A stretch of DNA of 53,734 nucleotides from Alphaproteobacteria bacterium (GTDB lineage: Bacteria > Pseudomonadota > Alphaproteobacteria > Rhodospirillales > Rhodospirillaceae). The stretch spans positions 1 through 53,734 of the forward strand of contig JAURPI010000034.1 in NCBI GenBank assembly GCA_030835385.1. The letters are read 5' to 3'. The notes beneath the pieces are model-generated. The model ran no database searches, was not told where the DNA came from, and saw only the letters and a list, made by a program, of their open reading frames with translations. Positions 1 through 53,734 of this stretch are shown here, piece by piece (the first letter of the stretch is position 1; the number at the start of each line of letters is the position of its first letter). The translations under genes were made by a program, and so were the position numbers.

Positions 1-2
1 CC

Positions 3-443
3 GGCGTGACCGATTACATTTACTTAAGTTCAGTTGGAGCCGGAGCAGACACTCCGGCGCAACGTCGTCGCTATCCCGGGATTAATTTCGACACCTTTGG
101 TTCGACGTTAGAGAAGAAAGGCTACGTTGAGACGGCATTCATAGCCAGTGGCCTTCGGCACAAGATAGTGCGTAGCGGTTCGATTTTGGTCGAATTTGGT
201 AGAGAGCCGCCGCCCGGCCCTGGAAGGGGATACTTCACGGAGGATCAGGACGTTTTAGGCCCCATTACTTATGATGATCTCGCACTTCTTATGGAGCGCT
301 GCGTCGGAATTAACGGATGTACCAACAAGATCTATCACGCCAACGATGATACGCTTGGTCCTGAATACAATCATTGGCTTTACCGCAGATTTGCTCCGCG
401 GGACAAGCTTGATGAGGCTTGTGATCATCTGCGTCCCATATAG
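3..443 (+). CDS. NAD(P)-binding NmrA/atypical SDR-like protein, C-terminal part (5' end outside window)
   Basis: The reading frame is open from the first bases, so the gene starts upstream. A GTG at position 6 is probably an internal valine, because the residues around it (GVTDYIYLSSVGA) match the beta-strand 'YLSSVGA' that lies mid-protein in atypical extended SDR/NmrA-type Rossmann proteins. Further on, SGLRHKIVRSGSIL resembles the family's 'SGLxxTIVRPGxL' segment, and ITYDDLALLMERCVG resembles the helix that usually closes the fold. The substrate cannot be told. It ends 125 bases before ftsB on the same strand; in many alphaproteobacteria eno occupies this position, so this neighbour is not the usual one. 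Family assignment is by memory of motifs; moderate confidence. Confidence 0.5.
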   Translation, partial: GVTDYIYLSSVGAGADTPAQRRRYPGINFDTFGSTLEKKGYVETAFIASGLRHKIVRSGSILVEFGREPPPGPGRGYFTEDQDVLGPITYDDLALLMERCVGINGCTNKIYHANDDTLGPEYNHWLYRRFAPRDKLDEACDHLRPI

Positions 444-568
444 AGCTATCAAGACTAATCGCTTCGTCTCGACTCAATGTGAGTCGGAATTGCCACACCT
501 TTGAATCTATTGGGAAAAATTGATCAACTTTGGTTGACCGTGTAACTCGCGCGTGATTCCATTCGGTT

Positions 569-892
569 ATGGCGATTGGAACAGACCCGACCAAGAAGGC
601 AAAGCAGGTGCTGGCACCGCTACTTGGTGCCGCGCTAGTCACCTATTTTGCATATCATGCGGTTCAAGGAGACAGGGGCCTTTTGGCATGGTGGCAGTTA
701 CGCCAGCAAATGGATGCCGCAGAAATTGAACTGGCGTCGATCAAAGCGGAACGAGATTACCTAGAAAATATGATCTCATTGCTCAGGCCCGAGAATTTGG
801 ACTTGGACATGCTTGATGAGCAGACGAGACGAGTGCTGGCTTTTGCCCAACCTGGTGAGTATCTCATCATACCCACTGACCACACCCCCTAA
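569..892 (+). CDS. ftsB: Cell-division protein FtsB/DivIC family
   Basis: A 107-residue bitopic inner-membrane protein. A basic N-terminus (about residues 8-12) precedes a hydrophobic segment (about 14-29, VLAPLLGAALVTYFAYHAV), followed by a heptad-like helix (WWQLRQQMDAAEIELASIKAERDYLENMI) that is the coiled coil FtsB uses to pair with FtsL, and then a short RPENLDLDMLDEQTRRVL segment typical of the septum-formation-initiator family. It acts in the divisome, linking early Z-ring proteins to the septal peptidoglycan synthase. The ATG at 569 puts the membrane segment at the expected distance. Its place just upstream of the pdh genes is the conserved alphaproteobacterial arrangement. Confident in the family. 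Confidence 0.85.
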   Translation: MAIGTDPTKKAKQVLAPLLGAALVTYFAYHAVQGDRGLLAWWQLRQQMDAAEIELASIKAERDYLENMISLLRPENLDLDMLDEQTRRVLAFAQPGEYLIIPTDHTP

Positions 893-1230
893 GTCCTCGT
901 TATCGTCTTTAATAGTGCCGAAAACTAAGTGATTTCCATTCGCACATAGCGATAAGGAAACGTCTTATTTTGCGATCTTAAATATGAAAGGTTACGCTAT
1001 ATTATCTAAAATCGTAATAAAATGACGTAAGTGAGTAAGAGCATTACTTACAAAGCGACATCGATTCAGGGGCTTAACCAGTATTTAGTTCATTTATAAT
1101 TTGTGCAGTGCAAACAGTGGGTTAACGGCAGTTTAACTTGCACACAGCAGTACTCACTGCGATAAATCACACAGATAGTCGTGCCAAAATAATAAAAATA
1201 TTGGCACCGAAACAGGAACGGGGATACCGC
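893..1230 (+). promoter_or_regulatory. AT-rich leader upstream of the pdh operon
   Basis: This 338-base gap is clearly more AT-rich than the flanking genes and shows no coding frame I believe. It contains inverted repeats: gtgcaa at 1108-1113 pairs with ttgcac at 1138-1143, with a gttaac core at 1121-1126 between them, and gtaagt near 1026 faces acttac near 1045. This is the likely promoter region of the pdhA-pdhB-pdhC-lpd-lipA-ratA operon; the dyads could be an operator, but I cannot name a regulator. No -35/-10 pair stands out enough to call. Confidence 0.4.
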
Positions 1231-2295
1231 ATGGCCGCTCGTAAATCTGCCACTGCCAAGTCATCTACGTCGAAAGCGAAGACAAAAAAATCCGCTAAAT
1301 CTGCAAAACGATCATCGACGGCCAAAGAGCCCACGGTCGACCAGCAAGTCCAATTTTATAAAGATATGCTGCTTATCCGGCGCTTCGAAGAACGCGCTGG
1401 CCAGCTTTATGGCATGGGACTCATCGGAGGTTTTTGCCACCTCTACATTGGCCAAGAGGCAGTTGTTGTTGGGCTGCAAGCAAACGTCCTCGTCGCTGAC
1501 ACCCTGATTACGACCTATCGCGACCATGGTCACATGTTGGCGGCAGGGATGGACCCGAAAGGGGTGATGGCGGAACTGACTGGACGCATTGATGGATACT
1601 CGCGCGGGAAGGGCGGATCCATGCATATGTTCAGTCGCGAGAAAGGTTTCTTCGGCGGACACGGCATTGTCGGCGCCTCCGTGCCAATCGGAACAGGGCT
1701 AGGGTTTGCGCATAAATACAACGAAGATGGCGGCGTAAATTTTTGCTATTTCGGCGATGGTGCGACCAACCAAGGTCAAGTTTATGAAGCCTTTAATATG
1801 GCCGCCTTGTGGAAACTGCCGGTCATATACGTCATTGAGAACAACAAATACGGCATGGGCACGTCGATCGAACGTGCATCGGCTTCTACTGACTTGCATC
1901 GGCGTGGCGAAGCCTACGGCATACCCGGTCGTGTTGTAGACGGCATGGATGTTGCCGCTGTTTATAAGGCTGGCCAAGAGGCTGTGGAGTATGTTCGCAG
2001 TGGTAATGGCCCAATCATTTTAGAAATGAAAACCTACCGTTATCGCGGCCACTCTATGTCTGACCCCGCAAAATACCGCTCCAAAGAGGAACTGGCGAAG
2101 ATGCGCGGCGAACATGACCCGATTGATCGTTTACGCCTTAAATTGGTGGCCGAAAATGTGCTCGATGAAGACGGCTTCAAAGAGATGGACAAAGCGATCA
2201 AGGCCAGAGTGACTGAATCTGCAGAGTTCGCTCAGAGTTCACCAGAGCCTGATCCAAGTGAATTGTTTACAGACGTCCTACGTGACGTTGCTTGA
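1231..2295 (+). CDS. pdhA: Pyruvate dehydrogenase E1 component, alpha subunit
   Basis: Decarboxylates pyruvate with thiamine diphosphate as half of the E1 heterotetramer of the pyruvate dehydrogenase complex in the cytosol. I start at ATG 1231, which has a purine-rich site just upstream, and not at the TTG 93 bases earlier; this gives 354 residues. The first ~33 residues are a Lys/Ser/Ala-rich tail, usual for alphaproteobacterial PdhA and likely disordered. The catalytic domain begins near YKDMLLIRRFEE. The thiamine-diphosphate motif starts GDGATNQG at residues 175-182 and closes at ENNKYGMGT; the phosphorylation-loop equivalent YRYRGHSMSDP is present. It is first in the operon, 78 bases before pdhB, and ends in TGA. 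Confidence 0.96.
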   Translation: MAARKSATAKSSTSKAKTKKSAKSAKRSSTAKEPTVDQQVQFYKDMLLIRRFEERAGQLYGMGLIGGFCHLYIGQEAVVVGLQANVLVADTLITTYRDHGHMLAAGMDPKGVMAELTGRIDGYSRGKGGSMHMFSREKGFFGGHGIVGASVPIGTGLGFAHKYNEDGGVNFCYFGDGATNQGQVYEAFNMAALWKLPVIYVIENNKYGMGTSIERASASTDLHRRGEAYGIPGRVVDGMDVAAVYKAGQEAVEYVRSGNGPIILEMKTYRYRGHSMSDPAKYRSKEELAKMRGEHDPIDRLRLKLVAENVLDEDGFKEMDKAIKARVTESAEFAQSSPEPDPSELFTDVLRDVA

Positions 2296-2373
2296 CGTAA
2301 AACAGCGACCAGAAGTGGATAACACTTGGCGTTGTAGCGCCCGTATACGGGTCAATTAAGGGAGTGCGTATCC

Positions 2374-3750
2374 TTGGCGACGGAAATTCTCATGCCCGCG
2401 CTGTCACCGACGATGACAGAAGGCACGCTTGCCAAATGGTTGGTGAAGGAAGGCGATACGGTTTCGTCCGGTGATCTTATCGCCGAGATTGAGACTGATA
2501 AGGCGACTATGGAACTTGAAGCCGTAGATGATGGCACAATTGGCAAGTTACTCGTGGCTGAAGGTTCGGAAGGCGTTGATGTGCACGTGCCAATCGCCCT
2601 CATTCTGGATGAAGGTGAAAGTGCGGACGATATCGAGGTGCCCGCTACAAAAGCACCAGTGCCAAAAGAAGAGCCAGAGACTGAAAGTGTTGACGAACCG
2701 ACCGATGCACCGCGTCCTGCTGCACCAAAGCCGGTGTTGGACGCTGATGAACCTGAGTTGGGTGAGACGGCGGAGCTGACGGTTAGGGAAGCACTCCGTG
2801 ACGCAATGGCAGAAGAAATGCGAGAGGATGACACCGTATTTCTTATGGGCGAAGAAGTCGCTGAGTATCAGGGTGCCTATAAAGTTAGCCAGGGGCTGCT
2901 CGAAGAATTTAGCGGCAAGCGGGTGATTGACACACCCATCACCGAACAAGGATTTGCCGGTCTCGGTGTTGGTGCTGCATTCGGTAATCTCAAGCCGATT
3001 ATCGAATTCATGACATTTAATTTTGCCATGCAGGCGATTGATCAAATCATCAATTCAGCGGCAAAAACTTTGTACATGTCTGGTGGCCAGATGGGCTGTT
3101 CGATTGTGTTCCGGGGGCCCAATGGTGCCGCGTCCCGTGTCGGCGCTCAGCACTCCCAATGTTTCGGGGCTTGGTACGCACACATTCCGGGGCACAAGCT
3201 TGTTGCGCCATGGTCCGGTGCTGATGCGAAGGGTCTACTCAAAGCTGCTATTCGCGACCCGAACCCCGTGATCGTTCTTGAGAATGAGCTTCTCTATGGT
3301 TCGAAGTTTGATGTGCCGGTCAGTGATGATTACGTCCTGCCGATCGGCAAAGCCAAGATTGAGAGAGAAGGCAGTGATGTGACCATCACGGCCTTCACGA
3401 TCATGGTCGGGAAAGCACTGGAAGCTGCGGAACGCTTAGCGGAAAACGGAATATCCGCCGAAGTTATCAATCTGCGCAGTCTGAGACCGTTGGATACGGA
3501 GACAATTATAAAATCCGTCCAAAAGACCAATAGATGCGTCTCTTGCGAAGAAGGTTTCCCGTTCTCAGGTATTGGTTCTGAGATTTCTGCGCAAATCATG
3601 GAGAACGCGTTTGACTGGCTAGATGCGCCAGTCGCTCGGGTGACCGGTGTCGATGTTCCGATGCCCTACGCCGCCAATCTAGAGAAGTTAGCGTTGCCGC
3701 AGGTTGAGCACATTGTAGAGGCGGCAAAGGCCGCATGTTATCGCGCCTAA
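2374..3750 (+). CDS. pdhB: Pyruvate dehydrogenase E1 beta subunit with fused N-terminal lipoyl domain
   Basis: 458 residues, longer than a bare E1 beta (~330), because residues 1-80 are a biotinyl/lipoyl domain with the lipoylated lysine at Lys43 ([12 protein letters not shown]). A Pro/Glu/Ala-rich linker (about 85-130) joins it to the transketolase-like E1 beta core starting at [11 protein letters not shown]. The core carries the conserved [18 protein letters not shown] and [14 protein letters not shown] segments; the C-terminal swivel domain holds [13 protein letters not shown]. The start is TTG at 2374 with AAGGGAG 10 bases upstream; no better start fits the lipoyl fold. The lipoyl domain is closely similar to that of pdhC, and a 20-base stretch around the lipoyl lysine codon is identical in DNA between the two genes. 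Confidence 0.95.
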
Positions 3751-3774
3751 GGGATGCGAAAGAGGAATTAAGAA

Positions 3775-5073
3775 ATGCCTATTCAAATTCTAATGCCGGC
3801 ACTTTCGCCCACCATGACCGAAGGTACGTTGTCTAAGTGGATGGTTAAGGAAGGCGACGAAGTTTCTTCAGGGGATATTATTGCGGAGATAGAAACCGAT
3901 AAGGCGACTATGGAACTGGAAGCCGTTGACGAAGGCACGATCGGTAAGATTCTGGTTAAAGAAGGAACAGAAGGAGTTGAGGTTAACTTACCCATAGGTA
4001 TCTTGCTTGAAGAAGGTGAGGACGAGGGTGATATCAACGACTCATACAGTGCTTCGGTTGCGCCGCCAAATTCTACAACGGTAGAGCAAACTGCAGAAGC
4101 GCCCGCAGCGGAAGTGGCCCCGGCCAAGGAAGCGAAACCAGTTCCCGAAACAAAACCAGCAAAAGTTGCTGATGTCGACCGTGTATTTGCAAGCCCGCTA
4201 GCGAGGCGTATTGCTGCGAATGCGGGTCTTGATCTAGGTCATCTCGCAGGAAGTGGGCCAAACGGGCGGATTGTGAAGGCGGATGTTGAAAAGGCAATGT
4301 CTGGCGGCGTTGTCAAATGTACAACGGGGCAGGCACAAGGCACTGCAGCTGTCTCGTCTGCCTCATCGAATGTACCTGATTTCGGGCAAGCTTATTCGGA
4401 AGAAGAAAACTCCAACGTGCGCAAAGTTATTTCGCGGCGCCTGCTGGAAGCAAAGCAGAACATCCCGCACTTTTATCTCACAATCGAATGCAATATCGAT
4501 GAGTTACTAGCACTGCGTAAACGACTGAATGGCCGAGATGGGGCAGATTATAAAATTTCAGTCAATGACTTTGTCATCAAGGCCAGTGCTGTTGCTATGC
4601 GCAAAGTTCCAATGGTCAATGCCACATGGACCGACGAAGCAATTCGTGTTTACGACAATGTTGATGTTGCAGTTGCTGTGGCGACTGACGGTGGACTAAT
4701 CACACCCATTATTCGCAATGCCGATCAAAAATGCTTAGCTGTCCTCTCCAACGAGATGAAGGAATTGGCGGGCCGGGCTCGTGAAAACAAATTGAAGCCA
4801 GAAGAGTTCCAAGGTGGGGGCTTCTCAATCTCGAACCTAGGCATGTACGGAATCAAAGAATTTTCCGCGATTATCAATCCTCCGCAAAGCGCAATTCTTG
4901 CGGTAGGGGCAGGGGAGCAACGACCAGTTGTTAAAGGTGGGGCCCTGGCCATTGGAACCGTGATGAGTTGTACGATGTCTTGTGATCATCGTGTTGTTGA
5001 TGGCGCCGTAGGAGCTGAGTTTCTTGCCGCATTTAAGCCGTTGATCGAAGACCCCTTAAGCTTGTTGCTGTAG
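3775..5073 (+). CDS. pdhC: Dihydrolipoamide acetyltransferase (E2 of pyruvate dehydrogenase)
   Basis: Transfers the acetyl group from lipoyl-lysine to CoA and forms the structural core of the complex. 432 residues: one lipoyl domain (1-80, Lys43 in ETDKATME), an Ala/Pro/Glu linker, a peripheral subunit-binding domain near residues 137-173 ([17 protein letters not shown] ... [15 protein letters not shown]) that docks E1/E3, and the chloramphenicol-acetyltransferase-like catalytic domain ending with SCDHRVVDG at about 403-410, whose His is the catalytic base. The final residues (DPLSLLL) are the usual E2 C-terminus. It lies 24 bases after pdhB and 12 bases before lpd, so it is certainly cotranscribed. 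Confidence 0.96.
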
Positions 5074-5085
5074 GCGGGCGCAGTT

Positions 5086-6483
5086 ATGGCAGATACAAAT
5101 TTTGACCTTGTTGTCATTGGTGGCGGGCCTGGTGGATACGTAACAGCAATCCGTGGCTCTCAGCTGGGCTTAAAGACTGCTGTAGTTGAGCGCCAACACC
5201 TTGGGGGCATTTGCTTGAATTGGGGGTGTATCCCGACGAAGGCTCTTCTACGCACGTCTGAGGTTTACCATTTGATGCAGCACGCCGAAGAATTTGGTTT
5301 GTCGGTGAAGGATGTGAGCTACGACGTCAAGAAAATAGTCGAGCGTTCTCGTAAAGTTGCAAGCCGCTTGTCCGGCGGCGTTGGCATGTTGATGAAGAAG
5401 AACAAGATCACAGTGTTTGACGGGCAGGGCGCTTTGGCGGGCATGGGCCAGGTGAAGGTCACCAAAGACAAAAAGGAAGTCGCGACGCTGACGGTCAAGC
5501 ACATTGTTTTGGCGACAGGTGCGAGGGCACGGACGCTGCCGGGTCTCGAACCGGACGGTAAGCTGATTTGGACGTACAAGGAAGCTATGGTGCCCGAAAG
5601 CATGCCGAAGTCGATGCTGGTCATCGGTTCCGGGGCAATTGGCATAGAGTTCGCTAGCTTCTACAGAACGCTGGGCGTTGATGTAACCGTTGTTGAAGTG
5701 ATGGACCGCGTGCTCCCAGTGGAGGACGAAGAAATCTCGGCGTTTGCTCTTAAGGCCTTCAAAAAGCAGGGCATGAATATCATTACCGGCGCGACGGTAA
5801 AAAGTCTGAAGACCGGCAAGTCGAATGTGACCGCTACGATCGAAAAAGAGGGAAAGTCTGACAGCTTAAAAGTAGATCGCGTTATCCTCGCCGTTGGTAT
5901 TGTTGGCAACGTGGAAGACATTGGCCTGGAGAAGACCAAGGTTAAGGTCGAAAAAACGCATGTTGTAACTAGCAAGTACAGCGAAACAGATGAGCCTGGG
6001 GTGTATGCCATTGGCGATCTCACAGGGCCGCCGTGGTTGGCGCACAAAGCCAGCCATGAAGGTGTGATTTGCGTCGAGAAAATTGCAGGTAAAAAGCCCC
6101 ATCCTTTGAATACGTCTCGGATTCCGGGATGTACCTATTGTCATCCGCAGGTTGCAAGCGTGGGTATGACGGAGGCCAACGCGAAGGACGCAGGACATAA
6201 GGTTCGAGTTGGGCGGTTTCCGTTTCTGGGCAACGGCAAGGCCATTGCGCTTGGCGATGACCAGGGGCTTATTAAAACCGTGTTTGACGCGGAAACCGGC
6301 GAACTGCTTGGCGCTCATATGATTGGCGCTGAGGTCACCGAACTCATTCAAGGCTATGTAGTTGCCATGACGTTGGAAAGCACCGAGGCAGAGTTGATGG
6401 AGACGGTCTTTCCGCATCCAACTCTCTCGGAAATGATTCATGAGTCGGTACTTGATGCATACGACCAAGTTATTCATATCTAA
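5086..6483 (+). CDS. lpdA: Dihydrolipoamide dehydrogenase (E3)
   Basis: Reoxidises dihydrolipoamide and passes electrons through FAD to NAD+. 465 residues, normal length. The FAD-binding GxGPGGY turn (GGGPGGYVTAIR) is at the N-terminus; the redox-active disulfide is Cys43/Cys48 in GGICLNWGCIPTK. The NAD-binding motif is GSGAIGIEFASFY, the second FAD contact is YAIGDLTGPPWLAHKA, and the C-terminal interface domain has the His-Glu pair in FPHPTLSEM. It is the third enzyme of the complex in the operon; 3 bases separate its stop from lipA. Because this gene sits with the pdh genes, it is the PDH-type E3, although it may serve other 2-oxoacid complexes too. Confidence 0.95.
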   Translation: MADTNFDLVVIGGGPGGYVTAIRGSQLGLKTAVVERQHLGGICLNWGCIPTKALLRTSEVYHLMQHAEEFGLSVKDVSYDVKKIVERSRKVASRLSGGVGMLMKKNKITVFDGQGALAGMGQVKVTKDKKEVATLTVKHIVLATGARARTLPGLEPDGKLIWTYKEAMVPESMPKSMLVIGSGAIGIEFASFYRTLGVDVTVVEVMDRVLPVEDEEISAFALKAFKKQGMNIITGATVKSLKTGKSNVTATIEKEGKSDSLKVDRVILAVGIVGNVEDIGLEKTKVKVEKTHVVTSKYSETDEPGVYAIGDLTGPPWLAHKASHEGVICVEKIAGKKPHPLNTSRIPGCTYCHPQVASVGMTEANAKDAGHKVRVGRFPFLGNGKAIALGDDQGLIKTVFDAETGELLGAHMIGAEVTELIQGYVVAMTLESTEAELMETVFPHPTLSEMIHESVLDAYDQVIHI

Positions 6484-6486
6484 ATC

Positions 6487-7410
6487 ATGACCGACTTCAC
6501 GCCCATTAAGAATCAACAAACACGGACGCCAAAGCCCGAATGGTTGCGCGTAAAGGCGCCGACATCGAAAGCCTATGGAGAAACGCGCAAGCTAATGCGT
6601 GATCTCAATCTTCATACGGTATGCGAGGAAGCCGCCTGTCCAAACATTGGGGAATGTTGGACGCAAAAACACGCAACGATGATGATCTTGGGTGATATCT
6701 GCACCCGTGCGTGTGCCTTCTGCCACATCAAGACGGGCAGGCCTGGCAATGTTGATCCCGATGAGCCTGCCCATGTTGGCGAAGCGGTTGCTAAACTAGG
6801 GTTGCACCACGTCGTGATTACGTCGGTTGATCGAGATGACCTAGAGGACGGCGGTGCCGCACACTGGGTAGAAGTGATCAAATCAATTAAGGCGGCGTGT
6901 CCCGATACGACAATCGAAGTGTTGACCCCAGACTTTAGAAAAAAACTCGGGTCGACTGACTTAGTCGCGCAGGCTCACCCTGATGTTTACAACCACAATC
7001 TTGAAACTGTGCCTCGTCTGTATCGGACCATTCGACCTGGTGCTCGCTATTTTACAAGTTTGCGATTGCTGGAACGTGTGAAGGAAGTTGTCCCAACCGT
7101 TTTTACAAAATCGGGTATCATGGTTGGGCTAGGTGAGACCAAAGATGAAGTTCTTCAGGTTATGGATGACATGCGAGCGGCTGACGTTGATTTTCTCACC
7201 ATCGGACAATACTTGCAGCCGACGCCAAGACATGCCGCGGTTGATAGATTTGTTACACCTGATGAGTTTGCAGAATATGAAAAAATGGCGCGGGCCAAGG
7301 GTTTTCTGATGGTCTCGGCAACGCCTCTCACCCGATCGTCATATCATGCCGATGCTGACTTTGCCCGTCTTAGAGAAGCCCGGGAAAGCAAACTCGCGGC
7401 GGCATCTTAG
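6487..7410 (+). CDS. lipA: Lipoyl synthase
   Basis: Radical-SAM enzyme that inserts two sulfurs into protein-bound octanoyl groups, making the lipoyl cofactor needed by the three complexes encoded just upstream. 307 residues. The auxiliary cluster cysteines are Cys46, Cys51 and Cys57 ([13 protein letters not shown]); the radical-SAM CxxxCxxC is Cys72, Cys76, Cys79 (CTRACAFC). The C-terminal RSSY motif near residue 286 supplies the conserved serine ligand of the auxiliary cluster. Start ATG 6487 is 3 bases after the lpd stop, so translation is probably coupled. The lipoyl domains of pdhB and pdhC are its obvious local substrates. Confidence 0.96.
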
Positions 7411-7432
7411 GTCTCATAGCGGCGCGCTGGGA

Positions 7433-7876
7433 ATGGCAGTTCACCACGAGAAGCGGACGCTGCCGTACACCCAAAAGCAGGTGTTTGACCTGGTCGCAGA
7501 CGTCGAACGCTATCCTCAATTTTTACCGTGGTGCATAGGCTGTCGAAAAACCAAAACCTATGATGACGGGTTTGATGCAGATCTTGCGATCGGTTTTAAG
7601 ATGGTTCGAGAGGCATTTACGTCACGTGTAATTCTGACCGCGAGAGAACAAGTTGATGTTGTTTACAAAGATGGTCCGTTTAAGCATCTAACAAATAGAT
7701 GGGGGTTTGCCCCAACGTCTGATGGCAGGGGCTGTGAAATCGATTTTCATCTCGATTTTGAATTCCGGTCTGTTGTTCTACAAAAGTTGATTGGTGTGCT
7801 TTTTGAGGAAGCGGTACGTCGAATGGTTTCGGCGTTTGAGGACCGGGCGGCCCAGCTATACGGAAAATCTAATTAG
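7433..7876 (+). CDS. RatA/Coq10-type START-domain protein (coenzyme Q-binding)
   Basis: 147 residues of the polyketide-cyclase/START superfamily. The family signature is near the N-terminus: FDLVADVERYPQFLPWC, and the C-terminal helix RRMVSAFEDRAAQLYG closes the hydrophobic pocket. Relatives are yeast/alphaproteobacterial Coq10, which binds ubiquinone and aids respiratory electron transfer, and E. coli RatA. I start at ATG 7433, not at the in-frame ATG at 7346 inside lipA, because the domain begins directly here and the earlier start would add 29 residues of overlapping sequence. It is last in the pdh operon and its stop overlaps the convergent cinA stop by 4 bases. In alphaproteobacteria the Coq10 role is more likely; this is inference. 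Confidence 0.85.
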   Translation: MAVHHEKRTLPYTQKQVFDLVADVERYPQFLPWCIGCRKTKTYDDGFDADLAIGFKMVREAFTSRVILTAREQVDVVYKDGPFKHLTNRWGFAPTSDGRGCEIDFHLDFEFRSVVLQKLIGVLFEEAVRRMVSAFEDRAAQLYGKSN

Positions 7877-8400
7877 TCGTCCGCCGCGATTGCGTCGTCC
7901 TCGTATTCCCTGAGGCGGCTAAGAATGAGTTCGAGAGCAGCCCCCACAGTTGACCGGCGGATATCATCCCGGGTTCCTGCAAAGATGTAGCGTTTTATAA
8001 CTGCATCTTCTCCGCTCTCAGCGAGAGAAAGGTAGACTAGACCCACCGGTTTATCAGCAGTGCCGCCACCCGGACCGGCGACACCAGTCACGGAAACGGC
8101 CAAGTCAGCGCCGGCGTGTGCCAAAGCGCCCTCAGACATCGCCGCGGCCACAATATCACTTACCGCACCAAACTCTGTGATTGCGTCCACCGGAACCCCA
8201 AGCAGACGCGTTTTGGTTTCATTCGCATAGGTAACGAAACCACATAAGAAAGCGGTGGAAGACCCAGCGACGTCTGTAAGGCAACTTGAAATAAGCCCGC
8301 CCGTGCAGGATTCAGCAGTGGCAATCATCTTTCCGTGTTTGGTCGCTTCTCTAATGACAACGTCCGCCATATCAGTCAGGTCTGTCGGAAGCGTTGCCAT
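7873..8400 (-). CDS. CinA C-terminal domain protein (nicotinamide-nucleotide amidase)
   Basis: 175 residues that match only the C-terminal amidase domain of CinA/PncC, which deamidates NMN to nicotinate mononucleotide in the pyridine nucleotide salvage cycle. Motifs: TAESCTGGLISSCLTDVAGSS near residues 28-48, VTYANETKTRLLGV, and VSVTGVAGPGGGTADKPVG, the conserved glycine-rich loop. The N-terminal MoaB-like ADP-ribose pyrophosphatase domain of full-length CinA is absent, the usual form in alphaproteobacteria. Start ATG 8400 lies 3 bases downstream of the pgpA stop on the same strand, so the two are cotranscribed; the pgpA-cinA pair is a common alphaproteobacterial gene order. Confidence 0.92.
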   Translation of the reverse strand: MATLPTDLTDMADVVIREATKHGKMIATAESCTGGLISSCLTDVAGSSTAFLCGFVTYANETKTRLLGVPVDAITEFGAVSDIVAAAMSEGALAHAGADLAVSVTGVAGPGGGTADKPVGLVYLSLAESGEDAVIKRYIFAGTRDDIRRSTVGAALELILSRLREYEDDAIAADD

Positions 8401-8403
8401 CGG

Positions 8404-8856
8404 TTACCCGCCAAGGAAAAGGGTCAAAAGATACAGGACTACCGCGGCGTATACGGCGGCCGCGACGTCATCAACCATCACACCTAGAGCACCGGGGACG
8501 TTCTGTTCAAGCGTCCTGATCGGCCAAGGTTTGTAAATATCGAATATGCGAAAGGCGATAAACCCGATTGCATAGAGCAAAATATCAGGTGGAACAAAAG
8601 CGAGGGTCAGCCACTGGCCGGCGACCTCGTCAATGACCACCCATCCGGGGTCTTTCGTAGCTTCAGGTGATCTATGGGCTGCGGCCCATCCAACGCAAAA
8701 GGCAATAAGGCCCGCAAGTAATAGACTTTCGGGTCCCCAAAAACTGGCCATGCCCCATGCGAAGGGCAGGGCTGCCAGTGATCCGGCGGTTCCTGGGGCT
8801 TTCGGGGCATATCCGCTGCCAAACCAGGATAAAATGGTCAAATTCAGTATTTTCAT
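8404..8856 (-). CDS. pgpA: Phosphatidylglycerophosphatase A
   Basis: Removes the 3-phosphate from phosphatidylglycerophosphate to give phosphatidylglycerol at the inner membrane. With ATG 8856 as start the protein has 150 residues; a TTG 21 bases earlier is possible but has no ribosome site. The N-terminus reads WFGSGYAPKAPGTAGSL, the family's hallmark GxGxxPxAPGTxGSL. The catalytic acidic motif is VVIDEVAGQWL (residues ~68-78), and FRIFDIYKPWPI and GVMVDDVAAAVYAA follow as in E. coli PgpA. Several hydrophobic segments agree with a membrane enzyme. It is transcribed away from the M23 peptidase gene, with which it shares a 376-base intergenic region. Confidence 0.92.
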   Translation of the reverse strand: MKILNLTILSWFGSGYAPKAPGTAGSLAALPFAWGMASFWGPESLLLAGLIAFCVGWAAAHRSPEATKDPGWVVIDEVAGQWLTLAFVPPDILLYAIGFIAFRIFDIYKPWPIRTLEQNVPGALGVMVDDVAAAVYAAVVLYLLTLFLGG

Positions 8857-9232
8857 CTTCTGGTAGATACCACTCAATTTGGTGCGCGGTTGAGTTTATG
8901 GGGGCCAAGCTCCCCGACCATTAACGCACGAGAACTGCTAACGGACGCAGCTTTTGGGTCTGAGTCAAGACTGCAATATTGCAGTCGTTTCCTCTCTACC
9001 TATTGAAAAATTAGAAAAAATGGCCACAATCGGTTCGCTGGGTTACCTGCTTCTGTCTTTCTACCGTACGGCAGGCAGATTTTAAGACGCCGCAGGATAT
9101 ATATTAAGGACCAGAAGAGCTTCCGTGGCGAACCGGAGTCTGTTTTAAGGACCTGGTCGCATCGAAACCGTGAATCCTTATTCGGCTTGGGGATTGGATT
9201 TGCGGCTCTTTTTTTGTGTGTCGGGGAAACAC
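8857..9232. promoter_or_regulatory. Divergent intergenic region between pgpA and the M23/bactofilin operon
   Basis: 376 bases without a gene I can support. Promoters for the minus-strand pgpA-cinA pair and for the plus-strand M23-bactofilin pair should lie here. The main visible element is an 18-base perfect palindrome at 8969-8986. An in-frame GTG at 9170 could extend the M23 protein upstream, but the added residues look non-coding and the ribosome site favours 9233. Confidence 0.5.
8969..8986. promoter_or_regulatory. 18-base perfect palindrome, candidate operator
   Basis: The sequence gactgcaatattgcagtc is its own reverse complement over all 18 bases with no spacer. That size suits a dimeric DNA-binding regulator. 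It sits about 112 bases upstream of the pgpA start and about 247 bases upstream of the M23 peptidase start. A short AT-centred palindrome with no T-run after it is not a terminator. The regulator is unknown to me. Confidence 0.4.
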
Positions 9233-10639
9233 ATGTCGAAGTTTGATCCGCATGATCGAAGCCTGTCAGGTGTTCAACGCTGGCTTCAGAAGTTTTTTCC
9301 GGAGCGCCAGATCATTCTGCGCACCGAAGAACGCATGCGCACCCTCCGTCTCACAACAATGCGTCAGGCCATCGCAGCCTCTCTTTTCATTGTTGTTGGG
9401 GGCTGGCTTCTCGTTAGCTCAGGCTTAGTGGTTAGCCATAGTGATCGCATTCGCGCGAAGAATATTGAAGTTAAGGACGCTAAGTCTGGCTACGAGCAAC
9501 TTCTCGCGCAGTTGACCGTTTATAAACGCCGCATTGATGAGATCACTGAAGAGCTCGATGAGAATAATGAGCGCATGGTTTCTTTGGCCGACCGTCAGGT
9601 TTCACTTGTTGATCTTAAGACACCGCAAGGCGCTCTTGCCTCGGCGGCTCGCGAGCGAAAACCGGACATAAAGCGTTTGGCACGGAATGGCCGCTTGGGC
9701 TCAGATCCAGAGCAAATTGAAGTGGCGATTGGACGGATTGAACTTGAGCGTAATCGTGTCGCTGAAGAGCGCGTAGGTCTACATACTCAATTAGAAAACT
9801 TAAAGTCCGATATGACGGACGTGACTGTCGTTCACCAGGGCACGGCCTTTATCGATCCAAAGACTTTAGAGTTGCGCCAACTTGTAATCGAACGTGATCT
9901 TGCATCGGCAGAGCGTGATGGTTTGGTGTCTCGCGTTGGTGAACTCGAGAACCAACTTCGGGAAATGGAAAGCACTCAGCTTTTGTTGTTTCACCGTTTT
10001 TCCGAGGTGGCTGAAGAGCAAATTCAAAAGATTGAAACTTCGCTGTCAACGACAGGGCTTGAAGTGGACGACCTTCTTGATGCACGTCGTTCTGAATCAG
10101 GTAGCGGTGGTCCGTTTATTCTGTTGGAGTCCTTCCCAGGCGATGAGGGGCCGCTACATGAGTCCCTCGTGTCTCTTAATCTAAAGGTTGAGCGTCTGAC
10201 AGAATTGCAAAACTTGACGGCCGTAATGCCCTTGGAAAAGCCGCTAAAGAAATATTGGATTACAAGCGGGTTTGGAGTTCGAAAAGACCCAATTCTTGGC
10301 AAGTATGCGCGGCATCTCGGTCTGGATTTTGGTGGTCCTTACAAGTCAGCGATTCTTAGCCCGGGTGAGGGCAAGGTTGTTTACGCTGGGTGGCGCGGCC
10401 GTTATGGTCGCCTCGTTGAGATTGACCATGGTATGGGGCTGACTTCCCGCTACGGTCATATGGCAAAAATTTCGGTTGAGGAAGGTGAGTATGTCGGCCG
10501 CGGGACCGAAATTGGCCTTCTTGGTAACAGCGGGCGTAGTACAGGGCCTCACCTTCATCTAGAAGTCCTATACAACGGAAAACAGTTAAACCCGTTAAAA
10601 TTCATGAGAGCGGGAAGCGATGTTCTCGAGCAAGACTAA
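9233..10639 (+). CDS. Membrane-anchored M23 (LytM-type) peptidoglycan endopeptidase
   Basis: 468 residues from ATG 9233, chosen for the GGGGAAA site 4-10 bases upstream. A single membrane helix lies near residues 44-65 (AIAASLFIVVGGWLLVSSGL), then a long charged coiled coil (about 75-290), and a C-terminal M23 domain. Zinc ligands are in HLGLDFG (His and Asp) and in the HLHLE of GRSTGPHLHLEVL; the catalytic His is in SRYGHM. All are present, so it should cut peptide cross-links, unlike degenerate LytM activators. Its last 20 bases overlap the bactofilin gene. Bactofilin scaffolds are known to place M23 enzymes (LmdC in Hyphomonas, Csd1 in Helicobacter), so a shape-control pair is likely here. 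Confidence 0.88.
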   Translation: MSKFDPHDRSLSGVQRWLQKFFPERQIILRTEERMRTLRLTTMRQAIAASLFIVVGGWLLVSSGLVVSHSDRIRAKNIEVKDAKSGYEQLLAQLTVYKRRIDEITEELDENNERMVSLADRQVSLVDLKTPQGALASAARERKPDIKRLARNGRLGSDPEQIEVAIGRIELERNRVAEERVGLHTQLENLKSDMTDVTVVHQGTAFIDPKTLELRQLVIERDLASAERDGLVSRVGELENQLREMESTQLLLFHRFSEVAEEQIQKIETSLSTTGLEVDDLLDARRSESGSGGPFILLESFPGDEGPLHESLVSLNLKVERLTELQNLTAVMPLEKPLKKYWITSGFGVRKDPILGKYARHLGLDFGGPYKSAILSPGEGKVVYAGWRGRYGRLVEIDHGMGLTSRYGHMAKISVEEGEYVGRGTEIGLLGNSGRSTGPHLHLEVLYNGKQLNPLKFMRAGSDVLEQD

Positions 10640-11090
10640 TGGACAATCAGAACAGGTGACACGCATGAGTGAAGCCCAGGTAAAATCAGTACCGTCGATT
10701 ATCAGTATCGATCTCAAGGTACAGGGTAATCTATCCAGCAATGGTGAGATTCAGGTCGACGGTAATGTCGAAGGCGACATTAACTGTAAGGCCCTTATTG
10801 TTGGCACGAAGGGATCTGTGAGTGGTGAAGTCGTCGCTCAGACAGTTCGCATTCACGGAGCCATTAAGGGACAGGTTAAAGCCAAGTCGGTATTCCTGGC
10901 TTCATCTGCCCAGATGTCCGGCGACATTGAGCATGAAAGTTTGGCGATTGAACCTGGTTCGTTTATGGAAGGCCACTGCAAGCGAACTCAAGCTAAGGCG
11001 CCGAAAGTTGCGAAACCAGAACCCGTCGCAGTTAAACCAGCTGTAAAAACGCAGGACGTTGAGGCTATGCCCCGGGCGGCCGCTTCTTAA
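10620..11090 (+). CDS. Bactofilin (polymerising cytoskeletal protein)
   Basis: 156 residues. The central part (about 25-120) is a run of glycine-punctuated beta-strand repeats: LKVQGNLSSNGEIQVDGNVE, then GDINCKALIVGTKGSVSGEV, VAQTVRIHGAIKGQVKAKSV and FLASSAQMSGDIEHESLAIE, the DUF583 right-handed beta-helix that polymerises without nucleotides. The short N-terminus (MFSSKTN) is typical and can bind membrane; the C-terminal tail is Lys/Pro/Ala-rich. I keep ATG 10620, with GCGGGAAG upstream, over the internal ATG at 10665, giving a 20-base overlap with the M23 gene, which implies coupled translation. It probably scaffolds that hydrolase at a defined cell site. A strong terminator follows. Confidence 0.92.
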   Translation: MFSSKTNGQSEQVTRMSEAQVKSVPSIISIDLKVQGNLSSNGEIQVDGNVEGDINCKALIVGTKGSVSGEVVAQTVRIHGAIKGQVKAKSVFLASSAQMSGDIEHESLAIEPGSFMEGHCKRTQAKAPKVAKPEPVAVKPAVKTQDVEAMPRAAAS

Positions 11091-11118
11091 ATCCTGGCAT
11101 CTACAAAGTATTTTCTAA

Positions 11119-11146
11119 GAGGGCGGACGTGATCCGCCCTTTTTTA
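11119..11146 (+). terminator. Rho-independent terminator after the M23-bactofilin operon
   Basis: Stem gggcgga (11121-11127) pairs with tccgccc (11133-11139) around a 5-base loop and is followed by a run of T residues. It lies 30 bases after the bactofilin stop. The other strand has no equally good T-run. Confidence 0.9.
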
Positions 11147-11163
11147 ATTAGCACAGAACTGCA

Positions 11164-13272
11164 CTAATTCTTGGGTCGGGATAAGTCGGCTGGCAGCGTT
11201 TGTGCCAATTGTTGGCTGTTTGACATTACAGCTCGATACACTTGTAGGTTCTCCATAACCCGCTGCACGTAATTGCGTGTTTCTGTAAACGGTATTTGTT
11301 CAATCCAATCTATCGGGTCGACGTCCGCCTTGCGGGGGTCTCCAAATTCTTTGATCCAACGTCTTACGCGATGAGGACCCGCGTTGTAGCCGGCAATCGC
11401 CATTATGTAGGACCCGTCAAATTGGTCGATTAGGTCACCTAAGTATTTCGAGCCCAGCATTACATTATATGTCGGATCGATGGTCAGCGCGTTGCGGTCA
11501 TAACGCTCCCGCATTTGCCGGGAAACGGCCCTGGCTGTGGCTGGCATGAGTTGCATTAGGCCACGCGCGCCAACACGGCTGCGGGCGGCAACGTCGAAGT
11601 TGCTTTCTTGCCGTATGATAGCAAGCAGCAAAGGTTTTTCGGGAGTATTGGGATATGCGTAGTTTGGAACGGGATATCCGAACTCAACAAGCGTAATGTG
11701 ATCCTGGGCGGCGCGACGTGCAATCCACACACCAAGGTCTTCGCGGTTGAACTTGCTGACCATCTCAGCTGCGAGATGTCGTTCTGTCGCGAAATCTGAC
11801 GATTTTGCAGCGGCTAATACAAAAATTCTGAGGTGATCTTTGTTGTCAACCTCGGCCAACATCCTCACCACTTGTGCCAGCCGGCTTTGATGAAATGAGC
11901 TGCGCTCGCTTATTGTCGGCAGGGGGTCGAGGGGGAGTTGTGGAAATGTATCGCCGGTTAACTTGGCCAGGGCAAGTTGCCCATAATAGGTGGTGATGTG
12001 AACTGCCGCTTTTTGATACCAGTTTTTAGCCAGTTCGGAATCGCCTGCGGCTTCAATTGCGCGTCCAATCCAATAGGCACCACGAGAGAGACTTACTGGA
12101 AAGGCTACAGCATCATATACCTTGTAAAAGTGAGGTAACGCCGCTTCCGGATCCTCAAGGAACTGGAGTTGAATCCAACCGGCTAACCACTCCGCCTCAA
12201 AGATCGATAGAGCATCTGTTGCATTATTGTTAGCAGCTATTCGATAGGCGTCCGTGATGTCGCCATTCGAAAGCGCTTCTCGCGTGAGTATATGTCGTTC
12301 ACGCCACCATAAATCAGGCCGAACTGCATCATTTTGTGAACCAGGCAGCAGCTCTGCTGCACTCTCATAGCGGCGACGTTTGTTGCGCCATTTAAGTCGA
12401 TTGTAGATGAGCCCCGGATCACTCTTCAGGTGTGTAGGAACTTTGGCAATCGCAGCATCAACCCCGTAGGATGATGTCATTAACGCAATGCGTGCCTCGG
12501 CTAATTTTTTGTAATCATTTTCAACCCGATGCAACATGCGCCGAGCGCTGTTGGCGTGACCATCCCACAACAAGCGTTCTAGCCTCGCCTTGTGATCATC
12601 CTTATCGAATAGTGAGTCAAATGTTCGCAGGAAGGCTCTTTCTTCAGATCGAGTAAAGGTGCTCTCAAGCCAAGCTTGCCTAGCGACTTGGTCTGCTTTT
12701 GAGCCTTGGCCAGCTGCTTTGTAGGCCTTTGCCAATGTTGCTCGTCCTGAACCTGATCTGGGTGGAAATTCTTCAAACCAGTCGATTAACTCAGCACGGG
12801 TTAGTGAATTATCAGAGGAGGTCTCTTCAGCACGTCGAATAATCGTATCGATCTGTGGCCAGTCCGTGTTCTGCCGTATAAATGCTGTCCTTGCCTTGAA
12901 TGACGTGTTGGCACCGGATTCTCGAATATAAAGCCAAGCAATGACATCGCCAGCTAATGGATTGTTAACTTCCTTTGCAAGTTCAACGGCTCGATTCCAA
13001 CGCCGACTTTTTGCTGCAGCAAGAGCTCGTCTAAACGATACGCGATCGGTTTCTTCAAGAAGGTAATCGTAGTCTTTGCTGAAAGGTCCGTAATAGGGCG
13101 GTTTCCGAACCGGGAGAATGCGTGCTGTCTGAATTTTGCCTTTTACCGCAGGAACGGGCGGCTTTACCTCCGGGAGAAAGCGGGCGGCGCTTGAGGTGTG
13201 GGAGGCTAGCGGTTGAAGCGTTGCGGACAGAAAGACAGCCCCAGCGAGTATCCGCAATGAACGATGGATCAT
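11164..13272 (-). CDS. Soluble lytic murein transglycosylase (Slt70 family)
   Basis: 702 residues from ATG 13272. That start has an AGG site upstream and begins directly with a signal peptide (MIHRSLRILAGAVFLSATLQ, cleavage near SSAA); the alternative 45 bases earlier adds non-signal residues. A long alpha-helical superhelix (about 60-540) precedes the C-terminal SLT/goose-lysozyme-like domain: catalytic Glu in RQESNFDVAARSRVG, then GLMQLMPATARAV and AIAGYNAGPHRVRRW. It cleaves the glycan strand in the periplasm, forming 1,6-anhydromuramic ends. It is convergent with the bactofilin gene, so a synthesis/cleavage gene neighbourhood spans 9.2-13.3 kb. Gene name slt is plausible but not certain. 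Confidence 0.92.
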   Translation of the reverse strand: MIHRSLRILAGAVFLSATLQPLASHTSSAARFLPEVKPPVPAVKGKIQTARILPVRKPPYYGPFSKDYDYLLEETDRVSFRRALAAAKSRRWNRAVELAKEVNNPLAGDVIAWLYIRESGANTSFKARTAFIRQNTDWPQIDTIIRRAEETSSDNSLTRAELIDWFEEFPPRSGSGRATLAKAYKAAGQGSKADQVARQAWLESTFTRSEERAFLRTFDSLFDKDDHKARLERLLWDGHANSARRMLHRVENDYKKLAEARIALMTSSYGVDAAIAKVPTHLKSDPGLIYNRLKWRNKRRRYESAAELLPGSQNDAVRPDLWWRERHILTREALSNGDITDAYRIAANNNATDALSIFEAEWLAGWIQLQFLEDPEAALPHFYKVYDAVAFPVSLSRGAYWIGRAIEAAGDSELAKNWYQKAAVHITTYYGQLALAKLTGDTFPQLPLDPLPTISERSSFHQSRLAQVVRMLAEVDNKDHLRIFVLAAAKSSDFATERHLAAEMVSKFNREDLGVWIARRAAQDHITLVEFGYPVPNYAYPNTPEKPLLLAIIRQESNFDVAARSRVGARGLMQLMPATARAVSRQMRERYDRNALTIDPTYNVMLGSKYLGDLIDQFDGSYIMAIAGYNAGPHRVRRWIKEFGDPRKADVDPIDWIEQIPFTETRNYVQRVMENLQVYRAVMSNSQQLAQTLPADLSRPKN

Positions 13273-13460
13273 TAAACCTGCCACATCATGTAGGGCTTCA
13301 AAGGTATATTTTACCAAGTCTTGGGGTTGAACTAAAGGGTCATGGCCTAGGGGACAACGGTATAAGATGAAAAATTAGACACTACTGGCGTAGTCCCGCT
13401 GCTTGCTGCGTCACGTTGTCGGAGCTATGTTGCGCCGCCTGAGATGCAAGTACCTCTCTT

Positions 13461-13485
13461 TTCACCACGAACTCATTCTGGTGAA
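13461..13485 (+). promoter_or_regulatory. Leader hairpin before dapA
   Basis: ttcacca at 13461-13467 pairs with tggtgaa at 13479-13485 around 11 bases, ending 25 bases before the dapA start. It lacks a T-run. It could affect translation or simply be chance; it is not a lysine riboswitch, which would be far larger. Confidence 0.2.
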
Positions 13486-13509
13486 GGGGTGATTTTGGAG
13501 TGAGTTCCC

Positions 13510-14385
13510 ATGTTTACCGGATCGATTACAGCACTGATTACGCCTTTTCGGGATGGTGCCGTTGATGAAAAGTCTTTCCAAGATATGGTGCAATGGCAGA
13601 TTGACGAGGGGACACACGCGGTCGTGCCTTGCGGAACGACGGGTGAATCACCAGTACTTAGCCATGAAGAGCACAACCGTGTCATTGAGCTATGCATCGA
13701 GGTCGCTAAGGAGAAAATACCCGTAATTGCAGGGACGGGTTCGAATTCAACGGAAGAGGCGATTGCGCTAACCCAGCATGCAGCGTCCGCTGGGGCGGAC
13801 GCTGCGCTGGTTGTGACGCCTTATTATAACAAGCCGAGCCAAGCGGGAATGATTGCGCATTTTACTGCGATTGCTGATGCGGTGGATCTCCCGATCATTA
13901 TCTACAACATCCCTCCGCGAAGTGTCGTCGATATGAGCGTAGAAACGATGGCGAAACTTGCAGAGCATAAAAACATCGTCGGCGTAAAAGATGCGACAGG
14001 GGATTTGGCTCGACCATTGGCCTCTCGAATTGATATCGGTAGAGAGTTTTGTTTGCTGTCAGGCGATGATGACACAGCCGTCGCTTATCTTGCTCAAGGT
14101 GGCTTTGGATGTATTTCCGTATCGTCAAATGTTGCACCGCGGCTCAATGCGGAGCTCCACGATGCCTGGCGAAACGAGCAATTCGATGACGTGTGGCGAC
14201 TTCGGGATATCCTTCAGCCGCTCAATCAAGCTCTGTTTTGTGAGCCAAATCCTGCGCCGGTGAAGTTCGCATGTAGGCTGATTGGGAAATGCCTGCCAGA
14301 TACACGTGCACCGATGGTGCCTCTATCTACGCCTTCAATGGCGAAGATAGAAGAAGCGATGCGTGATGCTGGGTTGCTCGACTAG
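13510..14385 (+). CDS. dapA: 4-hydroxy-tetrahydrodipicolinate synthase
   Basis: Condenses pyruvate with aspartate semialdehyde in the lysine/meso-diaminopimelate pathway, which feeds peptidoglycan. 291 residues, the normal length of this (beta/alpha)8 aldolase. The Schiff-base lysine is Lys160 in VGVKDATGD; the catalytic tyrosine is in IYNIPPRS; the CGTTGES loop binds the pyruvate carboxyl; VVTPYYNKPSQ is the usual strand-end motif. ATG 13510 has a GGAG site 9 bases upstream. smpB follows after 12 bases, the usual alphaproteobacterial dapA-smpB pair. Preceded by a 237-base gap from the divergent slt gene. Confidence 0.95.
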   Translation: MFTGSITALITPFRDGAVDEKSFQDMVQWQIDEGTHAVVPCGTTGESPVLSHEEHNRVIELCIEVAKEKIPVIAGTGSNSTEEAIALTQHAASAGADAALVVTPYYNKPSQAGMIAHFTAIADAVDLPIIIYNIPPRSVVDMSVETMAKLAEHKNIVGVKDATGDLARPLASRIDIGREFCLLSGDDDTAVAYLAQGGFGCISVSSNVAPRLNAELHDAWRNEQFDDVWRLRDILQPLNQALFCEPNPAPVKFACRLIGKCLPDTRAPMVPLSTPSMAKIEEAMRDAGLLD

Positions 14386-14397
14386 AGCAGGAAGAAC

Positions 14398-14871
14398 ATG
14401 ACTAAGTCCGGATGGATATCAACGGGTACGGTTACCCAAAACCGTAAGGCGCGGCACGACTATAAAATTGAGGACACCTTCGAAACCGGCCTCGTTTTAT
14501 TTGGCACTGAGGTGAAGTCCTTGCGTCTTGGACGTGGAAATATTCAGGAGTCATATGCGGCGGCCGAAGATGGTGGTCTATACCTCGTCAATGCGTACAT
14601 TCCTGAGTACGAAGGTGCCAAGCACTTCGGACATGAGCCTCGTCGTAAACGCAAATTGCTTCTTCAAAAGCGAGAGATTAAAAAATTAACCGGAGAAGTT
14701 TCTCGTAAAGGCATGACGCTTGTTCCTTTGTCGATCTATTTTAATGACCGTGGTCTTGCAAAACTCAAAATCGGATTGGCGAAAGGTAAAACAGATATAG
14801 ACCGGCGTCAGACCATTAAAGAACGTGAATGGAATCGCCAGAAGTCACGTTTGCTGCGAGACAAAGGGTAG
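14398..14871 (+). CDS. smpB: SsrA-binding protein
   Basis: Binds tmRNA and delivers it to stalled ribosomes for trans-translation. 157 residues forming an OB-fold barrel with a basic tail: [19 protein letters not shown], then [19 protein letters not shown] and the KFGHEPxRxRKLLL-type strand (here [15 protein letters not shown]), and the C-terminal basic tail [20 protein letters not shown], which becomes helical in the ribosome. Starts 12 bases after dapA. The next gene's likely ATG lies 2 bases after its TAG stop. Confidence 0.96.
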
Positions 14872-14873
14872 TG

Positions 14874-15528
14874 ATGGCCGAAGACGATCGAAAAAAATGA
14901 GAAACTCATTGAAGCCAAAGAGAATTGGGCTCGCGACGGCCGCGCACTAACGGGACAAACAGCAGACAGCACGCGCAGTCGGTTGCCCCCAGGGCAACGT
15001 TTGGTCAAAGACTTCCCCGTACTGGATTTAGGGCCTCAGCCTAATATGCTGCCACGAGACTGGGCATTGTCGACCGCGGGGCAAATCAATCGACCGATCA
15101 AATGGTCGTTCAACGATTTAATGGCTCAGCCCCAGGTGGAAATTACGAGTGATATTCATTGTGTGACAACGTGGTCTCGCTATGACAATCGCTGGAAAGG
15201 CGTTTCTGCTAAGCACCTTCTTGTGGAAGTGCAACCGCGGGAGAACCCAGCATTTCTAATGATTGGGAGCTATGACGGATATGCGACGAACGTCCCGCTG
15301 TCTTGGGTCGACGACGACGATGTCTTATTAGCCCACACGTGGAATGGCGCACCTTTGACGCGTGAGCATGGTGGGCCGGTTCGGCTCGTGATACCCAAGT
15401 TATACTTTTGGAAATCAACGAAATGGATTCGACACATCACGTTTATGGAGGGTGATGCGCCTGGATACTGGGAAGCACGCGGCTATCATGCAGTCGGCGA
15501 TCCATGGAAAGGGCAGCGATACGGTTAG
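14874..15528 (+). pseudogene. Sulfite-oxidase-like molybdopterin protein, interrupted by a +1 frameshift at codon 8
   Basis: The cofactor domain is clear: RDWALSTAGQ, then SDIHCVTTWSRYDNRWKGV with the molybdenum-ligand Cys, NVPLSWVDDDDVLLAH and GGPVRLVIPKLYFWKSTKWI (sulfite-oxidase/nitrate-reductase Moco domain; cytosolic COG2041 type, oxidative role unknown). The frame is open from 14875 but has no ATG or GTG near the family N-terminus; the only start is TTG 14983, inside the conserved part. An ATG at 14874, 2 bases after smpB, reads MAEDDRKK and then hits TGA at 14898 directly after an A7 run (14891-14897). Removing one base there joins it to EKLIEAKENWARDGRALTGQ, the normal family start. 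So this is a one-base insertion, a sequencing error, or a recoding site. Predicted intact length 217. Confidence 0.75.
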
Positions 15529-16550
15529 GATACGGTACCTTCTATGATCGACATTGTAGAAGGGGCGGGAGTCGGGAGTATGCGAAGGAGTTGCAGTCCC
15601 GCTTTAGAGAATAGAGTTTCAAAATCTTCTGCTGTTCTTTCTCGGCCTTCTAGCAATGTCATAATCCCAACATCGAGATATTTGTTAGGGTCCGCGTCAT
15701 TCCCAGGATTGAGAACCGCGTCAACAACTGCGACCCGTGAGTCCGGTGACATGGCCGCTCGCACGCTCTTTAATATGCGTATGGCATCAGCATCGCTCCA
15801 GTCGTGAAGAATGCGTTTAAGAAGATAGACATCTCCGTCTGGGTGAACAGCTTCGAAAAAATCTCCAGAGACCAGTTTGCATCGCTCCAACATCCCTGCG
15901 TCACTTAAATAGGTTGGTTCGGCGATAACCTGCTGTTGGTCAAATAGCACTCCAGACAAAGTTTGATGGTCAGAAAGAATGGCGGCAAGAAGGCCACCGC
16001 GACCGCCGCCAACATCAACCACGACCTTGGCATCGCCGAAAGGATAGCTGCTGGAAATAACGCTGTTCTCTGGCCCCGAAATGAGCGCCATCGAAGCGTC
16101 AAACAGTGCGCCCAGGTCTTCCTCGGCTTCCAAATGCTCAAAAAAGGGACGACCATGAGCGATCGCAAAGGCGGGCTTCCCATTGTGTATCGCTTCTGGC
16201 ATCGCTCGATAGGTGTCCCAGACGACATCTTGCCAGGCTAGCCGAACCATTGGTCTCAATGACCCTGGCACTCCTTCGCGTAAGACGTCGGATGCAGGCG
16301 TATTTCTGAACGTGCCATCCTGTTCCTGATGAAATATGTCGATAGACGCCAGAAAGCGCATCATTCTGAAGAGAGAGGGCGCGTGGGCATTGCAAACGTT
16401 TGCGAGTTCCTCCGCTCTCATCGGACGTTGGTCGAGGTGATCAGCCAGGCCTAGTTCAGCTGCAATACCGATACATCTCGCTGAGAGGATTTGTCCCGTA
16501 ATTCGCAGAATCGTTCACTGAGCCGAGGCCGTGTCTGTTGAGTGGTCCAT
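15525..16550 (-). pseudogene. SAM-dependent O-methyltransferase with in-frame TGA at codon 12
   Basis: Reading the minus strand from ATG 16550 gives MDHSTDTASAQ, then TGA (16515-16517), then in the same frame TILRITGQILSARCIGIAAE, leading without a break into LGLADHL and RAEELANVC. That is the N-terminal dimerisation region of plant/bacterial Methyltransf_2 O-methyltransferases, so the stop is internal. The SAM site VVVDVGGGRGGLLAAIL and the catalytic His of LLKRILHDWSDAD are intact. Without readthrough, translation could restart at ATG 16421 and yield 298 residues lacking the first dimer helices. Other genes here end in TGA, so it is a real stop. The 3' end overlaps the previous gene by 4 bases, convergent. 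Substrate unknown. Confidence 0.75.
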
Positions 16551-16644
16551 AATATGCCCGGTTTCTAAAGCTACACTTGCCACATGGAGTTTGATTCGAG
16601 AAACTATGGATTGAAATAGAAATCGAACAGGGAAGGCATCCAAA

Positions 16645-17196
16645 ATGAAACGTCGCAGTCTAATTGCCGCACTTATTGCAGCAACTGTTTCACTCGCTGG
16701 AGGAAACCAGGCCATGGCAGAAACGGCGCATGATTTTACTTTTGATTCTATTGATGGTGGTGCCTTACCTCTATCGCAGTACGAGGGAAAAGCTGTTCTT
16801 GTCGTCAATACGGCTTCATTCTGCGGCTACACCCCTCAGTATGAAGGCCTTCAGAGTTTGTGGAGTGAATACAAAGATAAGGGGCTAGTTGTTCTTGGTG
16901 TGCCGTCCAATGACTTTGGAGCACAGGAGCCGGGAACCGCAGAAGAAATCAAAGATTTCTGTGAAGCCAATTTTGATGTCGACTTTCCGCTTACGGCTAA
17001 AGAGGTTGTGAAGGGTGGTGGCGCGCATTCGTTTTACAAATGGGCAGCTGCAGAAAAAGGGGCAGAAAATGCTCCGAGATGGAATTTCCATAAGTATCTG
17101 GTCGCACCGAATGGGTCGCTCGTGAATGCGTTTCCCAGCCGAGTAGAACCAATGAGCAAAGAGCTAGTGAGTGCAGTGGAAGCCGTACTCCCATAG
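16645..17196 (+). CDS. Secreted (periplasmic) glutathione peroxidase family protein
   Basis: 183 residues with a signal peptide (MKRRSLIAALIAATVSLAGG, predicted cut after AMA, residue ~25). The thioredoxin-like fold carries the peroxidatic Cys60 in NTASFCGYTPQY, the Gln in PSNDFGAQEPG and the Trp-Asn pair in RWNFHKYLV, so the catalytic tetrad is complete. A second Cys in DFCEANF can resolve the oxidised enzyme through thioredoxin, as in non-seleno bacterial enzymes. It reduces H2O2 or lipid hydroperoxides, here most likely in the periplasm, where the source of electrons is not evident. Convergent with the UDG gene, stops 8 bases apart. Confidence 0.9.
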   Translation: MKRRSLIAALIAATVSLAGGNQAMAETAHDFTFDSIDGGALPLSQYEGKAVLVVNTASFCGYTPQYEGLQSLWSEYKDKGLVVLGVPSNDFGAQEPGTAEEIKDFCEANFDVDFPLTAKEVVKGGGAHSFYKWAAAEKGAENAPRWNFHKYLVAPNGSLVNAFPSRVEPMSKELVSAVEAVLP

Positions 17197-17203
17197 GCCA
17201 ATT

Positions 17204-17833
17204 CTAGGATATTGCCTTAAACACGTCCTCAAACATCTTGGGTGTTAAACGCCGAGTGTTAAGGTTGTACCGAGAGCAGTGGTAGCTGTCAGCGAGGGTG
17301 CGTCCATCAGGCAGTGTGTGCCGCGCTGCATGACCAAAAGAGTAGTCTGATTTCTTTAGTCCTAAAGTTGTGATCACCGCATCATGCGCGATCCGCCCAA
17401 GGGCCATGATCGTCTTGAGTTTCGGGAGGTTGGCAAACTCGTCGACCAAGAACGAGCGGCAATTTTTTTGTTCGGCACCGATGGGTTTGTTTTGAGGAGG
17501 GACGCAACGTACCGCATTGGTGATCCGGCACTTTTTCATTTTCAATCCATCATCAGGAGATTGACCATAGGTCCCAGTTGCCCAGCCAAATTTAAGGAGA
17601 GTTGGGTAGAGTAGGTCTCCAGCGTAATCGCCTGTAAATGGCCTGCCCGTTCGGTTTGCTCCTTGAAGGCCCGGCGCTAAACCAACCACGAGTAGCGTGC
17701 AATCTGTGGGACCGAATGCAGGTACAGGGGCGTTAAACCATTCAGGATGTGCATCTTGATTCGCGCGCCGGAACTCGACCAAGCGGGGACATTTATCGCA
17801 ATCTCGCGGTGGATCGGCGGGAGCATGTGACAT
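17204..17833 (-). CDS. Family 5 uracil-DNA glycosylase (UDGb), iron-sulfur type
   Basis: Removes uracil (and, in known UDGb enzymes, some other deaminated bases) from DNA. 209 residues. Motif 1 GLAPGLQGANRTGRPFTGD is diagnostic for family 5 rather than family 4, which has GExPG and an acidic residue. Cysteines at 12 and 15 (DCDKCPRL) with two further ones (KKCRITNAVRC, KNCRSF) match the [4Fe-4S] ligands. The C-terminal SYHCSRYN segment corresponds to motif 3 with its His. Start ATG 17833. The gene stands alone on the minus strand, with folK divergent 75 bases away. Confidence 0.9.
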   Translation of the reverse strand: MSHAPADPPRDCDKCPRLVEFRRANQDAHPEWFNAPVPAFGPTDCTLLVVGLAPGLQGANRTGRPFTGDYAGDLLYPTLLKFGWATGTYGQSPDDGLKMKKCRITNAVRCVPPQNKPIGAEQKNCRSFLVDEFANLPKLKTIMALGRIAHDAVITTLGLKKSDYSFGHAARHTLPDGRTLADSYHCSRYNLNTRRLTPKMFEDVFKAIS

Positions 17834-17908
17834 TATAGGACTTCAAAGTCGTTATACTTCTAGCTTTATAGCCGCTTCGGACTTGAGTGCAACAAGGGGG
17901 CAAACTCT

Positions 17909-18394
17909 GTGATCGTTATCGCATTAGGCGCGAACTTGCCCAGCAGGGTGGGTCAGCCATTGCAAACATTGCAGGCCGTGGTTCGTGAACTGCCTAAGTG
18001 CGGCATAAAGGTTGCGGCGGTTTCACAATGGTATGAATCAAAGCCGGTACCGGCTTCAGATCAGCCGCTCTACATAAATGGGGTGATCAGCGTTGAAACG
18101 ACTCTTGGCCCCTCTGACCTCTTAAGTACCTTGCTCTCTATTGAGGATGACTACGGGCGAGAACGGCGAGAAGCCAACGCGGCGAGAACACTCGACCTTG
18201 ATGTCTTAGATTACGATGGGAAAGTCGAGACAGGACCTCCAATTCTGCCCCACCCGAGGCTGGAAAATCGACGCTTTGTCTTATTCCCGCTGCGCGATAT
18301 TGCGCCAGATTGGCGGCACCCAGTCTCCGGCCTCCAGCTTGAGGCTCTACTCAAGAACCTGGAAGATCCGGGCAAAATTCGGCAGATTAAATAG
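17909..18394 (+). CDS. folK: 2-amino-4-hydroxy-6-hydroxymethyldihydropteridine pyrophosphokinase
   Basis: Transfers pyrophosphate from ATP to the pterin in folate synthesis. 161 residues from GTG 17909, with AAGGGGGC 9 bases upstream. HPPK signature: IALGANLPSR at the N-terminus; YESKPVPASDQPLYINGV; and the R-x-x-R-T-L-D-L-D catalytic element as AARTLDLDVLDYDG, whose Asp pair binds two Mg2+; then LPHPRLENRRFVLFPLRDI. Followed by a 165-base gap and rpoZ; the folK-rpoZ-rel order is usual in alphaproteobacteria. Confidence 0.94.
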   Translation: MIVIALGANLPSRVGQPLQTLQAVVRELPKCGIKVAAVSQWYESKPVPASDQPLYINGVISVETTLGPSDLLSTLLSIEDDYGRERREANAARTLDLDVLDYDGKVETGPPILPHPRLENRRFVLFPLRDIAPDWRHPVSGLQLEALLKNLEDPGKIRQIK

Positions 18395-18559
18395 GTTCTG
18401 CGGTCTCAAATGACCGTTTAGACCTAAAAAACCTTGTTTTTCTGCCCCTATCTCACTAAACACAGGGCAAATCTAAGTTCTTTGGCTGCGGATTATGGCC
18501 AGTTGCCGGTACATTTGGCGACAAGGTTGATCCCAGCAACACCATGACAGGAACCCGGT

Positions 18560-18988
18560 ATGGCTCGCGTCACTGTTGAAGATTGCGTTGATAAGGTTAG
18601 AAATCGCTTTGAGTTGGTCGTTGTGGCCTCGCAGCGTTCTAGAGAAATTTCTGCTGGCGGTGAGCCGTTACTCGAACGTAAGAACGACAAAAACCCGGTA
18701 ATTGCGTTACGCGAAATCGCGGAAGAAAAGGTAGCTCCTGAAGAGTTGGTCAATGGCGTTATCCAAGGAATGCAGCGTCATGTTGAGGTCGACGAACCAG
18801 AAGAAGATGGTTTTGACGCGATTGCCGACGGTCGTACTTTGACTGACGGCACGCAGGATTACACGGATGAGACGGCCGCAGCGTCGGGTATGACCATTGA
18901 GAGTTCAGATGGTGATGATCCGCACCCACAGGTCAGTTATGAAGACGTGACAAGTGAGGAAGTGGGCGCTTTCCAAAAAGGCGGCTAA
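18560..18988 (+). CDS. rpoZ: RNA polymerase omega subunit
   Basis: Assembly subunit of RNA polymerase that wraps beta-prime; together with rel it belongs to the stringent-response neighbourhood. 142 residues, longer than E. coli omega (91) because of an acidic C-terminal tail (about 80-142) that is common in alphaproteobacteria. Core: [31 protein letters not shown], and [14 protein letters not shown], the omega helix signature. ATG 18560 has CAGGA upstream. A terminator follows at 19013, so it is separated from rel. Confidence 0.94.
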
Positions 18989-19012
18989 CGTTTCGTACTT
19001 TTAAGAGAATTT

Positions 19013-19046
19013 AACCGCGCCCAGGGCTCCTGCGGCGCGGTTTTTC
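19013..19046 (+). terminator. Rho-independent terminator after rpoZ
   Basis: aaccgcgcc (19013-19021) pairs with ggcgcggtt (19034-19042), a 9-base stem with a 12-base loop, running into a T-rich stretch (ttttctttg). It begins 25 bases after the rpoZ stop and ends before the rel gene. Confidence 0.88.
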
Positions 19047-19117
19047 TTTGTTCAGTAGTCTTTAACGGGTCCTGCTGTGATAGTATCTCCTTGAAAACAA
19101 CAGGAGGTTTCGCCCGG

Positions 19118-21259
19118 ATGTTGCGCCAGTTCGAACTGGTTGAACGTGTGAAGTCCTATGATCCGAAAGCGGACGAGGACGCGATCAATCGCGCCTACGT
19201 TTACGCAATGAAGATGCATGGCTCGCAAATGCGGGCGTCGGGGGATCCCTATTTCTCTCATCCCATCGAAGTAGCCGGTATTCTTACAAACTATCGGCTT
19301 GATACGGCTTCTATTGTAACGGCCCTTCTGCATGACACGGTCGAAGACACCGGCGCGACTACGGAAGAGATCACTAATTTGTTTGGCGATGAAGTCGGAC
19401 GCCTGGTTGATGGCGTCACGAAGCTGACTCGCATCCAACTTCAGAATGTTGAAGCGAAACAGGCAGAGAATTTCCGCAAGCTATTACTGGCCATGTCAGA
19501 GGACATCCGTGTTCTTCTCGTGAAGCTGGCCGACCGGTTGCATAACATGCGAACCCTTAATCACATCTCTAAACCTGATAAGCGACGCAACATTGCCCTT
19601 GAGACGATGGAAATTTATGCCCCATTAGCTGAACGACTGGGGATGCAGGAAATAAAGACGGAGCTGGAAGATCTGGCGTTTGCAGAGCTTCACCCAGAGG
19701 CTCGTGCTTCAATACTCACACGTCTCAGGTTTCTTGAGCGGGAAGGCGGCGATCTGGTCGGTCGCATCATGGATGAGCTTGATCACACGATTCAGGCGGC
19801 GGAACTGACTGGTTTTGTGTCTGGTCGTGAAAAGACACCGTTTTCGATTTGGAAAAAGATGCAGATTAAGGATGTTAGCTTCGAACAGCTCTCAGACATC
19901 ATGGCATTCCGGGTGATGGTCGATGATAACGAGGACTGCTATCGAGCACTGGGTGTTATCCATGCGGCCTACAGAACTGTGCCCGGCCGGTTTAAAGACT
20001 ATATCTCTACTCCTAAGCGCAACGGGTACCAGTCGATCCACACTGGCGTTATCGGGCCTGAGAAACATCGCATCGAAGTCCAAATCCGTACAAATCGTAT
20101 GCATGAAATTGCGGAGCTCGGTGTTGCCGCCCACTGGCACTATAAGACAGGTTTGGAAGATTTAGCCGGAAGCCAATACAGCTGGCTGCGCGAACTGTTA
20201 GATATTCTTGAACATGCTCAGTCTCCAGAAGAGTTTCTGGAGCATACAAAACTGGAAATGTTCCAAGACCAGGTCTTTTGTTTCACGCCCAAAGGGGAGT
20301 TGATCAACTTACCTAGAGGCGCCAGCCCGGTTGACTTCGCCTACGCGGTTCATACTGAGGTAGGGAATACGTGCGTCGGTACAAAGGTGAATGGGCGCAT
20401 CGTCCCATTGCGCATTGAACTTAATACCGGTGACCAGGTTGAGATTGTGACGTCGAAGGCACAAAAACCGTCGCCAGAGTGGGAAGGCTTTGTGGTTACC
20501 GGTAAGGCGCGTGCCCATATCCGGCGACGTGTTCGTAGCGAAGCGCACGAAGAATACGCCAAACTGGGCAAAGAAATTCTGCTTAAGTCCTTTGCCAAAG
20601 AAGGTTACGACCTAACAGACGATGGCCTCAAAGAGGCCTGTGACAAGCTCGATTTGCCAAGCCCAGATGACATTTACGCGGCTGTGGGCGAAGGCGAGGT
20701 AATGGCGCGACAGGTTCTTGAGGCGATTTATCCTGGAGCTAAAGCAAGTCTGCTAACCAAAGTTGTAAATATTTCTAAGGCACGGAAGAAGAACGCTAAA
20801 TCTACAGAAAGTGCAGTTCCTATTAAAGGGCTGACTCCTGGGCTGGCGTTGCATCTGTCAGAGTGCTGCCATCCGTTACCTGGAGATCGTATTGTGGGTA
20901 TCTTGACGGCAGGTAAAGGGGTCGACGTTCACACCATCGATTGTGAATCGTTGATCGAATTATCAGATGAGCCGGAGAGTTGGCTTGATATCGTATGGGA
21001 CGATAAAAAAACCGGCGATATGCTTATGGGCCGAGTTAACCTGGTCGTTCTAAATGAGCCGGGCAGCCTAAGCGCCCTGTCGACCGTGATCGCTCAAAAC
21101 CAAGGAAACATTTCAAATTTGAAAATTGTTGGTCGATCAAATGATTTCTTCGAAATGGACCTCGACATTGAAGTGACAAGCGTTAAACACTTAACCAACA
21201 TCATTGCTGCTCTTAGGGCCTCTCCTGCTATTAATTCAGTAGAGCGAGCTCGCGGGTAG
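19118..21259 (+). CDS. Bifunctional (p)ppGpp synthetase/hydrolase (Rel/SpoT, Rsh)
   Basis: Makes and degrades the alarmone (p)ppGpp. 713 residues from ATG 19118; AGGAGG at 19102-19107 decides for it over the TTG at 19091. Domains: HD hydrolase (about 30-170, with FSHPIEVAGIL and LLHDTVEDTG), synthetase (about 230-350, with GRFKDYISTPKRNGYQSIHT and EVQIRTNRMHEIAE), TGS (about 385-445, VFCFTPKGELINLPRGAS), and the C-terminal zinc-finger-like Cys region (HLSECCHPLPGDRIVG) plus ACT (about 640-710). Both catalytic halves look intact, as expected for the single Rsh of most alphaproteobacteria. Called relA or spoT in databases; the bifunctional name rel/rsh fits better. Confidence 0.95.
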   Translation: MLRQFELVERVKSYDPKADEDAINRAYVYAMKMHGSQMRASGDPYFSHPIEVAGILTNYRLDTASIVTALLHDTVEDTGATTEEITNLFGDEVGRLVDGVTKLTRIQLQNVEAKQAENFRKLLLAMSEDIRVLLVKLADRLHNMRTLNHISKPDKRRNIALETMEIYAPLAERLGMQEIKTELEDLAFAELHPEARASILTRLRFLEREGGDLVGRIMDELDHTIQAAELTGFVSGREKTPFSIWKKMQIKDVSFEQLSDIMAFRVMVDDNEDCYRALGVIHAAYRTVPGRFKDYISTPKRNGYQSIHTGVIGPEKHRIEVQIRTNRMHEIAELGVAAHWHYKTGLEDLAGSQYSWLRELLDILEHAQSPEEFLEHTKLEMFQDQVFCFTPKGELINLPRGASPVDFAYAVHTEVGNTCVGTKVNGRIVPLRIELNTGDQVEIVTSKAQKPSPEWEGFVVTGKARAHIRRRVRSEAHEEYAKLGKEILLKSFAKEGYDLTDDGLKEACDKLDLPSPDDIYAAVGEGEVMARQVLEAIYPGAKASLLTKVVNISKARKKNAKSTESAVPIKGLTPGLALHLSECCHPLPGDRIVGILTAGKGVDVHTIDCESLIELSDEPESWLDIVWDDKKTGDMLMGRVNLVVLNEPGSLSALSTVIAQNQGNISNLKIVGRSNDFFEMDLDIEVTSVKHLTNIIAALRASPAINSVERARG

Positions 21260-21273
21260 GAGTTTCGGTTTCT

Positions 21274-21852
21274 ATGTTTCGGCGCCGCACACAGCCCAGC
21301 GCATTCAATTTAGTTCAGGTGTTTTTATGCCCTAAGTCTGGGTGTACGAGGGCGGGACAGTACTTATGGCACCGTCTGCATAGGTTGCCCGGCACGCCAC
21401 ACTCTATCGCCGCCGGTTTAGCTTGTGGCTCAGCAATGTCCGTCACCCCTTTTGTTGGTGTTCACTTCTTCATGGCCGGTGCATTGGCTTGGCTGATGCG
21501 TGGCAACGTCCTCGCCTCTGCCTTCGGAACCGTGATTGGTAATCCCTGGACTTTTCCCGTTATTTGGTTGACGACCTACTACCTCGGAAATTTTATACTT
21601 GGGAATGGCTTTGCCGTTACAGATTCCGCGTTTAGTTTTTCCGACATGTTTAGCGGCTTGATTCGATCAATGATTGAAGCCGATGGCGCCTTGTTTATAG
21701 ATCGTGTGTGGCCCGTATGGTGGCCAATGATTGTCGGTAGTATACCGTCCGCTCTTTTAACCTGGATTATAGTCTACTCGGTCTTCTACAAGTTGGTTGA
21801 CGTTTATCAGACGCGCCGCGCTGCTAAATCCATAGATGGTGAGCAAATATGA
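21274..21852 (+). CDS. DUF2062 integral membrane protein
   Basis: 192 residues with at least three hydrophobic segments: about 48-75 ([18 protein letters not shown]...), 82-103 and 148-172. The sequence [20 protein letters not shown] followed by TPFVGVH and [14 protein letters not shown] is characteristic of DUF2062, a family of unknown function often found between rel and pdxJ in alphaproteobacteria. The N-terminal 40 residues are basic and cytosolic. ATG 21274 follows TAGGAG at 21256-21261. Its last 4 bases overlap pdxJ, so expression is coupled with PLP and acyl-carrier genes. Confidence 0.88.
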
Positions 21853-22607
21853 CCGGCCGGATACGCCTGGGGGTGAACATTGATCACGTTGCGACAATTC
21901 GCAATGCCAGGGGAGGGGTCCACCCAGACCCTATCCGTGCCGCGGTGCTTGCTGCCGAAGCGGGGGCGGACGGAATTACAGCCCATTTGAGAGAAGACCG
22001 ACGTCACATATCTGACAATGATATAGAGCGGCTGGGGCAAGAAATTGATTTGCCGTTGAACTTGGAAATGGCAGCGACCGACGAGATGCTAGAGATCGCT
22101 CTACGGCACAAGCCCTTCGCGGCCTGCATCGTTCCAGAGAAACGTGAAGAGCGGACGACAGAGGGAGGGCTTGATGCCGCAGGTGGTCACAATCATTTGG
22201 CGCGCTTTGTCCGAGAAATGGGTGACGCGAGTATTCGCGTCTCCCTGTTTATTGAACCGGACCCGGTTCAGGTGAGCGCTGCATCCCAGCTTGGAGCACC
22301 GGTTATCGAGTTACACGTTGGCGCGTATTGTGATGCAAAGGACGAGAGCGAGAAAGAGCATCATTATAGACGAATCGTTGAAGCTGCGGAGAAAGCTGAC
22401 GAGTTGGGCCTGGAATGTCATGCAGGGCACGGCATTAGCTTTGAGACCGTTGGGCCAATCGCTGTAATTCCAACTCTGATGGAACTTAACATTGGTCACT
22501 TTCTGGTTGGTGAAGCGATATATGTTAGTCTGGCTGAAACCATTAGAGAGATGCGCCGCCGCATGGATGAGGCCAGGGCGATTAAGCCATCGGAGCAATC
22601 ATCATGA
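21849..22607 (+). CDS. pdxJ: Pyridoxine 5'-phosphate synthase
   Basis: Closes the ring of pyridoxine 5'-phosphate from 1-deoxyxylulose 5-phosphate and amino-acetone phosphate in the DXP-dependent B6 route. 252 residues. Motifs: [17 protein letters not shown] at the N-terminus, [45 protein letters not shown], and the C-terminal phosphate-binding [21 protein letters not shown] overlaps on both sides (with the DUF2062 gene and acpS) show tight coupling. It also serves glyA, thus local demand for PLP exists, but no regulatory link is visible. Confidence 0.96.
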
Positions 22608-23029
22608 TTATAGGTATGGGGTCCGACCTTATTGATATCCGCCGCATTGAAAAAACGCTGGCCCGTTTCGGCACACGCTTCATTGACCGCATCTATACCG
22701 AAGTTGAACAGGCGAAGGCAGAGCGCCGCAAAGGGGTAGGCCAAGCTTACGCCGCAACATATGCAAAACGGTATGCGGCGAAGGAGGCAGCGTCCAAAGC
22801 TTTAGGCACAGGATTTCGGCAGGGTGTGTACTGGCGGGACCTTTGTGTCGTAAACCTGCCCTCAGGAAAACCCACGGTTCAAATGACGGGCGGTGCTGCA
22901 GAGCGTTTAACATCAATGATTCCAGAGGGTATGGAAGCACGGGTTGAGTTGACGATTACTGATGAATATCCGCTAGCAGAGGCCATAGTTATGATTACGG
23001 CAGTGCCCAAAGGCAGCGGTTTTCCTTAA
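22604..23029 (+). CDS. acpS: Holo-[acyl-carrier-protein] synthase
   Basis: Attaches 4'-phosphopantetheine from CoA to apo-ACP. 141 residues. [17 protein letters not shown] contains the Mg2+-binding Asp, and [16 protein letters not shown] is the WxxKEAxxKA motif with the second acidic ligand; [18 protein letters not shown] ends the fold. It overlaps pdxJ by 4 bases (the usual pdxJ-acpS pair) and precedes lepB by 135 bases. Confidence 0.95.
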
Positions 23030-23046
23030 TCTAACAAGGCTGTAGG

Positions 23047-23075
23047 TTGACAGTTCGTAGGCGGGCCGGTTTTAT
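23047..23075 (+). promoter_or_regulatory. Candidate sigma-70-type promoter for lepB-rnc-era
   Basis: TTGACA at 23047-23052, 17 bases, then TTTTAT at 23070-23075 (four of six consensus bases). It lies about 90 bases upstream of the chosen lepB start. A ggcgg/ccgcc inverted repeat (23060-23064 and 23076-23080) overlaps it. Prediction by eye only. Confidence 0.4.
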
Positions 23076-23164
23076 CCGCCAACCCCGTATGGTTATTGGA
23101 ACCTCGGTGGTTTTTGTTCGTTTCTATTAGGGTGTCCAGTATCGTGTCAGAAAATTCAGGGGCC

Positions 23165-23899
23165 ATGTCGAAAAAGAAAAAGGACGGCTTCTGGGAAACC
23201 ATTCAGACGGTTTTTTATGCGGTCCTCGTTGCCCTAGCGATAAGGACGTTTGCCTTCGAGCCATTCAATATTCCGTCAGGCTCTATGCGGCCGACGCTGT
23301 TGATTGGGGATTACCTTTTTGTTTCAAAATTTTCGTACGGCTACAGCAAGCATTCGTTTCCGTTGAGCTTTATGCCCTTCTCTGGGCGGGTGCTTGCAGA
23401 TGTTCCAGAACGCGGTGACGTCATTGTTTTTAAGCTGCCACGCGACAACAAAACCGATTACATCAAGCGCATTATTGGTTTGCCCGGTGACACTGTTCAG
23501 GTTCAAGACGGTCGTTTGTTCATCAATGGTACAATTGTTAAGCGGGAACGGTTGGACGATTTTGTTTATCGCAACCCTTATGGCAGTCAGATTCGCGTTG
23601 CTCAGTTTCTGGAAACATTACCCGGTGGCCGCACGCACCTCATTTTAGAAGAGGGTGATAATCGACGGTTCGACAATACGCGAGAGTTTAAGGTGCCTCA
23701 GGGTCACTATTTCATGATGGGTGACAACCGAGACAATTCAGAAGACAGCCGCAGTCAAGTTGGATTTGTTCCGGCAGAGAATTTAGTCGGTCGCGCAGAG
23801 ATTCTGTTCTTCTCCACCGATGGAACTGCGTCCATCTTTGAGTTCTGGAAGTGGCCGACCGCGACCCGGTTTAGTCGGTTCTTTGATTCACTAAATTGA
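23165..23899 (+). CDS. lepB: Signal peptidase I
   Basis: Cuts signal peptides on the periplasmic face of the inner membrane. 244 residues from ATG 23165, chosen since MSKKKKDGF leads directly into the single membrane helix (about 12-29); the open frame upstream to a TTG at 23096 adds residues unlike the family. Catalytic Ser40 lies in FNIPSGSMRPTLLIGDY, the general-base Lys101 in DYIKRIIGLPGD, and MMGDNRDNSEDSR is box E. It overlaps or abuts rnc (TTGA), and the lepB-rnc-era-recO order is conserved. Confidence 0.95.
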   Translation: MSKKKKDGFWETIQTVFYAVLVALAIRTFAFEPFNIPSGSMRPTLLIGDYLFVSKFSYGYSKHSFPLSFMPFSGRVLADVPERGDVIVFKLPRDNKTDYIKRIIGLPGDTVQVQDGRLFINGTIVKRERLDDFVYRNPYGSQIRVAQFLETLPGGRTHLILEEGDNRRFDNTREFKVPQGHYFMMGDNRDNSEDSRSQVGFVPAENLVGRAEILFFSTDGTASIFEFWKWPTATRFSRFFDSLN

Positions 23900-23907
23900 C
23901 GACCGGT

Positions 23908-24588
23908 ATGTCTTGCCGGGCAAATCTAGAACAGCGCATTCAGCACACCTTTTCCGACAAGGCTTTGCTTGAGTTGGCACTGATTCATCGGAGTGCGACT
24001 GTTGATAGCGCCGTCACATCACCGGAGGTGACCAATGAGAGACTTGAGTTTCTCGGAGATCGCGTACTCGGGTTGTCGATTGCTGATATGCTGTATGACC
24101 ACTTTTCCGCGGAACCCGAAGGAAGTTTGGCGCGTCGTCTCGCGTCACTGGTGAGCCGGGAGACCTTGGCAGTTGTTGCTGCCCAAATGGAATTGCAAGA
24201 TTCAATTCAGGTGGGGGGCAGCGAGGGGGAGTCAGAAAATAGGACAGTGAGCATCGCGGCCAACGCTTGTGAGGCTGTGATCGGCGCGGTCTACCTTGAT
24301 GCGGGGTTTGATGCCGCGAAAGATCTGATCGTCCGGTATTGGCAGCCCCTTATGGTCGCCGAGCTCAGTCCACCGAAGGATTCCAAGACCGCATTACAAG
24401 AATTGGTGCAAGGCCAAGGGTTGCCACTGCCTGTCTATGCTGTGGTTGAAAGTACAGGCCCGGCCCATGCACCACTATTCAAAATGAGTGTAACCGTTGA
24501 GGGGCATGATCCGGCAATCGGTGAGGGCGCGTCTAAGCGCGCGGCGACCCAAGCTGCGGCCGCGGCATTGCTAGAGCATTTGTCGTGA
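23908..24588 (+). CDS. rnc: Ribonuclease III
   Basis: Cleaves double-stranded RNA, including the rRNA precursor. 226 residues from ATG 23908; a TTG at 23896 overlapping the lepB stop as TTGA would add 4 residues and is equally possible. N-terminal nuclease domain: NERLEFLGDRVLGLSIADML carries the catalytic acidic residues, with the later acidic ACEAVIGAVYLDAGF. C-terminal dsRNA-binding domain: KTALQELVQGQGLPLPVYAV ... GASKRAATQAAAAALLEHL. Last 4 bases overlap the era start. Confidence 0.95.
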   Translation: MSCRANLEQRIQHTFSDKALLELALIHRSATVDSAVTSPEVTNERLEFLGDRVLGLSIADMLYDHFSAEPEGSLARRLASLVSRETLAVVAAQMELQDSIQVGGSEGESENRTVSIAANACEAVIGAVYLDAGFDAAKDLIVRYWQPLMVAELSPPKDSKTALQELVQGQGLPLPVYAVVESTGPAHAPLFKMSVTVEGHDPAIGEGASKRAATQAAAAALLEHLS

Positions 24589-25517
24589 GTCAGGAGCGAG
24601 ACACCCAAAGCGAAACGAGTTGCGGTTTTGTCGCAGTTTTAGGAGCGCCGAACGCCGGTAAGTCCACGTTAGTAAATGATTTGGTTGGGACAAAGGTCTC
24701 AATCGTCTCGCCGAAAGTACAAACAACGCGAACGATTGTGCGGGGCATCGCCCTTCAAAATCAGAGCCAGATTGTATTTGTCGATACGCCCGGCATCTTT
24801 GAGGGTGCTAAGCGCCGATTAGAACGGGCCATGGTTACTGTGGCATGGACCGGTGCCGACGACGCTGATGCAATACTTCTTGTCGTCGATGGGGCGCGAA
24901 GCCTTGAAGACAACACCAAGGCAATTCTGACCTCTTTGGCCAAGCGTCAAGAGACACGCAAGACCCCAGTGATGTTGGTTGTTAACAAAGTCGATGTCGC
25001 GAAGAAAGAGAACCTGCTCGAGCTCACCACTTGGCTCAACGAAGCTGTGGATTTCACCGAAACATTCATGGTCTCTGCATTGTCGGGGGATGGAACCGAT
25101 CACATTCTCGACATTTTGACCGACGTAATGCCCAAAGGCCCGTGGTTGTTTCCCGAAGACGATGTGTCGGATATGCCGCAGCGTTTGTTGGCTGCTGAAA
25201 TTACACGGGAGAAGCTTTTTCTCTCCCTCAGGCAAGAGCTGCCCTACGACTGCATGGTCGATACGGACTCCTGGAAAGAGTTTCAGGATGGCAGCGCTCG
25301 AATTGACCAAACCGTTTACGTCACACGCGATAGCCAAAAGCCGATCGTGCTGGGCAAAGGCGGGAAGGGCATCAAGTCTGTTGGGGAACAGGCGCGGAAA
25401 GAATTAGAGGAACTTTTGGGGCGGCGCTTGCATCTTTTCCTGCATGTCAAAGTGGAGCCGAAATGGCGAGAACGACGGGCCCATTTTTCAGCTTGGGGTC
25501 TCGACTTCGACGCGTGA
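24585..25517 (+). CDS. era: GTPase Era
   Basis: Ribosome-assembly GTPase that binds the 3' end of 16S rRNA. 310 residues from GTG 24585 in a GTGA overlap with rnc. G motifs: GAPNAGKST (G1), VQTTR (G2 region), DTPG (G3) and NKVD (G4), in order within residues 20-140. The C-terminal KH domain (about 215-300) contains VLGKGGKGIKSVGEQARKEL, the VIGKxGxxIK loop that contacts RNA. Typical length and order with rnc and recO. Confidence 0.96.
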   Translation: MSQERDTQSETSCGFVAVLGAPNAGKSTLVNDLVGTKVSIVSPKVQTTRTIVRGIALQNQSQIVFVDTPGIFEGAKRRLERAMVTVAWTGADDADAILLVVDGARSLEDNTKAILTSLAKRQETRKTPVMLVVNKVDVAKKENLLELTTWLNEAVDFTETFMVSALSGDGTDHILDILTDVMPKGPWLFPEDDVSDMPQRLLAAEITREKLFLSLRQELPYDCMVDTDSWKEFQDGSARIDQTVYVTRDSQKPIVLGKGGKGIKSVGEQARKELEELLGRRLHLFLHVKVEPKWRERRAHFSAWGLDFDA

Positions 25518-25608
25518 CTAGGTTTAATTAGCCAAAAAACTCGTATTAGGCGAGTTATTGCTATTATAACTAGACCTTTGAGAGATAATACTAATTTGGG
25601 TTGGTGCA

Positions 25609-25743
25609 ATGGCAATGTTTACCCTCGTTTGGCGGCGGGGCAATCAGTCACGCTCGCGGTGGCCTGATCCTATTCTGCTGTTTTCCGGAATTTCCTGCAT
25701 GATTGCAGGATTGGCGCTCATCTTTCTGCCCGACTTCGGGTAA
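25609..25743 (+). CDS. Small single-pass membrane protein candidate (44 residues)
   Basis: A short frame between era and recO that starts at ATG 25609 and stops at TAA 25741, 10 bases before recO. The predicted peptide has a basic Arg/Trp-rich N-terminus (MAMFTLVWRRGNQSRSRWPD) and one hydrophobic stretch (PILLFSGISCMIAGLALIF) ending in LPDFG, that is a positive-inside membrane-protein layout. TTGGGTTGG lies upstream but is not a clean ribosome site. Hydrophobic stretches of this size can occur by chance, so evidence is limited. I do not recognise it. Confidence 0.35.
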   Translation: MAMFTLVWRRGNQSRSRWPDPILLFSGISCMIAGLALIFLPDFG

Positions 25744-25753
25744 ACCCCTTCTC

Positions 25754-26479
25754 ATGGCTGTGGAATGGACCGATCTTGGTTTGGTCCTCTCTGTGCGAAA
25801 GCATGGCGAGCACGATGTGATATTGCACGCGCTGACCGAACAGCATGGCCACCACGCTGGCGTGGTGAAGGGCGGAGCCGGACGCCGCGCGCGAGGGCTT
25901 TACCAGCCGGGCAACCGGCTGCACGTGCGGTGGCGGGCCAGGCTTGAGGATCACCTTGGCACCTTTGTCTGCGAGCCAGATCGTATGTTTGCGGCGGAAG
26001 CCTTGCATGACCGCATGATGCTGACCGCTGTGACGGCTCTTTGTGCCACCGCTGAAGCGGTGCTGCCTGAGCGGGAAGCGCACCCGCTTGCTTATCAACA
26101 AGCCTGTCATCTGCTTGAAATCCTGGGCGACCCCAGTTGGGTGGTCGACTATGTGCTGTGGGAGATGCACCTACTCAATGAACTTGGCTTTGGTCTTGAT
26201 TTGAGTTCTTGTGCGTCTACGGGCGTGACCGAAGATTTGATTTATGTCTCCCCCAAAAGCGGCCGGGCTGTCTCGCGCGAAGCAGGCGTGCCGTATAAGG
26301 GGCAATTGCGTGCCTTGCCGGCTTTTCTAATCGACGAACAACCGGAGCCACCGAACACGAATGATGTGATTGCGGGGTTAGATCTCACCGGGTTCTTTCT
26401 AGAGAGGCATGTGTTTGCCCCGCATCAGCAGACGCTGCCGGATGCACGACAGCGCCTGCGGGCTCTAGTTGCGGGTTAG
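25754..26479 (+). CDS. recO: DNA repair protein RecO
   Basis: Loads RecA on gapped DNA in the RecFOR pathway. 241 residues from ATG 25754. The in-frame ATG at 25703 adds 17 residues that belong to the intergenic region. N-terminal OB-fold: VEWTDLGLVLSVRKHGEHDV, GVVKGGAGRRARGLYQPGN. The helical C-terminal part (about 85-240) lacks the CxxC zinc finger found in Gram-positive RecO; the pattern seen here, with LDLSSCASTGVTEDLIYVSP, is the usual alphaproteobacterial form. Convergent with the following gene, stops 2 bases apart. Confidence 0.93.
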   Translation: MAVEWTDLGLVLSVRKHGEHDVILHALTEQHGHHAGVVKGGAGRRARGLYQPGNRLHVRWRARLEDHLGTFVCEPDRMFAAEALHDRMMLTAVTALCATAEAVLPEREAHPLAYQQACHLLEILGDPSWVVDYVLWEMHLLNELGFGLDLSSCASTGVTEDLIYVSPKSGRAVSREAGVPYKGQLRALPAFLIDEQPEPPNTNDVIAGLDLTGFFLERHVFAPHQQTLPDARQRLRALVAG

Positions 26480-26480
26480 A

Positions 26481-27059
26481 TTAACGGACGCAGCCGAATA
26501 CGGTGGTTGAAGAAACTGAATCGCTTCGCGCAAGTGGCGCTGCAACGGTGGCTGTGCAACTTCCGCTTCCCATAAAGTAGGAGGCGATGTTCTGTTGATA
26601 CGCGCTATACGTTTTTTGTGCGTAGAAGGGAAAATTGCCAACCCATTCATAGTCGTCAGTCATATTTGAGAAGCCGGTTCCGATCTGGCATGCGACTTTA
26701 AATTCTGCTGGCTCGCGAAGACGTGTGCCGTCATCCAAACACTTTTGGCGAGCGTCTTCGAATTCAAGTGCTCCCGCGGTATGTTCTTCCTCATACATAC
26801 AAAAGCCGAAATCCACACTGTTGGAGTTTGTGTAAATTTTCACGAACACTTCGGTCGTGGCGTTGCAATCGTCTCGATGAGGCGTAAAGGGTCGCAGTCC
26901 GGACATGGCTTGAGTCCACATATCGGTGCCTTGTCCAGCGACACCTACGCAGTAGCCGCGACGAGGATTTTGCGCATTGGCGTCTGTTGAGGCCGCGATG
27001 AGGAATGTCATCACGGTCAGCACACTAAGTAGTCTGCTTATTGTGGTTTCGGGAATCAT
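26481..27059 (-). CDS. Secreted protein with formylglycine-enzyme/C-type-lectin-like segment, function unknown
   Basis: 192 residues. ATG 27059 has a strong TAGGAGGGA site 7 bases upstream, so it is a real gene. Signal peptide: LLSVLTVMTFLIAASTDANA, likely cut at residue ~29. The middle reads CMYEEE ... EDARQKCLDDGTRLREPAEF followed by KVACQ and YEWVGN, and the end is TTVFGCVR. This resembles the 'A..C...G.RL.T.AEWE.AC' core and GFRCVR end of FGE-sulfatase (SUMF-like) or C-type-lectin folds, but it is short and shows no catalytic cysteine pair I can assign. Seven or more cysteines suggest disulfides in the periplasm or outside. Monocistronic, divergent from parC by 275 bases. Role unknown. 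Confidence 0.6.
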   Translation of the reverse strand: MIPETTISRLLSVLTVMTFLIAASTDANAQNPRRGYCVGVAGQGTDMWTQAMSGLRPFTPHRDDCNATTEVFVKIYTNSNSVDFGFCMYEEEHTAGALEFEDARQKCLDDGTRLREPAEFKVACQIGTGFSNMTDDYEWVGNFPFYAQKTYSAYQQNIASYFMGSGSCTATVAAPLARSDSVSSTTVFGCVR

Positions 27060-27334
27060 AATCGGTCCCTCCTAGGGGTTGGTTTCTGTTACGCAGAAGC
27101 GTCAAACCACCGATCTGAAGTCCGGTTCTCGAGACCATCATCCGATCCTGCAGGATAAGAACGTCACAAGTTAAGTATTGGTGGCGTTGTAATTACTTTG
27201 CCTTATTCCCGCTTTGTGTGCTGAATCAGGCGGCAAATCACCATATTTCGTGTTTACAGACGGGCAGACACACTGCATTTTGGGGCGTCGCTTTTCGCGT
27301 GCTCAAAAAATAATTTAGCTAGAACGCAGGTCCC

Positions 27335-29623
27335 ATGGCTCGATCCCGCACCCCAAAGAAGTCCGCCGGCCCTGAACGGATTGTTGAGACCCCGCTGGCG
27401 GACGCGCTCTCGGAGAGGTACCTCGCCTATGCCATGTCGACCATCGTATCTCGGTCACTGCCAGACGTTCGCGACGGTCTAAAACCGGTCCATCGGCGGT
27501 TGCTCTACGCCATGCGGGAACTCAAACTGAATCCCGATCAGGGCTTTAAAAAATGTGCCCGGGTGGTAGGTGATGTCATTGGTAAGTATCACCCGCACGG
27601 CGACGTTGCCGTTTACGATGCCATGGTGCGTTTGGCTCAAGATTTTGCAGTGCGCTATCCCATGGTCGAAGGGCAGGGCAATTTCGGCAACATCGACGGA
27701 GATAACGCCGCGGCTATGCGGTACACCGAAGCGCGACTAACCCGCTACGCCATCGCGCTGATGGATGGTCTTGATGAAGACGGCTCTGATTTTCAACCGA
27801 CATATGACGGTGAAGAACACGAACCCTTGGTGATGCCTGCCGCCGTACCAAACCTGTTGGCCAACGGCTCCTCAGGGATTGCGGTCGGCATGGCGACCAA
27901 TATACCGCCGCACAATGTCGGTGAGTTGTATGATGCACTGATTCACATGGCCGATGTGCGCAAGAAAGACCCGAAGAAAGCGAAACAAAAGGGCGGTCGC
28001 CCTGAAATTTTGGACGCCACCTTGCTCAAATACATTCCCGGTCCGGATTTCCCAACGGGTGGCACGATAGCGGAAAGTAAGGAGGCCATTGCTGAAGCCT
28101 ATCGTACCGGACGCGGAAGCTTCCGAGTACGAGCGAAGTATGAAATTGAGAAGCACGGTCGAGGCCAATTCGACATCATCGTCACCGAAATGCCGTACCA
28201 AGTGCAGAAGGCGAAGTTGATCGAGCGGATTGCGGAGCTCATGGAAGCGCGCAAGCTGCCATTCTTGGCTGATATCCGAGATGAATCGACCGAGGAAGTC
28301 CGGTTGGTGCTTGAGCCTAAGAGCCGCACCGTTGATCCGGATACTTTAATGGAGCAGTTGTTCCGTCAGACCGATTTTGAAGTTCGTTTCGGGTTGAACC
28401 TCAATGTGCTGTGCGCCGATGGCGTGCCCCGGGTGCAGAATCTGCGTGAGGTTTTGCAGGCTTACCTGGACCACCGGCAAGACGTTTTGGTGCGTCGGTC
28501 AAAGCATCGCCTGGCTAAAATCGAGCATCGCCTTGAAGTGCTTGAAGGCTATTTGATCGCCTATTTGAACCTGGACGAGGTCATCAAAATCATCCGCCAA
28601 AAGGATGAGCCGAAACCGGTATTAATGAAGCGCTTCAAGCTGACGGATGTGCAGGCGGAAGCGATCCTCAACATGCGTTTGCGGTCTTTGCGCAAACTTG
28701 AAGAGGTGGAAATCAAAGGCGAGCATGAAAAGCTCACCAAAGAGAAGAGGGGCCTTAAGGCTCTGATTAAAGATGCGTCAAAGCAGTGGTCGGCAATAGG
28801 CGAGCAATTGCGGCAGGCCAAGAAAGAGTTTGGCCAAAAGACCCCATTGGGTAAACGTCGTACAGAACTGGGGGGTGCGCCCTCCGCTGTTGTGGTCCCG
28901 ATCGAGGCATTGGTTGAAAAAGAACCGATCACGGTCGTGTTGTCGAACAAACGTTGGATCCGCGCACTGAAGGGGCATCGAGATGATATCTCCGATATCA
29001 AATTTAAAGAGGGCGACGACTGGGACTTCTCTCTGCAGGCGACGACCGTCGACAAAATTCTATTCTTTGGCTCAGATGGCCGCTTCTACACCATTCCGGG
29101 GGATCGCTTGCCGCAGGGCCGAGGGTATGGTGAGCCGCTGCGCTTGATGATTGATCTACCCAACGATGCCACAGTTGTTGAAATGAAGGTGTGGGAAAAA
29201 GACGGGCGCTTGTTGGTGGCGTCTAACGCCGGGCGCGGATTTGTTGTGCCAGAGGAGCACGTGTTTGGCCAAACCAAGAACGGCAAGCAAGTGCTTAACC
29301 TTGGCAAGGGTGAAAAAGCTCAGGCCTGTCACACCATGGAAGAAGATGACGATCATGTGGCGGTGGTCGGCAAAAACCGCAAGCTGGTGATTTTCCCACT
29401 AGAAGAAATGCCTGAGATGACCCGGGGACGGGGCGTCATTTTGCAGAGGTATAAAGACGGTGGATTGTCCGACGCCAAATCTTTTGTCTTGGATGATGGG
29501 CTAACCTGGATGACCGGCGGCCGTCAACGCACGGAAGAAGACCTGCGGGCCTGGATGGGCAAGCGCTCACAGGCGGGTCGCATCGCCCCGCGTGGGTTCT
29601 CGAAAACGAATACCTTCCGATAA
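27335..29623 (+). CDS. parC: DNA topoisomerase IV subunit A
   Basis: Breaks and rejoins DNA to decatenate daughter chromosomes. 762 residues, ParC-like rather than GyrA (~900). Winged-helix region with [20 protein letters not shown] and the active-site Tyr130 in [10 protein letters not shown]; quinolone-determining residues are within [20 protein letters not shown] coiled-coil tower (about 370-500) and a shortened C-terminal beta-pinwheel without the GyrA box QRRGG.G. GyrA would carry that box, which I do not see. Start ATG 27335. Partner parE is not in the window. Confidence 0.93.
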
Positions 29624-29734
29624 ACCTGATGACCGTTGTGTCGGCGAGTCTATAGACTTGCCAGACCATAAAGTGGCGTGATGTCCGGCAATTGTGGGGT
29701 CGGGGCCTCGGCTTTTTGATTTGGAGGGGCGGTT

Positions 29735-30229
29735 ATGAGACTCAGATTCGGTACTGCGGCCATAGTAGCGCTGTTCATGACGCTGCCGATGAGTACGCGC
29801 GCTCAAGAGCAAAATACGGCTCAACCGATATTTACTTCCACGCCGACGGTCTTGTTACGCTCTCCCGATCCGATCAAACTTGCAGAGTTCTATAAAGCTT
29901 TGGGAATGAAGGTTGCGAGAGTTTCCGAGCGGGGGAGCACATTCATTTACCTTGAGGGCAATGCAGGGTCCTTGGAGATCCTAAAAATGGATCCAAACAC
30001 CCAGCCTGACGGACCAAAAACCTCTCGCACCCAGCAAGGCCTCGTCGTCATTTTTGAGACGACCCATGTTGATGAGGTGGTTCGACGGGCAAGAGAGGCG
30101 GGCAGTCCGATGGTCGAGAAATGGACGTCGTCACAGGCCGACATATCGATCTATTACATAGCTGACTGGGAAAATAACATTTTTGGGTATGCGCCCCGGT
30201 ACCATAACCCCAATATTAATGTGCCTTAG
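29735..30229 (+). CDS. Secreted VOC (glyoxalase/bleomycin-resistance fold) protein
   Basis: 164 residues with a clear signal peptide (MRLRFGTAAIVALFMTLPMS, cut near TRA, residue ~23) and one vicinal-oxygen-chelate domain (about 33-155): TPTVLLRSPDPIKLAEFYKA, GSTFIYLEGNAGSLEILKM, and WENNIFGYAPRYHN at the place of the usual 'DPDGNxIEL' strand. One acidic metal ligand (SLEIL) is kept, but the usual N-terminal His/Gln and the last Glu are not evident, so metal binding may be altered. Most VOC proteins are cytosolic; a secreted one suggests binding or conversion of an exported or imported compound. It lies 220 bases before a TonB receptor on the same strand. Substrate unknown. Confidence 0.75.
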   Translation: MRLRFGTAAIVALFMTLPMSTRAQEQNTAQPIFTSTPTVLLRSPDPIKLAEFYKALGMKVARVSERGSTFIYLEGNAGSLEILKMDPNTQPDGPKTSRTQQGLVVIFETTHVDEVVRRAREAGSPMVEKWTSSQADISIYYIADWENNIFGYAPRYHNPNINVP

Positions 30230-30266
30230 AGGTCTGTGTTTTGGTCACAAGTAGGCTGCCTGAGAA

Positions 30267-30312
30267 CTGATGCACTGTTGCATCAGCTTCAGCATATTAT
30301 TCTAAAATATGC
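30267..30312. repeat. Two adjacent perfect inverted repeats upstream of the TonB receptor gene
   Basis: First dyad: ctgatgca (30267-30274) and tgcatcag (30279-30286), loop ctgt. Second: gcatatt (30292-30298) and aatatgc (30306-30312), 7-base spacer. Farther down, gcctataggc at 30402-30411 is another palindrome, 38 bases before the start codon. None is followed by a good T-run, so regulator binding or leader structure is more likely than termination of the VOC transcript. Confidence 0.5.
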
Positions 30313-30449
30313 GGATTTCGCTTGTTGTTACGCTGCTGAAACCTATGTTTAACTTCACGCCTTACGGGCCGGCTTCGGGTTGGTACGGATTGGTGCCAAA
30401 TAGCCTATAGGCAAGCCAATCCAATCAAATGTCTTTGGGGAGATTCTTC

Positions 30450-32639
30450 ATGCTTAAGCGCTTGCTCTTTACGTCCACCGTTATTGCATCCGGCTTGGTC
30501 GCCAGTATTGCTATTACAGATCAAGCTGCCGCCCAGAACATCACGTTGGAAGAAATCGTGGTTACGGCTCAGCGTCGTGAACAGGACCTTCAATCAGTTC
30601 CGGTACCGGTATCAGCCTTTAGTGTTGAGCAGCTGGAAAATCGTCAGATTTCTGAGGGTCAAGACTTGGAGCGTTTCGTTCCCAGCCTGAAGATGACCAA
30701 CAACATCACGCAGCCGACTAACTTGTCGCCGTCCATGCGCGGTTCACTGCAGCAGGACGCCTCTTTGGCCGTCGCTGAATCTCCGTTCGGGATTTATGTG
30801 GATGACGTCTACATCGGTCGTATGAACGGAAACAACACGCGACTTGCTGATGTAGAGCGCATCGAAGTTCTGCGTGGTCCTCAAGGGACATTGTATGGCC
30901 GTAACACTCTTGCTGGAGCGTTAAAGTTTATTAGTAAGACACCCGGCGAAGAGATGTGGCTCGATGGTTCGTTAAGCTACGGCAATCACAACGCTTATGA
31001 AGCCTCTGTCAGCACGGGCGGACCCATCGGTGATACGCTGGCCGGCTCTATTGCCATCAATTTCAACGGTCATGATGGTTACGGCACAAACGTTGCGACC
31101 AATGAGACAATAGGTGACGAAAAGAACTGGGCCGGTCGCGCCAAGTTACGCTACATGGGCGGGGAAAAATTTGATGCTATTTTCCACGTGTCCTACGCAG
31201 ACAGCCGGAACGATTCCAATGTGATGGTCAATGCGACAACACCCACACCTGGTAATGCTCAATATACAACTAGAAGCCTGGTCCCCACTTTTGGCGGGTT
31301 TTACGACAACAATCACCCAAACCAAGATTACAGCGGCGGCGGAGCGCTCAACATCCCAAATCAGCCACGGGGTGATACAGAGCAACTTATTTCATCCCTG
31401 ACCATGACCTATGATTTTGATCAGGCGACTCTGAAATCTGTGACCGCTTTTGTGAACACGCAAGATTACTTTGCGACCGACTTCTCGGGTTTTGGAGCTA
31501 TTCTTGCTGGCTTTGAGACGGAGTCAGACCAATGGACCCAAGAGCTGCAACTCCAAGGGACGGCCTTTGACGACAAGCTGAACTACATCTTGGGAGCCTT
31601 CTACCTTAATGAACGGGCTAACCAAGACATGAGTTGGTTCTTCTTTGGCCCAACGTCGCGCAGTGTCTACGACACTGGAACAGATTCTTATTCAGTCTTT
31701 GGTCAAGGTGATTACGCGGTTACGGATCAACTGACCGTTACTGCTGGCTTGCGTTGGACCCGGGATGAGAAAGACTGGGACTTCAACATCGACTACCTGT
31801 TTGCACCGATTCCGTCTGAGAATATCGTCGATTCAATTACCGAAAACTCTTGGACGCCTAAGGTTGGTTTAGATTACGCCCTAAATGACGACACATTGTT
31901 GTTCGTGTCGGCTGCTAAGGGTTTCAAAGCCGGTGGCTTCAACGGCATCAACATTTTTAATACGCAGGTCGCTCAATCGAACTATAGTTCTGAAACTAAC
32001 TGGACATACGAAGCTGGTATCAAAACTGAATTGCTGGATAACCGTTTCCGGTTGAATGCCAACTATTTCCACAATCGGATCAGCGATCTAACGCTTAACG
32101 CTCAGGTCGTTGTAGACGGCAACCCAACGTTCCCCGTGCAGAACGCGGGTTCGGCAACCATTCAAGGACTTGAACTGGAAGCAACAGCGGTCTTGTTTGA
32201 TGGATTCAGTGCTTTCGCGACGGTCACACTTCTTGACGGAAAGTTCCGTGATTTAGATCCCACATCTGCACCGGCGAATTCACTAGCTGCCTTTGGCGTG
32301 CAACCGCAGACACCACAGACTGCTGATTATGCGTTCGCGATTGGGTTTGACTACACCCATGACTTTACGATTGGCGGTAGTGATGCGGCGTTCAAGCTTG
32401 GCGCTGACATGTACTACACAGATGAATTCATCACATCGGCGACGAACGAAGTGCTATCATCTGCCTATGACCGTATAAATGCCTACGCTGAATTGGAGTT
32501 CGATCAGCAATGGGCCGCACGGTTCTCCATCTCCAACCTTGAGGACGATGAATTGTTCGCAACCGGTTCACGCGGACTGGGTGGGTTTATCGCAAGACCC
32601 CCACAGAACTACAAACTCACGTTGAAATACGCGATGTAA
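30450..32639 (+). CDS. TonB-dependent outer-membrane receptor
   Basis: 729 residues from ATG 30450 (GGGGAGA 8-14 bases upstream; the ATG 21 bases earlier adds residues before the signal peptide). Signal peptide about 1-28 (ending TDQAAAQ). TonB box EEIVVTAQRREQ at about 32-43, plug domain to about 155 (VPVSAFSVEQLENRQ; VERIEVLRGPQGTLYGRNTL), then a 22-strand barrel ending with aromatic-terminated NYKLTLKYAM. LRGPQGTLYGRNTLAGALKF is the standard plug motif of non-siderophore-type receptors common in Sphingomonadales and marine alphaproteobacteria. The ligand is unknown. No exbB/tonB or regulator is adjacent. A terminator follows. Confidence 0.93.
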   Translation: MLKRLLFTSTVIASGLVASIAITDQAAAQNITLEEIVVTAQRREQDLQSVPVPVSAFSVEQLENRQISEGQDLERFVPSLKMTNNITQPTNLSPSMRGSLQQDASLAVAESPFGIYVDDVYIGRMNGNNTRLADVERIEVLRGPQGTLYGRNTLAGALKFISKTPGEEMWLDGSLSYGNHNAYEASVSTGGPIGDTLAGSIAINFNGHDGYGTNVATNETIGDEKNWAGRAKLRYMGGEKFDAIFHVSYADSRNDSNVMVNATTPTPGNAQYTTRSLVPTFGGFYDNNHPNQDYSGGGALNIPNQPRGDTEQLISSLTMTYDFDQATLKSVTAFVNTQDYFATDFSGFGAILAGFETESDQWTQELQLQGTAFDDKLNYILGAFYLNERANQDMSWFFFGPTSRSVYDTGTDSYSVFGQGDYAVTDQLTVTAGLRWTRDEKDWDFNIDYLFAPIPSENIVDSITENSWTPKVGLDYALNDDTLLFVSAAKGFKAGGFNGINIFNTQVAQSNYSSETNWTYEAGIKTELLDNRFRLNANYFHNRISDLTLNAQVVVDGNPTFPVQNAGSATIQGLELEATAVLFDGFSAFATVTLLDGKFRDLDPTSAPANSLAAFGVQPQTPQTADYAFAIGFDYTHDFTIGGSDAAFKLGADMYYTDEFITSATNEVLSSAYDRINAYAELEFDQQWAARFSISNLEDDELFATGSRGLGGFIARPPQNYKLTLKYAM

Positions 32640-32665
32640 TACAGCGTTACATACAACAATTTGGA

Positions 32666-32695
32666 AGCCCCGCCTTGAGCGGGGCTTTCTTTTTG
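32666..32695 (+). terminator. Rho-independent terminator after the TonB receptor gene
   Basis: agccccgc (32666-32673) pairs with gcggggct (32679-32686), 8 perfect pairs, loop 5 bases, then ttctttttgg. It is 26 bases after the stop and 18 bases before the end of the convergent bpt gene. Confidence 0.92.
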
Positions 32696-32712
32696 GTCTG
32701 ATGCTTAGAAAT

Positions 32713-33453
32713 TTAAAGGAGGCTGTCGTCGTCCTGCTCGAGAGAAGCCCAGCCATTGGGATTTAGAGCTTCAAGCGGCTTAAAGCGAGCCTTGTAGGCC
32801 ATCTTAGGACTCTCAGCGATCCAGTATCCGAGATAGACGTAGGGCAATGACAGCGCTCTCGCGTGTTCGATGAGCCAGAGCACGACGAAATTGCCAAGGC
32901 CCGCGTATTCAGGTTCTGCAGAGAAGAAGCTGTAAACAGCTGACAAACCGTCTTGTGTTTGGTCAGTCAAACAAACCGCGACCAGTTCGCTTGCAGGAGA
33001 TCTAAACTCAATGAGATAGGTATCGATCGGGCTGTCTTCGACCATCGCGCTGTATTCATAAAAGCCCATGTTGGCCATATCGCTATTGGTGTGCCGGGAC
33101 TTTTGGTACTCATTGAAGAGTTCGAACTGCTCTGTGGTTGCGCGGGCGGCCACCACATGTGTGGTAATGTCGGAATTTTGCCTCCACGTTCGTGCGAAGC
33201 TCCGCCGCATCTTGAAGTCTTCGACACGGACACGAACTGGGACACAGGCTTTGCAGCCAGGGCATGCTGGGGCATAGACGATGGAATGGCTTCGGCGGAA
33301 CCCGCCTTTGGCCAGAAGTTCGTGAAGATGCTCTGACTTTGGTCCGTTGAGTTCTGTCACGATTTTCCGCTCTAGCCGGTCAGGCAGGTACGGACACGGC
33401 AGCGGGGCCGTGGTGAAAAAGAACTGGGGACGAGTAAGCGCTGTTTGTTCCAT
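32713..33453 (-). CDS. bpt: Aspartate/glutamate leucyltransferase (N-degron pathway)
   Basis: Adds leucine from Leu-tRNA to proteins with N-terminal Asp or Glu, marking them for ClpS/ClpAP. 246 residues, family length. PLPCPYLPDRLERKIVTEL, then GFRRSHSIVYAPACPGCKAC with conserved cysteines, and the C-terminal part with YSFFSAEPEYAGLGNFVVLW, YVYLGYWIAESPKMAYKARF and KPLEALNPNGW, which are invariant in Bpt/Ate1. Older annotation calls it arginyltransferase (ate). Monocistronic, convergent with the TonB receptor; the downstream gene on the same strand is the relic motB upstream of it. Confidence 0.94.
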   Translation of the reverse strand: MEQTALTRPQFFFTTAPLPCPYLPDRLERKIVTELNGPKSEHLHELLAKGGFRRSHSIVYAPACPGCKACVPVRVRVEDFKMRRSFARTWRQNSDITTHVVAARATTEQFELFNEYQKSRHTNSDMANMGFYEYSAMVEDSPIDTYLIEFRSPASELVAVCLTDQTQDGLSAVYSFFSAEPEYAGLGNFVVLWLIEHARALSLPYVYLGYWIAESPKMAYKARFKPLEALNPNGWASLEQDDDSLL

Positions 33454-33531
33454 CAGTACTCAATGCAGTCAGATTGATAACCACCTTGCATAGCCTAAAA
33501 GTCGTTAGCAAGGGGTGAATGACGAAAAATG

Positions 33532-34526
33532 CTATATTTTGTGCGGCTTAGAGTGGGGCTGGCGCGGCGCTGCGGGTTCGAGGAAATCAGGAAGGCGATC
33601 GAATGCGGCTGCTGTCGATCCGTCAGCCCTCAGCAGTACAATGCTGATCCGTCTGTTTTGAGGGCGCCTGGATCATCTTCCAGAAGCGGTTCATTTGCTG
33701 CTTGCCCTGTAACTTTGGCGACCCGTTTCTCGGTAACTCCGACATCCTCCAATGTCCTGCCTGTGGCGAGCGCACTGTCTGCACTGAGTACCTAGTTGCT
33801 GTATCCAGATGGGTCAGTAAATGGTGTGGCGTCTGTATGGCCCGACATACTTAATTGGGCAATCTGTTTATTACTCGGGCAACGAGACCCATGATTTCTC
33901 GGGTGTAGCCGTGCATGGCGGTGCTACCCGACGGAAAGAGCGGTAAACCGTCTTGGTCAACGATTTGAATGCGCAGGCCCTCAGGCGTGTTATCGATGAG
34001 CAGGCTATCAGCCAGCTCTGACAACTCAGGAATCCCTTGGATCAGGCGTTCCAGTTCATCTGCAGCCTGTTCGAACTGTGCTTCTTCACGCGCCCGCATG
34101 GCTTCCTCGATATCTTCTTCCGTCGGATCGCGGGAGAGTCCTTCGCCGGGGTCAGTTAAATCTTCGCCGCCTTATCCAACAGTGGGTGGCGGAAGCGAGG
34201 TGACGGTAACAAGCCCCAGTCTGGCTTTCTTGGGCGCCTTCGCCAACCGTTAGGCCGCCGAGGAGACCGCCGGCGCCACTTTGGCTGTTGGATGCTGCAA
34301 TAGGCGTAAAGTAGTGGGAAATACCGTTGAGTTGTTCCTCTGTGACCGCGTTGAGCAACCACAACAACAGGAAAAATGGCATCATGGCGGTTACGCAATC
34401 AGCATAGGCGACTTTCCAGGCACCGCCGTGGTGCCCATGCTCGCCTTTGTTGATGCGTTTCACGATGATGACGTTGCCGCCACCGCCTGCATCACCACCA
34501 CCGCCAAAATCAAGGCGATCCGGCAT
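33532..34526 (-). pseudogene. motB: motB remnant (flagellar stator subunit B), multiply broken
   Basis: Minus-strand reading needs three frames to restore one MotB. Frame 1 from ATG 34526: HGHHGGAWKVAYADCVTAMM, then FFLLLWLLNAVTEEQLNGIS; this is the stator membrane helix with the proton Asp, though intact MotB has YADFVTAMMAFF. A frame change near 34235 gives LGLVTVTSLPPPTVG then TAA (34172-34174), then GEDLTDPGEG and LLIDNTPEGLRIQIVDQDG. TAA at 33851 marks the next change: SGHTDATPFTDPSGYSN, TAG at 33792-33794, LSADSALA ... GVTEKRVAKVTGQAANEPLL. Near 33655 the frame changes again to NRRISIVLLRADGS and ends at TAG 33532. This is the OmpA-like peptidoglycan-binding domain. Three shifts plus two stops exclude function. 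No motA is adjacent. Confidence 0.92.
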
Positions 34527-34571
34527 CGTCGAGAGTTTCCTGGCTGGTTTCTAACAACTTGAACTTAAAGG

Positions 34572-36974
34572 CTAATTCGTTTGATTGGCCAAAGGTTCGA
34601 GGCGCAAAACGGAAGTCGCTGTGAGCGCGCTGATTGACGGCAACCTTATGGTTTCGCCATCCCGCCACTGATGAATCAGGTCATCATAGTGTGGCGACAA
34701 GAAGTGACCCGATTGACCGACAGCGATTATGAAGCTTGATTGATCCAGGTCTGCAAGATCGAAGACAGACCGAAGACCGGCTCCATGCGTGTTTATGAAG
34801 GGTTGGCGACCGCGCACTGACCGGTAGGCGCCGCGATTGACGGTGTGATCCGATCCATCTGACTCAATTTCTACCCTGGTCAGCGACGCCAATCCGGGAA
34901 TCAAATTGAAAAAAGGATGGGAAAATTGGGCGCGATGAAAATCACCCCAGCGCCATTTCGTTGGGTCCTCGCCATTAGTTTCAGACCGGGCGAGCAGCCA
35001 ATCTAAACTAGAATCGAGAGCAGAAGAGGTGAGTGTACCGCAGGTCTCTCTGGTCTCAGTGGATGTATCATTACACCACGCCTGCCACGTCGTCAGAATT
35101 TGACTTATCAACACGGGTCGAATGCCATTGTAGGACCTGTAGGCAGTACCTAAGTCATCCTTTAATGCAGCCTCCTTGATAAAATCTAGCCAGGTTAAAA
35201 ACAACAAAGGCTCAGGACGATGCCGATCCATTGAACCGTCCCAAGAACTCAAAAGTTTTGTGACTGCGCGCGCACGTTCGGAATTTGGTGTTGTGATGCT
35301 AAGGATAAGCGGTAGAAGGTCGTGAACCATCGTCGATACGCTGTCGAGTTGAATGGTTTGCATATCAGCGGCGGATGCTTTGTTCGCAGGGAGTTGATCC
35401 AAGCGTTGGTCAATACGTTCTGCGCGATAACCAGCTGGGAAAGTTGCAGCAATTAAATAGGGATACTCTTTGGGAACTGGCCGGTTGTTGGCATTCACTA
35501 GGCGGCCTGACTCAGGTCGTAAACTATGAGGTAGTTCTTCGTAGGGAACACGGCCGATCCAGTCATATTCTCCAGACCAACCAGGAACGGGTACGGTTCC
35601 GTCACCACGTGCGCGAATGGGCACATAGGCTGCCGCGCTAAAACCGATACCGCCTCGGATGTCTGCATACATAAAGTTCTGTTGCGGGCCCTCAAACTGA
35701 GCCAACGCGGCTTTGATGTCGTCCACAGTTCTGCTTTTAACAACATCAAAAACTGCACTAGCTGTAGAGTCATCGTCCTGGAGCAAAGTGCTTGAAAGTG
35801 ACAGAACAGTTTCACTGCCAATTTCATCATTGGTCAGAGGCGCGGAGAAAGCCGATAAATCACTGACGACGGGGCCATGGCGGGTACTGCGAAGAGTCAT
35901 CGATATGGGATCAGCGAAACGAACGTCTATCTGTTCTGTCCTGACAGTAAAATCCTGGGGTCCAGTTGGCGTTTGGTAACGCCCTTCTTCGTTCACGCGC
36001 TCAATAAAAATATCTTGTAAATCGGCGTGGGTCGTTGTCATGCCCCAAGCAACATGACCATTGTGGCCAATGACGGTGAATGGGAAGCCTGGTGTGGTAG
36101 CGCCGACGCGTATTTCGCCTGGCCACTCAAGCCGAACGAGATACCACACCAATGGTGATTGATAGCCGAGGTGAGGATCGCTGGCGAGAAGCGGCTTCCC
36201 GCTTTCTGTATGCTGTCCGTCGAGGACCCAGATATTGGATGCGAGTGTCGGCGGCGCGAACTCATCAATGGTATTGACTAAGTCTTGAGCCAGTTCAATT
36301 GAGCTAGCCTCTTTGACTTTCGCTAATGTCGTCGGCGATCTTGTCTGTAATCCCGGCCACAGTTGGGCGACGCGGTCTGCAGGCAAAACCTGCAGCAAGC
36401 GGCTACGGAGGAGTTCATCTCGCCAATTTCCTGAGAGAGACAACCCCATTAGCTTTTGCCATACTAGGCTATCTGCAGGCATCCAGGAGCCTGGTTCATA
36501 CTGCAGGAGCTGAAACTCGGGAGGTAATGGACGTTGCCGATTCTGTAACCAGGCATTGACACCGTCAGCATAGCGCTGAAGGACGTTCTGTGTTTCCGGC
36601 GAGAGTCCTTTAAAGTTCGCTTCTGCATGGCGATAAAGGCCAAGAGTGCGCATAAACCGATCTGACCCTATAGCTTGAGCCCCTAGGACTTCAGCAAGCC
36701 GGCCAGCGCCAAGGCGGCGCATAAAGTCCATTTGGAACAACCGGTCTTGGGCATGAACGTATCCAAGTGCGAAATAGGCGTCGTCTTCGTTGCTAGCGCT
36801 AATGTAAGGAACACCATGCTCGTCTCTATTGATATCGATGGGAGAGGAAGGGCCCGCTAATGAAATTGCTCCCGAAACATTTGGAAGTGACCGAAAAGCG
36901 AGCCAAGCCCCACCAAGAGAAATGGCCAGACAAACAGCCGCGAAGGTGAGGAAAATACGTTTAAACCAAATCAT
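34572..36974 (-). CDS. Penicillin amidase (S45) family N-terminal-nucleophile acylase
   Basis: 800 residues. The N-terminus has one membrane/signal helix (FLTFAAVCLAISLGGAWLAF), so the enzyme is periplasmic or membrane-tethered. The A-chain starts with INRDEHGVPYISASNEDDAY and FALGYVHAQDRLFQMDFMRR. Autocatalytic cleavage would expose Ser246 in LASNIWVLDG, the B-chain nucleophile; ASDPHLGY and TVIGHNGHVAWGMTTTHADL follow, the oxyanion and Asn region. Members hydrolyse amides such as beta-lactam side chains or acyl-homoserine lactones; the true substrate here is unknown. All catalytic motifs look intact, in contrast with the broken motB gene 45 bases downstream. Start ATG 36974. Confidence 0.9.
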   Translation of the reverse strand: MIWFKRIFLTFAAVCLAISLGGAWLAFRSLPNVSGAISLAGPSSPIDINRDEHGVPYISASNEDDAYFALGYVHAQDRLFQMDFMRRLGAGRLAEVLGAQAIGSDRFMRTLGLYRHAEANFKGLSPETQNVLQRYADGVNAWLQNRQRPLPPEFQLLQYEPGSWMPADSLVWQKLMGLSLSGNWRDELLRSRLLQVLPADRVAQLWPGLQTRSPTTLAKVKEASSIELAQDLVNTIDEFAPPTLASNIWVLDGQHTESGKPLLASDPHLGYQSPLVWYLVRLEWPGEIRVGATTPGFPFTVIGHNGHVAWGMTTTHADLQDIFIERVNEEGRYQTPTGPQDFTVRTEQIDVRFADPISMTLRSTRHGPVVSDLSAFSAPLTNDEIGSETVLSLSSTLLQDDDSTASAVFDVVKSRTVDDIKAALAQFEGPQQNFMYADIRGGIGFSAAAYVPIRARGDGTVPVPGWSGEYDWIGRVPYEELPHSLRPESGRLVNANNRPVPKEYPYLIAATFPAGYRAERIDQRLDQLPANKASAADMQTIQLDSVSTMVHDLLPLILSITTPNSERARAVTKLLSSWDGSMDRHRPEPLLFLTWLDFIKEAALKDDLGTAYRSYNGIRPVLISQILTTWQAWCNDTSTETRETCGTLTSSALDSSLDWLLARSETNGEDPTKWRWGDFHRAQFSHPFFNLIPGLASLTRVEIESDGSDHTVNRGAYRSVRGRQPFINTHGAGLRSVFDLADLDQSSFIIAVGQSGHFLSPHYDDLIHQWRDGETIRLPSISALTATSVLRLEPLANQTN

Positions 36975-37047
36975 AGTTTTTACTGCGGTTGTTGGCGGGA
37001 GCGCTATCTTTTAGAGGATTGAAAGTCGGTCTTCGAAAGACCTGAGC

Positions 37048-37308
37048 GTGACGAATTCCTGGGATGATAAATTGAGCTACCTCTCAGCACCAGGGGGCTC
37101 TGGCGACGTTTATTTAAATGAGGTCCTTTTCGAAATCCATCAGGTCGGTAATTCTGTTCGGGTTTCAGAGATTGATCCACGCACAAATACAGAGGTTGTT
37201 GTCGTCGGCTCACCACACATGAGTCCGTATTCACTCAAGATCAATACAGTTCGTAAACTCAAGTACGTTATGGGCAAGAATCAAGCGGCAAGGCGGTCTA
37301 AGGGTTAG
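37048..37308 (+). CDS. DUF6898-like small conserved protein
   Basis: 86 residues from GTG 37048. The core (about 18-77) reads GDVYLNEVLFEIHQVGNSVR, VSEIDPRTNTEVVVVGSPH and LKINTVRKLKYVM. This is the compact alphaproteobacterial family with a 'FE.VR.G..V.V.A.DP.TGTEV.VVGP' strand pattern, sometimes mislabelled serine hydroxymethyltransferase because it lies near glyA; I take it to be DUF6898. No catalytic residues are known. It is divergent from the acylase gene by 73 bases and its end overlaps the flippase fragment by 11 bases on the opposite strand. Confidence 0.65.
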   Translation: MTNSWDDKLSYLSAPGGSGDVYLNEVLFEIHQVGNSVRVSEIDPRTNTEVVVVGSPHMSPYSLKINTVRKLKYVMGKNQAARRSKG

Positions 37309-37576
37309 TGCTATCGACTCTTGTATTTGTGACTTTGGTCAACGGCGTGCGGACAAAAACGAAGAATAGCAATGTGTTTGCCAAAAGCGCGGCTACAACT
37401 GATGTAAGGGCAATGCCTTCTAGCTCAAAGTGCTCTTGCATGCTCGTGACGAACATCAAATACGTTGTGATGGCAAAAAGGCTACCGAATACATTCATTG
37501 ATGGACGCATATAGGTGAGAGGAATCTCAACCAACTGTATTGCAGAGTTGACCCAGCACCCGATGGACAGAATCAT
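37298..37576 (-). pseudogene. C-terminal fragment of an oligosaccharide flippase-like membrane protein
   Basis: 92 residues if ATG 37576 is used (AGGCGG upstream), with about three hydrophobic segments. The pattern ILSIGCWVNSA, then ~43 residues, then ELEGIALTSVVAALLANTLL matches, by motif and spacing, the end of Wzx/MATE-like oligosaccharide flippases ('ILxxGQxVN ... FGIEGAALATxIA'). The same frame stays open upstream without a start codon (FFGLAKEFTL, like the 'LFGxEF' loop) to a TGA near 37658. Full flippases have 400-500 residues, so this would be a remnant. It could instead be a small 3-helix membrane protein expressed from ATG 37576. Confidence 0.4.
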
Positions 37577-38008
37577 GAAAAACCGCCTGCGCTTAGATCG
37601 GGGTAATGTGAACTCTTTCGCCAGACCGAAAAACCTACAGGTCCTGGCTACTCAGCCAAGATTTTCTTCGGGGTTGCAGCCGCTATTTGTAGAAACTGAC
37701 TGATTAGCTCATCCGATGAGGCGCTAATGGCATGAACCGCAATGAAAGTTCCTGCCAGTGTCTCAATTAAGAAAGGAAATCTCATTCTTGCCCTCACACT
37801 CTTGGTAGGCGGGAACAATAAGCCCCTGTAATTCAGACAGAACCGACGGCGATAGACCTCGATAGGTGGGGTATCGACTGGACCGTCTCATCTACCGAGT
37901 TATGTCACCAAAGGGCTAGTGGTCCATTGGCAAGCCGTGTCCATATGTGGTATCCGATACTCTATCAGCGAGCGCAAGGAGTCTGCGGCTAAAGCAGGCG
38001 ATTCCAGG
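37577..38008. other. Gap between flippase fragment and rpiB; no certain gene
   Basis: 432 bases. The minus strand holds one short frame (37648-37785, listed separately) and the upstream open extension of the flippase fragment. The plus strand is open from 37919 into rpiB, but those codons precede the real start. The rpiB promoter should be in 37800-38000; I cannot pick one. Confidence 0.4.
37648..37785 (-). CDS. Possible small ORF or decayed flippase segment (45 residues)
   Basis: ATG 37785 with GAGGG five bases upstream, TAG at 37648. The peptide starts MRFPFLIETLAGTFIAVHAI and ends TPKKILAE. A TFIA ... DELISQFLQIAA pattern could be an earlier part of the same flippase (the loop between two helices), but spacing to the downstream fragment is too short unless bases were lost. 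The frame is also open upstream of the ATG for about 40 codons. Either a relic or a chance frame. Confidence 0.2.
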   Translation of the reverse strand: MRFPFLIETLAGTFIAVHAISASSDELISQFLQIAAATPKKILAE

Positions 38009-38470
38009 ATGTCAGACACCCCATTTGTAGCGGCGGGCGAGGCTGTTGCCATCGCCAGTGATCACGCCGGTTTTGTCTTAAAGAACGTCCTCAAGGGCGA
38101 TCTTGAAGCTATGGGGTATAAGGTCGTTGATTTGGGTCCAGAGGACGAGACGTCTGTGGACTACCCTGATTTTGGCCTGAGCTTGGCTCGCGAGGTTGCG
38201 ACGGGCTCCGCAACCGCCGGTGTGCTTGTTTGTGGTACAGGCATTGGGATCAGTATCGCTGCTAACAGAGAACCTAAAGTGAGAGCTGCTCTGGTTCACA
38301 GTGAAGAGACCGCGAAAATGTCCAGAGCGCATAACGATGCCAACGTCATGGCCGTCGGGGCGCGAGTGACAGAAGAAAATACGGCACGAGCTTGCTTGAA
38401 GGCTTTTTTTGCGACGCCGTTTGAAGGCGGTCGCCACGCCCGTCGGGTCGACAAATTGAGCGGAATATAA
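38009..38470 (+). CDS. rpiB: Ribose 5-phosphate isomerase B
   Basis: Interconverts ribose 5-phosphate and ribulose 5-phosphate. 153 residues from ATG 38009; the open frame upstream to a TTG at 37919 adds unrelated sequence. VAIASDHAGFVLK at the N-terminus holds the Asp-His of the active site; VCGTGIGISIAANR contains the catalytic Cys and the anion-hole loop; SRAHNDANVMAVGARV and GRHARRVDKL complete the family pattern. It heads the rpiB-glyA-nrdR-rib cluster; ribulose 5-phosphate is the substrate of the RibB domain encoded further down, a metabolic link within the cluster. Confidence 0.94.
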   Translation: MSDTPFVAAGEAVAIASDHAGFVLKNVLKGDLEAMGYKVVDLGPEDETSVDYPDFGLSLAREVATGSATAGVLVCGTGIGISIAANREPKVRAALVHSEETAKMSRAHNDANVMAVGARVTEENTARACLKAFFATPFEGGRHARRVDKLSGI

Positions 38471-38519
38471 GCGAGATGCAAAGCGCCTCGCTCACACTAT
38501 TTGAAAGGGTTTCTAACCG

Positions 38520-39803
38520 ATGAACTACGCCGTCCAGCCATCCTTTTTTGGGGCCACCCTCAACGAGAGCGATCCGGATGTCATGGGCGCTATTGATGAA
38601 GAACTTACCCGCCAACAAACGCAGATCGAACTGATCGCCTCGGAAAATATAGTTTCAAAGGCGGTTCTTGAGGCGGTGGGTACCGTCCTAACGAACAAAT
38701 ACGCAGAGGGTTATCCTGGTAAACGCTATTACGGTGGCTGTGATGCCGTCGATATCGCAGAAAATCTGGCCTTGGACCGGGCAAAGGAACTGTTCAACTG
38801 TTCTTATGCCAATGTACAGCCCCACGCGGGTGCCCAAGCCAATGAGGCTGTGTACCTGGCGTTAATCAAGCCTGGCGATACGATTATGGGTATGTCTTTG
38901 GATGCTGGGGGGCACTTAACCCATGGAGCACCACCCAATATCTCCGGCAAATGGTTCAACGCGGTGCAATATGGCGTGAGACGTCAGGACAGCCTAATAG
39001 ACTTCGAAGAGGTGGAAAGCCTGGCGAAAGAGCACAAACCAAAGCTTATTGTGGCAGGTGGCTCCGCTTATCCGAGAGTGATTGATTTCGAGAAGTTTCG
39101 TGAGATTGCCGACAGTGTGGGCGCCTATCTCATGGTGGACATGGCCCACTTTTCGGGTTTAGTGGCAGCCGGCGTCCATCCAAGTCCGCTTCCGATTGCT
39201 GACGTAGTGACGACCACCACCCACAAGACATTACGTGGCCCGCGTGGTGGCCTGATTTTGTCGAACAACGATGATTTCGTGAAAAAGCTCAATTCCGCAA
39301 TCTTCCCAGGCTTACAAGGTGGCCCATTGATGCACGTGATCGCGGGCAAAGCTGTCGCTTTTGGCGAAGCGTTAAAGCCTGAATTTAAGACCTACGCATC
39401 TCAAGTAGTCGAAAATGCAAAGGTACTGGCTGAAACCCTGGTAAAAGGTGGGGTTGATATTGTGACAGGTGGCACTGATACGCACTTAATGTTGGTGGAC
39501 CTAAGGCCCAAAGGTTTGAAGGGCAATGCCGTTGAACAGGCGCTCGAAAGGGCAGGAATCACTTGTAATAAGAATGGCATTCCATTTGACCCAGAAAAGC
39601 CGATGGTGACGTCCGGCGTACGCCTCGGGACACCTGCTGGGACGACACGGGGGTTCGGTGCTGAGGAATTCCGGTATGTTGGTGAGCTGATCTGTGAGGT
39701 ATTTGACGGTCTCGCTGCCAACCCGGATGACAATGCTGCTGTTGAGGCAGATGTGCGGGAGCGCGCAGAAGCGTTGTGCCGCAAGTTTCCAATTTATTCG
39801 TGA
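38520..39803 (+). CDS. glyA: Serine hydroxymethyltransferase
   Basis: PLP enzyme that makes glycine and methylene-tetrahydrofolate from serine. 427 residues, full length. PLP lysine: Lys236 in [15 protein letters not shown]. Other motifs: [51 protein letters not shown] and the C-terminal [21 protein letters not shown] 38520, 49 bases after rpiB; nrdR begins 21 bases after it with AGGGAGGGG between. The glyA-nrdR-ribD order is usual in this class. Confidence 0.97.
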
Positions 39804-39824
39804 CCGGCTCAAGGGAGGGGAACC

Positions 39825-40292
39825 ATGCGCTGTCCGTACTGTGCGGGTCTTGATACTCAGGTAAAAGACTCACGACCAACTGAAGACAACGCCGCCATTC
39901 GCCGTCGGCGATTTTGCCCGGCGTGTGGCGCGCGTTTTACGACCTTTGAGCGCGTTCAGCTTCGTGATTTGGTGATTACCAAAAAGGATGGCCAGCGGGT
40001 CCCGTTTGATCGTGAAAAGCTTTCTCGATCGTTGCATATCGCCTGTCGCAAGCGGCCAGTTGAAGAAGACCGCATTGAGCGGGTTGTGAACGGTATTCAA
40101 CGCCGCTTGGAAAGCATGGGTGAGAGTGAATTGCCGTCCGACGTGATCGGCGAAATGGTGATGGAAGCCTTGGAAGGGCTCGATAAAGTCGCCTATATCC
40201 GATTTGCCTCCGTATACAAAAACTTCCGTGAAAGCAAAGACTTCGAGAGCTTTGTTGAAACAATTTCTAATGAGGCGGACCGCGACGAATGA
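39825..40292 (+). CDS. nrdR: Transcriptional repressor NrdR
   Basis: Represses ribonucleotide reductase genes in response to dATP/ATP. 155 residues. Zinc ribbon: Cys3, Cys6 (MRCPYCAG) and Cys31, Cys34 (FCPACG); ATP-cone domain from about residue 47 ([20 protein letters not shown] ... [11 protein letters not shown]). ATG 39825 has an AGGGAGGGG site 6-14 bases upstream. Overlaps ribD by 4 bases (ATGA). Its target NrdR boxes would be near nrd genes elsewhere; I saw none here. Confidence 0.96.
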
Positions 40293-41413
40293 GTGGGTCT
40301 GAAGCCGGTGATCTGGGGTATATGAAAAACGCCTTAGCGCTGGCTTCCCGTGGGCTGGGCAACACAGCGCCTAATCCAAACGTTGGATGTGTCATCGTTA
40401 AGGACAGCGTCATTGTTGGCCGAGGCTGGACTCAGCCCGGGGGACGACCGCATGCGGAGACCGAGGCTCTCAAGCGGGCGGGGGCTCTCGCGACTGGGGC
40501 CACCGCTTACGTGACCCTGGAGCCCTGCTGCCACCATGGACAGACGGGCCCCTGTACTGAAGCGCTGATTTCGGCAGGTGTTAGTCGTGCGGTTATCGCA
40601 GCAATGGATCCGGACGACCGTGTTAATGGCGCAGGCGTTGCAGCACTTAAAGATGCTGGAATAGAAGTTTGTACAGGTTTGCTCGAAGCCGATGCGGTTG
40701 CCAGCATGAGTGGTTACCGCAAACGAACAGAAACTGGCCTGCCGTTAATTGCTTTGAAAAGTGCGAGTAGTCTAGATGGCCGCATTGCGCTGGCATCGGG
40801 TGCAAGCCAATGGATTACAGGCGAAGGCGCTCGCCGCTATGGCCATTTGCTGCGGGCAACCCACGATGCCGTATTGGTTGGATCAGGAACGGTTCAAGCG
40901 GACAATCCGTCGCTCACATGTCGGTTGTCTGGGTATGAGGATAGTTGTGTGTCACAGCCCGTCCGCGTTGTACTTGATCGCAGACTTCGTATTGAAAGAG
41001 ACGCAGAACTGGTTGGGAGCGCGCAATCTACACCGACATGTGTAGTGACGGGACAGTCTGTCGATCACGATAAAGTGGAACAGATTGAAGCGCTTGGCGT
41101 AGAGGTTCTCAGTTCGATTGAGTCTTCAGATGCGGCCTTCGCCTTAGATGCGGCCAAGTTGCTGGCCAACAAAGGCCTAAATCGTATTCTCATTGAGGGT
41201 GGCGGGAAGGTCGCATCTTCTTTTTTACAGGCCGGGCTAGTGGACCGCATTTATGCGTTGAGAGCGCCTATGGTGGTCGGTGGGGACGGCCGATCATCGA
41301 TTGCAGACCTTAGCCTTGGCCAATTGTCGGACGCCCCACGCTTTAATCGCGTCGAAACACGTGTTTTTGGGCCGGACACTCTTGATATTCTCGACCGTAA
41401 GCTCACTGTTTAG
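40289..41413 (+). CDS. ribD: Bifunctional riboflavin deaminase/reductase RibD
   Basis: Deaminates and then reduces the pyrimidine intermediate of riboflavin synthesis. 374 residues. Deaminase half (1-~145): [11 protein letters not shown] (zinc His and proton-shuttle Glu) and [13 protein letters not shown] (zinc Cys). Reductase half (~150-370): [41 protein letters not shown] with the NADPH site, and [27 protein letters not shown]-type overlap with nrdR and only 2 bases before ribE; one operon. Confidence 0.96.
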
Positions 41414-41415
41414 GT

Positions 41416-42006
41416 ATGTTTACGGGACTCATCACTGATCAAGGCGAAATAGCTGTCATCCAAGACGCAAATGGTGGGTCTCGCATGGAAATCAGAACCC
41501 AGTACGACACGTCGGTTATCGATGTGGGCGCTTCCATAGCCTGCAATGGATGTTGTTTAACCGCTGTAGAATTATCCCGGGATTCCTTTGTCGTCGAAGT
41601 GTCTAAAGAAACACTGAGCCGCACCACGCTGGGAAATTGGCAGGCTGGCCGGATCATCAATCTTGAACGGTCTATTAAGCTTGGTGATGAGATGGGGGGG
41701 CATCTGGTCTCGGGACACGTGGATTGCACGGCTGAGGTCATCAGTCGAGAGCGGGACGGTGAGTCATATCGTTTCTTATTCCGTCTGCCGCCAGAATTCG
41801 CGAGATTTATTGCTGCAAAGGGATCTGTCGCAGTTGACGGCGTGTCATTGACCGTCAACGAGGTCGGGGCCGATCAGTTCGGTGTGAATATCATTCCACA
41901 CACCTGCGCTGTGACCGGATTTGGGGCGTTGAAGCCCGGTGATATCGTGAACATAGAAATCGATATGCTTGCGCGGTATGTTGCGCGGCTTTTGAACCAC
42001 GCCTGA
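41416..42006 (+). CDS. ribE: Riboflavin synthase, alpha chain
   Basis: Dismutates two 6,7-dimethyl-8-ribityllumazines to riboflavin. 196 residues with two internally related lumazine-binding beta-barrels: MFTGLITDQGEIAVIQ (N-barrel start), SIACNGCCLTAVEL, GGHLVSGHVDCTAEV, then in the second barrel GSVAVDGVSLTVNEVG and FGVNIIPHTCAVTGFG. The N-terminal MFTG is the universal start. Seven bases after its stop comes the GTG of ribB. Confidence 0.95.
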   Translation: MFTGLITDQGEIAVIQDANGGSRMEIRTQYDTSVIDVGASIACNGCCLTAVELSRDSFVVEVSKETLSRTTLGNWQAGRIINLERSIKLGDEMGGHLVSGHVDCTAEVISRERDGESYRFLFRLPPEFARFIAAKGSVAVDGVSLTVNEVGADQFGVNIIPHTCAVTGFGALKPGDIVNIEIDMLARYVARLLNHA

Positions 42007-42013
42007 GACGATT

Positions 42014-43126
42014 GTGCCTTATTCTGAATATTTATCCTCCATTGAGGAAATCATCGAAGATGCCCGGAATGGACGCATGTTCATCCTTGTGGATGACGAA
42101 GACCGTGAAAATGAGGGCGATCTTATAATCCCAGCCCAGATGGCGACCCCGGACGCCGTCAATTTCATGGCGACGCATGGCAGAGGATTGATCTGCTTAG
42201 CGCTGACGCCAGATAGATGCGAAGAACTGAATCTCCCTTTGATGGACGCCCACAACCAATCGCGGCTATCTACAGCGTTTACCGTCAGCATTGAAGCCAG
42301 AGACGGCGTCACGACCGGTATTTCAGCATCAGATCGCGCCCATACCATTTCAGTAGCTATTGATCCGAACAAAGGGCGGTCTGATCTGGCAACACCAGGT
42401 CATGTGTTTCCCCTCATGGCCCGCGAGGGCGGCGTACTTGTTCGAGCGGGGCATACGGAAGCATCAGTCGACATTTGCAGGATGGCGGGACTGACCGAAT
42501 CTGCAGTGATCTGCGAGATCATGAATGACGACGGCAATATGGCGCGGATGCCTGATTTAATTCCTTTTGCTCAAAAGCACGGTCTGAAAATCGCGACGAT
42601 AGCCGATCTCATTGGTTATAGGCGCCGCACGGAAAAATACGTCGAGATGACGGCCGAACGGGCGTTCAATTCGAAGTTCGGTAATGGATGGATGCTTCGT
42701 ATTTACAAGAACCTTCTATCGAACACCGAGCACTTAGCGTTAATTCGTGGCGACCTTGCAAGGGGTGAGCCGGTAATGGTGCGTATGCACCAGGTAAATG
42801 TTCTCAGCGACATGTTTTGGGATGCCGACAGCTCTAAAACAGGCGAATTGCATCGAGCAATGACCATGGTCGCAGAGCACGGTCACGGCGCAGTGGTTGT
42901 ATTAAGAGATATGGGTGCGCCAGATATCAGTGAGCGAATCAAGGCACAGGTCACAGCTGATGAAACTCCAGCACGCTTAATCGATTATGGAGTTGGCGCC
43001 CAAATACTAGTCGACCTTGGCATTAAGAATATGATTCTCCTCAGCAATACGCCTCGTACAATTATTGGATTGGACGGCTATGGTCTCAAAGTGACCGAGC
43101 AACGCGCCATCCCCTTGGAAGATTGA
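42014..43126 (+). CDS. ribB: 3,4-dihydroxy-2-butanone-4-phosphate synthase with degenerate GTP-cyclohydrolase II-like domain (RibBX type)
   Basis: 370 residues from GTG 42014. The N-terminal RibB part (1-~205) is complete: VDDEDRENEGDLIIPAQM (acidic catalytic loop), DGVTTGISASDRAHTI, PGHVFPLMAREGGVLVRAGH and ESAVICEIMND-type motif (here ESAVICEIMNDDGNMARM). The C-terminal half is shaped like GTP cyclohydrolase II (GEPVMVRMHQVNVLSDMF, RLIDYGVGAQILVDLG, NTPRTIIGLDGYGLKVTEQ), but the zinc triad CxxGDxxxSxRCDC is gone: there is no cysteine at all in that half. Thus it cannot be a normal RibA, and a separate ribA is needed elsewhere. Such hybrids are known in proteobacteria; the second domain may stabilise or regulate. 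Confidence 0.92.
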   Translation: MPYSEYLSSIEEIIEDARNGRMFILVDDEDRENEGDLIIPAQMATPDAVNFMATHGRGLICLALTPDRCEELNLPLMDAHNQSRLSTAFTVSIEARDGVTTGISASDRAHTISVAIDPNKGRSDLATPGHVFPLMAREGGVLVRAGHTEASVDICRMAGLTESAVICEIMNDDGNMARMPDLIPFAQKHGLKIATIADLIGYRRRTEKYVEMTAERAFNSKFGNGWMLRIYKNLLSNTEHLALIRGDLARGEPVMVRMHQVNVLSDMFWDADSSKTGELHRAMTMVAEHGHGAVVVLRDMGAPDISERIKAQVTADETPARLIDYGVGAQILVDLGIKNMILLSNTPRTIIGLDGYGLKVTEQRAIPLED

Positions 43127-43132
43127 CGGCTC

Positions 43133-43594
43133 ATGACAGACACCCCGCATATCGCTCTTATAGAAGCTCGGTTTTATGAAGATATTTCTGATCAGCTTGC
43201 GGCCGGGGCACTAGCTGTGATTGAAGCGGCGGGTGGCACGGTGCACCGCATCTCTGTGCCAGGAATTCTCGAAATACCGGCTGCTTTGCAGTTTGCTATT
43301 GAGGGTAACGGGAATCCTGAATCCGGTCGCATGTTTGATGGAGGAGTTGCGCTCGGCTGCGCCATCAAAGGTGAGACCGATCACTATGAGTATGTTTGCG
43401 GAGAATCTATGCGCGGCACACAGGACGTTGCTTTGGCCCACGCATTTCCGGTCGGTAACGGAATTCTGACCTGTCCGACGCGGGCATTAGCTGAGGAACG
43501 CGCAGATGTTGACCGTAAAAACTTTGGCGGAAAGGCAGCAGAAGCATGCTTAAGGCTGATCAATATCAAAACAGAGCTTGGCGTTGAACCATGA
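43133..43594 (+). CDS. ribH: 6,7-dimethyl-8-ribityllumazine synthase
   Basis: Condenses the RibB product with the pyrimidine from RibD. 153 residues forming an icosahedral or pentameric shell in relatives. IALIEARFYEDISDQLAAGA at the start, VPGILEIPAAL, GCAIKGETDHYEYVCGESMR (substrate loop, with the catalytic His in TDHYEY), and ADVDRKNFGGKAAEACLRL at the end. ATG 43133; four-base overlap with nusB. Confidence 0.95.
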   Translation: MTDTPHIALIEARFYEDISDQLAAGALAVIEAAGGTVHRISVPGILEIPAALQFAIEGNGNPESGRMFDGGVALGCAIKGETDHYEYVCGESMRGTQDVALAHAFPVGNGILTCPTRALAEERADVDRKNFGGKAAEACLRLINIKTELGVEP

Positions 43595-44109
43595 CACGGT
43601 TGACGCCACCCACAAGTGAACAATCAGGGAATGGGCGTAGTACAGCCCGCCTTGCTACCGTGCAGGCGCTGTATCAAGTCGCCGCTACAGAATCTGACTA
43701 CACCAAAGTGGTCCGTGATTTTCTAGCAGGCCGGCTCGGTGGGATGGCCATCAATGAAGACCCCGATACAGAGGCAGAAACTCACGTTCGGCTCGCCGAT
43801 ATGGATCAAGGCATGTTTTCAGGGCTGGTTGGCGAGACCATCGCTCGCCAGGATGATATTGACGAGATGATCAATGCGAACCTTAGCGATGATTGGCCTA
43901 AAGAGCGGCTCGAATTAATAGTGCGGTCTATACTTCGGGCCGCCATCGCAGAGTTACTTGGTGCAGTTGCCGCACCAGCCAAAGTCACAATCTCTGAGTA
44001 TGTCGACATAACACACGCCTTCTATAGTGGGCCTGAGCCTAAGATGGTGAACGCGGTTTTAGATAAAGTCGCACGGGTGCTGCATAGCAAAGACTTAGCG
44101 GCGTCTTAA
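43591..44109 (+). CDS. nusB: Transcription antitermination factor NusB
   Basis: Binds boxA RNA with NusE to prevent premature termination of rRNA transcripts. 172 residues, all-alpha. RSTARLATVQALYQVAATES is the first helix with the conserved ARxxAxQALYQ pattern; the end reads RSILRAAIAELLGAV ... TISEYVDITHAFY ... PKMVNAVLDKVARVL. ATGA overlap with ribH, then thiL 19 bases on. The ribH-nusB-thiL order is widespread. Confidence 0.94.
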   Translation: MTRLTPPTSEQSGNGRSTARLATVQALYQVAATESDYTKVVRDFLAGRLGGMAINEDPDTEAETHVRLADMDQGMFSGLVGETIARQDDIDEMINANLSDDWPKERLELIVRSILRAAIAELLGAVAAPAKVTISEYVDITHAFYSGPEPKMVNAVLDKVARVLHSKDLAAS

Positions 44110-44128
44110 AGCAACCGGAGACCCAAGC

Positions 44129-45112
44129 ATGCCAGGTCTGTCGGAATTTGAATTGATCGATGCCCTGTTAAAACCGCTCGCCGAAAAGTCTGGCGGTGCA
44201 TTCTCTTTGTCTGATGACGCGGCACTCTTACCTGATCCACCTTCAGGATATGGACACGTTGTCACTAAGGACGCCCTTGCTGTGGGTATTCATATGCGTG
44301 CAGACGATCCGCCTGGCGACATGGCGCGGAAGGCATTGCGTGTAAATTTGTCAGACCTTGCTGCCATGGGAGCACACCCCGTCGGCTTTTTTATGGCGCT
44401 CTGTCTAGGCCCAGAAACGGATGAAACTTACTTACGGTATTTTGTCGAAGGCCTATCAGGCGACATTGAGACCTTCAATGTTCCACTAATGGGGGGGGAC
44501 ATCATCCGCCAGCAGGGTCCTTTTACAATTTCCATTACCGCAATTGGAGCAGTGCCAAAGGATGATTTATTGCGGCGAAGCGGCGCTCAACCGGGTGATG
44601 CGTTATGGGTCTCTGGGACGATCGGTGATGGCACGCTCGGCTTGTTGGTTGCCGACGGTCAAGGTCCAAAATTATCTGAGGCCGACAAGAGCGAGCTCAT
44701 AAAACGCTACCGCATTCCTGAACCACGGCTTGCTCTTGGAATAGGATTGGTCGGTATAGCTAACGCATGTATCGACGTTTCAGATGGACTAGTTTCAGAT
44801 GTTGGTCATCTGTGCGCAGCATCGTCGGTAGGGTGCAGTATCGCAGCCCCATCCGTTCCACTGTCGCCTGCCGCAGACGAGGCGCTAAAGATTGATTTTG
44901 AACTGATGCCTTCGGTGTTGACTGGCGGCGACGACTACGAACTGGCGTTTGCTGCCCCAAAACAGGCAGAAAAAGACATTAAAGACCTATCCACTGAAGT
45001 TGGAATCCCTGCAACTCGTATCGGATTTTTTGAGGCTGGCGAAGGTCTGTCTGTGATGGATCGCGCTGGAAAGGCTATGAACTTCACGAGTGCTGGATAC
45101 CGACACGCATGA
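44129..45112 (+). CDS. thiL: Thiamine-monophosphate kinase
   Basis: Phosphorylates thiamine monophosphate to the diphosphate, the cofactor of E1 of the PDH complex in this window. 327 residues of the PurM-like ATP-binding fold: SLSDDAALLPDPP (Mg2+ Asp residues), KALRVNLSDLAAMGAHPVGF, PLMGGDIIRQQGPFTISITA, CIDVSDGLVSDVGHLC (second Asp cluster) and TGGDDYELAF. Starts at ATG 44129. Confidence 0.95.
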   Translation: MPGLSEFELIDALLKPLAEKSGGAFSLSDDAALLPDPPSGYGHVVTKDALAVGIHMRADDPPGDMARKALRVNLSDLAAMGAHPVGFFMALCLGPETDETYLRYFVEGLSGDIETFNVPLMGGDIIRQQGPFTISITAIGAVPKDDLLRRSGAQPGDALWVSGTIGDGTLGLLVADGQGPKLSEADKSELIKRYRIPEPRLALGIGLVGIANACIDVSDGLVSDVGHLCAASSVGCSIAAPSVPLSPAADEALKIDFELMPSVLTGGDDYELAFAAPKQAEKDIKDLSTEVGIPATRIGFFEAGEGLSVMDRAGKAMNFTSAGYRHA

Positions 45113-45216
45113 ACGACCTTCTTGAATCCAAGGTAGATCGAATGCTATGGAATAGTGAGTCCGATCAAATTGTATGAGAGATTTACGTGAGCGGTTATTC
45201 GTTGCAGGGATAGACC

Positions 45217-45705
45217 ATGAAACGCATGGCTGTCATTGTCATGGTTTTGCTGCTGGTCTTAGGAAGCGGGCTTGCCGGTCTCATGGTTATCGGCGTGATT
45301 CCAACCCCCCTAGCGGATCCTGCAGAAGAAACGGCCGAGGACGAAGGTAACGCAGGTGGCATGGCCGCAGGGAAGTCTGGCTTTACTCCCCCAGAACGGG
45401 CTCCAATGCTCTATCCGCTAGAGGATATCGTGATCCCGGTCATTGTTGACGCTCGGGTCATTAAGCGAATTTACATCACGGCCAGAATGGCAATTGCTCA
45501 GGGGCAGCGAACACCCGTTGAATATGGCCTCCCGCGGATGGAAAGCGCAGTGAATGACCGTCTGGTGGTCTATTTTCAGAACCATTTCGCCAAACGACGG
45601 AGACCAGCTGTCCGTGACATAAAGCGGGAATTGGTTACTGCTGCGGACCAGGTGTACGGCGACATGATTAACGATTTCCTCCTTATCACCGTGTTTGAGC
45701 AATAG
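45217..45705 (+). CDS. FliL-like single-pass membrane protein
   Basis: 162 residues. N-terminal membrane helix about 4-28 (MAVIVMVLLLVLGSGLAGLM), an acidic Gly-rich spacer (AEETAEDEGNAGGMAAGK), then a periplasmic domain with strands YPLEDIVIPVIVDARVIKRI and YITARMAIAQGQRTPVEYGL, helix MESAVNDRLVVYF, and DMINDFLLITVFEQ at the C-terminus. The layout (TM, linker, 'x.vNl' strand, C-terminal 'V..VLFTxFVxQ') matches FliL, the stator-associated protein of flagellar motors. It has kept its frame, while motB 11 kb away is broken. It stands between thiL and hppA, not among flagellar genes. FliL membership is by pattern, not certain. Confidence 0.5.
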   Translation: MKRMAVIVMVLLLVLGSGLAGLMVIGVIPTPLADPAEETAEDEGNAGGMAAGKSGFTPPERAPMLYPLEDIVIPVIVDARVIKRIYITARMAIAQGQRTPVEYGLPRMESAVNDRLVVYFQNHFAKRRRPAVRDIKRELVTAADQVYGDMINDFLLITVFEQ

Positions 45706-45913
45706 GTCGAAAGCGCTCTAACCGGCTTAGAACTTGGGTTTTTCGGTCTGTTCTCCTGACTCCGCTGTTGCGCCATCCCCGCCATTCTGGCACCCTCCGC
45801 GCGCTTTCCCGGGCGGGGAAGTGACTAAGAACCTATCTCATTGATCCACAAGGGGTTTTCTGGGTCGAACGGCTGATAATTCCAGCCTCATCAACGAATC
45901 GAATGGAACGAGC

Positions 45914-47995
45914 ATGAGCACTCTCGAATATTTTGTCCTGGGAAGTGGCGTAATCGCCATCCTTTATGGGATTTTTACCACGCGCAGCCTTATGGCAGTG
46001 GGAACCGGTACGGACCGGATGGCTGAAATTGCAGCGGCAATCCAGGAAGGCGCTGCGGCATACCTGAACCGTCAATACACGACGATTGGTATCGTCGGAG
46101 TCATTGTTACCATCGCCTTAGTGCTAACGCTTGGCATGCTGTCAGCGGTTGGCTTTGTTATCGGTGCGGTATGCTCCGGCATTGCCGGCTATGTCGGGAT
46201 GAACGTTTCAGTTCGGGCCAATGTGCGGACGGCTGAAGCCGCTCGTTCAACCGGAATGTCTGCCGCACACGCGGTGGCTTTCAAGTCAGGCGGCGTGACG
46301 GGCATGTTGGTCGTTGGGCTCGGCTTATTGGCAGTTGGTGGTTACTACTTCGCTCTGCTCGGCATGGGCACAGATGACCGCAAACTCATCGAAGCATTGA
46401 TTGCGTTGTCATTCGGGGCCTCTCTCATTTCAATCTTCGCCCGCCTTGGTGGTGGCATCTTTACTAAGGGTGCTGATGTTGGTGGCGACTTGGTCGGTAA
46501 GGTAGAAGCAGGCATTCCCGAGGATGATCCGCGTAACCCAGCGACCATTGCTGACAACGTTGGTGATAACGTCGGCGATTGTGCCGGTATGGCAGCGGAC
46601 TTGTTCGAGACCTATGCTGTAACAGTTGTCGCGACCATGCTGCTCGGTACGATCTTCTTCGACGGAACTTCTCAAGCAACTGTGATGCTTTATCCGTTAG
46701 TTATTGGTGGCGTGTGCATCATCGGTTCGATCATCGGCACATTTTTTACCGGCGTCAAAGAGGGCGGCAAGGTTATGAGCGCCTTGTATCGCGGCTTTAT
46801 TGTTTGCGCTGTTATTTCTGCTGCTTTGATTGTTGTTGTTACTAACATGATGTTCGAAGCAGACGTCGCGATGACGGATGGCACGATGATTACGGGTGGC
46901 CAAATGATCACATGCGCCGTCATTGGTCTTGTTGTCACAGGCGTCATTATTTGGATCACAGAGTACTACACTGGTACGGATTATCGTCCGGTGAAGAGTG
47001 TTGCTGAATCTTCGACCACAGGCCACGGCACTAACGTGATCCAAGGCTTAGCGGTCTCGATGGAGGCTACGGCGCTTCCTGTTCTGTTGATCTCCGCAGC
47101 TATCATTGCAGCGTTCTTGCAAGCCGGTCTCTTCGGGATTGCGATTTCTGCAACCACAATGTTGGCGTTAGCTGGAATGGTTGTTGCCCTCGATGCCTAT
47201 GGTCCGGTTACGGACAATGCGGGTGGTATCGCTGAGATGGCTGAATTGCCAGAGGCTGTGCGGACCATAACTGATACTCTAGATGCTGTCGGTAACACGA
47301 CTAAGGCCGTAACCAAGGGCTACGCGATCGGCTCAGCGGGTTTGGCCTCCTTGGTGCTGTTTGCAGCATATACGTCTGACTTGGAGTTCTACTTCCCTGA
47401 ATTTGCGGGTATCGAATTTTCATTGAAGGATCCGTATGTCGTCATTGGTCTGTTTATCGGTGGCATGCTGCCTTACCTGTTTGCTTCTATGGGCATGCAA
47501 GCCGTTGGTCGGGCAGGTGGCGCGGTCGTCGTTGAAGTTCGCCGTCAGTTCAAAGAGAAACCCGGCATCATGCAAGGCACAGAGCGGCCTGAATACGGTG
47601 TTCTCGTTGATATGCTGACCAAAGCAGCGATCAAAGAAATGGTTCTACCGTCTTTGTTGCCGGTTCTTGCTCCGATCGCTTTGTACTTCATCATCACCTT
47701 CACTGCTGGTCAGGCCCAAGGCTTTGTTGCTCTTGGGGCGATGTTGCTAGGCACCATTGTGACCGGTTTGTTCGTCGCGATTTCGATGACATCTGGTGGC
47801 GGTGCGTGGGACAATGCCAAAAAGTACATTGAAGACGGCAACTACGGCGGCAAAGGTTCGGAAGCTCATAAGGCTGCCGTAACCGGCGATACAGTTGGCG
47901 ACCCGTATAAAGACACAGCTGGTCCAGCGGTGAATCCGATGATCAAAATCATCAACATCGTTGCCATCCTGTTGTTGGCGATGCTAGCCGGCTAA
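45914..47995 (+). CDS. hppA: Membrane-bound proton-translocating pyrophosphatase, K+-independent type
   Basis: Hydrolyses pyrophosphate and pumps protons outward across the inner membrane. 693 residues, about 16 membrane segments. Pyrophosphate-binding motifs: [20 protein letters not shown] followed by [21 protein letters not shown], and [20 protein letters not shown]; near the end [20 protein letters not shown]. At residues ~460-469 it has [11 protein letters not shown]; Lys (not Ala) after GNTT together with Thr three residues later marks the K+-independent class, as in Rhodospirillum rubrum. 208 bases of leader precede ATG 45914. Ends in a terminator. Confidence 0.96.
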
Positions 47996-48031
47996 ATGGT
48001 CGCTTTCTACGACCTAGAAAAACATCTGGAG

Positions 48032-48064
48032 CGGCCCGCATCAATGGTGCGGGCCGTTTTTTTT
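48032..48064 (+). terminator. Rho-independent terminator after hppA
   Basis: cggcccgca (48032-48040) pairs with tgcgggccg (48048-48056), nine perfect pairs around tcaatgg, followed by an 8-base T-run. 37 bases after the hppA stop. Confidence 0.93.
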
Positions 48065-48094
48065 GTCGTTTCAGGTTTGTTCATAGGGTGCGGT

Positions 48095-48916
48095 ATGACG
48101 AGCGTCGAGCCCAGTAAACTTTGTTGGGTGGCTTCATACCCAAAATAAGGGAACACCTGCCTTCGGTTTATGATCGCCGGCCCTTTTAGGGGCGCCGGAA
48201 TTACGTCAGCTGACATAGATACATTGATTCCAGATACTCACGAAATGGCGAGAAAAGGTTCTTTCAATCTCACAGAGGCACTGGGATCAGAGTTTTTCGT
48301 CAAAACACATTGGATGTTCGCCCAGTCTAATTCGGCTTTTTCTAGAGAAAACGTTTGCATATATGTTTTGCGTAACCCGATGGATGTTCTCGCCTCTCAT
48401 CTCAATTTCACGCAATTTCCCAATCCAGAACTGCGACCCGGTTTTATTGAGAATTTTATTGAAAAGGGCGGGTCACCGCTGTGGTTTGCTCACGGGATCG
48501 GCAGTTGGTTCGAGAATGCTATGAGCTGGATTAATGGTCCGACACGCTGTTTGGTTCTCATTTATGAGGCCTTATTGCGTGACCCAGTTTCAGAGACCGT
48601 ACGACTAGCAAATTTTCTCAATGTAGAGATATCGTTAGGTCAAGTTGAAGAGTTGGTTCGTCAATTTCAATTCGATGAACTTCGCAAACAGGAATCAATG
48701 GAGCGATCTAGTGCAGAAGAGGGGCTGTTCGTAAATTATTCGGCGTCGCGTGATGGGGAGACATTTTTTATGAATCGAGGAAAAGAGAATTATTTCCGAG
48801 AGGTTATCCCCGAAAGCAGCGTCGAGAAGGGGCTTCAAGCTTTTAAGGCGCCTATGGCGCAAATTGAAGAGATGCTGGGCGGCAAAATTGAGAGTTGGTC
48901 TTTTTTATCAGACTGA
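48095..48916 (+). pseudogene. Sulfotransferase relic with a stop in the PAPS-binding loop
   Basis: From ATG 48095 the frame reads MTSVEPSKLCWVASYPK, then TAA at 48146-48148, then GNTCLRFMIAGPFRGAGI in the same frame. Functional sulfotransferases have WxxSYPKSGNTWLR at this place, the 5'-phosphosulfate loop; here the Ser codon is TAA and the Trp codon is Cys (TGC 48158-48160). The rest is open to 48916, with the 3'-phosphate motif YVLRNPMDVLASHLNF intact. Translation could restart at ATG 48170 and give 248 residues lacking the PAPS loop, which should be inactive. Predicted ancestral length 273. It would have sulfated an exported polysaccharide or other surface molecule; which one is unknown. 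Confidence 0.85.
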
Positions 48917-48936
48917 ACTGAATGCGTTGAGAATGC

Positions 48937-49416
48937 TCACGGACCAGCTTCTGGTTGACCGCGGTCGAACCGTCCAAGATTACCGATAAGTTGTTCAATC
49001 AGACTAAATTCACGACCCATTGTTGGCGTTTCCCGCTCAACGATTTGCAAGTCTTCGCCGTCCTCAAGACCTAGATTCTTGACTTCCTGCAATATGCCGC
49101 GTTCATCGAAAGAAAGCGCGTAGACCTCTCGCTCCAACTCTTCACTAGAGTAAAAAGCATACTGAGTAGTAATCGCACTGATATAGTACCAGGTCTCATC
49201 ACCAAGCGTTGAGACCGTTGAGGGTGTCCCTAAGATAAGCTGAACATCCTGTCGCGTCTGCTGACCGGGCTGTAGTTGGGTTAAGGCCTGCTCCGGAGGT
49301 AAATTTCCTCTGGCATTTATGTCTTTCGCGCAGCCGCTAAGGCTTAGAGCTGCTGCACATGTTGACACAACAAGAGCCGCCCGTAGGTGTGATTTAATGG
49401 TGCGTATTGTGATCAT
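48937..49416 (-). CDS. bamE: Outer-membrane assembly lipoprotein BamE (SmpA/OmlA)
   Basis: Small lipoprotein of the BAM complex that inserts beta-barrels such as the TonB receptor. 159 residues from ATG 49416; the open frame begins 54 bases earlier, but the lipoprotein signal (RAALVVSTCAAALSLSGC, lipobox LSGC, lipidated Cys ~residue 30) fits ATG 49416. Fold core: LQPGQQTRQDVQLILGTPST and ETWYYISA, then REVYALSFDERGILQEV. Divergent from the ubiquinol-cytochrome c chaperone gene by 135 bases, a typical alphaproteobacterial arrangement. Confidence 0.9.
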   Translation of the reverse strand: MITIRTIKSHLRAALVVSTCAAALSLSGCAKDINARGNLPPEQALTQLQPGQQTRQDVQLILGTPSTVSTLGDETWYYISAITTQYAFYSSEELEREVYALSFDERGILQEVKNLGLEDGEDLQIVERETPTMGREFSLIEQLIGNLGRFDRGQPEAGP

Positions 49417-49551
49417 GGCGCGCTTTATACCAGATGCCGCGTGACTGGGGTAGACGGCAAAATAAGGCAATTTTCCAGACTCTCTGCGTTGACTTCACCG
49501 GGCTGCCGGGTGAAACAATGTTCCTCAACTAGGCAGTATGAAGACTTCTTG

Positions 49552-50106
49552 ATGGGCCTTATCAATTCGTTCCGTGAGTCGCGTCGCAATGCTGATGCCT
49601 CCATTAGTTTGTATATCGCAGCGGTCGAGCATGCTCGGTCGCCAATATTCTTTTTGGACTTTGGCGTGCCAGATTCAGTCGATGGCCGGTTCGACCTAGT
49701 TATTGTGCACGTAATGCTGTTGGTTCGTCGTTTACGGCAGCAGGGTAAAGCTGCCGCAGATGTGAGTCAGGCATTACTTAACCTTATGTTTGCTGACATG
49801 GATCGGAACCTGCGTGAAATGGGTGTTGGTGACCTCAGCGTTGGTCGACAAGTAAAAAAAATGGCCAAAGCGTTTTACGGTCGCGCTGAAACCTGGGAGC
49901 AGGCGTTAGATCAAGATATCGAGAGGGTTACATCTGCTTTGGCAGAGACAGTCTACCGATCCGTTGAAGTTCCATCCGAACCAATTTCTAGTTTGGCATC
50001 TTATGTCATCGCGGCAGATAAGTACTTGGCCGATCTATCGACAGACACCATGATTTCGGGTGAAGTTGAGTTCCCAGTCCCAAAGCCTCAAAATTCTTCC
50101 TCCTAA
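49552..50106 (+). CDS. Ubiquinol-cytochrome c chaperone family protein (Cbp3-like)
   Basis: 184 residues from ATG 49552, start of the conserved domain (the frame is open further up to 49441 but without family-like sequence). Homologous to the Cbp3/UQCC1 chaperone domain that helps fold cytochrome b of complex III in mitochondria: SLYIAAVEHARSPIFFLDFG, DGRFDLVIVHVMLLVRRLRQ, LMFADMDRNLREMGVGDLSV and VKKMAKAFYGRAETWEQAL. In alphaproteobacteria its client is presumed to be the cytochrome bc1 complex, but direct proof is limited. One base separates it from yceD. Confidence 0.88.
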   Translation: MGLINSFRESRRNADASISLYIAAVEHARSPIFFLDFGVPDSVDGRFDLVIVHVMLLVRRLRQQGKAAADVSQALLNLMFADMDRNLREMGVGDLSVGRQVKKMAKAFYGRAETWEQALDQDIERVTSALAETVYRSVEVPSEPISSLASYVIAADKYLADLSTDTMISGEVEFPVPKPQNSSS

Positions 50107-50107
50107 A

Positions 50108-50647
50108 ATGGTGTCGGCGCCATTCGTACATTTCGTCCCGGTAACTGCAGTCCCCCCCAATGGGCGAGAGATTTCAATCGCTGCCAATGCTCAAGAACGG
50201 GCCGACATTGCGACTGAGTGCGGATTGGAGGACATAAGCCGTCTCGAAGCCACGTTTCACATTTCAAAAGGGGCGGGGCCTCTGTTGGCGGTTCAGGGTC
50301 AATTAACTGCTGATGTCATGCAATTGTGTGGGGTTACGCTTGAGCCCATTCAGACGAACGTGAGCGCCGTAGCAATCGCTCTTACTTATACCTTAGATTC
50401 GATTAAATCCCGGGTTGAACTGGACATAGATTTGGTTGACGAGGACCCACCAGAGTCGGTGCAAGATGGCCAAATTGACTTTGGCGCTCTGGCTGTTGAG
50501 CATCTAGTCTTGAATTTGGATCCATATCCGCGCTCGCCTCAAGCGACATTTGATGCTCAGAAATGGCTTGATGCTGGGGCTTCGGGCGAAGACTCTGGGC
50601 AGCCTAATCCCTTTGCGGAACTCGTAAAATTAAAACCTAAAGCTTGA
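50108..50647 (+). CDS. yceD: DUF177/YceD protein (23S rRNA accumulation)
   Basis: 179 residues from ATG 50108; an earlier start inside the previous gene is unlikely. YceD in E. coli and plastids is needed for 23S rRNA accumulation. Family pattern: RLEATFHISKGAGPLLAVQG, LTADVMQLCGVTLEPIQTNV (CxR/C-x4-xP type segment), DLVDEDPPE, then DFGALAVEHLVLNLDPYPRS, the acidic-plus-NLDPYPR motif that follows 'LxEExLLxLP' in homologues. It precedes rpmF, as is almost universal, linked with the phospholipid genes plsX-fabH. Confidence 0.9.
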   Translation: MVSAPFVHFVPVTAVPPNGREISIAANAQERADIATECGLEDISRLEATFHISKGAGPLLAVQGQLTADVMQLCGVTLEPIQTNVSAVAIALTYTLDSIKSRVELDIDLVDEDPPESVQDGQIDFGALAVEHLVLNLDPYPRSPQATFDAQKWLDAGASGEDSGQPNPFAELVKLKPKA

Positions 50648-50755
50648 TTCACAGGTCTTGCCCCTAGAGGCGCTTTTCGGTATGTACTCGCCCTTCGTTT
50701 GAGGCCTCATTATTCGGACACCCCAAACCTAGAAATTCCTGAGAAAGTAAGAAAA

Positions 50756-50944
50756 ATGGCTGTACCTAAGAAAAAAGTCTCGAAATCTAAGCGGGACATG
50801 CGCCGAGCCCACGATTCATTGAGCGCGAGCGTCTATCAGGAATGCCCAAATTGCGGCGAAACCAAGCGTCCGCACCATGTTTGCCAGGCCTGTGGATCGT
50901 ATAATGATCGAGACGTGGTAGAACCGGCCGAACCTGTCCTATAA
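50756..50944 (+). CDS. rpmF: 50S ribosomal protein L32
   Basis: 62 residues, starting at ATG 50756, since [20 protein letters not shown] is the standard L32 start; the frame is open 57 bases upstream with no family resemblance. It keeps the two CxxC pairs ([18 protein letters not shown]), so it is the zinc-binding C+ form. Basic throughout except the acidic C-terminal residues. A terminator follows. Confidence 0.96.
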
Positions 50945-50952
50945 TTGAATTG

Positions 50953-50974
50953 GCGCCGGGAACGGCGCTTTTTC
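50953..50974 (+). terminator. Terminator after rpmF
   Basis: gcgccg (50953-50958) pairs with cggcgc (50963-50968), tetraloop ggaa, followed by tttttc. Stable GNRA-like loop. It separates rpmF from plsX, at least in part. Confidence 0.85.
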
Positions 50975-51060
50975 TTAGGTAGATAGCTTAACGGGATAAA
51001 CCGTATACGCACAAAGCGGGGCTATCTTCGGGGTACCGCTAGAGGGATGAGGGGCTGTTG

Positions 51061-52113
51061 GTGGCAAGAGAAATCACCCTATCTGTGGATGCTATGGGCG
51101 GAGATGCGGCTCCAGCCATTGTCATGGATGGAATTCTAGAAGCCCATCTCCGCTACCCTAAGGTTCGCTATCTTGTTCACGGTCGTAGAGAGGCTATTCA
51201 GTCCTTCTTAGACAGCAATCCAGCCCTGAAGAAATGTTGCGAAATTCGCCATTCTGAAGATGTCATTTCTGGCGAGCAAAAAGTTTCACAGGCCATTCGG
51301 CAGGGCCGCAATTCAAGTATGTGGAACGCGATTGACGCTGTGAAGACTGGTGATGCGCATGGTGTCGTGTCGGCAGGGAACACGGGCGCTCTGATGGCGA
51401 TGGCGAAACTCAGTATGCGTACATTGCCCGGAATTGATCGCCCGGCAATCTGCTCTTTGTTTCCCAACGAAGTTGGTGAAACCACGATGCTTGATCTCGG
51501 AGCCAATGCGCAATGCGATGTGCGCAATTTGGTCGAATTTGCGGTTATGGGGGCTTGCTTTATACGAGCCATTTCCGGCATCGAGATGCCGCGGGTCGGA
51601 TTGTTGAATATTGGATCTGAAGACTTAAAGGGTACGGATTTGTTGCGGGATGCCGCGGCTATCCTGAAGGACGCCGACCTTGCAATGGACTTCGTTGGAT
51701 TTATTGAGGGCGATGATATTACATTGGGGACCGTTGACGTGGTTGTGACCGACGGGTTCACCGGAAACGTCTCGCTTAAGACAGCGGAGGGAACGGCGAA
51801 GCTCTATTCGCAATTTCTCAGGTCAGCGTTCAAGAGCTCGATATTGGCAAAACTTGGGTTTTTGTTGATCAAACCCGTTCTCAGCAAGGTCATGATTCGG
51901 TTGGACCCACGTCGTTATAACGGGGCTCTTTTTGTTGGCCTCAATGGCGTTGCGGTGAAGAGTCACGGCGGGACGGATGCGCTCGGTTTCGCGAACGCTA
52001 TTGCCGTCGCCGTCGATATGGTTGAACGCGATCTTAACAGTGGTATTGGAGAACAACTTACCCACTTGAGCTTCGACTCAGTTGGGTCCATTCAGGCCGC
52101 TAAAACGGCATGA
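51061..52113 (+). CDS. plsX: Phosphate acyltransferase PlsX
   Basis: Converts acyl-ACP to acyl-phosphate for PlsY in phospholipid synthesis. 350 residues from GTG 51061 (GAGGGG site, 6-base spacing), which yields the family start [18 protein letters not shown]; a TTG 3 bases before is a less likely start. Motifs: [36 protein letters not shown]-type region, [19 protein letters not shown], and [20 protein letters not shown]. Overlaps fabH by 4 bases. The plsX-fabH pair is nearly universal. Confidence 0.95.
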
Positions 52114-53084
52114 CGATACGATCCGTTATTCGGGGGGTAGGCTCTTACCTGCCAGCAAACGTTGTGACCAACGAAGAGTTGTCCAAAAAAGTCGATACAT
52201 CAGACGAATGGATTCAAGAGCGGACGGGTATCAAGCAGCGGCACATAGCCGCAGATGGCGAAACCACGTCAGATCTCGCTATTGCGGCTGGTCGGCAAGC
52301 TTTGGAAAGGGCGGGTCTAAAAGGAGAAGACATAGACCTTTTTGTCGTCGCTACAGCTACACCAGACCATACTTTTCCGGCAACCGCAGCCAAGGTGCAA
52401 GCGGCTTTAGGCCGACGAGGCGTGCCGTCATTTGATGTTCAGGCTGTTTGCTCAGGCTTTGTCTATGGCCTATCGGTCGTGGATAATTTTATGCGCTGCG
52501 GGCAAGCCAAATCGGCACTTTTGATCGGTGCAGAAACATTCTCACGCATACTGGACTGGGAAGACCGCGCGACTTGTGTGTTGTTCGGGGACGGTGCCGG
52601 CGCCGTTGCACTAACAGCTGAAGTGGGCGAGGGCAGTACGGCTGACCGGGGTATTCTATCAACCCATCTTCATTCTGACGGTAGCCAGCATGATCTGCTT
52701 TATGTTGATGGTGGCGCGTCAAGCACTCAAACAACGGGTTATGTCCGCATGGAGGGCCGTGAAGTGTTTCGACATGCAGTGGTCAATTTAGCGGATACAG
52801 TGAAAGAAGCGCTGGCGGCAAACGACATTACGATCGATAACGTTGATTGGCTGGTCCCCCACCAAGCGAATAAGCGTATCCTTGATTCGACCGCGAAGAA
52901 ATTGCGTATTCCGAACGATAAAGTCATTGTCACCGTTGACCGCCATGCGAATACGTCTGCGGCGTCCATTCCATTAGCGTTAGCTGCGGGGGTTGATGAT
53001 GGTCGCATCAAGACGGGACACATGATCTTGATGGAAGCCATGGGTGGCGGCTTTACCTGGGGTTCGGCGCTGGCCAGGATATAG
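52110..53084 (+). CDS. fabH: 3-oxoacyl-ACP synthase III
   Basis: Starts fatty-acid chains from acetyl-CoA and malonyl-ACP. 324 residues. Catalytic triad: Cys114 in [13 protein letters not shown], His251 in VPHQANKRI, Asn281 in [11 protein letters not shown]-terminal signature [11 protein letters not shown]. The ATGA overlap with plsX couples their translation. Ends 121 bases before ihfA. Confidence 0.96.
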
Positions 53085-53137
53085 TTTAAGGCCAACGAAA
53101 TTCCATCTAACGCATTGCAAATGAATAGAAAGTCGTG

Positions 53138-53167
53138 TTGACGGCGTTACGCCAACTAGGCTAACGT
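53138..53167 (+). promoter_or_regulatory. Candidate ihfA promoter
   Basis: TTGACG at 53138-53143, 18-base spacer, TAACGT at 53162-53167, about 40 bases before the ihfA start. A ggcgt/acgcc hairpin (53143-53153) lies in the spacer. Weak -10; by eye only. Confidence 0.25.
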
Positions 53168-53205
53168 TCGTTGTTGGCGCACCGCAAAAAGGGGGACAGT
53201 GCGAC

Positions 53206-53568
53206 ATGAGCCGCACCATGACCCGTGCTCAATTGAGTGAATCGATCTATCAAGAAGTCGGGCTTTCTCGGAATGAATCAGCCGAACTGCTCGAAATGGT
53301 TCTCGGTGAAATTTCGTCGGCGCTGGTACGCGCCGAGACCGTAAAAATATCTTCCTTTGGTAGCTTTTCGGTTCGCCAAAAAGGAGAGCGCATTGGTCGC
53401 AATCCTAAGACCGGCGATGAAGTTCCCATTCTACCGCGTAAGGTACTCGTTTTCCGTCCGTCACAATTGCTGAAGGCTCGCATTCGAGGAGAAGACGTGT
53501 CGGGAATGAAATCGGACGACGATGCAGAGCCTACGTCTGCGCCTGGGTCATTTTCTTCTGAGACTTAA
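53206..53568 (+). CDS. ihfA: Integration host factor, alpha subunit
   Basis: DNA-bending protein of the HU/IHF family. 120 residues against ~100 in E. coli, because of a polar C-terminal tail (about 97-120, acidic with Ser/Pro). [20 protein letters not shown] and the arm [20 protein letters not shown] with the intercalating Pro (IHF alpha variant of the HU arm). ATG 53206 with GGGGGA 9-14 bases upstream; an ATG 12 bases downstream (53218) is an alternative. Partner ihfB is not in the window. MerR gene follows 5 bases later, the usual order. Confidence 0.92.
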
Positions 53569-53573
53569 AATCA

Positions 53574-53734
53574 GTGAGCGAATCCCAAGAAGACCGACCA
53601 CGCAAATCTGAAGCGGCGTTTAGAACGATAAGTGAAGTGGCAACTGAACTCTCGGTTCCTCAACACGTCCTGCGTTTCTGGGAGTCAAAATTTAGTCAAG
53701 TTCGTCCACTAAAAAGAGGCGGCGGTCGTCGCTA
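53574..53734 (+). CDS. MerR-family transcriptional regulator, 5' part (cut by window end)
   Basis: GTG 53574, 5 bases after the ihfA stop. About 53 codons are visible: [40 protein letters not shown] and [11 protein letters not shown]. This is the winged helix-turn-helix with the LRFWE signature and the RxGGxRRY-type wing. The gene continues beyond the window. The ihfA-merR pair following plsX-fabH is typical for alphaproteobacteria; the target is unknown. Confidence 0.9.

Follow-up and report, generated by a model that had tools for sequence, protein, structure and literature searches.

The five damaged loci described here probably record several separate losses. On this joint account, which we consider likely from sequence comparison, the flagellum would have been lost by importing the scar of an old deletion, a deletion of about 5.4 kb would have removed a second cluster, a sulfotransferase gene would have died, two further genes would carry single lesions that are young or erroneous, and relatives would have deleted their flagellar clusters in parallel. 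An initial annotation of the same DNA had pointed to an early phase of gene loss, or to a recent loss of motility and of an exported, sulfated glycan; the losses fit neither one event nor one theme.

Damaged loci and their intact neighbours

The window, meaning the whole stretch of 53,734 nucleotides that was analysed, belongs to a genome (G000) with an estimated completeness of 99.6%. The lineage is uncultivated and is related to metagenome-assembled genomes labelled 'Rhodospirillaceae'. The features discussed are as follows.

14874..15528, plus strand: sulfite-oxidase-like gene (Oxidored_molyb), reading frame broken once within about the first 10 codons, domain complete
15525..16550, minus strand: Methyltransf_2 type O-methyltransferase gene, TGA at 16515-16517 after 11 codons, rest open
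33562..34526, minus strand: motB relic, homology spanning the full 318 residues of intact MotB, plug region whole, then frame changes and 2 stops
37048..37305, plus strand: DUF6898 gene, intact, flanking the flippase remnant on its other side
37301..37579, minus strand: C-terminal remnant of a Wzx-type flippase gene, about 91 of 445-456 residues
37577..37906, no strand: deletion junction, about 5.4 kb of the relatives' DNA missing, about 330 bp unassigned
45217..45705, plus strand: FliL-like gene, open here and broken in G010
48095..48916, plus strand: sulfotransferase gene, TAA at 48146-48148, downstream 248-aa frame open (start codon assigned by reading)

The initial annotation had proposed that five loci of dispensable function are broken or truncated (motB, flippase, sulfotransferase, O-methyltransferase and sulfite-oxidase-like), and damage is present in the sequence of every one. 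It had also proposed that decay spares housekeeping genes, which is borne out: when 46 other window genes (one gene being cut by the window end) were compared with their orthologues in G008, none was broken. Our script flagged three of the 46 (omlA, tonB and dapA), but each flagged stop precedes the start codon of its gene (49497, 30408 and 13501, respectively), so that the count is 0/46. Two genes outside this control set, the FliL-like gene and a 192-aa gene at 26484, are both open. The same script flagged 21 of 39 genes in the frameshift-rich draft relative G009 (flags not inspected singly); thus, plain noise would look different. Patchily distributed genes make up 17.7% of the coding letters compared and hold all five lesions, with a p-value (about 2e-4) that is only indicative because the patchy set was picked after the data had been seen. 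Stop-codon recoding was considered for the two genes with a single stop and rejected, because the two stops differ (TGA and TAA). The window contains no tRNA genes.

Genome-wide relaxed selection, as in early host association or a bottleneck, would decay all non-essential genes at random. In keeping with this, genome sizes in the genus run from 4.0 to 2.9 Mb, and the two smallest genomes (G010 and G011) lack any MotB plug match. Yet dN/dS between G000 and G010 lies between 0.026 and 0.30 in all 26 genes compared, mostly below 0.15, and non-core genes such as those for a TonB receptor, penicillin acylase and the FliL-like protein are open. The core genes of the lineage are under normal selection, and we regard general relaxation as improbable.

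The two leftmost lesions are slight. In the sulfite-oxidase-like gene, reading from the ATG at 14874 meets a stop after 8 codons, while the conserved frame, beginning near 14893, holds the whole Oxidored_molyb domain (PF00174, 134.5 bits, profile positions 3-169 of 169); the orthologues in G010 and G008 are open throughout. The protein falls below the NCBIfam cut-offs for MsrP (54 bits, cut-off 207), SoxC (46.4, cut-off 420), SorA (38.5, cut-off 600) and SorT (35.5, cut-off 570). As to the suggested loss of a molybdoenzyme, the lesion clips the N-terminus only, changes at conserved positions show no excess (4/138, vs 6/138 in G010), and MoaC, a molybdenum-cofactor synthesis gene, is intact in the genome. 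In the O-methyltransferase gene, whose TGA site is open in G008 and G010, both domains are recognizable (PF00891, 132.7 bits; PF08100, 46.3 bits), with the match to the dimerisation domain beginning at profile position 12, downstream of the TGA.

Both lesions are single, and are either very young or sequence errors. The chance that the two genes are in fact intact and the lesions arose in sequencing or assembly, a reading that does not extend to motB or the flippase deletion, is in our estimate only a little short of even. In favour of error, neither gene carries more than a single lesion, and one of the two falls in a run of A; changes in the sulfite-oxidase-like gene are not in excess, and the O-methyltransferase has 10/173 changed positions vs 9/173 in the open G010 copy. 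Against error stand the intact control genes, set beside the many flags in noisy G009, and a slightly raised count in the O-methyltransferase relative to pooled intact genes (p 0.026, uncorrected).

Loss of the flagellum and origin of its scar

The proposed loss of motility is supported genome-wide. G000 contains no flagellin, no complete FlhA and no MotB besides the broken copy; its four MotA_ExbB matches all fall outside the two score classes of the flagellate relatives G006 and G007 (scores judged by reading). The components by which we judged a functional flagellum (flagellin, FlhA, MotA and MotB) are therefore not present as a working set, and the second functional copies that could have spoken against loss were found for none of them. 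The suggestion of an 'early phase' of loss does not suit the flagellum, because the cluster from fliF to flhA has already gone, apart from decayed scraps.

The motB relic matches the intact 318-aa MotB of L002/G008 in four pieces, with a frame shift at each join and two stops. Its N-terminal fragment retains the plug and transmembrane segment (PF13677, 62.4 bits), but no continuous frame carries the OmpA-like peptidoglycan-binding domain that the intact L002 copy has (PF00691). An intact orthologue sits in the same position in L002, L003 and L004; the corresponding place in L001 and L005 has none. In motB, 19 of 251 conserved positions have changed, vs 71 of 284 in the scar relics (Fisher p 6e-8) and 52 of 2030 in eight intact genes, counts that do not form a strict clock, as the reference genomes used to score motB and the scar relics differ, 10/96 positions have changed in the open FliL-like gene, and the intact motB of G006, on a long branch, has 30/281. 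Judged by these counts, motB died only recently, as the last part of a flagellum that is gone from the whole genome. The FliL-like gene, a name we assign presumptively, has no Pfam or NCBIfam match, and no match to it was found in the G011 stretch.

What is left of the flagellar cluster is a scar on another contig, much more decayed than motB. The same relic pieces of FlhA, FlbD and FliF, with the same breakpoints, occur in G000 and in its sister genome G010. Across 1910 aligned bases the two scars differ at 48 (2.5%) and are thus 97.5% identical, whereas third codon positions in flanking genes are 74-82% identical (62/339 differ in FlhF and 89/337 in gene 14). This contrast suggests that an old deletion was imported by recombination. 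Most likely, an old deletion allele of a G010-like sister lineage took the place of the G000 cluster through homologous recombination; the direction, from the G010-like lineage into this one, would follow from the lost motB and broken FliL-like gene of G010. After the replacement, motB would have been without function and would have begun to decay.

The shared relic pieces and breakpoints in sister genomes would also be expected if a single loss of the flagellum had preceded the divergence of G000 and G010, each of which then inherited the scar. However, neither the contrast between scar and flanks nor the much weaker decay of motB fits a loss before the two genomes split, and we consider such a loss unlikely.

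Retention of FlhF and FlhG

FlhF and FlhG are usually treated as flagellar proteins, which normally only position the flagellum. Both are intact in all six genomes that lost the flagellum. These six losses represent at least four deletions, and probably five. The scraps in the sister genomes G009 and G011 have decayed very differently (8/152 vs 30/75 changed), and could stem from one deletion that eroded unequally. Some relaxation of FlhF/FlhG is seen in both G010 and G011 (for FlhG, 12/185 and 19/191 changed positions, respectively), so that their retention may be slow decay. Nine of 31 genomes, counted regardless of flagellar state, have no clear FlhF. Our FlhF scores 161.5 bits against TIGR03499 (cut-off 174.15), and its best match adjoins flhA in the flagellate relatives G006, G007, G012 and G016; our FlhG resembles MinD, with a score below the cut-off.

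The same flagellar cluster would have been deleted independently in other relatives, sparing flhF-flhG each time under purifying selection, and the two genes, a polarity module, probably have a function independent of the flagellum. Our tentative combined proposal is that in this family FlhF-FlhG forms a cell-pole module with such a role, that all of the different deletions, at least four and probably five in number, stopped short of it, and that the flagellum of G000 was lost through an imported scar, the loss spreading sideways like an allele. Among the matches listed in a literature search, judged by title and start of abstract, there was no report of FlhF/FlhG being kept after flagellum loss, which is not proof of absence. 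The parallel losses allow decay to be compared between motB, scar relics and intact genes, let one ask whether loss alleles cross lineages by recombination, and hint at a testable second role of FlhF and FlhG.

A study of Actinobacteria describes parallel degenerative loss of flagella, repeated within the group from a motile ancestor (PMC10746217). Here, too, flagellar genes were lost repeatedly in one group, but the losses are recent enough for their breakpoints to be readable and FlhF/FlhG stay, whereas that account lists FlhF among the components absent in later, still flagellate classes. A review presents FlhF/FlhG as a switch for flagellar number and position (PMC12826062); flhF-flhG likewise adjoin flhA here, but are kept in genomes without flagellin or complete FlhA. 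In Campylobacter jejuni, FlhG acts on cell division together with flagellar motor and switch proteins (PMC3228812), showing that a role outside flagellum counting is possible, although motor and switch protein genes are missing at our locus.

The inositol-phosphate cluster and the sulfotransferase

The flippase fragment borders a deletion of about 5.4 kb in this lineage, separate from the loss of the flagellum; the cluster is intact in G010. The deletion removed a third LptF/LptG-type permease, the greater part of the flippase and an inositol-phosphate pathway (myo-inositol-phosphate synthase or MIPS, a cytidylyltransferase-like protein and a CDP-alcohol phosphotransferase), all missing at the junction. 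The remnant lacks the full Polysacc_synt domain, and the intact L001 protein matches PF13440 and PF01943. Relics of the cluster within the 330 bp junction were sought and rejected (best E 0.014). Relocation within the genome was also rejected, as DNA and MIPS searches found no copy. Six of six genus relatives searched have the third LptF-like permease. Its deletion is not the loss of an essential LPS permease, because two other LptF/G-type genes remain, which share 43% and 27% identity with the deleted gene.

The lost cluster probably served decoration of a surface lipid or glycan, plus export. The top PDB matches are enzymes of CDP-inositol pathways: IPCT (4jd0, 2xme) and IPCT/DIPPS (4mnd) for the nucleotidyltransferase (E 1.7e-21), and the CDP-alcohol phosphotransferase AF2299 (4o6m) for the phosphotransferase (E 1e-4). 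CpgD of the alphaproteobacterium Caulobacter shows that this cytidylyltransferase family can contribute to an envelope lipid (PMC12275187). Unlike these systems, the genes here are separate and stand beside MIPS, a Wzx-like flippase and an LptF-like permease. Among the matches listed, by title and start of abstract, no publication dealt with an inositol cluster in this alphaproteobacterial group. We know of no description of one, and the lost cluster is a candidate surface-lipid pathway for the group.

The sulfotransferase domain (PF00685, 66.3 bits, profile positions 65-253 of 255) lies downstream of the TAA, which interrupts the expected phosphosulfate-binding loop, so that no intact loop stands in one frame; we take the motif at this site to be the 5'-phosphosulfate-binding loop. 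The G010 copy is heavily broken, and the gene died in both lineages. It matched in only 3 of 31 genomes searched (G000, G010 and G020, the last at 25-31% identity).

The initial annotation had read sulfotransferase and flippase as parts of sulfated glycan export. This pairing is not supported: the flippase belongs with inositol-phosphate genes beside an LptF-like permease, the two genes are about 10 kb apart, the sulfotransferase is dead in G010 as well and rare among the genomes searched, and no sulfation genes were seen beside the flippase in L001, L002, L004 and L005. One adaptive change to a non-motile life that also did without a sulfated surface glycan would account for the joint loss of motility and the flippase cluster, but it is very improbable. 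The neighbours of the flippase are not sulfation genes, its cluster is intact in G010 while the sulfotransferase is broken in both genomes, and the flagellar scar is old; the ages and spread of the losses differ, which argues against a single switch.

Lesions in the window and a control for sequencing noise

All five damaged loci described in the initial annotation (motB, a flippase fragment, a sulfotransferase, an O-methyltransferase and a sulfite-oxidase-like gene) were found in the sequence. All 318 residues of intact MotB could be matched, but the homology falls into four pieces separated by shifts of frame, and two stops are present. The O-methyltransferase carries a single TGA, 11 codons in, the sulfotransferase a single TAA, and the sulfite-oxidase-like gene loses its frame in the first ten codons, with the entire molybdopterin domain within one frame. 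The flippase piece is the edge of a deletion.

The claim that core genes are spared also holds. When 46 other window genes were compared with their orthologues in the related genome G008, our script flagged three, but every stop lay upstream of the start codon, leaving 0/46 broken. The one flag in G010 (omlA) likewise fell in the upstream part, and raw flags in relatives were few (2/46 in G011, 2/41 in G006 and 0/39 in G014). The raw count for G009, 21 of 39 core genes (Fisher p 1.4e-9), has the appearance of a noisy draft; its loci L120-L122, on contig C5, are frameshift-rich and give a useful picture of sequencing noise. Patchy genes make up 17.7% of the coding letters compared and hold five of five lesions (p about 2e-4, for a gene set picked after the fact).

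As a measure of age, changes in the protein of the window's own genome (G000) were counted at positions identical among relatives. Eight intact genes had changed at 52/2030 such positions (2.6%) and motB at 19/251 (7.6%). Intact motB copies, scored in this way, gave 1/252 in G007, 4/255 in G008, 9/260 in G009 and 30/281 in G006, a long branch. The sulfite-oxidase-like gene had 4/138 changed (6/138 in G010) and the methyltransferase 10/173 (9/173 in G010; p 0.026 against the pooled genes, uncorrected). By these counts motB is dead but young, and the other two genes show no clear decay beyond a single lesion; those lesions are very young or doubtful. An open FliL-like gene of the window has 10/96 changed, so the count is no strict clock; this gene is broken in G010 and has no match in the G011 stretch.

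Repeated flagellum loss and retention of FlhF and FlhG

Of greatest interest is a finding from beyond the window: the flagellum has been lost repeatedly, with flhF-flhG left in place. The window is contig C23 of G000, a genome of 3.28 Mb in 47 contigs that is 99.58% complete with 2.31% contamination. Five close MAGs (G007-G011) were picked by a penicillin acylase search among 25 loci; G006 is an additional member of the genus, and G014 belongs to a different genus of the same family. An unrooted phylogeny of 24 proteins (8726 columns, LG+G4; 3 of 27 selected genes dropped for missing members, G007 omitted as too fragmentary) joined G000 with G010, next G008, then (G009,G011) and (G006,G014), with 100% ultrafast bootstrap at all labelled nodes.

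Among 11 genomes searched, flagellin was present in five (G006, G007, G012, G016 and G020), and FlhA above cut-off in the same five plus a truncated copy in G008, leaving six with neither flagellin nor a complete FlhA. The only MotB plug match in G000 is the window relic, and none was found in G010 or G011; none of the four MotA_ExbB matches in G000 fell in the two score classes of flagellate relatives (about 86-92 and 50-58 bits). The intact cluster in G006 reads flhG, flhF, flhA, flbD, motA, fliN, fliH-like, fliG, fliF, several of these labels being presumptive, assigned from the sequences. The scraps left in relatives differ from one another.

Remains of the flagellar cluster in the six aflagellate genomes
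G000 and G010: FlhA 1-99 and 705-726, the same FlbD pieces and FliF about 1-96, common to both
G008: FlhA 340-726 and FliF 2-35
G009: FliF 2-242
G011: FlhA about 631-725
G014: FliF 4-67 joined to FlbD 177-216 and 418-437

G000/G010, G008 and G014 are mutually non-nested, G006 is flagellate, and scrap decay is very unlike in G009 (8/152) and G011 (30/75), so the cluster was deleted at least four times, and probably five. A single shared deletion with later erosion is conceivable for G009 and G011. G009 is merely 83% complete, yet its scar sits on a 342 kb contig. The G008 deletion is very recent (3/290 changed).

L129 (contig C5 of G000, 20000-36000), 7237-9080: flhF and flhG, kept intact and with conserved sequence by an aflagellate genome

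In all six aflagellate genomes FlhF is full length, stop-free and 84-100% identical to the G000 copy, and FlhG adjoins it. dN/dS is 0.095 for FlhF and 0.083 for FlhG between G000 and G010, and 0.055 and 0.119 between G009 and G011. As counterpoints to retention, G010 FlhG lacks 13 codons near its start, and FlhG is changing faster in G010 (12/185) and G011 (19/191) than in G000 (5/190). Across 31 genomes, covered regardless of flagellar state, 22 (G000 included) have an FlhF-like match with E below 1e-40 and nine do not. FlhG has a known division role in Campylobacter (PMC3228812), although one that works together with flagellar motor parts.

A probably borrowed flagellar scar

Alignment of the G000 and G010 scars over 1910 bases shows 48 mismatches (2.5%), compared with 62/339 at the flanking third codon positions in FlhF and 89/337 in the gene beyond. 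Within G000, scar relics are far more decayed (71/284) than motB (19/251; p 6e-8). Loss of the flagellum before the G000-G010 split predicts the opposite on both counts, which weighs against it. The simplest reading is that an old deletion allele recently entered the G000 lineage, a direction of import that we infer, and that use of motB was then lost. Identity to G010 across the window's first 25 kb is 87.8%, but reaches 93% in a stretch at parC and 91-95% along most of the TonB receptor, a patchiness expected from exchange.

The segment at 27240-32500, which takes in parC and a large part of the TonB receptor, shows 91-95% identity to G010 when binned by 500 bp, against about 88% elsewhere, and is possibly another recombination tract. 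At the end of G010 contig C16 (L098), recO is 79% identical to the G000 copy, though G008 recO is 91% identical; it may have been replaced in G010.

Inositol cluster, sulfotransferase and other window genes

In G010 (locus L001), an LptF-like permease, myo-inositol-phosphate synthase (MIPS), a nucleotidyltransferase, a CDP-alcohol phosphotransferase and the flippase remainder lie between rpiB and the flippase end; the window has about 330 bp in place of about 5.4 kb. This junction DNA (37577-37906) gave no convincing match to the relatives' cluster. Structural matches of the cytidylyltransferase-like protein are the IPCT entries 4jd0, 2xme and 4mnd, and the phosphotransferase weakly matches AF2299. 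A search of 11 genomes for MIPS found it in six, namely G006-G010 and G012, and not in G000, G011, G014, G016 or G020. In G011 the MIPS and CDP-alcohol genes survive as pieces only; the inositol pathway has therefore been lost at least twice in the genus.

L001, 4042-5277: third LptF/LptG-type permease, beside the relatives' inositol cluster, lost in the window

This permease occurs in 6/6 genus relatives searched, although it is fragmented in G007, where it spans two contigs, and in the noisy G009. It is lost in G000 only, which keeps two paralogues (43% and 27% identity).

Sulfotransferase matches occur in three of 31 genomes, G000 included: the G010 copy lies in the same place, with 71% DNA identity and many lesions, and those in G020 are distant (25-31%). 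MoaC was found in 5/5 genomes searched, including G000. We found no link between sulfotransferase and flippase. The decay pattern in the initial annotation is real, and the losses are mixed: there was one recent loss of the flagellum, its scar probably borrowed; one cluster was deleted; a sulfotransferase is dead in two lineages; and two further lesions are very young or doubtful.

In the window, a 192-aa protein (26484-27059) without a confident Pfam family has a match in G009 only among seven relatives compared, and the single glyoxalase-like gene at 29735-30229 corresponds to a mere remnant in G010 and to three tandem copies in G008 (L002).
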